Positions 1-64,000 of a stretch of DNA of 64,000 nucleotides are shown piece by piece. The notes under the pieces are model-generated. The model saw nothing but the letters and a program-made list of their open reading frames with translations, was not told the origin of the DNA and ran no database searches. The translations under genes were made by a program, and so were the position numbers. Source of the DNA: Clavelina lepadiformis. Taxonomy: Eukaryota > Chordata > Ascidiacea > Aplousobranchia > Clavelinidae. The DNA lies in assembly GCF_947623445.1 (NCBI RefSeq), contig NC_135241.1, positions 24,616,501 to 24,680,500 on the forward strand, given 5' to 3'. How positions within the stretch are numbered: the first letter of the stretch is position 1; each line of letters opens with the position of its first letter.

Positions 1-3000
1 AGTTGCGATCCGAACCTCTATGACCTCACACTACCGTCAGAGGACTTCGTTTCTGACGTCACGATTTCGATCGCAATATGCGGCCTTCGTCAGTCGTGCA
101 CTGAGAAAAACTTGACCGTGACTTTGAGGAAAACTCCCGACGTCAACAAACACCTGACTAGTGACGTATTTTACGCGATTTCGAGCCACAATCTGCAGAA
201 GACGGCGCAGGTTATACCGCCATTGTCTTCAGCAAAGATTCTCAAACCGTTTCTGGTAGATTTATGACGTCATAGTATCTATTTATGGATGGACCACTTC
301 AAGTGCCTTCATTGTTCTTTCGTTTAACAGATAACGAAGATATTAGATCGGACCGCGGATTATCCGCTAAATACGCTGACGTCGGCCAAGCAAGTAGCTG
401 ATGTACTACGCCACCTTACGGAAAGTTTTGGCGTCGCAAATGAGCATCACGTGGTAAGAGCAGAAATAGAAAAGTTAATGTGATAGATTTAAAAACTAAA
501 CACAGCTAACTTAATTGGTTTTTTATAATTTCAGTACCAATTGGTGAGAACTTTGAACCGAATAGAGCTCATCGTTCGTAAACATTCTAGCGAGGGCGAT
601 GATGATGTCATAAGGTCAATTGCGGCTTCATGCGTTGTCGTTACGTCACATTTGATGGAATTTTCCGACGAAATTCGTTTCAAGGTAACAACTTGTATAA
701 TAATACTGACGTAACACTTCAATTCTTCAATGACAATTATTGCAAAGATCAAAGAAAATTCGCGAATGACCCGGCTGGGCAAGCTGCTTATGACGTCATT
801 GGTACCAGGAGAGGATACGATGACGTTTGAAACAAAATCCGTTCAAGGACGATTCCTCAAGTTAAACAATGACGTCATAAGTAAGTTTTATTGAGCAGGA
901 ATGTCGAACTCGATGTCCACTTTGAGCTCAAGTGCGACACCCGACGAGTTTTGTTTCATGATCTTTTCTGAAATCGTTGGCTGCGTTCAATTTTATTACT
1001 CTACATGCGCTTTAGGTTTTTGCGTTTAGACGCCGATTCTGCGGCTTAAAAAAAGAATTTTAAACGCAGTTGCTAATGCAATTATTGGCAAGACTCGCTT
1101 CTAACAAGCGTTAAGCTGTAAGACGATGCCTAGAAAAGTTATTTTTTTAACGAAAATAAATTACAGTAAGAAACTAGAAGGTTGATTTTTGTCTTTTGTC
1201 GTGACGTTAAAAGCCCGATAACGACGATAATCATCATTTAATTAATTTTATCGTTTTTATGTTTTGTCTTATTTAATCTTCAAACAATACACAACTAATT
1301 ATATTTCGCAAGTTTTTGGTGTAGGATAAATTTTGTGGAATCGGCTTCGCAATATTTAGGCAATTTCGCTTCATTATTTGTCGTTTATTTTCCTCAGTAG
1401 GCCGCGTTTTGCAACGATTTTAACTCTTTGACGTTAATTAGTGGCTTAATTCGAGCGAAACGTAGAATAACGAAAAAAAACTTTTTAGATCCACTCAATG
1501 ACTCTTCACTTCGACTTCCAAATATACACGCACTGAGCAATGAAGTCATCAATGTCGAGGCATAATATATTTAATTTGCTTTATTTTGCGCGATTTAACG
1601 TGATAATGAGACGATTTTATGATTTCCAGGTTTTCACCTACGATTCGTCCATCAACTTTAACACGAGGACCCACAAAGTCGATCAAGTCACGTCCGTCTC
1701 CATGACAACGGGATGGCAAAACGAGATCCCGATCAGTCGCAACGAGGCCAAGAATCAAACAATTGGCTTCCCCTTGCCAGCACAGCCTGGTAAAGGAAAC
1801 ATAACAATGAGGGTTGAGAGTGAATGCGACGTGGCTGGTTGTCACAGCAAAGCCGCAGGTTGGGCTTTGTTTGATTGGATGCTCTACAAACGAGATGGAA
1901 ACGACCTCTTTCTTACAATTCATGTCGAAAACATGGATCAGAAAATTGAAAATTGTACAATGAGCCTGGAAACTACGGACCAAAGCTCTTTCAAAATAAA
2001 GAAAGAGTTTCACGAAAAGGGTTTGTTTACAGAAAATAAGAGTCACGGTTTTTATGTTTCTAAAGATCAGCACTTTTCTAATTATTTTTTTGCACTTTTG
2101 CAACTTTTTGTCGCGTTTATTCTCAGAGTCTTTGTACACCTGGTCGATTTCCGAAAATTCGCTTCCGCACAGACAAGTCGAACTGAACGTCACAGTGTTT
2201 GTTGATATGGGTGCGGGATTTTACCGCATTGGAAGTTTGATCAACGTGACATTCACGTCATTCATACTGAACTGCTTGCACTGGGAAGATCGAATGCGCG
2301 ACTGGGGCGAGGGCTCTTGCAAGGTCGTATATTTGATGTCGATGTTTGTATCATGAAAGAATTTTGCTGCAGAGTTTAAATTAATTCTTAATTTAACTTT
2401 TATGTTTTTAATCATTCCAAGCATTATGAGCAAAGTGATTTTATTATCATCAGGTCCATCAAAACGCTGGGACAGTTAATTGTGAATGTGACGTAGACCA
2501 GGTCACAACAAACAGGTTTAGGAGGAGCGGAGAGGAGGCGATTCCTCAGATTATATACGCTTCCCATCTTCTTGTGTTTCCCAACAAGATCAATTATGAC
2601 CAAGTAAAGATGTTTATGACATAGTAGACGTTTTTAATTTAAATTGTCAATTATTGAATTTTTTTAGCTCTCCTGGAATCTTTGGGAGCAATTCCAACAA
2701 AATCCAGTGATCATCATCGTTTTATCTGCTCTTTACGTCATCTACGCTCTTCTCCTTATATGGGCGAGAAATAAAGATAAAAATGCGGAGAAAAAAGTAC
2801 AAAGTTGTCAAACTATTGTCAACTTTATGAAATGATTTATCAAATTTTAATCTTAAAAATATTGAAGGGACTCTTCATTGAAGTTGCTGACAACTCACCA
2901 AACGACCAATACCGGTATTATGTTACAATTTATACCGGTAGTCGTCCAAACGCCGGTACCACCGCGGCTGTCAGCATGAGACTGCTGGGCAAAAGGCAAA

Positions 3001-6000
3001 GAAGCAATGCCCACGTCATACAAGTAAAAAGATGACGTCTGCCATGATGTATGATAGTTGGTTCCGACGTCATAATGTCTGATTGTTTGTTTAGCGAGAA
3101 AACGACAACATCTTATCCGTGGGCAGCGTGCAATCGTTCCTTATTACTACACCACGTAGCTTGGGCGACATCAAAGCAGTCAGGATGTGGCGCAATGACG
3201 GAGGGAGCAATCCTGAGTGGTATGAATTAGTGACAAGTTAACTGCAGTTGTATAAATTAGAGTTGAAAACGGTCCTGGTATTTTTAACCCGAAAAGTTAA
3301 ATGAATCTCAAACTAGGCCATAAAGTTAAGTTTATTAAATGTACCAAATTCATCTTTTAATGCTAATCTAAGACTGTTCATTTTTAAGTTGTGTTCTGCA
3401 GGAGGATTTTGGCACTTTACGCGCAAGCAAATTCGTGTAATGAAAGTGCCTGTATAGTGTGTAGTGAAAGCTTTGGCCCGACTTAAAATTCTTGCATGAA
3501 TTAGTTATTTATTGCAAGTTATACGTCAGGTACCTGGAACGTATGATTGTACGAGATTTGGAAACAAACGAGTGTTGGTTCTTTCTGTGCGGTACCAGGT
3601 TCACCGACGTCCTGGAATATACATTCCGGGCCTCCACGTTAGAGGAACTGCAAATATCTAATAAATTGTTCCTCTTAAAGTGTGAAAACCACTTTAAAGA
3701 CAGGTATGTTGCTTATTGATTTCACCACGCTTTGCCAGATAATCATCTCGTAATCTTCTCATTTTCAGACACCTCTGGTATTCCATATATGGTATGAGGC
3801 CATGGCAGCAATACGTCATGACGAGGGTGGAAAGAGTGGCAACGTGCTTTCTTTTCATTTTCATGGTCATGTTAACATCTATGATGTTTCATGGCCACAG
3901 TTATGCAGTGGATGGAAATGTGCTGACATTTGGGCACTACTATTTCAAGTGGTCTCACGTTGTCGTCGGTAAGTTCAGTCAAAAGTCACTAAAATACCAG
4001 ATGTTTATGTCTTTCAACTAATCAGGTTGCTCAAGTCTTAACAGTTTCGTTGTTTTCTGTCATAAAGGTATTGAGAGCGCTTTGATGTGCTTTCCCGGGC
4101 CGTTTCTTATTAGCCTATTGTTTCGTCACGCCCAACGACGAAAAGGAAACGAAAAACTGAACCCTGACAAGAACTTACAATCCACAAAACCCACCAGAGG
4201 GCAGCATAAAGCAGAAACATCATTTGTGCGTAGTCATGACGTCCAAACAACTGGCACCACGATGAAAGAAAACACTAGAAATATGTCACAAGTAAACACT
4301 GCGGAAGTTGACCAAGAAAGAAAAAACGCTGGTCAACATATTCCAGACGATAAAAATCGTCCATCGACATCAAAAGAAGTCTCAAACTTCGTCATGAAAC
4401 AGCCGCCAATTTTCGCGGGAAAATTTGAAATTATAAATGAAAAGACAAGGCGAGAGAAAAATCCCCGAAAATTAAGAGATTTGTCGATGACTAAAAAACC
4501 TACCTCGTCGCGCGTCGAACAAGTTGTGCCCAGTAAGTCATTGCCAGCTAAAAGTGTGACGTCATCAAAAAGGACAAAGTACATTCCGTCGAGAGTGGAA
4601 AGGAATGCGGCTGCTTTGTCACCGCCAGTGAAAAGTATGACGTCGTCATTAAAGGAAAAGTCAAAACGTTTGCGCGTTGAAAAAAATGTGGCCACTACGT
4701 CATCGCCGGTAAAAGGTATGACATCGTCACAAAAGAAAAAGTCAAAATCTTCACGCGTTGAAGAAAATGCGGCCACATCGTCATCACCGGTAAAAGGTAT
4801 GAAGTCGTCACAAAAGAAAAAGTCGAAGTCTTCGCGCGTTGCAAGAAATGTGGCCATTACGTCATCGGCGGTGAAAGTCATGACGTCTTCACAAAAGAAA
4901 AAGTCGAAGTCTTCGCGCGTTGAAAAAAATACGACCATTACGTCATCGCCGGTGAAAGCTGTGACGTCTTCACAAAAGAAAAAGTCGAAGTCTTCGCGCG
5001 TTGAAAAAAATGCGACCATTACGTCATCGCCGGTGAAAGTCATGACGTCTTCACAAAAGAAAAAGTCGAAGTCTTCGCGCGTTGCAAGAAATGTGGCCAT
5101 TACGTCATCGCCGGTGAAAGTCATGACGTCTTCACAAAAGAAAAAGTCGAAGTCTTCGCGCGTTGCAAGAAATGTGGCCATTACGTCATCGCCGGTGAAA
5201 GTCATGACGTCTTCACAAAAGAAAAAGTCGAAGTCTTCGCGCGTTGAAAGAAATGTGGCCATTACGTCATCGCCGGTGAAAGTCATGACGTCTTCACAAA
5301 AGAAAAAGTCGAAGTCTTCGCGCGTTGAAAAAAGTGCGACCATTACGTCATCGCCGGTGAAAGCTATGACGTCTTCACAAAAGAAAATGTCGAAGTCTTC
5401 GCGCGTTGTAAAAAATGCGGCCACAACGTCATCGCCCGCAAAAGCATTGACGTCATCAGTAGTCAAACCATCGGCAAGGTATAGTGCTGGTTGCTTTTGT
5501 TGAAATCAGTTTGTTCGTGAAATAAAATTGTTTATATCCAGGCCGCCATTGTCTGCTGCTGAAGCGCAGCAGGAATTCTCAATCCTGGAAATAGACCCAA
5601 ACACGTTGGATCCTCTCGCCATTGTCCACTTTTCCATCTACGTCGCCTGGTTTTATATCATAGCAGTTATGGTCACGTCGACTGTGATTTGTGTACTGTA
5701 CGGCATGACGTATGGACTTGAAACCTGCAGAGATTGGTGAGCAATTGTTACCAAATAATAAACAGTTAAGATTACGTCACACCTGCTAACACTTGATCAA
5801 ATTTCAGGTTGGTTTCGTTCGTGAGCGCTTTCATCGAAACCGTCGTAATTCTTGAATCTTTGAAAGTGGTCGTGATCGCTTACTTCTCAGTGCTAAACAA
5901 TCCGAGGCACGATCTTCGCGATTGGGTTCCTCCTTTGCCACCATCAGGTTCTTATCAAAACTATGATTTAGTGAGCGCTTTGAACGCGTTTTATGATTTA

Positions 6001-6186
6001 TTTTTTCATGAAGTGAGGCCTCGCTCTTACGTTAATCGTGACGCAATAAGGAGAAAACAGAAGAGAGAAAAACCGACCAATCCCATTTATCGTTCTCCAA
6101 CACGTGAGAGAACCAATCGCAAGATAAACACGCAGGAGAATATAGAAATGCGAGTCATCAAACAACGTGTTTCTCCACGAGGCTGA
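1..6186 (+). CDS. Polycystin-1-like (s-Themis-type) receptor, 3' part, 16 exons
   Basis: Exons read from splice sites and frame: 1-255, 331-453, 535-684, 748-880, 1489-1559, 1630-2020, 2127-2323, 2454-2603, 2668-2803, 2884-3023, 3095-3219, 3530-3703, 3769-3968, 4068-5478, 5542-5736, 5808-6186. Phases agree throughout and give about 1409 residues; the start lies upstream. Order: REJ-like region (exons 1-6), GPS (exons 7-8, CLHWEDRMRDW then CEC), membrane segment 1 (exon 9), PLAT/LH2 domain (exons 10-12, YYVTIYTGSRPNAGTTA, later CWFFLCGTRF), the DRHLW motif and segment 2 (exon 13), segment 3 and a long basic loop (exon 14), segments 4 and 5, then a basic cytoplasmic tail. The gene ends after five membrane segments, with no polycystin channel part. 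This matches polycystin-1-like proteins, among them the Ciona s-Themis sperm self-incompatibility receptors; that name is an inference. Odd: the exon 5 donor appears to be GC, and the exon 9 donor (GTTGTC) is weak. Confidence 0.85.
4540..5460 (+). repeat. 81-bp coding repeat array in the polycystin-like gene
   Basis: About eleven copies of an 81-bp unit encode a 27-residue repeat built on SSQKKKSKSSRV and TSSPVKVMTSS. The later six or so copies are nearly identical, and the first ones are more diverged. The period keeps the frame open. The repeat lies in exon 14 between membrane segments 3 and 4, so it should be cytoplasmic. It is strongly basic and serine-rich, with many possible kinase sites. 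No known domain was recognised. Confidence 0.9.
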
Positions 6187-7070
6187 CTTGGAAGAGCTGC
6201 TGAGTCAAAATGCTTTTTACAGTAGACTGTGTAGTTTACTATTTTAAGCGAAGAAATATTTTATATGATTGGTATAGTATGGTATGGTATGGTACGGTAC
6301 GGTATCGTTTCCAATTCTAGAACAATACTGAAAAGTAACTTCCTATCTTTAAAATACTTGTAATTTATTTCAAAACTACAATTTTGATAAAAATAATTTA
6401 AGAAAACGTGTATAACAAGAAATTTGATTTAAAATCTGACATTTTGGCCATCAGAATTTGCCACCAGCTTCCTATGCCGCCTGAGAACCCCCTCAACCGA
6501 TATGATGACAAATTCCTGTCGCATGGAAGAAGTAACTCGTCAGATACTCGCTTTTCAAGTTCAAGTAGGCTTCGTAGAGTAGAATTACTCCTTTTGCCAA
6601 CCCCAAAGAATAACATCGAACGGTGCCACGTCATCACTTCTGGATATTCACTCATGCGGACAACGACAACTCACCAATCTCTTAGAAAAGTGGACGTTCC
6701 TACTTTAACGAAAAGCGTAATGGCGGTTTGAGAAGCGGGTGGCGAATGATGATTGCTTTATCAAATTTTAACTTAAACTCCACGCTGTACACATTTTAAA
6801 GTTTATTTAAATTACAGGCTCTGTGTTTAAAGATAGGGAGTTACTTTTCAATCTCTTTGCGCTGTATATCCACATAATTATTGAATTAATTAGTGCCGCC
6901 AGGTGTCGCATCATCCCAATTCTAGAGACTTTAATCTCTCCCTCAATTGATATATGAATGCCGATCAAATGGCGTATAACTTACTCTTATAACAGCTGAA
7001 TTGAATAGATCAAAGTTAGTTTATTGAATAATCTTATTTGATAGTTACATATTAACTATTAAATTATTTT
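6187..7070. other. 3' flank of the polycystin-like gene
   Basis: No convincing gene is seen. A short GGTAT/GGTAC-rich microsatellite lies at about 6270-6310. The stretch is repeated at 35.15-36.03 kb as part of a segmental duplication. Confidence 0.5.
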
Positions 7071-7418
7071 AGGGGTGTACAGACCAAAATACTCTCCAAA
7101 GTTTCGAAATTTATTATACAACCGTTCGAAATTTACAAAATTGAAGCCCATAAAACGCTTTATAATAGCTCTGCATAGTTAGTTGTGGTTAGAATTTGGT
7201 GACAAATGGCAAAACGCAGTCAAATTCATGGCGACACGTGTATTGCTTAGTATCGCGATGTCAAGTCAAATTGAACAAATATTTCGGCTGCGCGTTGCAA
7301 TGAATGCGTTTAAGTTTGAAGGAAAACCGGTTTCATAAATCGGAAAAAGGAAAACTGAACTTGAATAGATTATGATTTGGTTCTAAAGCATTCAAGTTCA
7401 TTTAAAGTGTACACCCCT
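7071..7418. mobile_element. MITE-like element with AGGGGTGTAC inverted ends
   Basis: The ends AGGGGTGTAC and GTACACCCCT are inverted repeats bounding 348 AT-rich bases without coding capacity. Extending by TTA/TAA lengthens the match to 12 bases or more. The target duplication is not clear. The same element sits at 36032-36379 inside the duplicated segment, so it predates the duplication. Confidence 0.6.
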
Positions 7419-8560
7419 AATCCTAAACTATGCATCGACTCCTACTAAATGGTCTTCAGTTGAATTCTCAGAAAAGTTTTCGAACCTTCGCCCAAGAAGT
7501 GGACAGCAAGTGAAACCGACCAGTCTGCACAGACCCGAATTCTGTCTTATTGCCTTGAACATGAAGGAAGCAGCAGACCGTGGTTGCAGTGGAATCGGAG
7601 ACAGCATTCCAATCTTCTGATGTTGGAACACACTCAGGGATGCAATCCATCTAGTGACAAATGATCAAGTATGTACAAGTTAGTAGCTACTAGTTACCAT
7701 TTAATTTCGCTTCTTGTGTTTGTATTGTAGTTGTCGAAGTTTAACCATAAACCTCTAAGCATCCAGTATGTGTATGATTACTTTGCTGACTAGCATTTAG
7801 AGATTTATTGCTATGATCACGTTTTCTAAAAAGCGAAATTTAAACAGACTCGGAATAAATTTATTTTGGTAATTACTGGTGTTTTTATATATTTTATTAG
7901 ATCATGGTCGTTGCACTAATTCCGGATCCGGTTTCTCTGCTGAAAAATGATCCACCAACATCGTTCCATCCGCATGCTCCACATAAAGGTTTTCCCTGTC
8001 AACAACACCACCTAACGACAACATGATGACATGTCTTGCTGGTACGTCATTGTCAATGTTTCAGCGACAGATGCCAAAGAAAATTTAATCATGCAACGAG
8101 CAGCAACGTCATCACATTTATTCAAAGATTATCATCCGTGCAATTGTTCTGAACAATCTAGGGCTCGACATCAACGCCCAATATTATTACCATATAAGGC
8201 CACAAGAAACCAGGCTTCGGCTTGGGATGGGGTTTCTTTTACGGTGGGTTTTATTTTCCCATCCACTGAAGTACAGCATTGAAGTTGTAAAGAATCAACA
8301 ATCTTTGGTTTGAACACACCACCTGTTCGTCTGCTATAGCCTGGATAACCTAGCTTTAAATATGGAAGTTTTAGCTTCATTTTCTGTGTTATTGAGTTTA
8401 GTGGCCGTGCTAGTTGCCATCAGCACCTTGACCCCACCATTATTTTCCTGCATGTTTTAAGCCTTCTAGGCTCTGTCACTTGTTCACGTGCATTATCGCA
8501 TATTTTCAGCAACTAGCACTGTTTTTTCGTCCCCACCGCGTCAATGACGAAAAATAAAAT
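7419..8560. other. Non-coding or unrecognised, duplicated at 36.4-37.5 kb
   Basis: Open frames near 8031-8282 differ from their counterparts in the duplicate (36984-37265) in frame and length. They do not look selected as protein. Nothing else was recognised. Confidence 0.4.
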
Positions 8561-8564
8561 GATT
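8561..8564. repeat. Target-site duplication GATT, left
   Basis: GATT directly precedes the left LTR-like repeat and recurs directly after the right one at 30947-30950. The duplicated flank at 37513-37516 has a single GATT joined to the sequence that here lies beyond the right repeat. Confidence 0.8.
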
Positions 8565-9016
8565 TGTGATGATATTATAAAATTGCTTGCAAATCGAATG
8601 CTGCATAGAATACTTGTTTATGGAAATCGGCAAAGCAAAGCATTGCGTTACGTAATCGATTCCTCTCTGCTTATCGTATTAAGTCGTGACAAAAATGTCG
8701 TGCATGCCTGCTTTGCGTGTGTTGTTAGTCATAGTTGTTCAATGCGTTACAGTCTACGAAGTTAACCATAGAAAGTGGTCGACTTTATTGTATAGCTGTC
8801 ACAATGTCTTATTTAATGTAATCGTTTAAACAAGAAACAATATAACCAGTTTTTACAGTTGTCATGGTGTACAATTGATTCTAAGATTAAGAGAAGCGAA
8901 ACAACGACCTGAGACTCATTTCACTTCGAGGACATTAAGCAATTCTACAGACAAACATTGTAATTGAAGTGATCGTCCTTACAGGCTAAGGAACGATAAA
9001 CCACCATTTCATTACA
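8565..9016 (+). repeat. Left LTR-like repeat of the outer element
   Basis: 452 bp, TG...CA ends, matching 30495-30946 with about ten differences by eye. It contains an open frame at 8544-8765 that also appears in the right copy but is not recognised as a gene. Confidence 0.8.
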
Positions 9017-9370
9017 ACGTTTATGGTGCCAACGAGCTCGGTGAGAACTACGCTTTTCTTTTATCGAGGAATCTATGAACAGTTAAATTTGAGGTTGAGA
9101 GAAGTCTAGTGATCTCAGACTACAAGTTTCGAAGATATGTCTTATCTACATTGTATGCAAGTGCTAAACGAAGACTCGTTGAATTCAGTCAACTATGAAT
9201 GCAACGATGACCGACGAACAGAGCAAACTGAAACATCCACGATACGGGACAGTTCGGTAAAAATACTTCATCGGTATTTGGACATTCAGTAATGATTTTT
9301 TGTTTGTTTATTCTCTATATATCCTAGCGCGTTGTTTTGTACTTTACTGTATGTTTTGGTGAAGCCTATA
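9017..9370 (+). other. Left unique interior of the outer element
   Basis: Contains the possible primer-binding site (from 9024) and a 42-codon open frame beginning MSYLHCMQV. The product is unknown and may be a leader or a chance frame. No relative was recognised. Confidence 0.4.
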
Positions 9371-9922
9371 AAGGGGTCACTTCCCAATAAAACGACAATT
9401 TTGTGCTGGCAACACAGTGATTGTGACCGTGTCGCACTCAATGCGTCATATTAAAAAAAGTAAAAATTTTCCGGTCCAATGCGCATGTGACGTCGATGTG
9501 GAGTAGTTCGTCGTTGTATTGACGACAGCTGGTTCCAGGTCTAGGCTAAGTTGTAAATTTTGTGTGGGTTTGAATTTTTGTTTTTTTGGAGTATTTGTCA
9601 TAAAATGTTAAGCTAAAAACTTGTTGTAAAGTTTAGGCAATTGTTATAGAAAACTGAGTACATGGATTTTGTCCAAATTAAGACTGTAGACAGACATAAC
9701 CTAGGTCTTGTTGCAAGCCAAAATTCAGGGTAGGTTTATGATGTAGTTTTGCGTTGGTAGCTTCTTGATTTAATGTACTTTGCATTGAAAAGCCTATCTC
9801 TTTGAATTGGGACATGAACCCTTAAGCAAATAACAGAAGTTTACTTTAGTACTTAAAATTTAGTTGAAACTAGCTTATAGTTAATACACTACAGAGACGT
9901 AGGCGTAGCTAGGTCTCGAAAT

Positions 9923-10098
9923 CAGCTTGATTTTCATCTAGACTACGCTAGCTTGATTTTCATCTAGACTACGCTTGCTTGATTTTCATCTAGACTACGC
10001 TAGCTTGATTTTCATCTAGACTACGCTAGCTTGATTTTCATCTAGACTACCCTAGCTAGATTTTTATCTAGACTACGCTAGCTACATTTTCATCTTGT
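9923..10098. repeat. 26-bp minisatellite, unit 1
   Basis: Between six and seven copies of a unit with core TTTTCATCTAGACTACGC. The last copies are more diverged. Confidence 0.9.
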
Positions 10099-10205
10099 CA
10101 GATTTGAAAGTCAGGAGAAGATTCCGGAAACACCGACATGGTGGAATCTATCTAGTGATTCGAGAAAAGTGCCATTTTATCTATTTGCATTTCACATTAA
10201 GCACA

Positions 10206-10287
10206 GTTGTCGTGGCCGAGTGGTTAAGGCGACAGACTTGAAATCTGTTGGGCTATGCCCGCGTAGGTTCGAATCCTGCCGACAACG
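10206..10287 (+). tRNA. tRNA-Ser(UGA), unit 1
   Basis: 82 nt, class II with a long variable arm (GGGC/GCCC). Acceptor stem GTTGTCG/CGACAAC, discriminator G, anticodon TGA at 10239-10241. A box TGGCCGAGTGG and B box GGTTCGAATCC are intact, and the T stem pairs fully (GTAGG/CCTGC). A TTTT run for Pol III termination lies about 12 nt downstream. Confidence 0.9.
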
Positions 10288-10364
10288 CCGATATTACTTT
10301 TGCAATTTCATATGGATATTCGGAAAAGTGCGATTTTATCTATTTCATCTATGTATTAAGCACA

Positions 10365-10446
10365 GTTGTCGTGGCCGAGTGGTTAAGGCGACAGACTCGA
10401 ATTCTGTTGGGCCCTGCCCGCGTAGGTTCGAATCCCGCCGACAACG
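10365..10446 (+). tRNA. tRNA-Ser(CGA), unit 1 copy 1
   Basis: Same scaffold with anticodon loop CTCGAAT. The T stem reads GTAGG/CCCGC, giving one A-C mismatch in the middle pair. Confidence 0.82.
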
Positions 10447-10523
10447 CAGATATTACTTTTGCAATTTCATATGGATATGCGGAAATGTGCGATTTTAACT
10501 ATTTCATCTATGCATTAAGCACA

Positions 10524-10605
10524 GTTGTCGTGGCCGAGTGGTTAAGGCGACAGACTCGAAATCTGTTGGGCCCTGCCCGCGTAGGTTCGAATCCCGCCGA
10601 CAACG
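10524..10605 (+). tRNA. tRNA-Ser(CGA), unit 1 copy 2
   Basis: Anticodon loop CTCGAAA. Lies 159 bp after the previous copy. Confidence 0.82.
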
Positions 10606-10682
10606 CAGATATTACTTTTGCAATTTCATATGGATATTCGGAAATGTGCGATTTTAACAATTTCATCTATGCATTAAGCACA

Positions 10683-10764
10683 GTTGTCGTGGCCGAGTGG
10701 TTAAGGCGACAGACTCGAAATCTGTTGGGCCCTGCCCGCGTAGGTTCGAATCCCGCCGACAACG
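10683..10764 (+). tRNA. tRNA-Ser(CGA), unit 1 copy 3
   Basis: Identical in its 82 nt to the preceding copy, so the two were recently copied or homogenised. Confidence 0.82.
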
Positions 10765-10841
10765 CAGATATTACTTTTGCAATTTCATATGGATATTCGG
10801 AAATGTGCCATTTTAACAATTTCATCTATGCATTAAGCAAA

Positions 10842-10920
10842 GTTGTCGTGGCCGAGTGGTTAAGGCGACAGACTAGAAATCTGCTGGGCTCTGCCCACTT
10901 AGGTTCGAATCTCACGTCCA
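10842..10920 (+). pseudogene. tRNA-Ser(AGA) pseudogene closing unit 1
   Basis: The 5' half and anticodon loop CTAGAAA are intact. The 3' end runs into CACGTCCAGAAG instead of the acceptor strand CGACAAC, and the T stem pairs poorly. It should not form a normal acceptor stem. Confidence 0.8.
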
Positions 10921-11137
10921 GAAGAAGAAGAAGGTTCAAAACCTTGTCCACCCACCTAGTGCTTTTCTTGCGAGATTGTAAGAATAAAGTCAAGATGCGC
11001 AGAAATCATAGGGCGGGTGGGGGGAACAAATAGCACAGTGGAAAAACCGGAGAACGTCGACAAAAAAGCTGCAGGTTCAAACCAGCGAGCCGCAGAGCGA
11101 CGAGCCAACAACCGTTTGATGACCATTTGACTGTATA
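10921..11137 (+). repeat. tRNA-like (SINE-head-like) segment, unit 1
   Basis: Has an A-box-like TAGCACAGTGG and, about 40 bp on, a B-box-like GGTTCAAACC, spaced as in a tRNA. The sequence differs from the tRNA-Ser genes. It recurs at 14611-14827, 26583-26790 and 29339-29553. It could be a tRNA-derived SINE head or another tRNA relic. Confidence 0.5.
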
Positions 11138-12323
11138 GGCCACCAGCCGGCCAGACCCACGTCTAGGCCACCAGCCGGCCAGACCCACGTCTAGGCCACC
11201 AGCCGGCCAGACCCACGTCTAGGCCACCAGCCGGCCAGACCCACGTCTAGGCCACCAGCCGGCCAGACCCACGTCTAGGCCACCAGCCGGCCAGACCCAC
11301 GTCTAGGCCACCAGCCGGCCAGACCCACGTCTAGGCCACCAGCCGGCCAGACCCACGTCTAGGCCACCAGCCGGCCAGACCCACGTCTAGGCCACCAGCC
11401 GGCCAGACCCACGTCTAGGCCACCAGCCGGCCAGACCCACGTCTAGGCCACCAGCCGGCCAGACCCACGTCTAGGCCACCAGCCGGCCAGACCCACGTCT
11501 AGGCCACCAGCCGGCCAGACCCACGTCTAGGCCACCAGCCGGCCAGACCCACGTCTAGGCCACCAGCCGGCCAGACCCACGTCTAGGCCACCAGCCGGCC
11601 AGACCCACGTCTAGGCCACCAGCCGGCCAGACCCACGTCTAGGCCACCAGCCGGCCAGACCCACGTCTAGGCCACCAGCCGGCCAGACCCACGTCTAGGC
11701 CACCAGCCGGCCAGACCCACGTCTAGGCCACCAGCCGGCCAGACCCACGTCTAGGCCACCAGCCGGCCAGACCCACGTCTAGGCCACCAGCCGGCCAGAC
11801 CCACGTCTAGGCCACCAGCCGGCCAGACCCACGTCTAGGCCACCAGCCGGCCAGACCCACGTCTAGGCCACCAGCCGGCCAGACCCACGTCTAGGCCACC
11901 AGCCGGCCAGACCCACGTCTAGGCCACCAGCCGGCCAGACCCACGTCTAGGCCACCAGCCGGCCAGACCCACGTCTAGGCCACCAGCCGGCCAGACCCAC
12001 GTCTAGGCCACCAGCCGGCCAGACCCACGTCTAGGCCACCAGCCGGCCAGACCCACGTCTAGGCCACCAGCCGGCCAGACCCACGTCTAGGCCACCAGCC
12101 GGCCAGACCCACGTCTAGGCCACCAGCCGGCCAGACCCACGTCTAGGCCACCAGCCGGCCAGACCCACGTCTAGGCCACCAGCCGGCCAGACCCACGTCT
12201 AGGCCACCAGCCGGCCAGACCCACGTCTAGGCCACCAGCCGGCCAGACCCACGTCTAGGCCACCAGCCGGCCAGACCCACGTCTAGGCCACCAGCCGGCC
12301 AGACCCACGTCTAGGCCACCAGC
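11138..12323. repeat. 28-bp minisatellite, about 42 copies, unit 1
   Basis: Almost perfect tandem copies of a unit with core CCAGCCGGCCAGACCCACGT. It is GC-rich and contains the palindrome GGCCGGC-like core. There are no spacers between copies. Confidence 0.95.
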
Positions 12324-12383
12324 TATTCATATGGATTTTCGGAAAAGTGCCATTTTAACAATTTTATCTATGCATTAAGCAAA

Positions 12384-12424
12384 GTTGTCGTGGCCGAGTG
12401 GTTAAGGCGACAGACTAGAAATCT
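12384..12424 (+). pseudogene. Half tRNA-Ser(AGA), unit 1
   Basis: The tRNA 5' half to the anticodon stem, followed by simple CTGAAAT-type repeats in place of the 3' half. Confidence 0.8.
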
Positions 12425-12663
12425 AAAATCTGAAATCTGAAACTAGAAATCTGAAATTAAGGCGACAGACTAGAAATCACGTCTAGGCCACCAGCTGGCC
12501 AGACTCACGTCTAGGCCACCAGGTCACGTCACGTCTAGTCCAGACTCACGTCACGTCACGTAAATTCTGAGTATTTAGGAAGCTGCCGGAAGCTGTAAAA
12601 AATATTGCAAAAGTTGCAAAAACTTGCCCTACTAATCACCTAATCCTAATCCTAATCACTTAC

Positions 12664-12702
12664 CTTATATAATATATATAGATATCTATATATAGATATA
12701 GT
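12664..12702. repeat. AT palindrome at the end of unit 1
   Basis: TATATAGATATCTATATATA-type perfect inverted repeat. It is repeated at 15543-15582, 17183-17222, 27551-27590 and, lengthened, at 29775-29823. Confidence 0.7.
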
Positions 12703-13295
12703 CATGAGTAAAACTAAAATTTATGAATTTTTTTCACGTTTAAGGGGTCACTTCCGAATAAAACGACAATTTTGTGCTGAGCAACACAGTGATTGTGACC
12801 GTGTCGCACTCAATGCGTCATTCTAAAAAAAGTAAAAATTTTCCGGTCCAATGCGCATGTGACGTCGATGTGGAGTAGTTCGTCGTTGCTTTGACGACAG
12901 CTGGTTCCAGGTCTAGGCTAAGTTGTAAATTTTGTGTGGGTTTGAATTTTTGTTTTTTTGGAGTATTTGTCATAAAATGTTAAGCTAAAAACTTGTTGTA
13001 AAGTTTAGGCAATTGTTATAGAAAACTGAGTACATGGATTTTGTCCAAATTAAAACGGTAGACAGACATAACCTAGGTCTTGTTGCAAGCCAAAATTCAG
13101 GGTAGGTTTATGATGTAGTTTTGCGTTGGTAGCTTCTTGATTTAATGTACTTTGCATTGAAAAGCCTATCTCTTTGAATTGGGACATGAACCCTTAAGCA
13201 AATAACAGAAGTTTACTTTAGTACTTAAAATTTAGTTGAAACTAGCTTATAGTTAATACACTACAGAGACGTAGGCGTAGCTAGGTCTCGAAATC

Positions 13296-13468
13296 AGCTT
13301 GATTTTCATCTAGACTACGCTAGCTTGATTTTCATCTAGACTACGCTTGCTTGATTTTCATCTAGACTACGCTAGCTTGATTTTCATCTAGACTACGCTA
13401 GCTTGATTTTCATCTAGACTACCCTAGCTAGATTTTTATCTAGACTACGCTAGCTACATTTTCATCTT
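13296..13468. repeat. 26-bp minisatellite, unit 2
   Basis: Nearly identical in copy number and order to the array of unit 1. Confidence 0.9.
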
Positions 13469-13577
13469 GTCAGATTTGAAAGTCAGGAGAAGATTCCGGA
13501 AACACCGACATGGTGGAATCTATCTAGTGATTCGAGAAAAGTGCCATTTTATCTATTTGCATTTCACATTAAGCACA

Positions 13578-13659
13578 GTTGTCGTGGCCGAGTGGTTAAG
13601 GCGACAGACTTGAAATCTGTTGGGCGATGCCCGCGTAGGTTCGAATCCTGCCGACAACG
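13578..13659 (+). tRNA. tRNA-Ser(UGA), unit 2
   Basis: Leads the run as in unit 1. The variable-arm loop reads GGGCGATGCCC instead of GGGCTATGCCC. Confidence 0.9.
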
Positions 13660-13736
13660 CCGATATTACTTTTGCAATTTCATATGGATATTCGGAAAAG
13701 TGCGATTTTATCTATTTCATCTATGTATTAAGCACA

Positions 13737-13818
13737 GTTGTCGTGGCCGAGTGGTTAAGGCGACAGACTCGAATTCTGTTGGGCCCTGCCCGCGTAGGTT
13801 CGAATCCCGCCGACAACG
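13737..13818 (+). tRNA. tRNA-Ser(CGA), unit 2 copy 1
   Basis: Anticodon loop CTCGAAT. Confidence 0.82.
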
Positions 13819-13895
13819 CAGATATTACTTTTGCAATTTCATATGGATATTCGGAAATGTGCGATTTTAACTATTTCATCTATGCATTAAGCACA

Positions 13896-13977
13896 GTTGT
13901 CGTGGCCGAGTGGTTAAGGCGACAGACTCGAAATCTGTTGGGCCCTGCCCGCGTAGGTTCGAATCCCGCCGACAACG
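13896..13977 (+). tRNA. tRNA-Ser(CGA), unit 2 copy 2
   Basis: Anticodon loop CTCGAAA. Confidence 0.82.
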
Positions 13978-14054
13978 CAGATATTACTTTTGCAATTTCA
14001 TATGGATATTCGGAAATGTGCGATTTTAACAATTTCATCTATGCATTAAGCACA

Positions 14055-14136
14055 GTTGTCGTGGCCGAGTGGTTAAGGCGACAGACTCGAAATCTGTTGG
14101 GCCCTGCCCGCGTAGGTTCGAATCCCGCCGACAACG
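14055..14136 (+). tRNA. tRNA-Ser(CGA), unit 2 copy 3
   Basis: Anticodon loop CTCGAAA, identical to copy 2. Confidence 0.82.
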
Positions 14137-14213
14137 CAGATATTACTTTTGCAATTTCATATGGATATTCGGAAATGTGCGATTTTAACTATTTCATCTA
14201 TGCATTAAGCACA

Positions 14214-14295
14214 GTTGTCGTGGCCGAGTGGTAAAGGCGACAGACTCGAAATCTGTTGGGCCCTGCCCGCGTAGGTTCGAATCCCGCCGACAACG
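14214..14295 (+). tRNA. tRNA-Ser(CGA), unit 2 copy 4
   Basis: D loop differs by one base (GGTAAAGGC for GGTTAAGGC); stems are unchanged. Its downstream spacer also carries a local change (GCCGGTTC for GCAATTTC). Confidence 0.75.
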
Positions 14296-14372
14296 CAGAT
14301 ATTACTTTTGCCGGTTCATATGGATATTCGGAAATGTGCGATTTTAACAATTTCATCTATGCATTAAGCACA

Positions 14373-14454
14373 GTTGTCGTGGCCGAGTGGTTAAGGCGAC
14401 AGACTCGAAATCTGTTGGGCCCTGCCCGCGTAGGTTCGAATCCCGCCGACAACG
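14373..14454 (+). tRNA. tRNA-Ser(CGA), unit 2 copy 5
   Basis: Anticodon loop CTCGAAA. Last intact copy before the AGA pseudogene. Confidence 0.82.
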
Positions 14455-14531
14455 CAGATATTACTTTTGCAATTTCATATGGATATTCGGAAATGTGCCA
14501 TTTTAACAATTTCATCTATGCATTAAGCAAA

Positions 14532-14610
14532 GTTGTCGTGGCCGAGTGGTTAAGGCGACAGACTAGAAATCTGCTGGGCTCTGCCCACTTAGGTTCGAAT
14601 CTCACGTCCA
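14532..14610 (+). pseudogene. tRNA-Ser(AGA) pseudogene closing unit 2
   Basis: Matches the closing pseudogene of unit 1. Confidence 0.8.
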
Positions 14611-14827
14611 GAAGAAGAAGAAAGTTCAAAACCTTGTCCACCCACCTCCTGCTTTTCTTGCGAGATTGTAAGAATAAAGTCAAGATGCGCAGTAAGCATA
14701 GGGTGGGTGGGGGGAATCCATTGCACAGTGGAAAAACCGGAGAACGTCGACAAACAAGCTGCAGGTTCAAACCAGCGAGCCGCAGAGCGACGAGCCAACA
14801 ACCGTTTGATGACCATTTGACTGTATA
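14611..14827 (+). repeat. tRNA-like segment, unit 2
   Basis: A-box-like TTGCACAGTGG and B-box-like GGTTCAAACC in the same spacing as in unit 1. Confidence 0.5.
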
Positions 14828-15153
14828 GGCCACCAGCTGGCCAGACTCACGTCTAGGGCCACCAGCTGGCCAGACTCACGTCTAGGGCCACCAGCTGGCC
14901 AGACTCACGTCTAGGGCCACCAGCTGGCCAGACTCACGTCTAGGGCCACCAGCTGGCCAGACTCACGTCTAGGGCCACCAGCTGGCCAGACTCACGTCTA
15001 GGGCCACCAGCTGGCCAGACTCACGTCTAGGGCCACCAGCTGGCCAGACTCACGTCTAGGGCCACCAGCTGGCCAGACTCACGTCTAGGGCCACCAGCTG
15101 GCCAGACTCACGTCTAGGGCCACCAGCTGGCCAGACTCACGTCTAGGCCACTA
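14828..15153. repeat. 29-bp minisatellite, about 11 copies, unit 2
   Basis: A variant with CAGCTGGCC and ACTCACG and an extra G per copy. All copies share these changes, so the array expanded on its own. Confidence 0.95.
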
Positions 15154-15215
15154 GCTGTTCATATAGATATTCGGAAAAGTGCCATTTTAACAATTTTATC
15201 TATGCATTAAGCACA

Positions 15216-15256
15216 GTTGTCGTGGCCGAGTGGTTAAGGCGACAGACTAGAAATCT
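15216..15256 (+). pseudogene. Half tRNA-Ser(AGA), unit 2
   Basis: Followed by a longer CTGAAAT-type run than in unit 1. Confidence 0.8.
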
Positions 15257-16176
15257 GAAATCTCTGAAATCTGAAATCTGAAATCTGAAACTAGAAATCT
15301 GAAATTAAGGCGACAGACTAGAAATCACGTCTAGGCCACCAGCTGGCCAGACTCACGTCTAGGCCACCAGCTGGCCAGACTCACGTCTAGGCCACCAGGT
15401 CACGTCACGTCTAGGCCAGACTCACGTCACGTCACGTAAATTCTGAGTATTTAGGAAGCTGCCGGAAGCTGTAAAAAATATTGCAAAAGTTGCAAAAACT
15501 TGCCCTACTAATCACCTAATCCTAATCCTAATCCTAATCACTTACCTTATATAATATATATAGATATCTATATATAGATATAGTCATGAGTAAAACTAAA
15601 ATTTATGAATTTCTTCACGTTTAAGGGGTCACTTCCGAATAAAACGACAATTTTGTGCTGAGCAACACAGTGATTGTGACCGTGTCGCACTCAATGCGTC
15701 ATATTAAAAAAAGTAAAAATTTTCCGGTCCAATGCGCATGTGACGTCGATGTGGAGTAGTTCGTCGTTGCTTTGACGACAGCTGGTTCCAGGTCTAGGCT
15801 AAGTTGTAAATTTTGTGTGGGTTTGAATTTTTGTTTTTTTGGAGTATTTGTCATAAAATGTTAAGCTAAAAACTTGTTGTAAAGTTTAGGCAATTGTTAT
15901 AGAAAACTGAGTACATGGATTTTGTCCAAATTAAGACTGTAGACAGACATAACCTAGGTCTTGTTGCAAGCCAAAATTCAGGGTAGGTTTATGATGTAGT
16001 TTTGCGTTGGTGGCTTCTTGATTTAATGTACTTTGCATTGAAAAGCCTATCTCTTTGAATTGGGACATGAACCCTTAAGCAAATAACAGAAGTTTACTTT
16101 AGTACTTAAAATTTAGTTGAAACTAGCTTATAGTTAATACACTACAGAGACGTAGGCGTAGCTAGGTCTCGAAATC

Positions 16177-16297
16177 AGCTTGATTTTCATCTAGACTACG
16201 CTAGCTTGATTTTCATCTAGACTACGCTAGCTTGATTTTCATCTAGACTACCCTAGCTAGATTTTTATCTAGACTACGCTAGCTACATTTTCATCTT
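16177..16297. repeat. 26-bp minisatellite, unit 3
   Basis: The shortest version, between four and five copies. Confidence 0.9.
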
Positions 16298-16406
16298 GTC
16301 AGATTTGAAAGTCAGGAGAAGATTCCGGAAACACCGACATGGTGGAATCTATCTAGTGATTCGAGAAAAGTGCCATTTTATCTATTTGCATTTCACATTA
16401 AGCACA

Positions 16407-16488
16407 GTTGTCGTGGCCGAGTGGTTAAGGCGACAGACTTGAAATCTGTTGGGCGATGCCCGCGTAGGTTCGAATCCTGCCGACAACG
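16407..16488 (+). tRNA. tRNA-Ser(UGA), unit 3
   Basis: GGGCGATGCCC variable-arm version, as in unit 2. Confidence 0.9.
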
Positions 16489-16565
16489 CCGATATTACTT
16501 TTGCAATTTCATATGGATATTCGGAAAAGTGCGATTTTATCTATTTCATCTATGTATTAAGCACA

Positions 16566-16647
16566 GTTGTCGTGGCCGAGTGGTTAAGGCGACAGACTCG
16601 AATTCTGTTGGGCCCTGCCCGCGTAGGTTCGAATCCCGCCGACAACG
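16566..16647 (+). tRNA. tRNA-Ser(CGA), unit 3 copy 1
   Basis: Anticodon loop CTCGAAT. Confidence 0.82.
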
Positions 16648-16724
16648 CAGATATTACTTTTGCAATTTCATATGGATATTCGGAGATGTGCGATTTTAAC
16701 TATTTCATCTATGCATTAAGCACA

Positions 16725-16806
16725 GTTGTCGTGGCCGAGTGGTTAAGGCGACAGACTCGAAATCTGTTGGGCCCTGCCCGCGTAGGTTCGAATCCCGCCG
16801 ACAACG
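16725..16806 (+). tRNA. tRNA-Ser(CGA), unit 3 copy 2
   Basis: Anticodon loop CTCGAAA. The 3' flank begins CCGAT, as after the UGA gene. Confidence 0.82.
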
Positions 16807-16883
16807 CCGATATTACTTTTGCAATTTCATATGGATATTCGGAAATGTGCGATTTTAACAATTTCATCTATGCATTAAGCACA

Positions 16884-16924
16884 GTTGTCGTGGCCGAGTG
16901 GTTAAGGCGACAGACTAGAAATCT
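16884..16924 (+). pseudogene. Half tRNA-Ser(AGA), unit 3
   Basis: Directly replaces the later tRNA copies found in the longer units. Confidence 0.8.
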
Positions 16925-17816
16925 GAAATCTCTGAAATCTGAAATCTGAAATCTGAAACTAGAAATCTGAAATTAAGGCGACAGACTAGAAATCACGTCT
17001 AGGCCACCAGCTGGCCAGACTCACGTCTAGGCCACCAGGTCACGTCACGTCTAGGCCAGACTCACGTCACGTCACGTAAATTCTGAGTATTTAGGAAGCT
17101 GCCGGAAGCTGTAAAAAATATTGCAAAAGTTGCAAAAACTTGCCCTACTAATCACCTAATCCTAATCCTAATCCTAATCACTTACCTTATATAATATATA
17201 TAGATATCTATATATAGATATAGTCATGAGTAAAACTAAAATTTATGAATTTCTTCACGTTTAAGGGGTCACTTCCGAATAAAACGACAATTTTGTGCTG
17301 AGCAACACAGTGATTGTGACCGTGTCGCACTCAATGCGTCATATTAAAAAAAGTAAAAATTTTCCGGTCCAATGCGCATGTGACGTCGATGTGGAGTAGT
17401 TCGTCGTTGCTTTGACGACAGCTGGTTCCAGGTCTAGGCTAAGTTGTAAATTTTGTGTGGGTTTGAATTTTTGTTTTTTTGGAGTATTTGTCATAAAATG
17501 TTAAGCTAAAAACTTGTTGTAAAGTTTAGGCAATTGTTATAGAAAACTGAGTACATGGATTTTGTCCAAATTAAGACTGTAGACAGACATAACCTAGGTC
17601 TTGTTGCAAGCCAAAATTCAGGGTAGGTTTATGATGTAGTTTTGCGTTGGTAGCTTCTTGATTTAATGTACTTTGCATTGAAAAGCCTATCTCTTTGAAT
17701 TGGGACATGAACCCTTAAGCAAATAACAGAAGTTTACTTTAGTACTTAAAATTTAGTTGAAACTAGCTTATAGTTAATACACTACAGAGACGTAGGCGTA
17801 GCTAGGTCTCGAAATC

Positions 17817-17963
17817 AGCTTGATTTTCATCTAGACTACGCTAGCTTGATTTTCATCTAGACTACGCTTGCTTGATTTTCATCTAGACTACGCTAGCTTG
17901 ATTTTCATCTAGACTACCCTAGCTAGATTTTTATCTAGACTACGCTAGCTAGATTTTTATCTT
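17817..17963. repeat. 26-bp minisatellite, unit 4
   Basis: Between five and six copies. The last one differs from those in the other units (AGATTTTTATC). Confidence 0.9.
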
Positions 17964-18072
17964 GTCAGATTTGAAAGTCAGGAGAAGATTCCGGAAACAC
18001 CGACATGGTGGAATCTATCTAGTGATTCGAGAAAAGTGCCATTTTATCTATTTGCATTTCACATTAAGCACA

Positions 18073-18154
18073 GTTGTCGTGGCCGAGTGGTTAAGGCGAC
18101 AGACTTGAAATCTGTTGGGCTATGCCCGCGTAGGTTCGAATCCTGCCGACAACG
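18073..18154 (+). tRNA. tRNA-Ser(UGA), unit 4
   Basis: GGGCTATGCCC variable-arm version, as in unit 1. Confidence 0.9.
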
Positions 18155-18231
18155 CCGATATTACTTTTGCAATTTCATATGGATATTCGGAAAAGTGCGA
18201 TTTTATCTATTTCATCTATGTATTAAGCACA

Positions 18232-18313
18232 GTTGTCGTGGCCGAGTGGTTAAGGCGACAGACTCGAATTCTGTTGGGCCCTGCCCGCGTAGGTTCGAAT
18301 CCCGCCGACAACG
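18232..18313 (+). tRNA. tRNA-Ser(CGA), unit 4 copy 1
   Basis: Anticodon loop CTCGAAT. Confidence 0.82.
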
Positions 18314-18390
18314 CAGATATTACTTTTGCAATTTCATATGGATATTCGGAAATGTGCGATTTTAACTATTTCATCTATGCATTAAGCACA

Positions 18391-18472
18391 GTTGTCGTGG
18401 CCGAGTGGTTAAGGCGACAGACTCGAAATCTGTTGGGCCCTGCCCGCGTAGGTTCGAATCCCGCCGACAACG
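18391..18472 (+). tRNA. tRNA-Ser(CGA), unit 4 copy 2
   Basis: Anticodon loop CTCGAAA. The downstream T run is interrupted (ACTATTGC for ACTTTTGC), so Pol III termination may be weaker. Confidence 0.78.
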
Positions 18473-18549
18473 CAGATATTACTATTGCAATTTCATATGG
18501 ATATTCGGAAATGTGCGATTTTAACAATTTCATCTATGCATTAAGCACA

Positions 18550-18631
18550 GTTGTCGTGGCCGAGTGGTTAAGGCGACAGACTCGAAATCTGTTGGGCCCT
18601 GCCCGCGTAGGTTCGAATCCCGCCGACAACG
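18550..18631 (+). tRNA. tRNA-Ser(CGA), unit 4 copy 3
   Basis: Anticodon loop CTCGAAA. Confidence 0.82.
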
Positions 18632-18708
18632 CAGATATTACTTTTGCAATTTCATATGGATATTCGGAAATGTGCGATTTTAACAATTTCATCTATGCAT
18701 TAAGCACA

Positions 18709-18787
18709 GTTGTCGTGGCCGAGTGGTTAAGGCGACAGACTAGAAATCTGCTGGGCTCTGCCCACTTAGGTTCGAATCTCACGTCCA
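18709..18787 (+). pseudogene. tRNA-Ser(AGA) pseudogene next to the retroelement
   Basis: Same closing pseudogene. The nested retroelement pair begins 13 bp after it, in the GAA repeat. Confidence 0.8.
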
Positions 18788-18800
18788 GAAGAAGAAGAAG

Positions 18801-19218
18801 TGTCACGAGATTATTTTATGCACTTGTTTTGTAGACACCACATTATACACCGTCTTTTCTTTGCATTGTGTTGTTTTTATGCATGTTCACGGTCTGCCGT
18901 ATTTTACTTGTTTATGTTCTTTTACTTGTTCTTGTACACCTGTTTTTATCAAATCTCTTGTGACGTCTCACGTAGTTACCCCAAAGGCTAAATTAGTATC
19001 GTGTTTTACGTTCCACGTTGATTCCTTCATCGCGTGGAATTTGTTTGGTGTAGTACTGTGCGCGGCTGGGCGACGGTTGTGGGCAGTTACGTTTCGGTTT
19101 CAGTGAGAGATGATCGTTTTTATTAGGTAAAATGCCATTAAAAGTTAACAAGGCAAAACCGGCTAAGTGACTAGCCGTTAGAGCGGGAAGATTCCTGGTC
19201 AAAGAAAGTTTGGTTACA
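18801..19218 (+). repeat. 5' LTR of the short element
   Basis: 418 bp. Its 3' third resembles the LTR of the long element; the 5' part diverges after TGTCACGAGA. Confidence 0.9.
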
Positions 19219-19284
19219 ATTGGCGAGCGCGCCAGGATCCCGCAGTCAACGAAACTATTCCCATAAACGTTTGGAAGTTTCACG

Positions 19285-20037
19285 ATGTCCAGCATCTACT
19301 TTGCTATTCCGCCGCCAAAATATGAGCCCAACGAAGATTTCCTAAGCTTCTTCAACCGCTTCGACGCTTTTTGTACGATGATTGAAGCGAATCCCGCTTT
19401 AAGGAAACATCTTTTAATTAACAGCTTGGATGAAGATTTAAGCTGGGATGTACGAGGCAGAGACTTGTCGCTTTTCGACTTGGAGTACGATGAGTTGGTG
19501 AAAAGAGGTACCGAAGCGAGGCCGCCCATTTGTTCTACGGAAAGTAACAAATGTCGAGTATTAAAGGGGACTCAATTCGATGCCGACAGAGCAATATCTT
19601 CATTGGCTTTCGCTGTCCGAAAACGTATATGTGCGGTAGAAGCTATTGAAACTCCCGCTCCCGAAGAGCAGGCTGCTGAGTCTGCTCCAGCTGAAGAAGC
19701 TATCGAAACTCCCGCTCCCGAAGAGCAGGCCGCTGAGTCCGCTCCAGCCGAAGAAGCTGCCGAGACTCCCGCTCCCGAAGAGCAGGCCGCTGAGTCAGCT
19801 TCAGCACAACAAGCTGTTGAAACTCCCGCTCCCGTAGAGCAGGCCGCTGAGTCTGCTCCAGCCAGCAAGCAGCTCATTAGGGGCGTAAGTTTGTCTCGGT
19901 ACGATCACGAAGTGAGCCAATCGAGTGATTTTTGTGCAGTGGAGTCGTCAGCGACACCAGGGGACGGATGTTCACCAAGCTGGACGGTCGGTTTGGGTTG
20001 CGGGGTGCTCATCAACAACGGAGCGCCAAACGATTAG
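19285..20037 (+). CDS. Gag-like protein with Glu/Ala/Pro repeats
   Basis: 250 codons from ATG 19285. The N-terminal 75 residues resemble the start of the long element's Gag (shared pattern PPP.Y..NEDF and a later ..LE.DELV.R). From about residue 115 come four 19-20-residue repeats built on ETPAPEEQAAESAPAEE. A unique C-terminal segment follows. Part of a fossil-type mobile element; no host role is implied. Confidence 0.7.
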   Translation: MSSIYFAIPPPKYEPNEDFLSFFNRFDAFCTMIEANPALRKHLLINSLDEDLSWDVRGRDLSLFDLEYDELVKRGTEARPPICSTESNKCRVLKGTQFDADRAISSLAFAVRKRICAVEAIETPAPEEQAAESAPAEEAIETPAPEEQAAESAPAEEAAETPAPEEQAAESASAQQAVETPAPVEQAAESAPASKQLIRGVSLSRYDHEVSQSSDFCAVESSATPGDGCSPSWTVGLGCGVLINNGAPND

Positions 20038-20113
20038 AGCTACGAACGATGGTCGTTTACCCGGATATTAAATAACTTTTCCGGGGACGAAAAAGAACTG
20101 AACGGGGGGGCGA

Positions 20114-20531
20114 TGTCACGAGATTATTTTATGCACCTGTTTTGTAGACACCACATTATACACCGTCTTTTCTTTGCATTGTGTTGTTTTTATGCATGTT
20201 CACGGTCTGCCGTATTTTACTTGTTTATGTTCTTTTACTTGTTCTTGTACACCTGTTTTTATCAAATCTCTTGTGACGTCTCACGTAGTTACCCCAAAGG
20301 CTAAATTAGTATCGTGTTTTACGTTCCACGTTGATTCCTTCATCGCGTGGAATTTGTTTGGTGTAGTACTGTGCGCGGCTGGGCGACGGTTGTGGGCAGT
20401 TACGTTTCGGTTTCAGTGAGAGATGATCGTTTTTATTAGGTAAAATGCCATTAAAAGTTAACAAGGCAAAACCGGCTAAGTGACTAGCCGTTAGAGCGGG
20501 AAGATTCCTGGTCAAAGAAAGTTTGGTTACA
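20114..20531 (+). repeat. 3' LTR of the short element
   Basis: 418 bp, almost identical to its 5' partner. Only five bases (ATTGA, 20532-20536) separate it from the next LTR. Confidence 0.9.
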
Positions 20532-20536
20532 ATTGA

Positions 20537-20986
20537 TGTCACGAGAAGTATTTGTATACACCGTTTTTATATCCGTCACGTTTTATTCGTTTTTATTCAC
20601 ATCATCACGTTGTTCGCATTGTCACCGTCACGTTTTATACGTCGATTTATCCGCGTTGTATTGTCTCTTTGTACATGTTCACGTGCTGCTGTGTTTTACT
20701 TGTTCATGAGTCCACATGTTTTTATTCTATCTCTAGTGACGTTACCCCGAGGGCCCAATCAGTACTGTGTTTAGCGTCCCACGCTGATTCTATGATTGTG
20801 TGGAATTTGTTTTGGTGTGGTGTTTCGCTCTGGTATAAGGTGTTGGTTCAGTAACGTTTGGGTGAGATAACAGAAGGACGTATGTTTTTACCTAAGAGAT
20901 ATGCCATTAAATGTGAATAAAGAAGACAGAGCTAATTGACTAGCCGTTAAGCGGGAAGATTCCTGGTCAAAGAAAGTTTGGTTACA
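20537..20986 (+). repeat. 5' LTR of the long element
   Basis: 450 bp, begins TGTCACGAGAAG and ends GGTTACA. Confidence 0.92.
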
Positions 20987-21044
20987 ATTGGCGAGCGCGC
21001 CAGGATCCCGCAGTCAAAAAGGTATCAAGGTATTGTTCAACAGT

Positions 21045-24000
21045 ATGGCTTTTAATGTGACGTTGCCTCCACCGAGATATAAGTCCAATGAAGACTTTCA
21101 AGACTTTCTCAAAGTTTTTAACTCTTACTGCGCCAGCATTAGGGCAAATCAAGATTTTAAGAAACACCTCCTCATTGAAAGTTTCGATAAGGACTTTGTC
21201 TGGGAAATTCAAGGGAAAGATACCTCCATCTACGACTTAGAATTCGACGAGTTGGTGGAAAGGGCCTCAGGAGCAGGGCGATCAAAGGCGGAAATCAGCA
21301 GATTGAAAAACAGCCTTTTGGATAGGGTACAAGAACCGGACGAATCTACACGATCATTCGTCTACGCTTTGCGGAAGCAGGGTGACATGGCATATGCCAG
21401 TGCAGATCAAGCACCTGTAAAAAATGAGGTACTCTACTTGGCATTGATCCGGGGTTTGAGAAACCGCAAGATATCGGAAACCTTAGTCGCAGACTTAGAG
21501 ATCGGCAGAGACTTCTTCACTACCAGCGCCCGAGCCATTGCCCTGGACGTCTCGGAAAAGACTCCGTGTTCAGACGTGTTCACTGTCGCTCGACTTTCAC
21601 ATGGACACGAAAGCCGCCAAGACGAAGCGACTGTCTTGATGAAGAATGAACTTGCTAAGATAAGTGGCGAGATAAAGTTGTTTAATGACAATATTCAAGG
21701 CCGGATTTCCAGTATTGACGAAACTGTGTCTTCAGTGAAAACGCAAATGAACACTTTACAACGAGACGTGGATCGCCTCCATTGGAAACCACGCGCACCG
21801 GGTCCGTCTGAAGGAAGAAATCAACGATACCGAAACCGTAAGTCCCCTTCCGATAAAACACGTGGGGTCCGAAACGACCCACGTTCAAATACAAATCCGT
21901 CTAAATATGATTCATTTAGGCGAAATCGTCCAAACCGTCAAAGCCTAGCTACGAATCACAACCCTCAGACTAACGCATTTGATGTAAACAGATCAAAGTT
22001 AAGTTGGAATCGATCCCGTCCGACTGCTCCAGCCAACGCAACACCCGCTCAACAACAATACCGGAAAAGGTTATGCAAGTATGTCAATGTGATGTTGTGT
22101 TCTATGCCCATTTGTGCTCTGGTAGACACGGGAGCCAGCGTATCACTCATGTCTAAAACTTTGTTCGATAAAGTTTCGTCAGAAAATCCGGGTACTACAC
22201 TAGGCCCCACATTAGATACACAGTTAACAACGGCTAGCGGGACGGCCCTACAGGTGTTAGGCCTTGTCACTCTATCAGTGCAAGTGGCCGGTTTGATCAC
22301 AGAGTGCGAAATCTACGTCGTTTATCGACTCACAGAAGATTTCATCATTGGGTTAGATTTTGTCCAGCATCACCAATGCCGGATCTGCTACAAAGACAAA
22401 ATTCTAGAAGCAGGATCGTCTTCGACACCCCTGCTCGATGGGAAAGTGACCTTACAGCGAAACGAGGTTTATATCGTAGAAGACCTGATCGTCCCCGCTT
22501 CCACTGAGGTGTGTACTTTCGGCATATTTTGTATGGATCCGATGCTTAAGATGCCCGACGTTGAGTTTCCGGCACTAGTTGAAGGTAATCTCCGATTGAA
22601 TGATAAATATGGGGTACTAGCGGGTAACTACCTCACACAAGTTCATAACGGAAAGGTCCCCATTCGATTGGCTAATTTCAGTGATGACGAAGTCAGATTA
22701 GTCAACGGAACCAGGGTCGCCACCCTACATCCAGTCTCTGTATTCGGCGGAGGTGATGTTTACCAGCCCGGCACGTGCGCTTTAGTTTCGAGATTAAATT
22801 CCACGTGTAACTGCAATAATAACCGATGCATTGTGAACTCCGACCAAAGATGCTTCGTGGCGTCGGTAGAAGAACATCGTTTTAAACCCCAGCGTGATCA
22901 CTTGCAAGCTATTGAAGAAGGCGTAGATTTAGGGACGAAGCTGTCTAAGAGTGAACGTCGCGAAGTACTCAATTTATTATCGAAGCATTGGAAGTGTTTT
23001 TCGACCAGTCAATTCGATCTAGGTAAAACCGACTTGATAGAACACCATGTCGACATTGGGACTAGCGCCCCTGTGAGACAACCGCATCGTCGAATACCCC
23101 CTCGAGACAAGCGCCAGGTGGAAGAAATCCTCACGGAAATGGAGAAGCAAGGCTTGATTCGCACATCCACATCCCCTTGGTCCAGCGCCATTGTTCTTGT
23201 ACGAAAAAAATCGGGCGAGTTGAGGTTTTGTGTTGATTACAGGCGCGTGAATGACCTGATGAAAAAGAACAGTTTCCCAATCCCACGTGTCGACGAGAGC
23301 CTGGACGAATTGTCGAGTAACATTTATTTTTCTACCCTGGATCTGCGTTCAGGGTATTGGCAAATACCCATGAATCACAGGTCCCGCGAGGTTACTGCTT
23401 TTACCACCCACATGGGGTTATATGAATGGAACGTTATGCCGATGGGTCTCAGCAATTCGGCAGCTACATTTCAACGATTGATGCACATCGTTCTAAATGG
23501 ATTGGAGTGGCGCGGCGCTTTAGCATATTTAGACGATGTAATAGTGTATGGTCGCACATTCGGGGAGCACATGTCTCGTTTAAGCATTGTTCTAAGTCGA
23601 CTGGAAGAAGCCGGTTTAACACTGAAACCGTCCAAATGCTCTCTTTTTCAAGAATCGGTGAAATTTTTAGGGCATAAAATTTCTAAGGAAGGCGTGATGT
23701 GTGACGCCGAGAAAGTAGAGGCAGTCGCGAATTGGCCGATACCTCGCACCGTGAAACACGTTCGACAGTTTGTGGGTCTGACATCATATTATAGGAAGTT
23801 TATTCCAAATTATGCCAAAATTGCCTCACCGTTGCACAAACTCACCGAGAAGAACAAGAAGTTTCAGTGGACCGAAGAGCATCAGGACGCCTTTGCTACT
23901 TTGAAGCGTTTGCTGTGTACCGCACCAGTGCTGGCATACCCAAACTACGACAAGCCGTTTATTCTCGACACCGATGCATCCGATAACGCAATTGGCGCTG

Positions 24001-26090
24001 TTCTGTCACAAGTCATAGATGACAGAGAGCGTGTGATCTCGTATTGTAGCCGATCTCTAGGGAAAGCAGAAAAGAACTACTCCACGACTCGAAAAGAGCT
24101 TCTGGCGGTCGTCTGGGCAACAAAATTGAATAGGTGTCACCTACTAGGTCAAAAGTTTTTGCTGAGGACGGACCATGCATCGTTGCGTTGGTTATGGCAG
24201 TCAAAGGAGTTGTATGGACAATGCGCTCGATGGATAGAACACCTTGCCGAGTACAATTTTGAGCTACTCCATCGACCAGGACAAAAACACAAAAACGCTG
24301 ACGCGTTGAGTCGACGCCCTAACGAAAGTACACAGGTGAACCTCCCCTACAAATGGCATGACCAACAAGTTGCAACAAGCCTCGAAGATTCCAAGCAAAC
24401 AGTCAACAACATAGATCTTAGAGGCAACATCGGGTTTCTTCCGAATGAAGTACTGAATCTACAGGAAGAGGACGCAGAGATTGCCCCCGCTTTGAGATGG
24501 CTACAGTCGGGGAAAAGACCTCCGTACAAACAGGTTAAAAACCTGTCAAGAATGACTAAGCATCTATGGGCCCAATTTGGAAATTTACACACTTTTGACG
24601 GCCCAGTTTATTGGACAAATAGTAATCGCAGTTTACCGGGAACACACTGTTATCGACTTATAACCCCGGAACCTATGCGTTTGTCTGTTTTGCAGTCACT
24701 ACACGATTGCGTTCTCGGCGGGGCTCATTTAGGGTTGACGAAAACTTGCCACAAAGTAGAAGAAAAATTTTATTGGCCTGGTTGGAGACAGGACACCGAA
24801 AAATATTGCCGAAACTGCGATTTATGTCAAAGGAACAAGAAACCGCCGGCCGAGCCAAGGGCGAGGTTGGTTCCGTCCACGGAAGATAGGGCGATGCAGA
24901 GAGTAGAAATAGACGTCGTGGGACCCCTACTTATGACATCATCAAGTTTCCAATACATCTTGGTGACGTGCGATTTATTTACCAAGTACGTAAGGGCCTG
25001 GCCCATGCGCAATCAAACAGCAAAAACCACAGCGGACATCTTGTTCCACCGATGGTTCACAGTTCATGGTGTACCAGATGTTATCCACAGCGACCGGGGT
25101 GGGAACTTTGAGAGCGAGGTCTTCAAAGAACTGTTACGATTGATGGGTTGTTCAAAAACAAGGACCACAAGTTATCATCCACAAGGGAACGGGGGAGTTG
25201 AGAGAAACAACAAGACTATCATCACCATGTTACGAAACTACGTACAGGAGGATCAACGTAGTTGGGATCAAGCTTTGTCAGCCGTCGTGGCGGCCTATAA
25301 CGCGAGCGTCCACGACAGCACAGGTGTATCGCCGCATTTCTTATTAACTGGTCGTACACTTCGTTTACCTGCGGATTTATTGGGCACACCGACCGGTGGA
25401 GTGCTGAAAACGTCGGTTATTCAGGATTTACAAACGCGGTTAAAGATTGCAGAAAAAACGGTGCGGGAAACGCTACGGAAACAACGAACGAAGATGGCCG
25501 ACCTCTACGACCAACGACAAAGGGGGCTACCAATTGAAGTGGGGGAAGAAGTATGGCTGAAAGACCCAGTGGTCCCACAGGGAGAATATCGCAAATTTCA
25601 TCTTCCTTACAAGGGCCCCTTCACGGTAGTGAACGCGCGACATCCCACTTATACTATCAAAGATAAAGCCAGCAAAGAGCAAACGGTCCATTTTAACAGA
25701 ATGAAATTAAGGGTTCATAGTGATGACAAGCGTGACAATCAACACCCGTACGATCATGTTCCGGATAATTGCATTAACCACTATTCTCCTTTTGAAGGTT
25801 TGGTGTTCATACCACTAAATTCAACGGATACCGCCGCCGGAGAACCCGAGGCTACATCAATCAACACGAGCGCGACTGAGCGATTATCCAGTAGGCAAGG
25901 ACCAGAAGACTCGGCAGTTGGGCAACTCAGGATCACAGAGGAGGGCAATAACGAGACAATGGAGACAAGCCAACCTGCCCTCGAAGAGAACGGCCCCATT
26001 CCCAGCGAGACCACTTCGGCCATGACGGAAAGAAACCTACCGCCACGGCGAGCTCGAAGACAAACACGTTTTTACCCGGATATTGAATAA
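21045..26090 (+). CDS. Gag-Pol polyprotein, Ty3/gypsy
   Basis: 1681 codons from the first ATG (MAFNVTLPPPRY); the frame is also open upstream to the LTR. Domains in order: Gag with a basic C-terminal tract to about residue 340; aspartic protease (LVDTGAS, about 360); reverse transcriptase (YLDD, about 827); RNase H (DTDAS, about 974); integrase with a zinc-binding His/Cys region (about 1215-1265), the DDE core (first D about 1289, DRGGNFES about 1350, GGVERNNK about 1386) and a GPY/F-like module (YKGPF, about 1522). The pol order RT-RNH-IN marks it as Ty3/gypsy rather than copia. Gag and Pol share one frame. Confidence 0.92.
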   Translation: MAFNVTLPPPRYKSNEDFQDFLKVFNSYCASIRANQDFKKHLLIESFDKDFVWEIQGKDTSIYDLEFDELVERASGAGRSKAEISRLKNSLLDRVQEPDESTRSFVYALRKQGDMAYASADQAPVKNEVLYLALIRGLRNRKISETLVADLEIGRDFFTTSARAIALDVSEKTPCSDVFTVARLSHGHESRQDEATVLMKNELAKISGEIKLFNDNIQGRISSIDETVSSVKTQMNTLQRDVDRLHWKPRAPGPSEGRNQRYRNRKSPSDKTRGVRNDPRSNTNPSKYDSFRRNRPNRQSLATNHNPQTNAFDVNRSKLSWNRSRPTAPANATPAQQQYRKRLCKYVNVMLCSMPICALVDTGASVSLMSKTLFDKVSSENPGTTLGPTLDTQLTTASGTALQVLGLVTLSVQVAGLITECEIYVVYRLTEDFIIGLDFVQHHQCRICYKDKILEAGSSSTPLLDGKVTLQRNEVYIVEDLIVPASTEVCTFGIFCMDPMLKMPDVEFPALVEGNLRLNDKYGVLAGNYLTQVHNGKVPIRLANFSDDEVRLVNGTRVATLHPVSVFGGGDVYQPGTCALVSRLNSTCNCNNNRCIVNSDQRCFVASVEEHRFKPQRDHLQAIEEGVDLGTKLSKSERREVLNLLSKHWKCFSTSQFDLGKTDLIEHHVDIGTSAPVRQPHRRIPPRDKRQVEEILTEMEKQGLIRTSTSPWSSAIVLVRKKSGELRFCVDYRRVNDLMKKNSFPIPRVDESLDELSSNIYFSTLDLRSGYWQIPMNHRSREVTAFTTHMGLYEWNVMPMGLSNSAATFQRLMHIVLNGLEWRGALAYLDDVIVYGRTFGEHMSRLSIVLSRLEEAGLTLKPSKCSLFQESVKFLGHKISKEGVMCDAEKVEAVANWPIPRTVKHVRQFVGLTSYYRKFIPNYAKIASPLHKLTEKNKKFQWTEEHQDAFATLKRLLCTAPVLAYPNYDKPFILDTDASDNAIGAVLSQVIDDRERVISYCSRSLGKAEKNYSTTRKELLAVVWATKLNRCHLLGQKFLLRTDHASLRWLWQSKELYGQCARWIEHLAEYNFELLHRPGQKHKNADALSRRPNESTQVNLPYKWHDQQVATSLEDSKQTVNNIDLRGNIGFLPNEVLNLQEEDAEIAPALRWLQSGKRPPYKQVKNLSRMTKHLWAQFGNLHTFDGPVYWTNSNRSLPGTHCYRLITPEPMRLSVLQSLHDCVLGGAHLGLTKTCHKVEEKFYWPGWRQDTEKYCRNCDLCQRNKKPPAEPRARLVPSTEDRAMQRVEIDVVGPLLMTSSSFQYILVTCDLFTKYVRAWPMRNQTAKTTADILFHRWFTVHGVPDVIHSDRGGNFESEVFKELLRLMGCSKTRTTSYHPQGNGGVERNNKTIITMLRNYVQEDQRSWDQALSAVVAAYNASVHDSTGVSPHFLLTGRTLRLPADLLGTPTGGVLKTSVIQDLQTRLKIAEKTVRETLRKQRTKMADLYDQRQRGLPIEVGEEVWLKDPVVPQGEYRKFHLPYKGPFTVVNARHPTYTIKDKASKEQTVHFNRMKLRVHSDDKRDNQHPYDHVPDNCINHYSPFEGLVFIPLNSTDTAAGEPEATSINTSATERLSSRQGPEDSAVGQLRITEEGNNETMETSQPALEENGPIPSETTSAMTERNLPPRRARRQTRFYPDIE

Positions 26091-26128
26091 CTTTTCCGGG
26101 GACGAAAAAGAACTGAACGGGGGGGCGA

Positions 26129-26578
26129 TGTCACGAGAAGTATTTGTATACACCGTTTTTATATCCGTCACGTTTTATTCGTTTTTATTCACATCATCAC
26201 GTTGTTCGCATTGTCACCGTCACGTTTTATACGTCGATTTATCCGCGTTGTATTGTCTCTTTGTACATGTTCACGTGCTGCTGTGTTTTACTTGTTCATG
26301 AGTCCACATGTTTTTATTCTATCTCTAGTGACGTTACCCCGAGGGCCCAATCAGTACTGTGTTTAGCGTCCCACGCTGATTCTATGATTGTGTGGAATTT
26401 GTTTTGGTGTGGTGTTTCGCTCTGGTATAAGGTGTTGGTTCAGTAACGTTTGGGTGAGATAACAGAAGGACGTATGTTTTTACCTAAGAGATATGCCATT
26501 AAATGTGAATAAAGAAGACAGAGCTAATTGACTAGCCGTTAAGCGGGAAGATTCCTGGTCAAAGAAAGTTTGGTTACA
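26129..26578 (+). repeat. 3' LTR of the long element
   Basis: Ends GGTTACA and is followed directly by the interrupted GAAGAAGG of unit 4. Confidence 0.92.
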
Positions 26579-26582
26579 GAAG

Positions 26583-26790
26583 AAGGTTCAAAACCTTGTC
26601 CACCCACCTCCTGCTTTTCTTGCGAGATTGTAAGAATAAAGTCAAGATGCGCAGAAAGCATAGGGTGGGTGGGGGGAACCCATAGAACAGTGGTAAAACA
26701 CGAGAACGTCGACCAACAAGATGCAGGTTCAAACCAGCGAGCCGCAGAGCGACGAGCCAACAACCGTTTGATGACCATTTGACTGTATAG
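26583..26790 (+). repeat. tRNA-like segment, unit 4
   Basis: Same segment, here with the A-box region changed to CATAGAACAGTGG. Confidence 0.5.
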
Positions 26791-27052
26791 GCCACCAGCT
26801 GGCCAGACTCACGTCTAGGCCACCAGCCGGCCAGACTCACGTCTAGGCCACCAGCCGGCCAGACTCACGTCTAGGCCACCAGCCGGCCAGACTCACGTCT
26901 AGGCCACCAGCCGGCCAGACTCACGTCTAGGCCACCAGCCGGCCAGACTCACGTCTAGGCCACCAGCCGGCAAGACTCACGTCTAGGCCACCAGCCGGCC
27001 AGACTCACGTCTAGGCCACCAGCCGGCCAGACTCACGTCTAGGCCACCAGCT
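26791..27052. repeat. 28-bp minisatellite, about 9 copies, unit 4
   Basis: A third variant: CAGCCGGCC combined with ACTCACG. The first copy has CAGCTGG. Confidence 0.95.
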
Positions 27053-27111
27053 ATTCATATGGATATTTGGAAAAGTGCCATTTTAACAATTTCATCTATG
27101 CATTAAGCAAA

Positions 27112-27152
27112 GTTGTCGTGGCCGAGTGGTTAAGGCGACAGACTAGAAATCT
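27112..27152 (+). pseudogene. Half tRNA-Ser(AGA), unit 4 copy 1
   Basis: Followed within 20 bp by a minisatellite fragment. Confidence 0.75.
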
Positions 27153-27269
27153 GAAATCTCACTCACGTCTAGGCCACCAGCTGGCCAGAATCACGTCTAG
27201 GCCACCAGCTATTCATATGGATATTCGGAAAAGTGCCATTTTAACAATTTTATCTATGCATTAAGCAAA

Positions 27270-27310
27270 GTTGTCGTGGCCGAGTGGTTAAGGCGACAGA
27301 CTAGAAATCT
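27270..27310 (+). pseudogene. Half tRNA-Ser(AGA), unit 4 copy 2
   Basis: 158 bp after the previous half copy, a local duplication found only in this unit. Confidence 0.75.
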
Positions 27311-28182
27311 GAAATCTGAAATCTGAAACTAGAAATCTGAAATTAAGGCGACAGACTAGAAATCACGTCTAGGCCACCAGGTCACGTCACGTCTAGGCCA
27401 GACTCACGTCACGTCACGTAAATTCTGAGTATTTAGGAAGCTGCCGGAAGCTGCCGGAAGCTGCCGGAAGCTGCCGGAAGCTGTAAAAAATATTGCAAAA
27501 GTTGCAAAAACTTGCCCTACTAATCACCTAATCCTAATCCTAATCACTTACCTTATATAATATATATAGATATCTATATATAGATATAGTCATGAGTAAA
27601 ACTAAAATTTATGAATTTCTTCACGTTTAAGGGGTCACTTCCGAATAAAACGACAGTTTTGTGCTGAGCAACACAGTGATTGTGACCGTGTCGCACTCAA
27701 TGCGTCATATTAAAAAAAGTAAAAATTTTCCGGTCCAATGCGCATGTGACGTCGATGTGGAGTAGTTCGTCGTTGCTTTGACGACAGCTGGTTCCAGGTC
27801 TAGGCTAAGTTGTAAATTTTGTGTGGGTTTGAATTTTTGTTTTTTTGGAGTATTTGTCATAAAATGTTAAGCTAAAAACTTGTTGTAAAGTTTAGGCAAT
27901 TGTTATAGAAAACTGAGTACATGGATTTTGTCCAAATTAAAACGGTAGACAGACATAACCTAGGTCTTGTTGCAAGCCAAAATTCAGGGTAGGTTTATGA
28001 TGTAGTTTTGCGTTGGTAGCTTCTTGATTTAATGTACTTTGCATTGAAAAGCCTATCTCTTTGAATTGGGACATGAACCCTTAAGCAAATAACAGAAGTT
28101 TACTTTAGTACTTAAAATTTAGTTGAAACTAGCTTATAGTTAATACACTACAGAGACGTAGGCGTAGCTAGGTCTCGAAATC

Positions 28183-28353
28183 AGCTTGATTTTCATCTAG
28201 ACTACGCTAGCTTGATTTTCATCTAGACTACGCTTGCTTGATTTTCATCAAGACTTTGCTAGCTTGATTTTCATCTAGACTACGCTAGCTTGATTTTCAT
28301 CTAGACTACCCTAGCTAGATTTTTATCTAGACTACGCTAGCTACATTTTCATC
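28183..28353. repeat. 26-bp minisatellite, unit 5
   Basis: Between six and seven copies, one with clustered changes (ATCAAGACTTTGC). Confidence 0.9.
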
Positions 28354-28464
28354 TTGTCAGATTTGAAAGTCAGGAGAAGATTCCGGAAACACCGACATGG
28401 TGGAATCTATCTAGTGATTCGAGAAAAGTGCCATTTTATCTATTTGCATTTCACATTAAGCACA

Positions 28465-28546
28465 GTTGTCGTGGCCGAGTGGTTATGGCGACAGACTTGA
28501 AATCTGTTGGGCTATGCCCGCGTAGGTTCGAATCCTGCCGACAACG
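28465..28546 (+). tRNA. tRNA-Ser(UGA), unit 5
   Basis: D loop differs by one base (GGTTATGGC). Stems are intact. Confidence 0.85.
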
Positions 28547-28623
28547 CCGATATTACTTTTGCAATTTCATATGGATATTCGGAAAAGTTCGATTTTATCT
28601 ATTTCATCTATGTATTAAGCACA

Positions 28624-28705
28624 GTTGTCGTGGCCGAGTGGTTAAGGCGACAGACTCGAATTCTGTTGGGCCCTGCCCGCGTAGGTTCGAATCCCGCCGA
28701 CAACG
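28624..28705 (+). tRNA. tRNA-Ser(CGA), unit 5 copy 1
   Basis: Anticodon loop CTCGAAT. Confidence 0.82.
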
Positions 28706-28782
28706 CAGATATTACTTTTGCAATTTCATATGGATATTCGGAAATGTGCGATTTTAACTATTTCATCTATGCATTAAGCACA

Positions 28783-28864
28783 GTTGTCGTGGCCGAGTGG
28801 TTAAGGCGACAGACTCGAAATCTGTTGGGCCCTGCCCGCGTAGGTTCGAATCCCGCCGACAACG
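28783..28864 (+). tRNA. tRNA-Ser(CGA), unit 5 copy 2
   Basis: Anticodon loop CTCGAAA. Confidence 0.82.
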
Positions 28865-28941
28865 CAGATATTACTTTTGCAATTTCATATGGATATTCGG
28901 AAATGTGCGATTTTAACAATTTCATCTATGCATTAAGCACA

Positions 28942-29023
28942 GTTGTCGTGGCCGAGTGGTTAAGGCGACAGACTCGAATTCTGTTGGGCCCTGCCCGCGT
29001 AGGTTCGAATCCCGCCGACAACG
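28942..29023 (+). tRNA. tRNA-Ser(CGA), unit 5 copy 3
   Basis: Anticodon loop CTCGAAT, the variant that is confined to copy 1 in the other units. This suggests a within-unit copy event. Confidence 0.82.
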
Positions 29024-29100
29024 CAGATATTACTTTTGCAATTTCATATGGATATTCGGAGATGTGCGATTTTAACTATTTCATCTATGCATTAAGCACA

Positions 29101-29182
29101 GTTGTCGTGGCCGAGTGGTTAAAGCGACAGACTCGAATTCTGTTGGGCCCTGCCGGCGTAGGTTCGAATCCCGCCGACAACG
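29101..29182 (+). tRNA. tRNA-Ser(CGA), unit 5 copy 4, weakened
   Basis: The D stem has lost a pair (GCC with AGC) and the variable arm has a mismatch (GGGC with GCCG), besides the shared T-stem mismatch. It may be non-functional. Confidence 0.6.
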
Positions 29183-29259
29183 CAGATATTACTTTTGCAA
29201 TTTCATATGGATATTCGGAAATGTGCGATTTTAACTATTTCATCTATGCATTAAGCACA

Positions 29260-29338
29260 GTTGTCGTGGCCGAGTGGTTAAGGCGACAGACTAGAAATCT
29301 GCTGGGCTCTGCCCGCGTAGGTTCGAATCTCACGTCCA
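29260..29338 (+). pseudogene. tRNA-Ser(AGA) pseudogene closing unit 5
   Basis: Retains GCCCGCGTAGG in the variable and T arms, but still lacks the acceptor 3' strand. Confidence 0.8.
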
Positions 29339-29553
29339 GAAGAAGAAGAAGGTTCAAAACCTTGTCCACCCACCTCCTGCTTTTCTTGCGAGATTGTAAG
29401 AATAAAGTCAAGATGCGCAGAAAGCATAGGGTGGGTGGGGGCAACCCATAGCACAGTGGAAAAACCGGAGAACGTCGACAAACAAGCTGCAGGTTCAAAC
29501 CAGCGAGCCGCAGAGCGACGAGCCAACAACCGTTTGATGACCATTTGACTGTA
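29339..29553 (+). repeat. tRNA-like segment, unit 5
   Basis: Same segment with TAGCACAGTGG and GGTTCAAACC. Confidence 0.5.
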
Positions 29554-29662
29554 TAGGCCACCAGCTGGCCAGACTCACGTCTAGGGCACCAGCTGGCCAG
29601 ACTCACGTCTAGGGCACCAGCTGGCCAGACTCACGTCTAGGGCACCAGCTGGCCAGACTCAC
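29554..29662. repeat. 28-bp minisatellite, about 4 copies, unit 5
   Basis: A fourth variant, GGGCACCAGCTGG, shared by copies 2-4. Confidence 0.9.
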
Positions 29663-29863
29663 GTCACGTCACGTAAATTCTGAGTATTTAGGAAGCTGCC
29701 GGAAGCTGTAAAAAATATTGCAAATGTTGCAAAAACTTGCCCTACTAATCACCTAATCCTAATCCTAATCACTTACCTTATATAATATATATAGATATCT
29801 ATAGATATCTATATATAGATATAGTCATGAGTAAAACTAAAATTTATGAATTTCTTCACGTTT

Positions 29864-30317
29864 AAGGGGTCACTTCCGAATAAAACGACAATTTTGTGCT
29901 GAGCAACACAGTGATTGTGACCGTGTCGCACTCAATGCGTCATATTAAAAAAAGTAAAAATTTTCCGGTCCAATGCGCATGTGACGTCGATGTGGAGTAG
30001 TTCGTCGTTGCTTTGACGACAGCTGGTTCCAGGTCTAGGCTAAGTTGTAAATTTTGTGTGGGTTTGAATTTTTGTTTTTTTGGAGTATTTGTCATAAAAT
30101 GTTAAGCTAAAAACTTGTTGTAAAGTTTAAGCAATTGTTATAGAAAACTGAGTACATGGATTTTGTCCAAATTAAGACTGTAGACAGACATAACCTAGGT
30201 CTTGTTGCAAGCCAAAATTCAGGGTAGGTTTATGATGTAGTTTTGCGTTGGTAGCTTCTTGATTTAATGTACTTTGCATTGAAAAGCCTATCTTTATGAA
30301 TTGGGACATGAACCCTA
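29864..30317 (+). repeat. tRNA-Ser tandem unit 6, spacer only
   Basis: Only the first 450 bp of a unit. Homology stops near GGGACATGAACCC, before the minisatellite and tRNA genes. Confidence 0.85.
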
Positions 30318-30494
30318 AAGCATAGCTTGAGTCTTATGTCTAGGATATTGTCCATTTGTATCGCTGTCAAGTTGTCGTACCTCGGAAGGGTTTAAAAGAA
30401 CCTGTGTTAGGAATCTCTGACAATATGATGTTACATTTATGTTGATCATAAATTGCTTAATCTTGCATCTTAAGCATTTTCTGGGAGGAGGTTA
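30318..30494 (+). other. Right unique interior of the outer element with purine tract
   Basis: Unique AT-rich sequence ending in GGGAGGAGGTTA directly before the right LTR-like repeat, as expected for a plus-strand priming tract. Confidence 0.55.
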
Positions 30495-30946
30495 TGTGAT
30501 GATATTATAAAATTGCTTGCAAATCGAATGCTGCATAGAATACTTGTTTACGGAAATCGGCAAAGCAAAGCATTGCGTTACGTAATCGATTCCTCTCTGC
30601 TTATCGTATTAAGTCGTGACAAAAATGTCGTGCATGCCTGCATTGCGTGTGTTGTTATTCATAGTTGTTCAATGCGTTACAGTCTACGAAGTTAACCATA
30701 GAAAGTGGTCGACTTTATTATGTAGCTGTCACAATGTCTTATTTAATGTAATCGTTTAAACAAGAAACAATATAACCAGTTTATACAGTTGTCATGGTAT
30801 ACAATTGATTCTAAGATTAAGAGAAGCGAAACAACGACCTGAGACTCATTTCACTTCGAGGACATTAAGCAATTCTACAGACAAACATTGTAATTGAAGT
30901 GATCGTCCTTACAGGCTAAGGAACGATAAACAATCATTTCATTACA
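30495..30946 (+). repeat. Right LTR-like repeat of the outer element
   Basis: 452 bp, TGTGATG...CATTACA, followed by GATT (30947-30950). Confidence 0.8.
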
Positions 30947-31107
30947 GATTAATTGAATGTGGTCGTCTGGTATCCTACAATAAAAGTCTGGTTACACGAA
31001 CACAACTTAAACACAAGTGGACTTGTGGCCTGTACATTTTGAAAGTTTGCCAGATACGCCAGAGTGGAAAATTACCGATGTGACAAAGGAGTTGTTTAAT
31101 TTTTGCC
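30947..31107. repeat. Flank that continues the left duplicated segment
   Basis: Matches 37513-37673 over about 160 bp. In that copy it follows directly on the DNA that here lies 22.4 kb to the left. Confidence 0.85.
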
Positions 31108-31970
31108 TCAGGCGTGAATACCGGCTATGGCTGCTATAAGTCTAACCCGTGAGCCCCTTGATGTGGGTATGCCCCTAATCGGATACCCGCTTCCGGCAAG
31201 GTTGAACCATAGATACGTTTGTCCATTTTACCCTTTGACCCCTTAAGCTTTACAAGGATTTGTCAGCGCAAATTCCAAGTCATTTTTAGTTTTTCCAAAC
31301 CAGTTTGTTGTACTTATTTGATTAATTTTTCGGTTTTGCATTTTCTTGTTTGAAATCTTCCCGTTCAGTAATATCTGCATTGACGCTTGACATCAGCGCA
31401 ATGTGTTTTCTTGTATAAAGTTACAGGAAATTGTTTTGTTTTCATTTCATCATCGTCTCAGACTGTGCCGACAACTGGCAGAAAACAGGAAGGCAGTTTC
31501 TTCGAAAATCAAAATTCTGTTGAAACCACACGATCAGCACGTATCTGTTTTCTAGCGCAAACCAGCTACACAGTCCGTAAATCGTGTAAGTTGTTGTTTG
31601 GTTAACACAGCGCAATGTGTTTTCTTGTATAAAGTTACAGGAAATTGTTTTGTTTTTCATTTCTTCATCGTCTCAGACTGTGTCGAAAACTGAATGTAGC
31701 CTCTACGTTCAATTAAATTATAAGCATATATTGTAAGATCAAAACATTTAGTTTCGTTTTACTCAAAGTGCTGTACGTGTATAGTTTTTCCAGAAAGACA
31801 ACAGCATTTAATTGGGTAAAAAATTATGAAAAAAGATTAGTTTTAAAGACGTTCTGCAGAAAATTACCTTATTTTGTATGAGAAAGAGAATAGTTGGTTT
31901 TGAAGAAAAATTACTGTGTTATATCAATCTGTGCATAAAATGCGTATTCTTACAGGCACAATAGGCAACT
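31108..31970. repeat. Intergenic DNA with short dispersed repeats
   Basis: An approximately 85-bp direct repeat lies at 31393-31478 and 31608-31692 (core GCGCAATGTGTTTTCTTG). A 115-bp stretch at 31481-31596 recurs at 33373-33503. No gene was recognised. Confidence 0.6.
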
Positions 31971-31982
31971 TTGAAAAAAAAC

Positions 31983-32213
31983 ATGATGTGGATCTTTATG
32001 CTATGCTCCGTTACCATGGCCTTGGTGACAAATGGAGAAACATATAATTGCAACAGCGATGGCAACTTGTATGTGCCCGAAGGACCATCAGGCCAATTAT
32101 GGTCTGAAGCAAATGGCAATCTACCAATGCAAATGGTTTTACCACCACCACCACAACCGCCGCCACCAATGACAGCACCTCATGTTGGATTTGTATCTGG
32201 ATCATCAGAATGA
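31983..32213 (+). CDS. Small secreted proline-rich protein, candidate
   Basis: 76 codons from ATG 31983. An N-terminal hydrophobic stretch (MMWIFMLCSVTMALVTNG) looks like a signal peptide. After it come about 30 polar residues and then VLPPPPQPPPP. A possible splice acceptor (TCTTACAG) lies 26 bp upstream, so a 5' exon may exist. No family was recognised. It could also be a chance frame; the signal-peptide-plus-low-complexity layout is the only support. Confidence 0.4.
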   Translation: MMWIFMLCSVTMALVTNGETYNCNSDGNLYVPEGPSGQLWSEANGNLPMQMVLPPPPQPPPPMTAPHVGFVSGSSE

Positions 32214-32790
32214 GAAACCAATGAGAACTTTGAAGTATATTTGTCTGGACCGAAAGCTACCGTTTGTCAAAGAGAAAAAAACAGATATGGAACTACTTTT
32301 AAAAATTATAGTTGTAATTATTGTTGAAACTGTTAAAAGTCTGTCTTACAAACGTATTTCCTTTGAAGTTTGTCTTCCTGATTAGTCTGCTTCTAATACA
32401 ATGTAATAGTATTGCACATATAACTGACATACTTATATGTTCCGAGGGTATGTCTAATTATCTGCGTCGTCTGGTAGTTTTTATACAACATTAACAACCA
32501 CAAAGTGATAGTTTCTGATGATGAAGTTTTGATTTTCATATGTACGTCAAGTCGGTCAAGACTGTCATTTTCATTTGCTACTTGGCATATAATTGTACCG
32601 CTTTTATATTCCATCATATCGTTTATTTTTCGTTGTTGCATGAGTTGAAACGAATGTATAGTTGCATATGTGATAATATTGTGATAATAACCAAAATGAA
32701 TATACAGACTGTGTAGGATTTACAATTCTAGTACTTATGTGTTGTTTTAGCACAGCGTAACACGAGACACAATCATTTCCTGTACCATTG
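32214..32790. other. No gene recognised
   Basis: AT-rich 3' flank of the small ORF, with short open frames only. Confidence 0.4.
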
Positions 32791-32791
32791 T

Positions 32792-33269
32792 TGTGACGTA
32801 ATATTTGTACCTTTCTCGCATGCGTTCAGTTTTCCGAAAATAAGTTTGTTAGCGTATGTCAGTACGAAGTAATAAGTTTGGGAATAATCAGCAACCAGCC
32901 AAAATGCTAAAACATAAATGCCAAAATGCTAAAACATAAACTGTTGGATGAAATGCTGTTGATGTGCCAATAAAATTTGTAATCGTATAAACAAGAAACA
33001 ATATAATCAGTTTATGCAATCAACATATTTGTGCAAACTACTGAACAGTACAATTTAAGAGAAGCTCAGTGTTAAGTCAGACAACTTTGCTTGTCGGCTT
33101 CACAAGACAATCAGCTTCTAGCTGAACAATCGAGTCTAGGATTGACAAAGCTAGACAACGACCTTGAGGCTCATTATATCGAGGACAATAAACATTCAGA
33201 CAATCAAAGATTGTTTTGGAGTGACTGGTACAGTCAAGTTCAACAACAATAACCAATCATTCCATTACA
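32792..33269 (+). mobile_element. Diverged LTR-like relative of the outer element, probably solo
   Basis: The right part shares blocks with the 452-bp repeats (TAATCGT.TAAACAAGAAAC, TTAAGAGAAGC.., GAGGACA.TAA.CA) and ends CATTACA. The left boundary, near TGTGACG, is less certain. No partner LTR or interior was seen. Much older than the outer element. Confidence 0.5.
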
Positions 33270-33635
33270 CATATAAGTTATGTGCTATGTAGGAATGGTT
33301 AACAAGCTATATCAATACATACTCTCAATTACTTAGAATTGATTGCCAATGAGATATTTTTTCGGTAATGCTCAGAAAACAGGAAGGCAGTTTTTTCGAA
33401 AAACACAATTCTGTTGAAACCACACGATCAGCACGTTTCTGTTTTCTAGCGCAAACCAGCTACACAGTCCGTAATCCGTAATCCGTAAATCGTTTAAGTT
33501 GTTTGTGCGTCGTGACGAGCTGTAAAATTATGAAGAACGACACAAAGTTCTAAAGTGGTCATGTCCCAATTCAAAGAGATAGGCTTTTCAATGGGCTTTA
33601 CCTAATAGGCCTAACCTTGCAAACTCGTCACCATG
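33270..33635. other. Intergenic; contains the second copy of a 115-bp repeat
   Basis: 33373-33503 repeats 31481-31596 with an extra local AATCCGT duplication. Nothing else was recognised. Confidence 0.5.
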
Positions 33636-34041
33636 TATGACGTCACAGTTTCTTGGGGTGAAGTGGACGGCGCTATTTCCTACTATTTCACCGTGTCTGA
33701 AACTGATACAAGCACACAGTTGCGCTCATTCGCCTAACAAGCGCTTTCATCCGGCAGAGTTTCGTCGATAAACGTTGGATATTTTGCTGCAAGACACACG
33801 TACAAGGCTGAAATATTCGCCACGTCTGCAGATGGCGTGAGATCGGATACCGAAAGCGCTTCCTTCGATACCAGTAAGTATTGTTTTAAAAGTCGAATGA
33901 TTGTCGAAAAACTGATAATCGCATTCATGGTGTACGACTTTGTAACCGGGACAGCAGCCCAAATCGGCGCATTAGGAGAATCTACTACGTCAGTGTCTGC
34001 TGTTGAAATTCGAGATCTGCCTTCAGCAGCACCAACTGCTA
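33636..34041 (+). pseudogene. Receptor-like gene remnant with a fibronectin III domain
   Basis: 33636-33873 reads as an FN3-like domain (VSWGEVDGAISYYFTVSE, later HTYKAEIFATSADGVRS) and ends at a good donor (A|GTAAGT). It has one in-frame stop at 33735-33737, so it looks broken unless that stretch is differently spliced. A second possible exon, 33955-34041, also ends at A|GTAAGT and encodes a Ser/Pro-rich stretch. The neighbouring membrane exon may belong to the same gene. No ortholog was recognised. Confidence 0.35.
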
Positions 34042-34309
34042 GTAAGTCCACTGATACCCCAGGTATACCCGAGCCTTCTCCACAAGATAACCCTGGAGTT
34101 CTGAATAGCGAAATGTTGCTTGCAATTCGGAACGCTCGTCTGTGAATCATTGGAATAAGCTTGCATGGGATGGTCGAAACACACATTTGTACATAATTGT
34201 GGGTGTACCGTACTGGCCTTTCTAAAAGATATTGGCTGTAATTTTTGTTAGTAACTCGTCATAAACAAACTGTTTTAATAGAGTTGTTGAAAAGCATTTT
34301 TGATGTTAC

Positions 34310-34524
34310 ATGATACATGATGATGATACATATTTTAACTTTTCCACTCTTGTTAAAATTGTTCTACACATTGTAACAATACTTGTTGAAGGTTGGACTT
34401 CCTTCAATAATCCGCTCTTGATAGCGGTTGTGCCGGTGGCGGTGGCATTTTTCAATCTTCTCGGCCTCTTTATACAAAAAAGACGGCAAAGGCAATTCGG
34501 CCAAAAACTAAACATATTTGGTCA
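34310..34524 (+). pseudogene. Membrane-segment exon upstream of the duplicated receptor tail
   Basis: Encodes a hydrophobic stretch (NNPLLIAVVPVAVAFFNLLG) followed by a basic stop-transfer region (QKRRQRQFGQ), then a donor CAG|GTGAGT. It is consistent with a single-pass receptor. It lies 34 bp before the duplicated polycystin-like exons begin. Confidence 0.35.
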
Positions 34525-34557
34525 GGTGAGTGGCTACTAGATACGCATCACGTGTTC

Positions 34558-35146
34558 CAATCCAAACACGATAGATCTACTTGCCATTGTCCACTTTTCC
34601 ATCTACGTCGCCTGGTTTTATATCATAGCAGTTATGGTCACGTCGACTGTAATTTGTGTACTGTACGGTATGACGTATGGAGTTGAAACCTGCAGGGATT
34701 GGTGAGCAATTGTCACCAAATAATGAACAGTTAAGATTACGTCACACCTGCCAACACTTGATCAAATTTCAGGTTGGTTTCGTTCGTGAGCGCTTTCATC
34801 GAAAACGTCATAATTCTTGAATCTTTGAAAGTGGTCGTGATCGCTTACTTCTCAGTGCTAAACAATCCAAGACACAATCTTCGCGATTGGGTTCCTCCTT
34901 TGCCACAATCAAGTTCTTATCAAAACTATGATTTAGTGGGCGCTTTGAACGCGTTTTTATGATTTATTTCTTCCTGAAGTGAGGCCACGCTCTTACGTTA
35001 ATCGTGACGCAATAAGGAGAAAACAGAAGAGAGAAAAACCGACCAATCCCATTTATCGTTCTCCAACACGTGAGAGAACCAATCGCAAGATAAACACGCA
35101 GGAGAATATAGAAATGCGACTCATCAAACAACGTGTTTCTCCATGA
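34558..35146 (+). pseudogene. Duplicated last two exons of the polycystin-like gene
   Basis: 34558-34701 repeats the exon with membrane segment 4 (IVHFSIYVAWFYIIAV) and keeps its donor. 34773-35146 repeats the last exon with segment 5. The last exon has an extra T within NAF (near 34957) that shifts the frame, and a later CGA-to-TGA change near the original stop. Upstream exons are absent. It is a partial gene copy, probably not producing a full receptor, though the first 62 codons of the last exon are still open. Confidence 0.8.
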
Positions 35147-36031
35147 GGCTGACTTGGAAGAGCTGCCGAGTCACAATGCTTTTTACAGTAGACTGTGTAG
35201 TTTACTATTTTAAGCGAAGAAATATTTTATATGATTGGTATAATATGGTATGGTACGGTACGGTATCGTTTCCAATTCTACAACAATACTGAAAAGTAAC
35301 TTCCTATTCTTTAAAATACTTGTAATTTATTTCAAAACTACAATTTTGATAAAATTAATTTTAAGAAAACGTGTATAACAAGAAATTTGATTTAAAATCT
35401 GACATTTTGGCCATCAGCATTTGCCACCAGCTTCCTAAGCCGCCTGAGAACCCCCTCAACCGATATGATAACTAATTCTTGTCGCATGGAAGAAGTAACT
35501 CGTCAGATACTCGCTTTTCAAGTTCAAGTAGACTTGGTAGAGTAGAATTACTCCTTTTGCCAACCCCAAAGAATAACATCGAACGGTGCCACGTCATCAC
35601 TTCTGGATATTCACTCATGCGGACAACCACGACTCACCAATCTCTTAGAGAAGTGGACGTTCCTACTTTAACGAAAAGCGTAATGGCGGTTTGAGAAGCG
35701 GGTGGCGAATGATGATTGCTTTATCAAATTTTAACTTAAACTCCACCCTGTACACATTTTAAAGTTTAATTAAATTACAAGCTCTGTTGTTAAAGATAGG
35801 GAGTTACTTTTCAATCTCTTTGCGCTGTATATCCACATAATTATTGGATTAATTAGTGCCGCCAAGTGTCGCATCATCCCAATTCTAGAGACTTTAATCT
35901 CTCTCTCAATTAATATTTAAATGCCGATCAAATGGTGTAACTTATTCTTATAATAGCTGAATTGCATAGATCAAAGTTAGTTTATTGAATAATATTATTT
36001 GATAGTTACATATTAACTATTAAATTATTTT

Positions 36032-36379
36032 AGGGGTGTACAGACCAAAATACCCTCCAAAGTTTCGAAATTTATTATTCAACCGTTTGAAATTTACAAA
36101 ATTGAAGCTCATAAAACGCTTTATAATAGCTCTGCAAAGTTAATTGTGGTTAGAATTGGGCGACAAATGTCAAAACGCAGTCAAATTCATGGCGACACAT
36201 GTAGTGCTTAGTATCGCGATGTGAAGTCAAATTGAACAAATATTTCGGCTGCGCGTTGCAATGAATGCGTTTAAGTTTGAAGGAAAACCGGTTTCATAAA
36301 TCGGAAAAAGAAAAACTGAACTTGAATGGATTAAGACTTGGTTGTAAAGCATTCAAGTTCATTTAAAGTGTACACCCCT
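36032..36379. mobile_element. MITE-like element, right copy
   Basis: Same 348-bp length and ends as at 7071-7418, with scattered substitutions. Confidence 0.6.
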
Positions 36380-37673
36380 AATCCTAAACTATGCATCGAC
36401 TCCTACTAAATGGTCTTCAGTTGAATTCTCAGAAAAGTTTTCAAGCCTTCGCCCAAGAAGTGGACAGCAAGTGAAACCGACCAGTATGCGAGGACCCGAA
36501 TTCTCTCTTATTGCCTTGAACATGAAGGCAGCAGCAGACCGTGGTTGCAGTGGAATCGGAGACAGCATTCCAATCTTCTGATGTTGGAACACATTCAGGG
36601 ATGCAATCCATCTAGTGACAAATGATCAAGTATGTACAAGTTAGTAGCTACTAGTTACCATTTAATTTCGCTTCTTGTGTTTGTATTGTAGTTGTCGAAG
36701 TTTAACCATAAACCTCTAAGCATCCAGCATGTGCAGGATTACTTTGCTGACTAGCATTTAGAGACTGATTGCTGTGATCATGTTTTCTAAAAAGTGAAAT
36801 TAAAACAGACTCGGAATAAATTTATTGTGGTAATTACTGGTGTTTTTATATATTTTATTAGATCGTGGTCGTTGCACTAATTCCGGATCCGGTTTCTCTG
36901 CTCAAAAATGATCCACCAACATCGTTCGATCCATCTGCTCCACATAAAGGTTTTCCCTGACAACAACACCAGCTAACGACAAGATGATGACATGTCTTGC
37001 TGGTACGTCATTGTCAATGTACCTGCCAAAAACAATTCAATCATGCACCGAGCAGCAACGTCATCACATTTATTCAAAGATTATCATCGGTGCAATTGTT
37101 CTGAACAATCCAGGGCTCGACATCAACGCCCAATATTATTACCATATATGGCCACAAGAAACCGGGCTTCGGCTTGGGATGGGGTTTCTTTTACGGTGGG
37201 TTTTATTTTCCCATCCACTGATGTACAGCATTGAAGTTATAAAGAATCAACAATCTTTGGTTTGAACACAACACCTGCTCTTCTGCCATAATCTGGATAA
37301 CCTGGCTTTAAATATGGAAGTTTTAGCTTCATTTTCTGTGTTATTGAGTTTAGTTGTCGTGCTAGTTGTCATCAGCACCTTGACACCACCATTATTTTCC
37401 TGCATGTTTTAAGCCATCTAGGCTCTGTCACTTGTTTACGTGTATTATCGCATGTTATGAGCAACTAGCACTGTTTTTTCGTCCCCACCGCGTCAATGAC
37501 GAAAAATAAAATGATTGATTGAATGTGGACGTCTGGTAGCCTACAGCAAAAGTCTGGTTACACGAATACAACTTAAATACAAGTGGACTTGTGGCCTGTA
37601 CATTATGAAAGTTTGCCAGATACGCCAGAGTGGAAAATTAAAGATGTGGCGAAGGAGTTGTTTAATTTTTGCC

Positions 37674-38873
37674 ATACTTGTGCTATAGTAGCCTGTCTGT
37701 AAGGTTCTCTACCGCCATAAATTTGAGCAACCAGTTACGCAGCTCGTATAAGGATAGACTTTCCGTAAAGACTTAACTGTGGAAAAAGCTGCAACAACCA
37801 GTAGGTAGGCCTATTACCGACCAAGCTGTATACCGGCAGTATACGTCCAAGTTCGATGTTAGTTTAGATTGTTCACAGAAAAATCTTTATCTATTCATTA
37901 TGACTGCGTCTAATTTCCAGCACTGTATTTGTTGTAATTGACACCTGCCGTCTGCCGACTGCTCTTATACGGCTTCGAGATATATTGACACAAGAATTTA
38001 ATGTAAATTAAATTGAAATCTTGCGTTTGACTCCGCAAATATAACACCATGTATGTTGTAGTTGATTAATTTTTGTTTACAATTGCTGGTAAGTTTCAAA
38101 TACTCGTCATAAATGTGTGTGAAGCGTCGCGTTTGTCAGCTAATTCTGCCTTTGGTTTGCGGTAACGTCTTGCGATGTTCCTGTCTCGGCTACTTTGTGC
38201 GTTTTCTTTGTTCGTTACACGGTCTGTGTAGTAACCAGCTGATTTTATTTTAACGTTGTAAAGTTGCTTTGATCTTTGTTTGTTCTTTATTTTACAAATA
38301 CGCAACTTTCGTTTAATAAACCAAACATTTATACGTCACAAAGTAACTCAGCGTATTAAACGTGATCTTGACAATCGATAATTGGACCAACTAAATAATA
38401 TTGTCGATTACTCTTCCCATAATCTGAACAGAACTTATGGTTTGGTTAACCACATGGTTTTAGAAATTTAGAGATTCAGATTGCAAAATAAGCGTCCAAG
38501 TTCGAAATTAGTTGAAAATATTCACTAGAATACCCATATCTATCCTTTATGATGATGTTTAAATTCCAGCACTGTATTTTTTAAATGGACACCTGCCATC
38601 TGCCGACTACTCTTATAAGGCTTCGAGTTATATTGACACAAGAATTTAATGTAAATTAAATTGAAATCTTGCGTTTGACTCCGCAAATATAACACCATGT
38701 ATGTTGTAGTTTATTAATTTTTGTTTACAATTGCTGGTAAGTTTCAAATACTCGTCATAAATGTAATTTTACCCAGTTTTCTTGTTTAGCAACAAATATA
38801 CAGCCAGGAAATAAAGCGATTAGTAACCACACGTTTCAGATAGAAATAGTTTCAAATTTTCACGTCACACTTT
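37674..38873. repeat. 3' flank fragments of the discoidin genes
   Basis: 37975-38099 and 38622-38760 are near copies of one flank piece that also lies 3' of the genes at 46.4 kb and 51.8 kb. A further piece (38100-38230) recurs at 44280-44410. No separate gene was recognised. The reverse-strand poly(A) signal of the next gene is near 38710. Confidence 0.55.
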
Positions 38874-40025
38874 TTAACAAGTAACGTATTCTATACGCAT
38901 GGAAATAAGTGAGCTAAAATTCCACACCACAAATCTGACGTATCTTGCTGTGATTGGTTGAGGAAATATGTTGAGCACGTGACTATTGCTATCTGTATTT
39001 CCTTCAAAAATCTGTAAAACAATAAAAGTGATATGAAAACTGATTGGAAATCCTACCAGATCTACTTTACATAATGACGTCATAATACTCACCATATCAT
39101 TTCCGTCATCATCCTGAATAAACTCCAATTCATCAGGGAAATTCCCAAATGATATCTTGTATCTGGTCACCCATTGGCTGGTACCGCGATTTCCTTGAGT
39201 GACGACACCAGTCAGTGTTGTGTTGACTTTCATGTCAACCTGGATCCAGGCTCCTCGTTTGTCTGTGAAAACACGAGATGATCAATTTCCAAGTTTTTTG
39301 TTTTTAAATTAGAAGTTTTCCTCGAGATTTTCTTACTGTTTGGATTAGAAGCACTCCAATATCCAGATCCATCCAATCGTCCTCGATGAGCTGCATGGGA
39401 CGACCACATAGACGATGACGTCATGTCAGCATCCTGAACTCTTCCACTTTTGATTCCAAGAGGACAAGCTTCAACTTCAACAAACAAAGACGTTAAATTT
39501 ATTGTTTGTTATATAATCTTATAAACTTAATGATATGGTATATTCATAAATTTTAAATCTGAAAAACTCAATTCAACTTGTGTTTACCTCTGCCGATATG
39601 GTCCATGACATTCCTTATTATATGTTCAACTCTTTCATACCGACCTTATAAAGTAATTAAAATTAAAACTTTGTTGAACCAACATTGTTGAAAAAAAGAA
39701 AACGGAAACCACACCCTTGTTGAGCGGAAAGTGGTATATTATGACGTCACTTACCGGAAACGTCATTAAGCCTTTCGCGAAGTTGCTCAACTTCGCTCAG
39801 ATCACAAACACATTGTCCTGGAGGGCCGGGATTTCCCCGAGTTCCTTGCGGTCCAATAGCACCTTGCGGTCCCCGTCGACCTGGAGGTCCTTGGTGGGTG
39901 ACAGGCAAGGGACGTTCCAAGGGTTCACGTTGCAAGTTCAAACAAATTTGTTCACCTTGACCTTGAACGGAAGTGACGAAAACCAGAAAGATAAAAAAAG
40001 ATTGAACTCGGATAAAAAGCGCCAT
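38874..40025 (-). CDS. Secreted collagen-stalk/discoidin protein 1
   Basis: Five exons on the minus strand: 39755-40025, 39588-39644, 39337-39474, 39093-39262, 38874-39011; phases agree (257 residues). Signal peptide (MALFIRVQSFFIFLVFVTSV), then about eight Gly-X-Y triplets (GPPGRRGPQGAIGPQ), a Cys pair (CVC) and a heptad-like linker. An F5/8 type C (discoidin) domain runs from CPLGIKSGR to the final ..RIEYVTC, with the family signatures WIQVDM, WVTRYK, NTD..SHV and ITARYVRF. The short collagen stem suggests trimers; discoidin domains bind glycans, phospholipids or proteins. The role is unknown; secreted recognition or adhesion is an inference. An in-frame upstream ATG could add 8 residues. 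Confidence 0.85.
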
Positions 40026-41598
40026 CTTGCTAAACATGAAAAATATCAAGTTAATTTTTTTTGAAATACAACTGTATTAAAGGTCTGTTTTGCAAATTAA
40101 CTAAGCTATTTATAAAGTTGAATTACTAAACAAAAAGCTATGCTGATATGTACAAATTCTAAATATCACCTTTATGACAATAAAGTTTTTATATTATAAG
40201 GGAAAATATAAACGATTATGAAAACAACAACTCAATGCGGCCAATCTGTTAGAAATAGTCTCTTTGCTAGAAACAGCAGCTTTTTAAAACTTAGCCTAGA
40301 TTTTTGCTTCAATATCGTTTTAGGATTTCTTTAAAATGGTCAGCCCAGCTGTAATCTCTCTTTGATCTGAACAATTTCTTTTAGACCACCTGGTTATAAA
40401 GACACTACTTAGCAAAGTATGCGTTTAAATTTGGTCATGCGTTTGCTGAAAGAGTTTTAAGATTAGAAAAAATGCAGCTTACATAACTGTTACGTCATTG
40501 ACAAACGCTTTTTAAGTCCGAATAAGTCGAAGTTTCTGAAATTTCTCGAATATCAAAGAGTTGTTGTTTGTCGTCTTAGAATTAACCTGATGCAGATTTG
40601 TTATTCTGCTTGAATTTAAAAATGATTTCTAAGACATTTTAGGAAAAATATTAAACCATTTTTTTATTTAATAAGTATGAAGCTAAAAATATGATACACT
40701 ATGTAGTGATCTTGTCATAAATTGCGATAAAACTGGACATTTTTTAAAGGATTTTATTTTCACAGCAATTGAATGAAATTGTTTGCTGCTGATTGTCGAC
40801 TCGCACAAATTTGGTCCGATATTGCTCCAACTACTTGTAAATTTAGAAGAAATCAGTTCCTACGTCATTAACAATCACTTTTCCGACCAAAAGAATGTTG
40901 ACTAATTATGGTTTTAGGTTGCTCCAGGCTGTTGGCAGCGAGTCTGTACATTTTACAGAATATTCTATGATATTATTACTTGCCTAAAAACAGCCGCGCT
41001 TCTACCTCAAGTACAGGCCACTTTTTGTTACGAATTTTGCCATCAGTTTTGTCACTAGTGAGGCTGTTTAGTGAGTGCACTAGTGTGCTTTTGTCACTTT
41101 CTCGCATTGTGAAGTTGCTTTGCTTTTGTTCATTTCTTTTTCCTTAAATACAAATGCACAACTAACTTATGAAAAGAAGACAATCTTGAAGAGTTTTATA
41201 TCCACAAAACTTTGTAATTTAACTTGTGAATCAAAATTTTTGCCTTTGCTCTATCTGTATATCAATATAAAAATTTGTCCGAGTTTTTTTGAAAGATTGC
41301 TTCTTCTGCAGTGTAGCCATGAAAAGTGTTTATTAACAAGTGGCAGGTTCGCAAATCATTGTGCGGCTGATGTCGCGCTGCACCAAGAAAGGTTAAATAA
41401 AAACTACACACTGGGTGCGATATTCCACAAACGTTTACTTTTAAATTTTTGAGCGTCTTTATAAAGGAAGTATTTTGATTAAAACATGAATTTATAAGCA
41501 GTCTAACAATGAATAAGCTAATACACAGCAAGTCAATGAAGTGAAAAAGTACATCAATATTCAGCTTTGAGAAATGGAAACGTCATAGGACAATTCGA
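40026..41598. repeat. Duplicated upstream and downstream flanks
   Basis: 40090-40990 (5' flank of protein 1) is repeated at 47700-48590 in the same orientation and in part, inverted, at 57610-58150. 40983-41598 (3' flank of protein 2) is repeated at 62521-63055. No gene was recognised in it. Confidence 0.65.
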
Positions 41599-42617
41599 TC
41601 AACAAGTGACGTATTCTATACGCATCGTGATATAATCGCTAAAATTCCACACTACAAGTCTGACGTATCTTGCTGTGATTGGTTTGGGAAACAAATTAAG
41701 CACGTGGCTGTTTCGATCAGTATTTCCTTCAAAAATCTGTAAAACAATTAAAGTTATATGAAGACTGATTGGAAATCCTATCAGATAAACTTCACATAAT
41801 GCCGTCATAATACTCACCATATCATTTCCGTCATCATCCTGAATAAACTCCAAGTCATCAGGGAAATTGCCGAATGATATCTTGTATCTGGTCACCCATT
41901 GGTTGGTACTGGGTCTTCCTTGAGTGACGACACCAGTCAGAGTTGTGGTAACTTTCATGTCAACCTGGATCCAGGCTCCTCGTTTGTCTGTGAAAAAAAT
42001 GCGAAATTAAAAATTATTTTTTATCTTGTCACCACATGACGTCAAACCCCGTTTGTCTGTGAAACTTTAAAAGCAGTAAAAGAGATTTTTTGCCAATAAT
42101 TTAGAAAAATTTTAAATGTTTTTACTATTTTGAGAGGAAACATGCCAGATTCCAGATCTATCCAATCGTCCTCGATGAGCTGCGTAAGATGACGACCACA
42201 TAGACGATGACGTCATATCAGCATCCTGAACTTTTCCACTTTTAATACCAAGTGGACAGACTTTAACTAAAAAGAGACACATAAAGTTGTTTGTGATGTT
42301 TTTTTGCCTTAATTAATGGACAAGCATAGACCAGTTTCCATACCTCTGTTAAGATTGTTGATGAGAAGTTTCAAACGTCTTTGCTCGTCATCGGTCAAAT
42401 CACAAACACACTGTCCTGGAGGACCGGGATTTCCCCTAGTTCCTTGCGGTCCAGTAGCACCTTGCGGTCCACGTCGACCTGGAGGTCCTTGGTGGGTGAC
42501 AGGCAAGGGACGTTTCAAGGGTTCACGTTGCAAGTTCAAACAAATTTGTTCACCTTGACCTTGAATGGAAGTGACGAAAACCAGAAAGAATAAAGAAGAA
42601 AGAAATTTTACAAACAT
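41599..42617 (-). CDS. Secreted collagen-stalk/discoidin protein 2 (four-exon type)
   Basis: Exons 42344-42617, 42126-42266, 41818-41987, 41599-41736; 240 residues. The signal peptide is MFVKFLSSLFFLVFVTSIQG and the collagen stem matches protein 1. The linker differs: exon 1 runs on through DLTDDEQRRLKLLINNLNRG and the separate 57-bp linker exon is missing. The discoidin domain is complete (CPLG to YVTC). Its donor after exon 3 reads GTAAAA. Closest relative in the window: protein 7. Confidence 0.83.
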
Positions 42618-45600
42618 TTCCCACTTGAACAAATTCTTGAATCTAAGAAATATAAAGTTAATTTTACACCAATGTACAAAAATGAAAACTTTATTTTGCA
42701 TATTAAATAGATTATTTATCAACTTATAAGCCCAACTAATACGTAGCCTAATTATCATCATTAAAGTTACTGTGTATGATCTGAAAACAGCGCATAAGCA
42801 CTCTATGAAAACAACTCAAACGATTATTATCTGTCAAAAGCACTTTTTGTTCTATAAATAAAGTTTTTTGACATCTAATTTATGTGTATGGTTTCTATAA
42901 AGACTTGACTGCTTTAAAAACAAACTACAATAACCAGTAGTTATCACTGATCAAACTGTACTCGTTTGGTTATTTTGCGAAAATCAATTCAAACAATCTG
43001 AATTTATACACCGGGTTTAGCAAAATTTTGTGCCTATAATTAATTGGTCAGGAATTTACCAACCAACTTTCAAATGTGAAAAAATGCATCACAAAGAGTT
43101 TATACGTCACTAACTGTAGACGAGCAAGATATGTGGCTTTTTATGGTCAGGAATTTACGCAGTACTTCTAAAATGTAGAAAAATGCAGATAAAACAAGTA
43201 ATACGTCACTGATGGTTGTCTTCGAGGTCCAAATAAGTCTTAAAATTCTCGCCATTGCCTTAATGTTGCAGAGTTGTGTTTACGTGGTTGCAAAATAACT
43301 GAAGCTATTAATAGCGGATTGCCGCTCTGCACACATTTGCTTTCTGTATTGTTTAAAACAGTGGTTCTTAACCTGGGGCCATTCCTTGTCAGTGAGAGGT
43401 AACAAGGGGGAGGATGGGGAATTTGTTGTCACCCGAAATTATGAACAGCTTTTCATTTAAAAAAATATTCTGTGATCATCGGGATTTTTGAGGGCCAGAA
43501 GTTTTTCATCTTCATTTCTTTTTGTCTTCACCTTTTTATTTTGCGATTCCCTGTCCGCTGTAACCATGGCAACGTTGACTGCTACGAAAGCTACAGCAAT
43601 GTCTTAAAACAATTTAAGACATGTAAGATTAGCCACTAAAACATTGGCGTCTCAGTTGCCATTTCATCCCTTTGCAGGAAACGCCAAGTCACGGCACTTA
43701 TACCTGTCAAGTTTAAATAAATCTTGAGATTGATACATGACATATAACAAAGCTCTTATCATTGAACATTTAGGTGCACTTACACGGTTGAATTTAAAGG
43801 AAAATGGATTCGCTTTTCTGTATAAGTTTCATGTAATTTCAATTCTTGAATTTCAACAAATATAAAGCAAAGCAATCGACATCATTAATCATGCAGACAT
43901 TGGTCATGTCTGGGTATTAAAACGTTGTGGCTTAGTTTCCTATAAAAAGTGATTCGTTGCCAATTGTTTGCGGAATGCAGCTTCAAAACTATCTGACTTT
44001 CTTTGGTTAGGAATCTGTCCAGGAATTTCAAAGTAAAATCACAACCCACACAGGTGCAACGTCACGCATAGCGGCTTACCAAGAACTTTGCAAGTGATTC
44101 GCAAAAAATCCAGATACAAGTTTCGGTTGCCGCGAAATCGCACGATAGTTGGCTTCCGAATAAGTCTCGACATTCCCCAGGTTGCCAAAATACTGGAAAC
44201 TTGTAGTTTGTAGTTCAAGCTAGCTGAAGCAACTTACATCAACTTGCCGCTCTGCACAATTTGCCTTGCAATCTTTGCAGTGAAGCGTTGCGTTGTTCAG
44301 CTAATTCTGCCTTTGGATTGTCTGTAATATCTTGCGATGTTCCTGTCTCGGCTACTTTGTGCGTTTTCTCGTTTTGTTACGCGGTCTGTGCGGTCTGTGT
44401 AGTGGCGGTTACTATTTTTTATACAGTAACTACCAAACTATGGAAAATTAATATACTGCAATTCGACTCTTACGAACAATTAGAAAGTTGCGAAATCTGT
44501 CTAGAAACTCCTAAACTTCAGTTGAATAGTTTATATAATTTTAAACACTGAGAATCTGATTAATATCGGTTTTAATATTCTTCATTATTACTTCAAACAA
44601 ACATTAAAAATTACAACAATATTATTATTATATAAAGAGGATTTTAAGAATTAATTAGCAACCAAAGCGCATCACTCTACATTTCAGATTGATTAAGGAA
44701 TTGTTCACAGAGTTATTACGATCTATATCTTATCATTCATTGAACTTTAAAACTCTAACTGAATACTGAAAAACTAATACTAAACAAAACTGATCTAAAT
44801 CATAGCATGCAACGATACATTTATACACTGAAGGAGATAATAAAGAAACAGAATTCCAACTTGAGGCGCAATGCGTTTATCAATCACAGGAAATGATTTG
44901 GACTTTTAGACTCGAAGTTTTACAGGTCAGGTGATAATTTCAATTTAGAAATTTTCAATAAAAGGAAATAAATGTCAATCAAAATTGTCTATTTTATGTT
45001 AACAATGCTGTTAATACGAGGTCAATCGTGCAGATAAACATTTTACCAATTAAGTTGCCAATCACATAGGGGTTATTTCGAATTCGGCAAGTTCATAATG
45101 CAATGTAAATAACATGTTAACAAAATAGGATGACAAGTATCGTGATATCTTAGTACTAAAAAGTTCAAAAGTGCAAGGTAGATAGCATGTTTACGGAACT
45201 GGTTGTCAATCAACTATTCTTCGATAAGTTCGCAGTTATACCGTGAACTGAGATTGAACTTATGGCAAGCATGACATTATGTAATAGCGCGGTAAATGGC
45301 AGAATATAATTATATCGACACAACTTGGAAAACAATGGAAACAGCGTCTTCCATGTCCTTGGATACAAATATCCGTTATTTTTGCTTAACCGATCTAAAG
45401 TAAAAAATCATCGTCCCAGCAGAACCGGATAATCAAGAAAGCAAAAAAACACCAAAATAGCCTGAACGTTTTCGAACTTTTAACGATTGCAATAAGCTTG
45501 TTCACATCAACGTTTCAAAAACAGCTTTTCCTCTGAGTAGTACTCTGAAAAATGATGGCAATTGAGGCACTATATCGCTCTTGTGTTCACATACCACCAT

Positions 45601-46435
45601 AGGCGTGTTAGTGCAGTAATGTACCACTGCCTGTCACTATATCACCGGGAAAATATCGCGCGTTCAAAGCTGTTTTTAATGGATTCTTGTTAATATAACT
45701 TCAATATTATAACTTAGTAACCTAAATGTAACTTCAATTCAACCCCAAGTAGCGTCAATCAACTCCTTGTATGTGCACATTCTCCTAACTTACCCGTCGA
45801 TCTTTAGCTATGAGCTGCGTGACCTACTTACGGTGAAAGAATTAATCTCATTACGTTTGTCCATTTTACCAGCCGCATTGGCGACACGGCAGTTTCGGTG
45901 ACGATACGTGAAAGAACCATAATTGAGTTTTACGTGTAAAAAGAAAGCAGCAGTGAGTTGCACTGCAGTGTTGTAGCCTGGTATTAGACGCGGTCAGCCT
46001 GCAACCACCTCACACAATTGCTTTGTCCAGAAGGGGTGGGAAATTGGATCTAACACACAAGTGCACAACCAGATGACGTCACAGTTTGAATAGCGGCGGT
46101 CTAGTATACAAAGGTATCCTGTGGTTGTACACTTGAATTATTATATCTATGATTGCATCATATAATCATACAAAACTTTTTATAGTTATAGAGTTATATC
46201 GACACAAGAATCGTAAATTAAATTGAAATCTTGCGTTTGCCTCCGCAAATATAACACCATGTAAGCTGTGGTTTATTAATTTTTGTTTACAATTGCTGGT
46301 AAGTTTCAAATACTCGTTATAAATGTAATTTTACCCAGTCTTCTTGTTTAGCAACAAATATACAGTCAGGAAATTAAGCGATTAACAACAACACGTTTCA
46401 GATATAGATAGTTTCAAATTTTCATGTCACACATT
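42618..46435. other. Long intergenic stretch
   Basis: No gene was recognised over 3.8 kb. 44280-44410 is a dispersed repeat shared with 38.1 kb; the open frame over it (44261-44551) is Cys-rich but is explained by the repeat. 46170-46435 is the usual 3' flank of this gene family. Confidence 0.5.
43360..43570. mobile_element. hAT-like fragment
   Basis: Starts CAGTGGTTCTTAACCTGGGG, a typical hAT (Charlie-like) end. The opposite end was not found, so this is a fragment or a coincidental match. Confidence 0.35.
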
Positions 46436-47600
46436 TTAACAAGTCACGTATTCTATACGCATAGAAATATGTGCGCTAAAATTCCACACCACAAATCTGA
46501 CGTATCTTGCTGTGATTGGGTGAGGAAATATGTTGAGAACGTGACTTTTTTCGTCTGTATTTCCTTCAAAAATCTGTAAAACAAAAAAAAAACTTTAAAA
46601 AATGTTATTGGAAAATTTATCAGACGTACTGTACGTTACATAATGATGTCATAATACTCACCAAATTGTTTCCGTCATCATCCTGAATAAACTCCATATC
46701 ATCAGGGAAGTTTCCAAATGATATCTTATATCTGGTCACCCATTGGTTGGTACTGGGTCTTCCTTGAGTGACGACACCAGTCAGAGTTGTGTTAACTTTC
46801 ATGTCAACCTGGATCCAGGCTCCTCGTATGTCTGTGAAAACACGAGATGATCAATTTCCAAGTTTTTTGTTTTTAAATTAGAAGTTTTCCTCGAGATTTT
46901 CTTACTGTTTGATGGTAAAGCAATCCAAACTCCAGATCCATCCAATCGTCCTTGATGAGCTGCATAAGACGACGAATATATAGACGATGACGTCATATCA
47001 GCATCCTGAACTTTTCCACTTTTGATTCCAAGAGGACAAATTTCAACTTCAACAAACGAAGGAGTTAATATTTATTGTTTGTTACATAATATTATAAACT
47101 TAATGATATGATATATTCATAAATGTTAAATCAGAAAAACTCAATTCAACTTGTTGTGTTTACCTCTGCCGATATGTTCCATGACATTCCTTATTATCCG
47201 TTCAACTCTTTCATACCGACCTTAAGAAGTAATTAAAATTAGACTTTGTTGAACCAACATTGTTGAAAAAAAGAAAACGGAAACCACAACCTTGTTGAGC
47301 GGAAAATGGTATATTATGACGTTACTTACCGGAAACGTCATTAAGCCTTTCGCGAAGTTGCTCAACTTCGCTCATATCACAAACACATTGTCCTGGAGGG
47401 CCGGGATTTCCCCTAGTTCCTTGCGGTCCAATAGCTCCTTGCGGTCCCCGTCGACCTGGAGGTCCTTGGTGGGTGACAGGCAAGGGACGTTCCAAGGGTT
47501 CACGTTGCAAGTTCAAACAAATTTGTTCACCTTGACCTTGAACGGAAGTGACGAAAACCAGAAAGATAAAAAAAGATTGAACTCGGATAAAAAGCGCCAT
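46436..47600 (-). CDS. Secreted collagen-stalk/discoidin protein 3
   Basis: Exons 47330-47600, 47164-47220, 46906-47046, 46662-46831, 46436-46573; phases agree and no stop was seen. Nearly identical to protein 1 in exon 1 and in intron 1, so a recent tandem copy. Differences cluster in exons 3 and 5 (WIALPSN for WSASNPN; GNTDEKSHVLN). The collagen stem reads GAIGPQGTRGNPGPPGQ. Poly(A) signal on the reverse strand near 46272. Confidence 0.85.
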
Positions 47601-50600
47601 CTTCAGCATAAACTAACAGGCTTATGTTGCTAAACATGGAAAATATCAAGTTTTTTACTTCAAAATGCAACTATATTGCAGTAAAGGTCTGTTTTTCAAT
47701 TTAACTGATCTATTTATGAAATTGACTTACTACACAAAAAGCTATGTTGATATGTACAACGTTTAACTATCAACTTCATGACCACAAAGTTGTTACATTA
47801 TAAAGCACAATATAAACGATTATGAAAACAACAACTCAAAGCAGCCATCTGTTAGAAATAAACTTAATGCTAGAAACAGCAACTTTTAAAAATTTAGCCT
47901 AAATTTTAGCTTCAATATCGTTTTAGGACTTCTCTAAAATAGTCAGCCCAGCTCTAATCGCTCTTTGTTCTGAACAATTTCTTTCAGTCCACCTGGTTAT
48001 AAAGACACTACTTAGCAAAGTATGTGTCTATATTTGGTCATGAGTTTGCTGAAAGAGTTTTTAGATTAGAAAAAATGCAGCTTACATAACTGTTACGTCA
48101 TTGACAAACGCCTTTTAAGTCCGAATAAGTCGAAGTTTTGGAAATTTCTCGAATATCAAAGAGTTGTTGTTTGTCGTCTTAAAATTAACTTGATGCAGAT
48201 TTGTTATTCTGCTTGAATTTAAAAATGATTTATAAGACATTTTAGGAAAAATATTAAACCATTTTTTTACTTATTGAAAATGCAGCTAAAAATATGATAC
48301 ACTATGTAGTGATCTTGTCATAAATTGCTATAAAACTGAACAGTTTTTAAATGAATTTATTTTCACAGCAGTTGAATGAAATGGTTTGCTGCTGAGTGTC
48401 GACTCGCACAAATTTGTTCCGATATTGCTCCAACTACTTGTAAATTTAGAGGAAATTAGTTCTACGTCATTAATAATCACCTTTCCGACCAAAAGAATGT
48501 TGACTAATTATGGTTTTAAGTTGTTTCAGGCTGTTTGCAGCGAGTCTGTACATTTTACAGAATATTCTATGATATTATGACTTGTTTATAATTCGAGAGA
48601 GTTTGTTTCGTAAGCTGATGAAATGTAACTTGTAGTTTTTTCAAATAAGACAACAGCTTTAAAGCTTCTTAACATTAAATACAGATCTTCTTAAAAGTCA
48701 AAATAAAATTTTTAAGATACTTCATTTGCATGTGCTTTGAAACATTATAGAGGCAATGGTAGGCAAGGAAACATTGGTTAACCGGACGTTTGCGTGAGGC
48801 ATATTAGCGTATTAAAGTGCTTGTACGCTGATTAAATAACAGCAAATGCAATGAAGGAAATTTATCCGTAAAATAACGTCCAGTCAAGTCACACAAAAAA
48901 CGTTTTCGTCATCAAGAATTTTTCCAGTTTTCACAAAATTGTTCCATTTATAGCTACACCTTTCTCTTATATGGATAAACAAGGTTTGGTTTTCAATTGC
49001 ATTTTATAAACCTTAACACGGCATTTATGACAGTTTTAGAAGGAAAACACACACAGTAGGTGTTATCTCACGCGTAGACATTCCAGGTTATATTGATATT
49101 GCCAATGTTTGACAGGATTTGTGGTTAATTGTTCGCTCAGCATGTTTGCTCAGGGAATTTCCGATCTGTAAAGTCTTGTGTTGCAAACGTACAAACATTT
49201 TTTTGTCAATTCATTACATTGGTGCTATTTGATGATGCTATTTGCTTCGGTGAACATCTACCGTCTGCTGAAACCTTATAATAGGATAAATGAAACGAGC
49301 TTTTGACATATTCTAGAATAGTTTTAATCCAAACTGGTCGCTTTGCATAGATAAGATGAGAGTGACAACCTTGATATTGCACAGACGATATATTGTTCTG
49401 ATCTCGACGTATTGTTTGCGCATAGTATGAATGTAACCTTTACATGATTCTGAGAAACGGTAAAGATTTACTTTCCAAAAAAAAGAAAAATTAACTACAT
49501 GCAAAATTCGATATTTCAACCTTTGAGGTTCTTATTGACGTGCAGTTGTTGTAGATTTGACTATTAAAGAAGATCTCTCACGTCATAATATCATGGAATC
49601 TTTGGTTGAGATTAGAAAGCAAAATCTGCAAATCATCAACTTGCTACAAACAACCTACAGTAGCTTAAAGGCACAATTGCTTAAAATTCTTTCGATCTAG
49701 AAACAAATTATCGATGACGTAGGTAGCACCTGAGGTGTTTTTGTTCTAAGCTTACTAGTATTGGAGCAATATCTTGTGAAATTTGGCCGCATATTGTTGC
49801 AAGTCGACAATCAGCAGCAAACAACCTCCTTCGAATGCCATGAAAATATAATTGTTTAACATTCATCGGCATTCCAATTGACACCTCACGTAACCAACCA
49901 GTCACTTTAGAAATAAAAGGAATGTATTAAAAAATACAAAAAAAGCTGGCTTTGCTTAACAACGCCATGTATTTTGCAATTTAAAACGATACCAGAAGTG
50001 GGGGATCGTGTTTACAGCAACATCGTGGGAGCGTTTCCATGTAAGTGAAAAAGCTGATCTTAAAACCCGCATAAACACTTAGAGCATAAGGACGCTTCAC
50101 TGCAGACTGAGCAAGGCGTGTAAGACCACAAGCCACAACTCATCACTATTTAAGTAATCTGAACAAATCTTTGACTTATTTGGACTTTTAAGACGACCGT
50201 TAGTGACGTAGCACCTGTTTGTGCTGCTTTTTCTAATTTGAAAACTCACTCAGCAAATTCCTGACCAAACTTAGCCACATAGTTTGCCAGCTTACGTCTT
50301 TAGAAACAGCAAGGCTGAAGGATTTGTTCCAGATTAAAGATCTTATGCGACTATATAGGTCGGTGATTTTAGGGAAATCTTGTAGCTACTGATAAGTTTA
50401 CTTAAAAGCTAGACTTCAAGAGAAGGCTGTTTATGAAAAAGCTTTTAAAAAAAAGGTCGCTGTGTGTTATCGCCATTGTTGTAGCCTACTCTGCTATCTT
50501 TGGTAACAATAGGTAAAATCTATGTATCAGTGGAGCTTGTGATACACTTGCACCATACATCAGCTTTATAAACAGCGAAATTTGTTTGAAAAACAGAGTT

Positions 50601-50676
50601 TTGTCTTTATGTGTATTAAAGAAAACTGAACCAGATATTTTTCAGGTTTATCGAATTAAGCTTACTTGCACGTAAA
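47601..50676. other. Intergenic, with duplicated flank
   Basis: 47700-48590 repeats the 5' flank of protein 1. Around 49770-49830 is an inverted piece of the same flank (TTGTCGACT-type core). No gene was recognised in the remainder. Confidence 0.5.
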
Positions 50677-51848
50677 ATGGTGGTGTTTGTCAAAATTAGT
50701 TCAGTTTTTTTCTTTCTGGTTTTCGTCACTTCCATTCAAGGTCAAGGTGAACAAATTTGTTTGAACTTGCAACGTGAACCCTTGGAACATTCCTTACCTG
50801 TCACCCACCAAGGACCTCCAGGCCGACGTGGACCCCAAGGTGCTATTGGACCGCAAGGAACTCGGGGAAATCGCGGTCCTCCAGGACAATGTGTTTGTGA
50901 TCTGAGCGACGTTGAGCAACTTCGCGAAAGTCTTAATGACGTTTCGGGTAAGTGACGTCATAATACACTGCTTTCTGCCCACTAAGTGTGCGTTTTATGA
51001 CGTTGTAATTTTCATATTTTTCAATAATTTTTATTGCTGTAAATAAAATTTTTAACTTTAATTACTTCATAAGGTCGGTATGAAAGGATTGAACATATAA
51101 TAAGGAATGTCATGGAACATATCGGTAGAGGTAAACAACAAGTTGAATTGAGTTTTTCTGATTTAACATTTATGAATAGCCATATCATTAAGTTTATAAG
51201 ATTATATAACAAACAATAAATTTAACTCCTTCATTCGTTTGAAGCTGAAGTTTGTCCTCTTGGAACCAAAAGCAAAAGAGTTCAGAATGCTGATATGACG
51301 TCATCGTCTGTATATTCGTCAACCTATTCTGCTCATCGAGGACGATTGGATGGATCTAGAGCTTGGATTGCTTCTAATCCAAACAGTAAGAACAGTTCGA
51401 GGAAAACTTCTAATTTAAAAACAAAAAACGTGGAAATTGATTATCTCGTGTTTTCACAGACAAACGAGGAGCCTGGATCCAGGTTGACATGAAAGTTAAC
51501 ACAACACTGACTGGTGTCGTCAATCAAGGAAATCCCAGTACCAACCAATGGGTGACCAGATACAAGATATCATTTGGGAATTTCCCTGATGAATTGGAGT
51601 TTGTTCAGGATGATGACGGAAATGATATGGTGAGTATTATGACGTCATTATGTAAAGTATATCTGGTAGGATTTCCAATCAGTCTTCATATCACTTTTAT
51701 TGTTTTACAGATTTTTGAAGGAAATACTGATAAAAATAGTCACGTGCTCAACCTGTTTCCTCAACCAATCACAGCAAGATACGTCAAATTTGTGGTGTGG
51801 AATTTTAAATCACATATTTCCATGCGTATAGAATACGTGACTTGTTAA
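50677..51848 (+). CDS. Secreted collagen-stalk/discoidin protein 4
   Basis: Exons 50677-50947, 51074-51130, 51245-51385, 51460-51629, 51711-51848; 258 residues. Signal peptide MVVFVKISSVFFFLVFVTSI; stem GPPGRRGPQGAIGPQ followed by GTRGNRGPPGQ; linker exon RYERIEHIIRNVMEHIGR; discoidin domain CPLGTKSKR to RIEYVTC. First plus-strand member, so the cluster inverts here. A poly(A) signal AATAAA lies at 51995-52000. Confidence 0.87.
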
Positions 51849-52630
51849 AATGTGTGACGTGAAAATTTGAAACTATCTATATCTGAAACGTGTGATTATA
51901 TTTGTGCTGTATATTTGTTGCTAAACAAGAAGACTGGGTAAAATTACATTAATGACGAGTATTTGAAACTTACCAGCAATTGTGAACAAAAATTAATAAA
52001 CTACAGCTTACAAGGTGTTTTATTGGCGGAGGCAAACACAAGACTTCATTTCAATTTACATTAAATTCTTGTGTCAATATAACTCGAAGCCTTATAAGAG
52101 CAGTCGGCAGATGGCAGGTGTCAATTACAACAAATACAGCGCTGGAAATTAGACGCAATCATAATGAATAGATAAACGATTTTCTGTGAACAATCTAAAC
52201 TATCATCGAACTAGGACGCATGCTTTGAGACGCTTTTTGAAGAATAATTAGGCGGTATACAGCTTGGTCGGTAATACCTACTGGTTGTTGCAGCTTTTTC
52301 CACAGATAAGTCTTTACGGAAAGTCTATCCTTATACAAGCTGTGTGATTAGTTGCTCAAATTTATGGTGGTAGATAACTTTACAGATAGGCTAGATGTTT
52401 ACAAAGATAATGTTTACACGATATACAGAGTTTCAACATTTGGTTGCTTTAATGCATTCCGGATACTTTCTCTATTTTTTGTTTTTTTTTAATAATTTTG
52501 TTACCGTAGAGGTTGTATTTATATTTAGCTGATAGCGCTACTTCTGCTTCATCTATAGCTTACATATTTTTCAAAATATGGTTTTTCTTGGCTCCGGACT
52601 ATATCAAAATTAACACGATATTTCTCAGGT
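51849..52630. other. 3' flank of protein 4
   Basis: 51940-52090 is the family's 3' flank, inverted relative to 38.7 kb. The rest shows nothing recognisable. Confidence 0.5.
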
Positions 52631-52638
52631 TTAGAAAA

Positions 52639-53855
52639 ATGTTTATACGAAAGATGGCGTTGTTTTTTCTTGATGGTTTCGTCACTTCCATTGAAGGTCA
52701 TTGTGAAGAAATGTTTTTAAACTTGCAACGTGAAACCTTGGGACGTCCCTTGTATATCACCCACCAAATAACTTCAAGTCGATTGGAACCCTCAGCGCTT
52801 AAGCTGAGGCTGAGTCTTATCCTCATCTTATGTCTGGTCACATTTTTCTCGTTGAAAATGAGAAGAGCTTCAATGGCAACCTCTAGAAATCTACTCAAGT
52901 CATCGTAGTGTTATTTTTTTTGACCCAAACAAACGGACTCTGCAGTTGTTATTGCGTTGGTAACTTACTTAATTCTTACCGTAAGTTGGCGTGTTAACCG
53001 TTAGCATTAAACCATGAACAAGATTACTTCATGGCCGATTCGTATTTTGTTCCTTTGCTAATTCGTTATATTCTTCAAAACGCCAGCAAGGATCTCTTCA
53101 AAAAGATATACAGTGGAAGCCTACTTTATGCTATGCATTGCCTATGTCATACCATACCATGATAGATGATCAACTACACCATCTACCGGATGGTAGATTT
53201 TAGGAAAAGTCATCGTAATCACGAAAAGTCACAAATATTTGAAGTTCTTCACGTTTGCAAGTATTTTCCATTACATTGCAATTACAAGTTTTTTAACTTT
53301 TGGCTAATTTGAAGCCACATCAGAATATGGTTAAGAAAATTGGTTGTTGCTGGAGCGGTAGCCCTGTTCCATAGACATCAGCGTACTTTGAACTCAATTT
53401 TAAGGTAGCGGTCAACGTTATAAAAGCTTCATAATCGAGTTTAGGTTCAAACATTTTTAATCTAGAATTCTATTTGTGCATGCTATGTAATGAACATGTT
53501 TGAGTCATAATATGATTCAGTTATGTAACAAACGTCCACAGCATATTTCCTCAAGTGGACTATTCTAGTAATAAACGTGTAGGTTTGCTTGAAAAATATG
53601 CAAAAGTTGGTTCAAGATGTCAACGGAAATGACGTGGTGAGTGTATTTGATGTCATAATATAAGGTATGCTGCAAATATGTTTCAAAAATTGAAGAGTTG
53701 CTTTCATTGTTTTACAGATTTTTGAAGGGAATACTGATGATAACAGTCACGTGCTCAACTTGTTCTCTCGTCCAATCACGGTAAGATACGTCAGATTGGT
53801 GGTGTGGGATTTCAACGCACATATTTTGTTGCGTATGGAATACGTCACTTGTTAA
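52639..53855 (+). pseudogene. Decayed collagen-stalk/discoidin copy 5
   Basis: 52639-52790 resembles exon 1 (MALFFLDGFVTSIEG, then NLQRETLGRPL.ITHQ) but the Gly-X-Y stem is lost. Exons 2, 3 and most of 4 are missing; only about 30 bp of exon 4 with its donor remain near 53607-53636. Exon 5 (53718-53855) is still complete and open to its stop (IFEGNTDDNSHVLNLFSRP...RMEYVTC). Confidence 0.8.
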
Positions 53856-54122
53856 AATGCATGACGTGAAAATAAAAATCCGTCATAAATGAGGTTTATT
53901 AAAATTATTCGCTTCATCTGCATCTTGATGTGTATCACTTATACTATATAACTAACTCATATGATTTATTGGCATTTGGAGGTTATAAAAATAAAATTTC
54001 TGACAAATATCTCAACTTACTTTGTCCTCAAAAATCTCAATAAAATGATGGTTTCTTTTAGTTCAAAGACCAACACATTTAACGCTAATCCTTCGTGGTT
54101 TGGCGATGCCTATAATATAATA
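53856..54122. other. No gene recognised
   Basis: Short AT-rich stretch before the pogo-like element. Confidence 0.4.
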
Positions 54123-55064
54123 CAGTGGGACCTCGTTAATCCGTACCCCGATGAACCGGAATCCCCGCTATCCGACACAAAACTGCCGGGAACGGATTTC
54201 TTTCTATGCATTTTACCCCTTTAATCCGGAAACCCCGCTGTCCGACTCCGACACAAAAGTTTTGGAACAAATGTGCTAAATCAATAGCAATAAAATCCGA
54301 TAAACCGGATTATTAAGAGTTAATGGAAAATGATTCACGATTGTCCTAATACAGTATGTTAGTTTCTTGACGAAATAATAGCCGATAATTATCTACGCAT
54401 AATTACGTTGCGTTGCATAATGACGTTGTAGCAGCGGTGACGGTCCTATTCGTTGTGGCAAGCCACTTTGTCAGTTACAGCTGAGTAAGCCGCACAGCTT
54501 TTTAGTCATACTATGAAATACTGTACAGTATTTTAGAAACGAAAAAATAAATTGTTCATCAACACTAACAAACAACGCTTCCGCGGTCGCAAAAAAATAC
54601 GTACATTACGTAGGTTGAGTGCGGCAATTTATTGAAGACATACTGCTGCGACTCTATCGTGCTATCAGCTTTTGATATCGCATTGCGCAAAAATTGGAAA
54701 CAGGCCTAAGAAAGTTCAAGACTGCTGGTCTCGCCGGAATGTTTCGCCATGCAAGAGCGGTTGTCAAACCGATTTGCGGCCGCATGATCGTCACTTCTGG
54801 CTTAGAGCATTCGTGTTTAATACGGTGGTTCTGGGGTTCGACACTGGGTCGGATCATACAAAAAATATAATTTTATTTTAGTTGCTGTCCAGCCTGAAAC
54901 TCGGTACTTAGAATTGGAGTAAGGTGCATACTGCATTTTGAACACGGTGCTGCATTTGCAAGATTGATTGATTTTTTACTTTCCGATAATCCGGAATCCG
55001 GATACCCCGCTAAACCGACATTTTTTGACGAAACGAAGTGGTCCGGATTAACGAGGTCTCACTG
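54123..55064. mobile_element. pogo/Tigger-like non-autonomous DNA transposon
   Basis: The ends CAGTGGGACCTCGTTAATCC and its near-perfect inverted complement at 55044-55064 bound 942 bp, flanked by TA on both sides, as for the Tc1/mariner-pogo superfamily. Inside both ends are further related motifs (CCGGAA.CCCCGCT). No transposase frame was recognised. Confidence 0.75.
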
Positions 55065-55600
55065 TATAATATCAATCAATCTCTGACCTCGAGCCACGTC
55101 ACTAGCTCGTGATTAGTTTTAGCCGACGTCATCAGTAAAATCCAAAAAACGTTCCTATAAAAACAAACTTAAAATTTCCTCGGCACTTCAAAATCGCGAA
55201 AAATACAGCGTAATCGATTTGGGTTGTTACGTCATACTCGAGGAAAAAATGCCAGTAATTGTCCAGTATGAACAATTTGGAAAATATAGATTTGGACCGC
55301 GGTCCGCCAGTACTGGGACTTTTGTGATCATTCTGTTGTGTTGTTATCATTTTGTTAAAATTTAAACTATAGTTATATAATATAGAATATTTCATTAATT
55401 TTTATTTAGTTCTTTAATGAGATAAAATTTACTTGATAGCAAAGTGGCCATTAAGTTACATAAAAACTAATTAAGATATAAAGTAGAAGCTATTATTAGT
55501 TGATTCCAAAAAAAATTCATTCATTCACCTCATCCCTATGGAACGTACAGTATCGCTGATCTCCATTCACCGAGTTGTCTCCATCATTGCTGAGTAAATA
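55065..55600. other. No gene recognised
   Basis: AT-rich. Short open frames only. Confidence 0.4.
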
Positions 55601-55607
55601 CCCTGCG

Positions 55608-57045
55608 TAGGGGGTGATATTACTAATTTTGCTATGTTAGCATAGTTAATACAGTATATACTTTTAATTTATTGGATTAAATGAATACGTATTTATGTAT
55701 ATTTTTAGATTACGTAGCCAGCTTCGTTCTAGGTAAAAAATCCTTAAGCATGTTGTCCGCCAACAATGTTATTTGTTATTTTTCTTGCACTAAGGTAAAA
55801 AAAATTTTTGAAATAACATTTAAGTCCTATTTGTAAAATTAAAATGAAAATTGCTGCCAAATTGTAAATTTCAATTAATTTTAGAAATCTCTTTTGGAAA
55901 CGTTTTGAATTTGACTTGAATATTAAAGCAGATATCTATTAATGTTTCACACTTAAAATACATGAATTACACACAAAATACATGAATTAGCAAAAATACA
56001 GAAATACAGTCAAACCTTTCGAATAAAATCTGTAACAAAAGTTAAATAAAAATTACAGTATCGTAAACTGATTAGTTATACTTTGCAAAATTTCATGAAA
56101 TATAACAAAAATCTAACGGTTATATAAATATTTCTCACAGACTAATTGTCAGATCAGAATAATACTATTTTAATAATAATGATATTTTTCACTAAATTAC
56201 TCTATAAGCTTGGTCGAGGTCATTTCAGTTATGTGACTTATGTCATAATTATGTCACCTCTTTTGTGACTTAAGAGTTGTCACAATGTCTGGAACAATTA
56301 GAATTAATTTGGCGTGACATCGGTATCGACACCGAGAAAACACCGCGGTAGTGTTATGGGGTATTATTATTATTATTATTATTTGTTATCCGGTACCGCG
56401 GAACCGCCCAAATCTGACTGTTAAAAATGCAATGAAGGGTCTATTTAGAAATGCAGTACAGCCTAAACGCATTTACTGTTTCCAACACTCTTATATCTTG
56501 CATAGGTTACAATTTGTGCTGATATATTGATATGTTTGACTGATCCAATATATGAAACCTGCCAGAAGTTTAATCCACGAATATCCCTACTCCATTGCTC
56601 AAAGGTAAAATTTGCAGCTTAAAATAAATTTTAAGTTTAAAGCTTTTGAAACAATAAGTCTGAACGCACAATGTTTTGTTGCCATTAGTCTCCAACTCTA
56701 ATTTTTAACAACGTAGATGGATTTCACCAGCTTTAGCGTTAGCTTGTCATTTTTAACTAATTTACGTTGTTGTGGGAAATCGTCTTTACCAAGTTAATGA
56801 TATGACGTAACCCACAACGTGTATCGTCACGTTTTGTTTTATCTCATAAAAGTAAGTTGCTTTCATCAGTAAGTGCTAGTATGACAATAAATTCACCAAA
56901 TATCAAATGAACCGATTACTCTAATTTGTGACAAAGTCTGATTATTAAGCAACAATGTTTAACCTGAAATAGCAAGTTCAAATCTGAGACGTCACTTGAG
57001 CAGAGAGACATGATACGAAGATGTATAAAATACCGCACATCTAAA
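55608..57045 (+). repeat. 1.3-1.4-kb direct duplication, left copy
   Basis: Matches 60488-61778 in the same orientation, from GGGGGTGATATTAC to ATGATACGAAGA. The left copy has extra bases, among them an ATT microsatellite (56364-56386). No coding capacity was seen. Confidence 0.85.
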
Positions 57046-58207
57046 GGAAAGTTCGGACGATGTTGTTTTAGTTTAGCATTCTTTTAATCTTTTTTCTCTC
57101 ATCCCAGTTGGTGGCAAATTCACGCTGCTCTTTCTCGTGTATGACGTCAAAAATTCCAGCATTACGTTCAATGATGAAACGTTGGCCACCAAGCTATTGG
57201 AGTGCGGATGTCTGTATAATTCCCTAAACAAACATCCAAAGCTATAACAAATATGCTTTGAATATTACTGTAATATACTCTTTGATATTCAATTTCAAGA
57301 GTACTTGGTAAGCCGCTACGCGTGACGTCGCACCTGTGTAGGCTGTGATTTTACTTTGAAATTCTTGGACAGATTCCTAACCAAATATGGTCAGATAGTT
57401 TTTAAGCTGCATTCCGCAAGCAATTGGCAACGAATCACTTTTTATAGAAAACTAAGCCACAACGTTTTAATTCCCAGGCATGACCAATGTCTGCATGATT
57501 AATGATGTCGATTGCTTTGCTTTGTAATTATTGAAATTTGACAATTAAAATTACATAAAACTTATACAGTAAAGCGAATAAAAATGTCGTATAAATCATC
57601 TTTAAATTCAAGCAGAATAACAAATATGCATCAAGTTAATTTTAAGACGACAAACAACAACTCTTTGATATTCGAGAAATTTCAGAAACTTCGACATATT
57701 CGGACTTAAAAGGCGTTTGTCAATGACGTAACAGTTATGTAAGCTGCATTTTTTCTAATCTTAAAACTCTTTCAGCAAACTCATGACCAAATTTAGACAC
57801 ATACTTTGCTAAGTAGTGTCTTTATAACCAGGTGGACTAAAAGAAATTGTTCAGAACAAAGAGCGATTACAGCTAGGCTGACTATTTTATAGAAATCCTA
57901 AAACGATATTGAAGCTAAAATCTAGGCTAAGTTTTAAAAATCTGCTGTTTTTAGCATAGAATCTATTTAACAGATGGTCGCTTTGAGTTGCTGTTTTTAT
58001 GGTCTTTTATATTTTGCCTTATAATATAAAAACTTTATTGTCACAAAGGTGATATTTATACGTTGTACATATCAGCATAGCTTTTTATGTAATAACTCAA
58101 CTTTATAAATAGATCAGTTAATTTGCAAAACAGACCTGTAATATAGTGGTATTTTAAAGTAAAAAACTTGATGTTTTTCATGTTTAGCAACATAAGCTTG
58201 TTAGTTT
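57046..58207. repeat. 5' flank of gene 6, inverted copy of other 5' flanks
   Basis: 57610-58150 is the inverse of 40090-40640 and 47700-48250. A piece at 57310-57540 is the inverse of 43855-44080. Confidence 0.6.
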
Positions 58208-59460
58208 ATGCTGAAGACGGCGCTTTTTATCCGAGTTCATTCTGTTTTTTCCTTTCTGGTTTTCGTCACTTCCGTTCAAGGTCAAGGTGAATAAATCTGT
58301 TTGAACTTGCAACGTGAACCCTTGGAACGTCCCTTGCCTGTCACCCACCAAGGACCACCAGGTCGTCGTGGACCCCAAGGTGCTACTGGACCGCAAGGAA
58401 CTAGGGGAAATCCCGGTCCTCCAGGACAATGTGTTTGTGATCTGAGTGAAGTCGAGCAACTTCGCCAAAGCCTTAATGATGCATCTCGTAAGTGACGTCA
58501 TAATATACATCTTTCCATCTTCTAATGAGTAAAATTATGTTGTGATAGTTTTATATTTGCTACTTGTTTTTGCAAAAAAGTATTTAACTTTGAATATTTT
58601 CTCAGGCCGCACTGAGAGACTCACTCAGATAATTGTGAATCGCATCGAGCTTGTCGGGAGAGGTAAATCCAAAACAACTGGTTTTGTGTTTTCAACTTTG
58701 AACATTATGCAGTGCCTTATCCTATCGTTTTGTTTCTTTAAAGAAGAGTATTAAACAAATTGAAATTGTAAAACTAACCTCATAGTTTTCTGCAGTTGAG
58801 TTCTGTCCTCTTGGCGTCAAAAGTGGAAGAGTTAAGGATGCTGATATGACGTCATCGTCTGCACATTCATCAGCATACGCAGCTCATCAAGGACGATTGG
58901 ATAGTTCTACAGTCTGGCATGTTTCAGAGGGACCTAGTAAGAAATTATCAAAGTAATCTACGCAAGCGACGCTTTCTTTTGCAATAACAAACATCACCTC
59001 TGCTGATTTTACGAAATAAAAAATCGGCTTGAAGTTTTGCATGCAAAGTTTTATTTTCACAGACAAGCGAGGAGCGTGGATCCAGGTTGACATGAAAACT
59101 CCAACAACACTAACCGGTGTCGTCACTCAAGGGAGACATAATAACAACCAATGGGTGACCAGATACAAAATGTCATTTGGGAGTTCCCTCAATGAATTAG
59201 AATTTATTAAGAACGATGCCGGGAATGACGTGGTAAGTATTCATGACGTCTATTTGGCAATTATGTCACGTTAATTATAAATATAAAGGCAAAATCAAGA
59301 AGGTAAAAAAATTATTTTACAGATATTTACGGGGAATTCCGATCGGAACAGTCACGTGCTCAACTTGTTTCCTCATCCAATCACAGCAAGATACGTCAGA
59401 CTAGTAGTGTGGGATTACCAGGGGAATGTAGTCATGCGCATAGAATATGTCACTTGTTAA
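58208..59460 (+). pseudogene. Collagen-stalk/discoidin gene 6 with in-frame stop
   Basis: Exons 58208-58487, 58606-58662, 58796-58936, 59063-59232, 59323-59460, with all splice sites and phases intact. Start MLKTALFIRVHSVF. Codon 29 is TAA (58292-58294) where the other members have CAA (Gln), just after the signal peptide. The rest is open: stem GPPGRRGPQGATGPQ, linker RRTERLTQIIVNRIELVGR, discoidin CPLGVKSGR to RIEYVTC. Either a recent null allele or a sequencing error; reinitiation inside would lose the signal peptide. Confidence 0.8.
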
Positions 59461-59910
59461 AATATATGACGTAAAATTTTTAGATTCTCAATAATGAAGC
59501 TTTTATTGTTAATTGCATCATTCGCGTGATTTTCATTTCCTGATTAAATATTGGGACTGCGTAAATTTGCAAATTATACCAATAAATTAGTGTTTTATTA
59601 ACGTTCTTGAAAGAAAAAAAAACGAAACTTGTACGCCAAGTTTAAGACAAAGATTTCACTTAAACTTTGCCTAATTAAGTAGCAGTTAGGAAAGATTTAT
59701 CATCTGTAACGTTCTTTCGGTCATATCTTTGTTCACTCAAAATACCTGAACAGCTGACGAAGCTCTTAGTTCAGCTCAGTAACGTTCGATGATGCAAAGA
59801 AAATAGCACTTGGATGTCCTTTTTTGGGACATCTGGCCATTAAACCATTTTAGTAGGAACTTCTCATATCGCCTAGGAAAGTCGCATATTTTCCGGTTTT
59901 CGTCATAAAC
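59461..59910. other. No gene recognised
   Basis: 3' flank of gene 6, unlike the flank shared by genes 1, 3 and 4. Confidence 0.4.
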
Positions 59911-60126
59911 CAGCGGTTCTTAAACTTTTTTGAGCGCGACCCAAATCTGAGTTTCATGATCACCTCACGACCCAAACCTATGTCGCGACCCATTTTAATG
60001 TCCTATAGACCTATATTATATTATATTAACCTATGTCGCGACCCACCTATGTCACTATGTCGCGACCCATTTTCTGACCCTCCGCGACCCATGTTTGGGT
60101 CGCGACCCATACTTTAAGAACCCCTG
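59911..60126. mobile_element. hAT-type MITE with perfect 8-bp target duplication
   Basis: The ends CAGCGGTTCTTAAACTT and ACTTTAAGAACCCCTG are inverted repeats. The 8-bp TCATAAAC flanks both sides (59903-59910 and 60127-60134). The interior is built of short TCGCGACCCA repeats, also inverted. 216 bp, no coding capacity. Confidence 0.88.
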
Positions 60127-60134
60127 TCATAAAC

Positions 60135-60487
60135 AGTGCCTCATGGACAGTTATACAGAAAACTTCCACCACTTCTTCCCGTGCATGTTTAGAAAGTGTC
60201 ACAATCTGCTCTGTACTGACCAGGTTGTTTACTCTGGATTGTAAAAACATTTTGGCTCACAATCTTTTCAAACGTTATTTAGTAAACGAAGCTGCGTTTT
60301 CGCGCTATATACCGAAAAGCTTAAAAGTAAAAAAGCTGAACCAAACTTTGAGCAGAATATTATTCTTGACTTCTTACTCTGCAAAAAGTAAAATCAGAAA
60401 AACATTATTTACGTCACAAGATGGTTTGTCGGTGTTGGTAGGAAGTGTCTGTGGTTGATACGTCTGCGTCACTCTGCATAGGCCATA
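60135..60487. other. No gene recognised
   Basis: An open frame at 60225-60458 has no recognised features. Confidence 0.35.
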
Positions 60488-61778
60488 GGGGGATGATATT
60501 ACCAATTTTGCTATGTTTGCATAGTTTATACAGTATCTACTTTTAATTTATTGGATTAGATGAATATGTATTTATGTATATTTTTAGATTACGTAGCCAG
60601 CCTCATTCTAGGTAAAAAATCCTTAAGCATGTTGTTCGCCAACAATGTTATTTGTTATTTTTTTTGCACTAAGGTAAAAAAAATTTTGCAATAACATTTA
60701 AGTCCTATTTGTAAAACTAAAATGAAAATTGCTGCCAAATTGTAAGTTTCAATGAATTTTACAAATCTTCTTTCGAAGCGTTTTGAATTTTATATGAATT
60801 TTAGAGCAGATTTCTGTTAATGCTTCACATTGAAAATACATGAATCAGCAAAAATACGGAAATACAGTCAAACCTTTCAAATAAAATCTGTATCAAAAAA
60901 ATTATTATAAAAATTGAAAACCTGCTTTTAATTTTCAGTAAATTACTGTATGGGCTTGGCCGAGTTCATGTCAATTATTTGACTTATGTCAATTATTTGA
61001 CTTATGTCATAATTATGTCACCCCTTTTGTGACTTAAGAGTTGTCACAATGCGTGGAACAAATTTGGCATGACACCGGTATCGGCACCGAGAAAACACCG
61101 CGGTATTGTTATCGGGTATTATAGTACCGCGGAACCGGCCACATCTGACTATTAAAAATACGATGAGGAGCCTATTTAGAAATGCAGTACAGCCTAAACG
61201 CATTTACTGTTGCCAATACTCTTACACCTTGTATAGGCTACAATTTGTGATGACGTATTGATACGTTTGACTGATCCAATATATGAAACCTGCCAGAAGT
61301 TTAATCCGCGAATATCCCTACTCCATTGTTCAAAGGTAAAATTTGCAGTTTAAAATAAATTTAAAGTTGAAAGCTTTTGAAACAATAAGTCTGAACGCAC
61401 AATGTTTTGTTGCCATTAGTCTCCAACTCCAATTATATTAACAATGTAGGCAAATTTCATCAGTTTTAGCGTTAGCTTGTCATTATTAACTAATTTATGT
61501 TGTTGTGGTAAATCCCCTTCACCAAGGAAATGATATGACGTAACCCACAACGTGTAATCGTCACGTTTTGTTTTATCTCATAAAAGTAAGTTGCTTTCAT
61601 CAGTAAGTGCTGATATGAAAATAAATTCACCAAATATCAAATGAACCGATTACTCTAATTTGTGATAAATTCTGATTACTAAGCAACAACGTTCAACTTG
61701 AAATAACAAGTTCACATCTGAGACGTCACTTGAGACGTCACGTCATGATACGAAGACATATAAAATTCCGTACATGTT
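60488..61778 (+). repeat. 1.3-kb direct duplication, right copy
   Basis: Counterpart of 55608-57045. The two copies flank gene 6 and the hAT element. Confidence 0.85.
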
Positions 61779-62237
61779 GGTACAAACAAGTGTTGGTATA
61801 TACAAATTGGTAGAAAATCAGAGAAATAAAATATATTTAACTTTTACCTTCTAGTGAACAGATTCTATGTTAAGTGAAATAAGTAAGTAGTTGACAATCT
61901 CTTGATTAAGTTTAAACATACAGGTGGTGACTTTTTTCACGACACACAAACTTGTATTTTCATGCTTTGAATAATTACCCTTGTAACTGGCAACCAACTT
62001 CACGCTTGTCTCAGCCGACTATTTTCAATGCTTTGCATTGCACGTGCACAGAGAAATACTGACACAGGCAGCGGAGGTAAAATATTTTAACTTATACAAC
62101 AATCCGAATCCATGAATGATAGAACTTTTTAAAACGGTTATTTCAAATTTTCAGTGTTTTATAAAATGAATGTTCTATAAAACTTTTTAACTCTCAGGTT
62201 TTTATAAAAGTTTTTGTTTCCTCGAGTCTTGGATAAA

Positions 62238-62405
62238 ATGCAAAAACTTTTCTGTTGCGTTTTCTTGGTGCATTCCCTAATGTGGCCGATAAAAGCCGGA
62301 TTAAATCTTCAAAGCTTTTTATTGAGCTGCGCAGTACTGAAACGGTTAGAGTTGAAAGGTGCTGAAACGGTCAGAAAATCCCAACGAAACTGGTTTAATG
62401 GTTAA
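62238..62405 (+). CDS. Short ORF with signal-like N-terminus, weak candidate
   Basis: 55 codons starting MQKLFCCVFLVHSLMWPIKA, which resembles a signal peptide, then a short basic tail. No family was recognised, no splice signals were established, and chance is quite possible. Confidence 0.2.
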   Translation: MQKLFCCVFLVHSLMWPIKAGLNLQSFLLSCAVLKRLELKGAETVRKSQRNWFNG

Positions 62406-62520
62406 TTCATCAAAAAATATTAGACAAAACTTCTAAGTCTTGTTTTTTTGCATCATCAAACGCTGACTACAGTAAAACGCTGTAGTTGTCAGCTTATTTC
62501 TCATTTGAATTGCTTGAAAT

Positions 62521-63055
62521 ATGCCTAAAACAGCCGCGCTTCTGTCTCAAGTACAGACCACTTTTTTCTCACTTTTTGCCACGAATTTTGCGATCTGTTT
62601 TGTCACTGAGGCATCTTTCTCGCATTATGAAGTTGCTTTGCTTTTGTTCATTCCTTTTTCCTTAAACACAAATGGATAACTAACTTATGAAAAGAAGATA
62701 GTCTTGAAGAGTTTAGTATCCACAAAACTTTGTCATTTAACTTGCGAATCAAATGTTTTGCCTTTGCTTTATCAATATATACGGTTAATAAAAGGGTTAT
62801 ATAAGAACCTTATATAAAAGAATAAGGTTATATAAGGCCTTTGCCATATAAGGTTAAATAAAAACTACAAACTTGATGCGACATTCCACAAATTTTTTTT
62901 TTAATTTAGGCGTCTTTATCAAGAAAGTATTGTGATTAAAACATGAATTTCTACGCAGTCTAACAATGAATAAGCTAATATACAGCAAGTCAATGAAGAA
63001 GAAAAGTATATCAATATTCAGCTTTGAGAAACGGAAACGTAATAGGACAAATCGC
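62521..63055. repeat. 3' flank of gene 7, copy of 40983-41598
   Basis: Begins CCTAAAACAGCCGCGCTTCT in both. A local expansion of a TATAAGG-type motif lies near 62780-62850 here only. Confidence 0.75.
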
Positions 63056-64000
63056 TCAACAAGTGACGTATTCTATACGCATCGTGATATAATCGCTAAA
63101 ATTCCACACTACAAGTCTGACGTATCTTGCTGTGATTGGTTGGGGAAACAAATTAAGCACGTGGCTGTTTCGATCAGTATTTCCTTTAAAAATCTGTAAA
63201 ACAATAAAAGTTATATGAAGACTGATTGGAAATCCTACCAGATATACTTTACATAATGACGTCATAATACTCACCATATCGTTTCCGTCATCATTCTGAA
63301 TAAATTCCAATTCATCAGGGAAATTCCCGAAGGATATCTTGTATCTGGTCACCCATTGGTTGGCACTGGATCTACCTTGAGTGACGACACCAGTCAGAGT
63401 TGTGTTAACTTTCATGTCAACCTGGATCCAGGCTCCTCGTTTTTCTGTGAAGATGCAAAATTAAAAATAACGTTTTTATCGTTTCACCACATCACGTCAA
63501 ACCCCGTTTGTCTGTGAAACTTTTAAAGGAACAAAAGAGATTTTTTGCCAATAATTTAGAAAAATTTTAAATGTTTTTACTGTTTTCAGAGGAAACATGC
63601 CAGACTCCAGATCCATCCAATCGTCCTCGATGTGCTGCGTAAGACAACGACCACATAGACGATGACGTCATATCAGCATCCTGAACTTTTCCACTTTTAA
63701 TACCAAGTGGACAGACTTCAACTAAAAAGAGACACATAAAGTTGTTTGTAATGTTTTTTGCCTTAGATATAATTGACAAGCATAAAGCAATTTCCATACC
63801 TCTGTTAAGATTGATGAGAAGTTTCAAACGTCTTTGCTCGACTTCGCTCAGATCACAAACACATTGTCCTGGAGGACCGGGATTTCCCCTAGCTCCTTGC
63901 GCGCCAGTAGCACCTTGGGGTCCACGTCGGCCTGGAGGTCCTTGGTGGGTGGTAGACAAAGGACGTTCTGAGGGTTCACGTTGCAAGTTCAAACAGATTT
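63056..64000 (-). CDS. Secreted collagen-stalk/discoidin protein 7 (four-exon type), partial
   Basis: Exons 63800 to beyond 64000 (exon 1, cut by the window end), 63581-63721, 63275-63444, 63056-63193. Stem GPPGRRGPQGATGAQGARG; linker DLSEVEQRRLKLLINLNRG as in protein 2, without the separate linker exon; complete discoidin domain (CPLGIKSGK to RIEYVTC). It shares the 3' flank and intron sequence with protein 2, so the two are a duplicated pair now about 21 kb apart. Confidence 0.83.

Follow-up and report, generated by a model that had tools for sequence, protein, structure and literature searches.

The window, that is, the whole 64,000-nucleotide stretch of Clavelina lepadiformis DNA analysed here, contains a 20.9-kb block of tRNA gene arrays (9373-30315) inserted in a copy of a short LTR retroelement (Table 1). 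The block is flanked by TAAA and has the structure H-(T-H)5, where H is a putative miniature transposon and T a cassette holding tRNA-Ser genes together with two minisatellites. Its fourth cassette is broken by two Ty3-type elements. The shorter of these has LTRs with 1 difference over a 422-base alignment and an interior piece without a Pfam match. The other, overlooked in the initial annotation, is young, with two identical LTRs, and when searched in pieces against Pfam it matched reverse transcriptase (RVT_1, 2e-35) and the integrase core (rve, 6.1e-13).

Table 1. Features of the locus in the window, and H-bounded arrays in the genome.
Feature	Position	Strand	Details
Left GATT target duplication of LTR element	8561-8564	.	
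Left LTR	8565-9016	+	452 bp
Left inner portion of non-autonomous LTR element	9017-9368	+	fused to right inner portion in other copies
Left TAAA flank of block	9369-9372	.	empty site in other copies: CCTATAAAGCATA
H1, left terminal	9373-9821	+	
T1	9822-12743	+	26-bp minisatellite, 4 tRNA-Ser, degenerate tRNA unit, 28-bp minisatellite (42 copies)
T1 tRNA-Ser genes	10206-10289, 10365-10447, 10524-10606, 10683-10765		
H2, internal	12744-13193	+	TTAA either side
T2	13194-15624	+	6 tRNA-Ser (13578, 13737, 13896, 14055, 14214, 14373), minisatellites
H3, internal	15625-16074	+	
T3	16075-17264	+	3 tRNA-Ser (16407, 16566, 16725), minisatellites
H4, internal	17265-17714	+	
T4	17715-27630	+	4 tRNA-Ser (18073, 18232, 18391, 18550), broken by two Ty3-type elements
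Ty3-type element, short interior	18801-20531	+	LTRs 18801-19218, 20114-20531
Young Ty3-type element	20537-26578	+	LTRs 20537-20986, 26129-26578; open frame 20940-26090
H5, internal	27631-28080	+	
T5	28081-29865	+	5 tRNA-Ser (28465, 28624, 28783, 28942, 29101), minisatellites
H6, right terminal	29866-30315	+	
Right TAAA flank of block	30316-30319	.	
Right inner portion of LTR element	30320-30494	+	purine tract at its end
Right LTR	30495-30946	+	452 bp
Right GATT target duplication	30947-30950	.	
Duplicate of flanks with empty site	34562-37673	+	GATT at 37513-37516
H-bounded array, window			flanks TAAA
H-bounded array	C7:19.017-19.042M		flanks TTCA
H-bounded array	C8:1.655-1.696M		flanks TTAA
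H-bounded array	C8:15.98-16.007M		flanks TTAA
Single H-T-H unit, 3,250 bp	C8:17761057-17764306		flanks TTAA

The outer LTR element and its empty site

The two outer repeats begin with TG, end with CA and differ by 9 mismatches. The initial annotation had read them as LTRs, and this is borne out by the genome search it proposed, which recovered further copies, with a 4-bp target duplication at 18 of 18 other fetched full-length loci (the two in the window left out). GATT does lie on both sides, the start given at 8561 being the first base of the duplication. The purine tract GGGAGGAGG is likewise present immediately 5' of the right LTR, and TGGTGCCAACGAG, 7 bases 3' of the left LTR, is a candidate tRNA primer site. 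The empty site is also real: both flanks align to it, the left at 95.1% (34562-37512 against 5597-8560) and the right at 92.5% over 161 bp from 37513 on.

The outer element is a separate, non-autonomous, TRIM-like LTR retroelement of about 1.4 kb. Two complete copies (1,387 and 1,392 bp) carry the target duplications AACC and AGCT. Inner edges were fused without tRNA genes in 11 of the 13 fetched loci with a left edge (11 copies in 10 distinct places), while the right edge was missing in the remaining two (L031 and L032). At the site that is uninterrupted in other copies, the window reads CCTATAAA, then the block (GGGG...CCC), then TAAAGCATA. Short non-autonomous LTR elements of the TRIM type presumably account for the outer element only, the tRNA block being no part of it.

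The initial annotation had suggested that an LTR element without gag or pol either carried the tRNA genes or was later filled by them. The lack of gag and pol applies to the LTR element itself, with a longest stop-free frame of 95 codons in copy L022, but not to the block, given the RVT_1 and rve matches of its nested Ty3-type element. That the tRNA arrays are the LTR element's own cargo is extremely improbable: the LTRs, the GATT duplication and the purine tract do enclose the block, but the cargo-free copies show that the tRNA units do not travel with the element, and the block is delimited by ends and flanks of its own and recurs in places that lack these LTRs. Of the two halves of the proposal, it is the later filling of the LTR element that holds. 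Since the block has its own H termini, a TAAA duplication and many relatives elsewhere, the LTRs are irrelevant to the spread of the tRNA genes; its landing place inside an unrelated small retroelement gave it the look of a tRNA-filled LTR element. This calls for caution, since even well-preserved LTRs for which an empty site is known may surround an unrelated insertion.

The H element and the tRNA cassette

H is 449 or 450 bp long (GGGGTCAC...CCCC) with the inverted ends GGGGTCACTTCCCAAT and GGGGTCATGTCCCAAT. Its 5' start, GGGG, has the RR terminal purines and lacks the T2 form AGGRR. Internal copies in the window are flanked by TTAA, as are three of the five H-bounded arrays, the other two having TTCA and TAAA. 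Four near-full-length solo copies were read, of which three have matching flanks (L068, TTCA/TTCA; L078 and L085, TTAA/TTAA) and one unequal flanks (L069, TCAA/TTAA). H is probably a miniature inverted-repeat transposon for TTAA-like sites, with Kolobok-like or piggyBac-like elements as candidate relatives. An earlier reading, with a 3-bp AAG duplication and the ends AGGG...CCCT, was abandoned because other copies gave 4-bp TTAA-like flanks and the ends GGGG...CCCC. The 3' end of H in the window is GAACCC, not GACCCC, and hence the window copy may be immobile. Two other candidates were rejected: L067 as a solo H, owing to a T fragment downstream at 1933, and L064 as an autonomous partner, all of its frames being shorter than 100 codons in 2.1 kb.

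The cassette contains repeats with 26-, 28- and 159-bp units. The count of 22 tRNA-Ser genes in the window was reproduced by both ARAGORN (5 UGA and 17 CGA in the assembled sequence) and Rfam (scores of 50.9-64.4 bits, gathering threshold 29). An A box and a B box are present in each of the tRNA-Ser(UCN) genes of T, which are marked by the anticodon stem ACAGACT-NGA-AATCTGT. Across H-T-H units the serine anticodons are UGA, CGA, AGA and GGA, and one unit includes, in addition, a tRNA gene for arginine and one with an intron. A 204-bp stretch of T is 97.5-99.5% identical across nine loci. Over 63 distinct units, diversity was 0.073 in the gene against 0.106 in the spacer overall. Purifying selection on these genes was considered but is not claimed: within loci, the gene was less diverse than the spacer at only 5 of 13, which gives no indication that the genes were recently under selection. 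We regard it as rather unlikely that the intact tRNA-Ser genes are functional cargo which a composite TTAA transposon spreads over the genome, in arrays that then expand until they far outnumber serine genes of the ordinary type and shape the serine tRNA pool of the host.

Array ends across the genome and the origin of the arrays

The tRNA-Ser core has 1,271 matches in the genome (control 0), and T is dispersed together with H, with 91 H-T junctions at 13 loci on several chromosomes. In all, 131 H 5' ends and 195 H 3' ends were counted. Array ends were read at 11 loci. Five have H at both ends and matching 4-bp flanks (Table 1), that is, two H copies around the cargo and one outer target duplication. 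Given that TTAA is the preferred site, a TTAA/TTAA match is weak evidence, and only the TAAA and TTCA flanks are telling. This arrangement was not found at the other six (C2:2.05-2.11M, C2:2.68M, C2:22.42M, C3:21.50M, C7:17.38M and C8:3.07M), where at least one end lies inside T; these are taken as truncated or rearranged.

An assembly artefact, in which the block was mis-joined or its unit number is wrong, is very unlikely. At 20.9 kb the block exceeds the mean fragment size of 12-20 kb, but the coverage is 117-fold in HiFi reads (both figures from the accessible part of the genome note), the window is free of any N, the units vary in length and content, and the H ends and flanks match exactly on both sides.

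T may instead be a tandem tRNA array of the host into which H inserted and was co-copied, as with Pokey in rDNA, the 13 loci having arisen by segmental duplication or ectopic exchange. This would suit the arrays that end within T, as well as the tRNA-Arg(UCU) and intron-containing tRNA genes that adjoin some T regions as in a host cluster. It would also suit a T-T junction without H, with a single TTAA, which gave 1 match at ≤3 mismatches (control 0). A TTAA site that H never entered, or left without a trace, would look like this, and the T tandem array could be older than the arrival of H. However, H termini form the exact limits of five arrays, whose flanks match and in two cases are unusual tetranucleotides. 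One array also splits a dated retroelement at a position that is undisturbed apart from the insertion. A host-array origin is thus improbable.

The block is probably a composite DNA transposon bounded by H and carrying tRNA-Ser genes, which inserted in the short LTR element and was expanded locally. A TTAA-specific transposase acting in trans, presumably Kolobok-like or piggyBac-like, would mobilise the whole of H-T-H by acting on the outermost pair of H ends alone. Once the composite is inserted, unequal exchange between H copies, or between the 26-, 28- and 159-bp repeats, would multiply T-H units locally. Unequal exchange predicts right/left hybrids among the internal H copies. These were found in both arrays for which complete sequences of the left, internal and right H were obtained (the window and C8:1.655M). 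There the internal copies agree with the right H in their 5' variants and with the left H in their 3' variants.

A solo H may also have inserted first, with the TAAA duplication, and later been filled by a circular T-H multimer or by exchange between arrays. Solo copies exist, integration of a circle into H would yield the same hybrids and the same outer duplications, and the outer H halves seem less altered than the internal ones at C8:1.655M. Such filling would, however, require a solo H at each array site as well as repeated capture, only one young full-length solo H (98.4%) occurs among the copies read, and the single H-T-H unit with TTAA flanks is more simply explained as a composite transposon. 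We consider this route possible but doubtful, and infer that movement as a composite is the more plausible course.

Comparison with known systems

Tandem duplication and retrotransposition are the usual explanations for the growth, loss and scatter of tRNA gene families. Tandem tRNA gene repeats in many copies occur as the tDNA repeats of Xenopus and the arrays of Entamoeba. To our knowledge, neither these nor the tRNA arrays of Arabidopsis have a bounding transposon or lie scattered over many loci with target duplications. The tRNA-Ser/Tyr cluster of Arabidopsis resembles T in its many-copy tandem tRNA gene repeats, according to the accessible part of its description (PMC12308677).

Three transposon systems share features with H and T, as far as the accessible portions of their reports describe them. 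(i) Xmix/Xstir of Xenopus is a T2-type (Kolobok-like) MITE whose internal repeat has been amplified; it shares the TTAA target, a short element with RR ends and tandem repeats riding along, but Xstir is a simple sequence repeat family, whereas here intact tRNA genes form the cargo, and complete H copies stand at the ends and between units (PMC6004289). (ii) Pokey and mPok, piggyBac-type elements of Daphnia, likewise use TTAA and some other sites, hold repeats captured from a multicopy RNA locus and have some tandem copies that share a TTAA; Pokey differs in its rDNA spacer repeats and 28S target, H-T-H having complete tRNA genes and not lying at rDNA in the window (PMC3849761). (iii) Dada is similarly a DNA transposon linked to multicopy small RNA genes (tRNA, snRNA), but Dada targets RNA genes for insertion and duplicates 6-7 bp there, whereas H has such genes as its cargo, and its flanks are 4 bp long and TTAA-like (PMC3706591).

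No earlier description of such arrays was found in the open-licence literature, as judged by titles and the beginnings of abstracts. Boundaries and flanks, together with the hybrid units, point to a carrier of the cut-and-paste type, with unequal exchange as the local amplifier, and the many dated, bounded arrays in one genome make both carriage and amplification testable. We rate the arrays as a new variant on the Xmix/Xstir and Pokey themes, in which the cargo is tRNA genes.

The LTR element and its contents

The window, C2:24616501-24680500, does contain everything that the initial annotation described here: the paired LTRs, the GATT duplications, the empty site and the 22 tRNA-Ser genes. 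The A-box and B-box strings tested are present in 22/22 of these genes, and TTTT lies within 25 bases downstream in 21/22. Other LTR-like copies of the 452-bp repeat do exist: the 209-Mb assembly has 694 candidate places, the best 40 of which were scored (at least 44 matches). Eighteen full-length LTRs outside the window were examined, each with 1.5 kb on either side; a 4-bp duplication directly abuts both ends in 18/18, and these are therefore solo LTRs. Two complete copies (L022 and L025; see table) have LTRs with 84-86% identity to the window pair. The LTR element forms a small family of its own. Its left and right inner edges are directly joined in 11 of the 13 fetched loci that have the left edge (10 places, 11 copies, with L024 and L027 overlapping), so the tRNA genes were not brought in by the LTR element, contrary to one of the two alternatives of the initial annotation. 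The right inner edge is absent from the other two loci, L031 and L032.

As assembled, the inserted block comprises five T cassettes and six copies, each 449 or 450 bp long, of the miniature transposon H. Each T contains two minisatellites (26-bp and 28-bp) together with three to six tRNA-Ser genes arranged as 159-bp units and followed by a degenerate final tRNA unit. TTAA flanks the internal H copies on both sides. The fourth T was interrupted later by two Ty3-type elements, whose LTR pairs differ by 0 and 1 base versus 9/452 in the outer LTRs. The order of insertion is LTR element, then H/T, then Ty3-type elements, because they are nested in that sequence. The shorter Ty3-type element has an interior with a glutamate/alanine/proline-rich 57-bp tandem repeat and directly adjoins the longer one, five bases (ATTGA) separating their LTRs.

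Just outside the block, the minus strand carries 35 bp identical to part of the H 3' end, without a clear terminus. Within a long open reading frame made up of Ser/Lys-rich repeats, 10.4 copies of an 81-bp unit stand in tandem; they have no relation to the tRNA block. Elsewhere in the window, two F5/8 type C domains (Pfam PF00754) and two frames resembling them look like a local gene family, which has a collagen-like neighbour under the Pfam cut-off.

Coordinates of features (positions without a contig are those of the window)
Feature	Position	Detail
Block start	9373	TAAA then GGGGTCAC
Block end	30315	CCC then TAAA
Short Ty3-type element	18801-20535	
H 3'-end piece	33559-33593	
81-bp repeat	4618-5458	
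Ser/Lys-rich open frame	4022-5503	
F5/8 type C domains	38874-39281, 51441-51848	
Similar frames	41599-42006, 63056-63460	
Collagen-like neighbour	42312-42815	
Complete LTR element L022		1,387 bp
Complete LTR element L025		1,392 bp
H-bounded array	window	flanks TAAA
H-bounded array	C7:19.017-19.042M	flanks TTCA
H-bounded array	C8:1.655-1.696M	flanks TTAA
H-bounded array	C8:15.98-16.007M	flanks TTAA
H-bounded array	C8:17.761M (single unit 17761057-17764306)	flanks TTAA
Arrays with at least one end in T	C2:2.05-2.11M, C2:2.68M, C2:22.42M	
Arrays with at least one end in T	C3:21.50M, C7:17.38M, C8:3.07M	
T-T join	C2:2683645-2683675	single TTAA
H 5' ends	C3:22434188, 22445614, 22457039	
H 3' ends	C6:18379954, 18392360, 18405311	then TGCAG

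Growth of the arrays

In the window, alignment column 13 is C in the left H and G in the internal and right H, and column 37 has no extra base in the left H and A in the others. The 3' end reads CTCTTTGAATT in the left and internal copies versus CTTTATGAATT in the right copy. At C8:1.655M, the internal H agrees with the right H at columns 121 and 182 and with the left H at column 452. This sharing of variants marks the internal H as a hybrid of the 5' part of the right H and the 3' part of the left H. The comparison covers these two arrays; at C8:15.98M the left H was read in part only, and the C7 array is uninformative because its left H is identical to the internal H. Such a hybrid would result if two flanking H copies underwent unequal exchange, and a T-H circle integrating into one H would yield an identical one.

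Unit spacing is fixed within arrays (2,309 bp on C7, 2,158 bp on C8), a sign of local copying. An exact T-T join without H occurs once, in a rearranged locus, and is compatible both with a site that H never occupied and with one that it left cleanly.

Genome distribution and array ends

The H 5' end (27-base pattern, ≤2 mismatches) has 131 genome matches and the 3' end (23-base pattern) 195, with 0 in each control. In four near-full-length solo H copies that were examined, the two flanks match in three cases (TTCA, TTAA, TTAA) and differ in the fourth (TCAA versus TTAA); five more are truncated (L079-L083), with T attached in L080. The H-then-T junction has 91 matches at 13 loci, counted as separate when >100 kb apart. 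Among the matches listed, three H 5' ends on C3 lie ~11.4 kb apart, which suggests a different, larger H-bounded repeat, and the unusual TGCAG flank of three H 3' ends on C6, 12-13 kb apart, may point to a further large tandem unit.

The tRNA-Ser core (34 bases, ≤2 mismatches) has 1,271 genome matches including degenerate units (control 0). The anticodon-stem sequence of the ordinary animal serine type has six (≤2 mismatches), a count that may miss other ordinary serine tRNA forms. ARAGORN assigns the array tRNAs the anticodons UGA, CGA, AGA and GGA. The single unit on C8 additionally holds tRNA-Arg(UCU) and an intron-containing tRNA gene, presumably tRNA-Leu(CAA); similar genes elsewhere are called Leu, Arg or Thr by ARAGORN.

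Array ends were examined at 11 loci. Five are bounded by H on both sides, their 4-bp flanks matching, and six have at least one end within T, only one end having been reached for some of these. The latter six speak most strongly against a simple rule under which every array terminates at H. After this count, we lean modestly towards H-T-H having moved as a composite transposon and then expanded locally.

Known relatives

Several described elements share features with this arrangement. Kolobok-type elements have a TTAA target and RR ends, and Xmix, of T2 type, carries an amplified tandem repeat (PMC6004289). Pokey, of piggyBac type, targets TTAA plus some other sites and has rDNA spacer repeats on board, with some copies in tandem (PMC3849761), and Dada inserts into tRNA genes (PMC3706591). 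As far as these descriptions go, none of the elements is a transposon pair around intact tRNA gene arrays.
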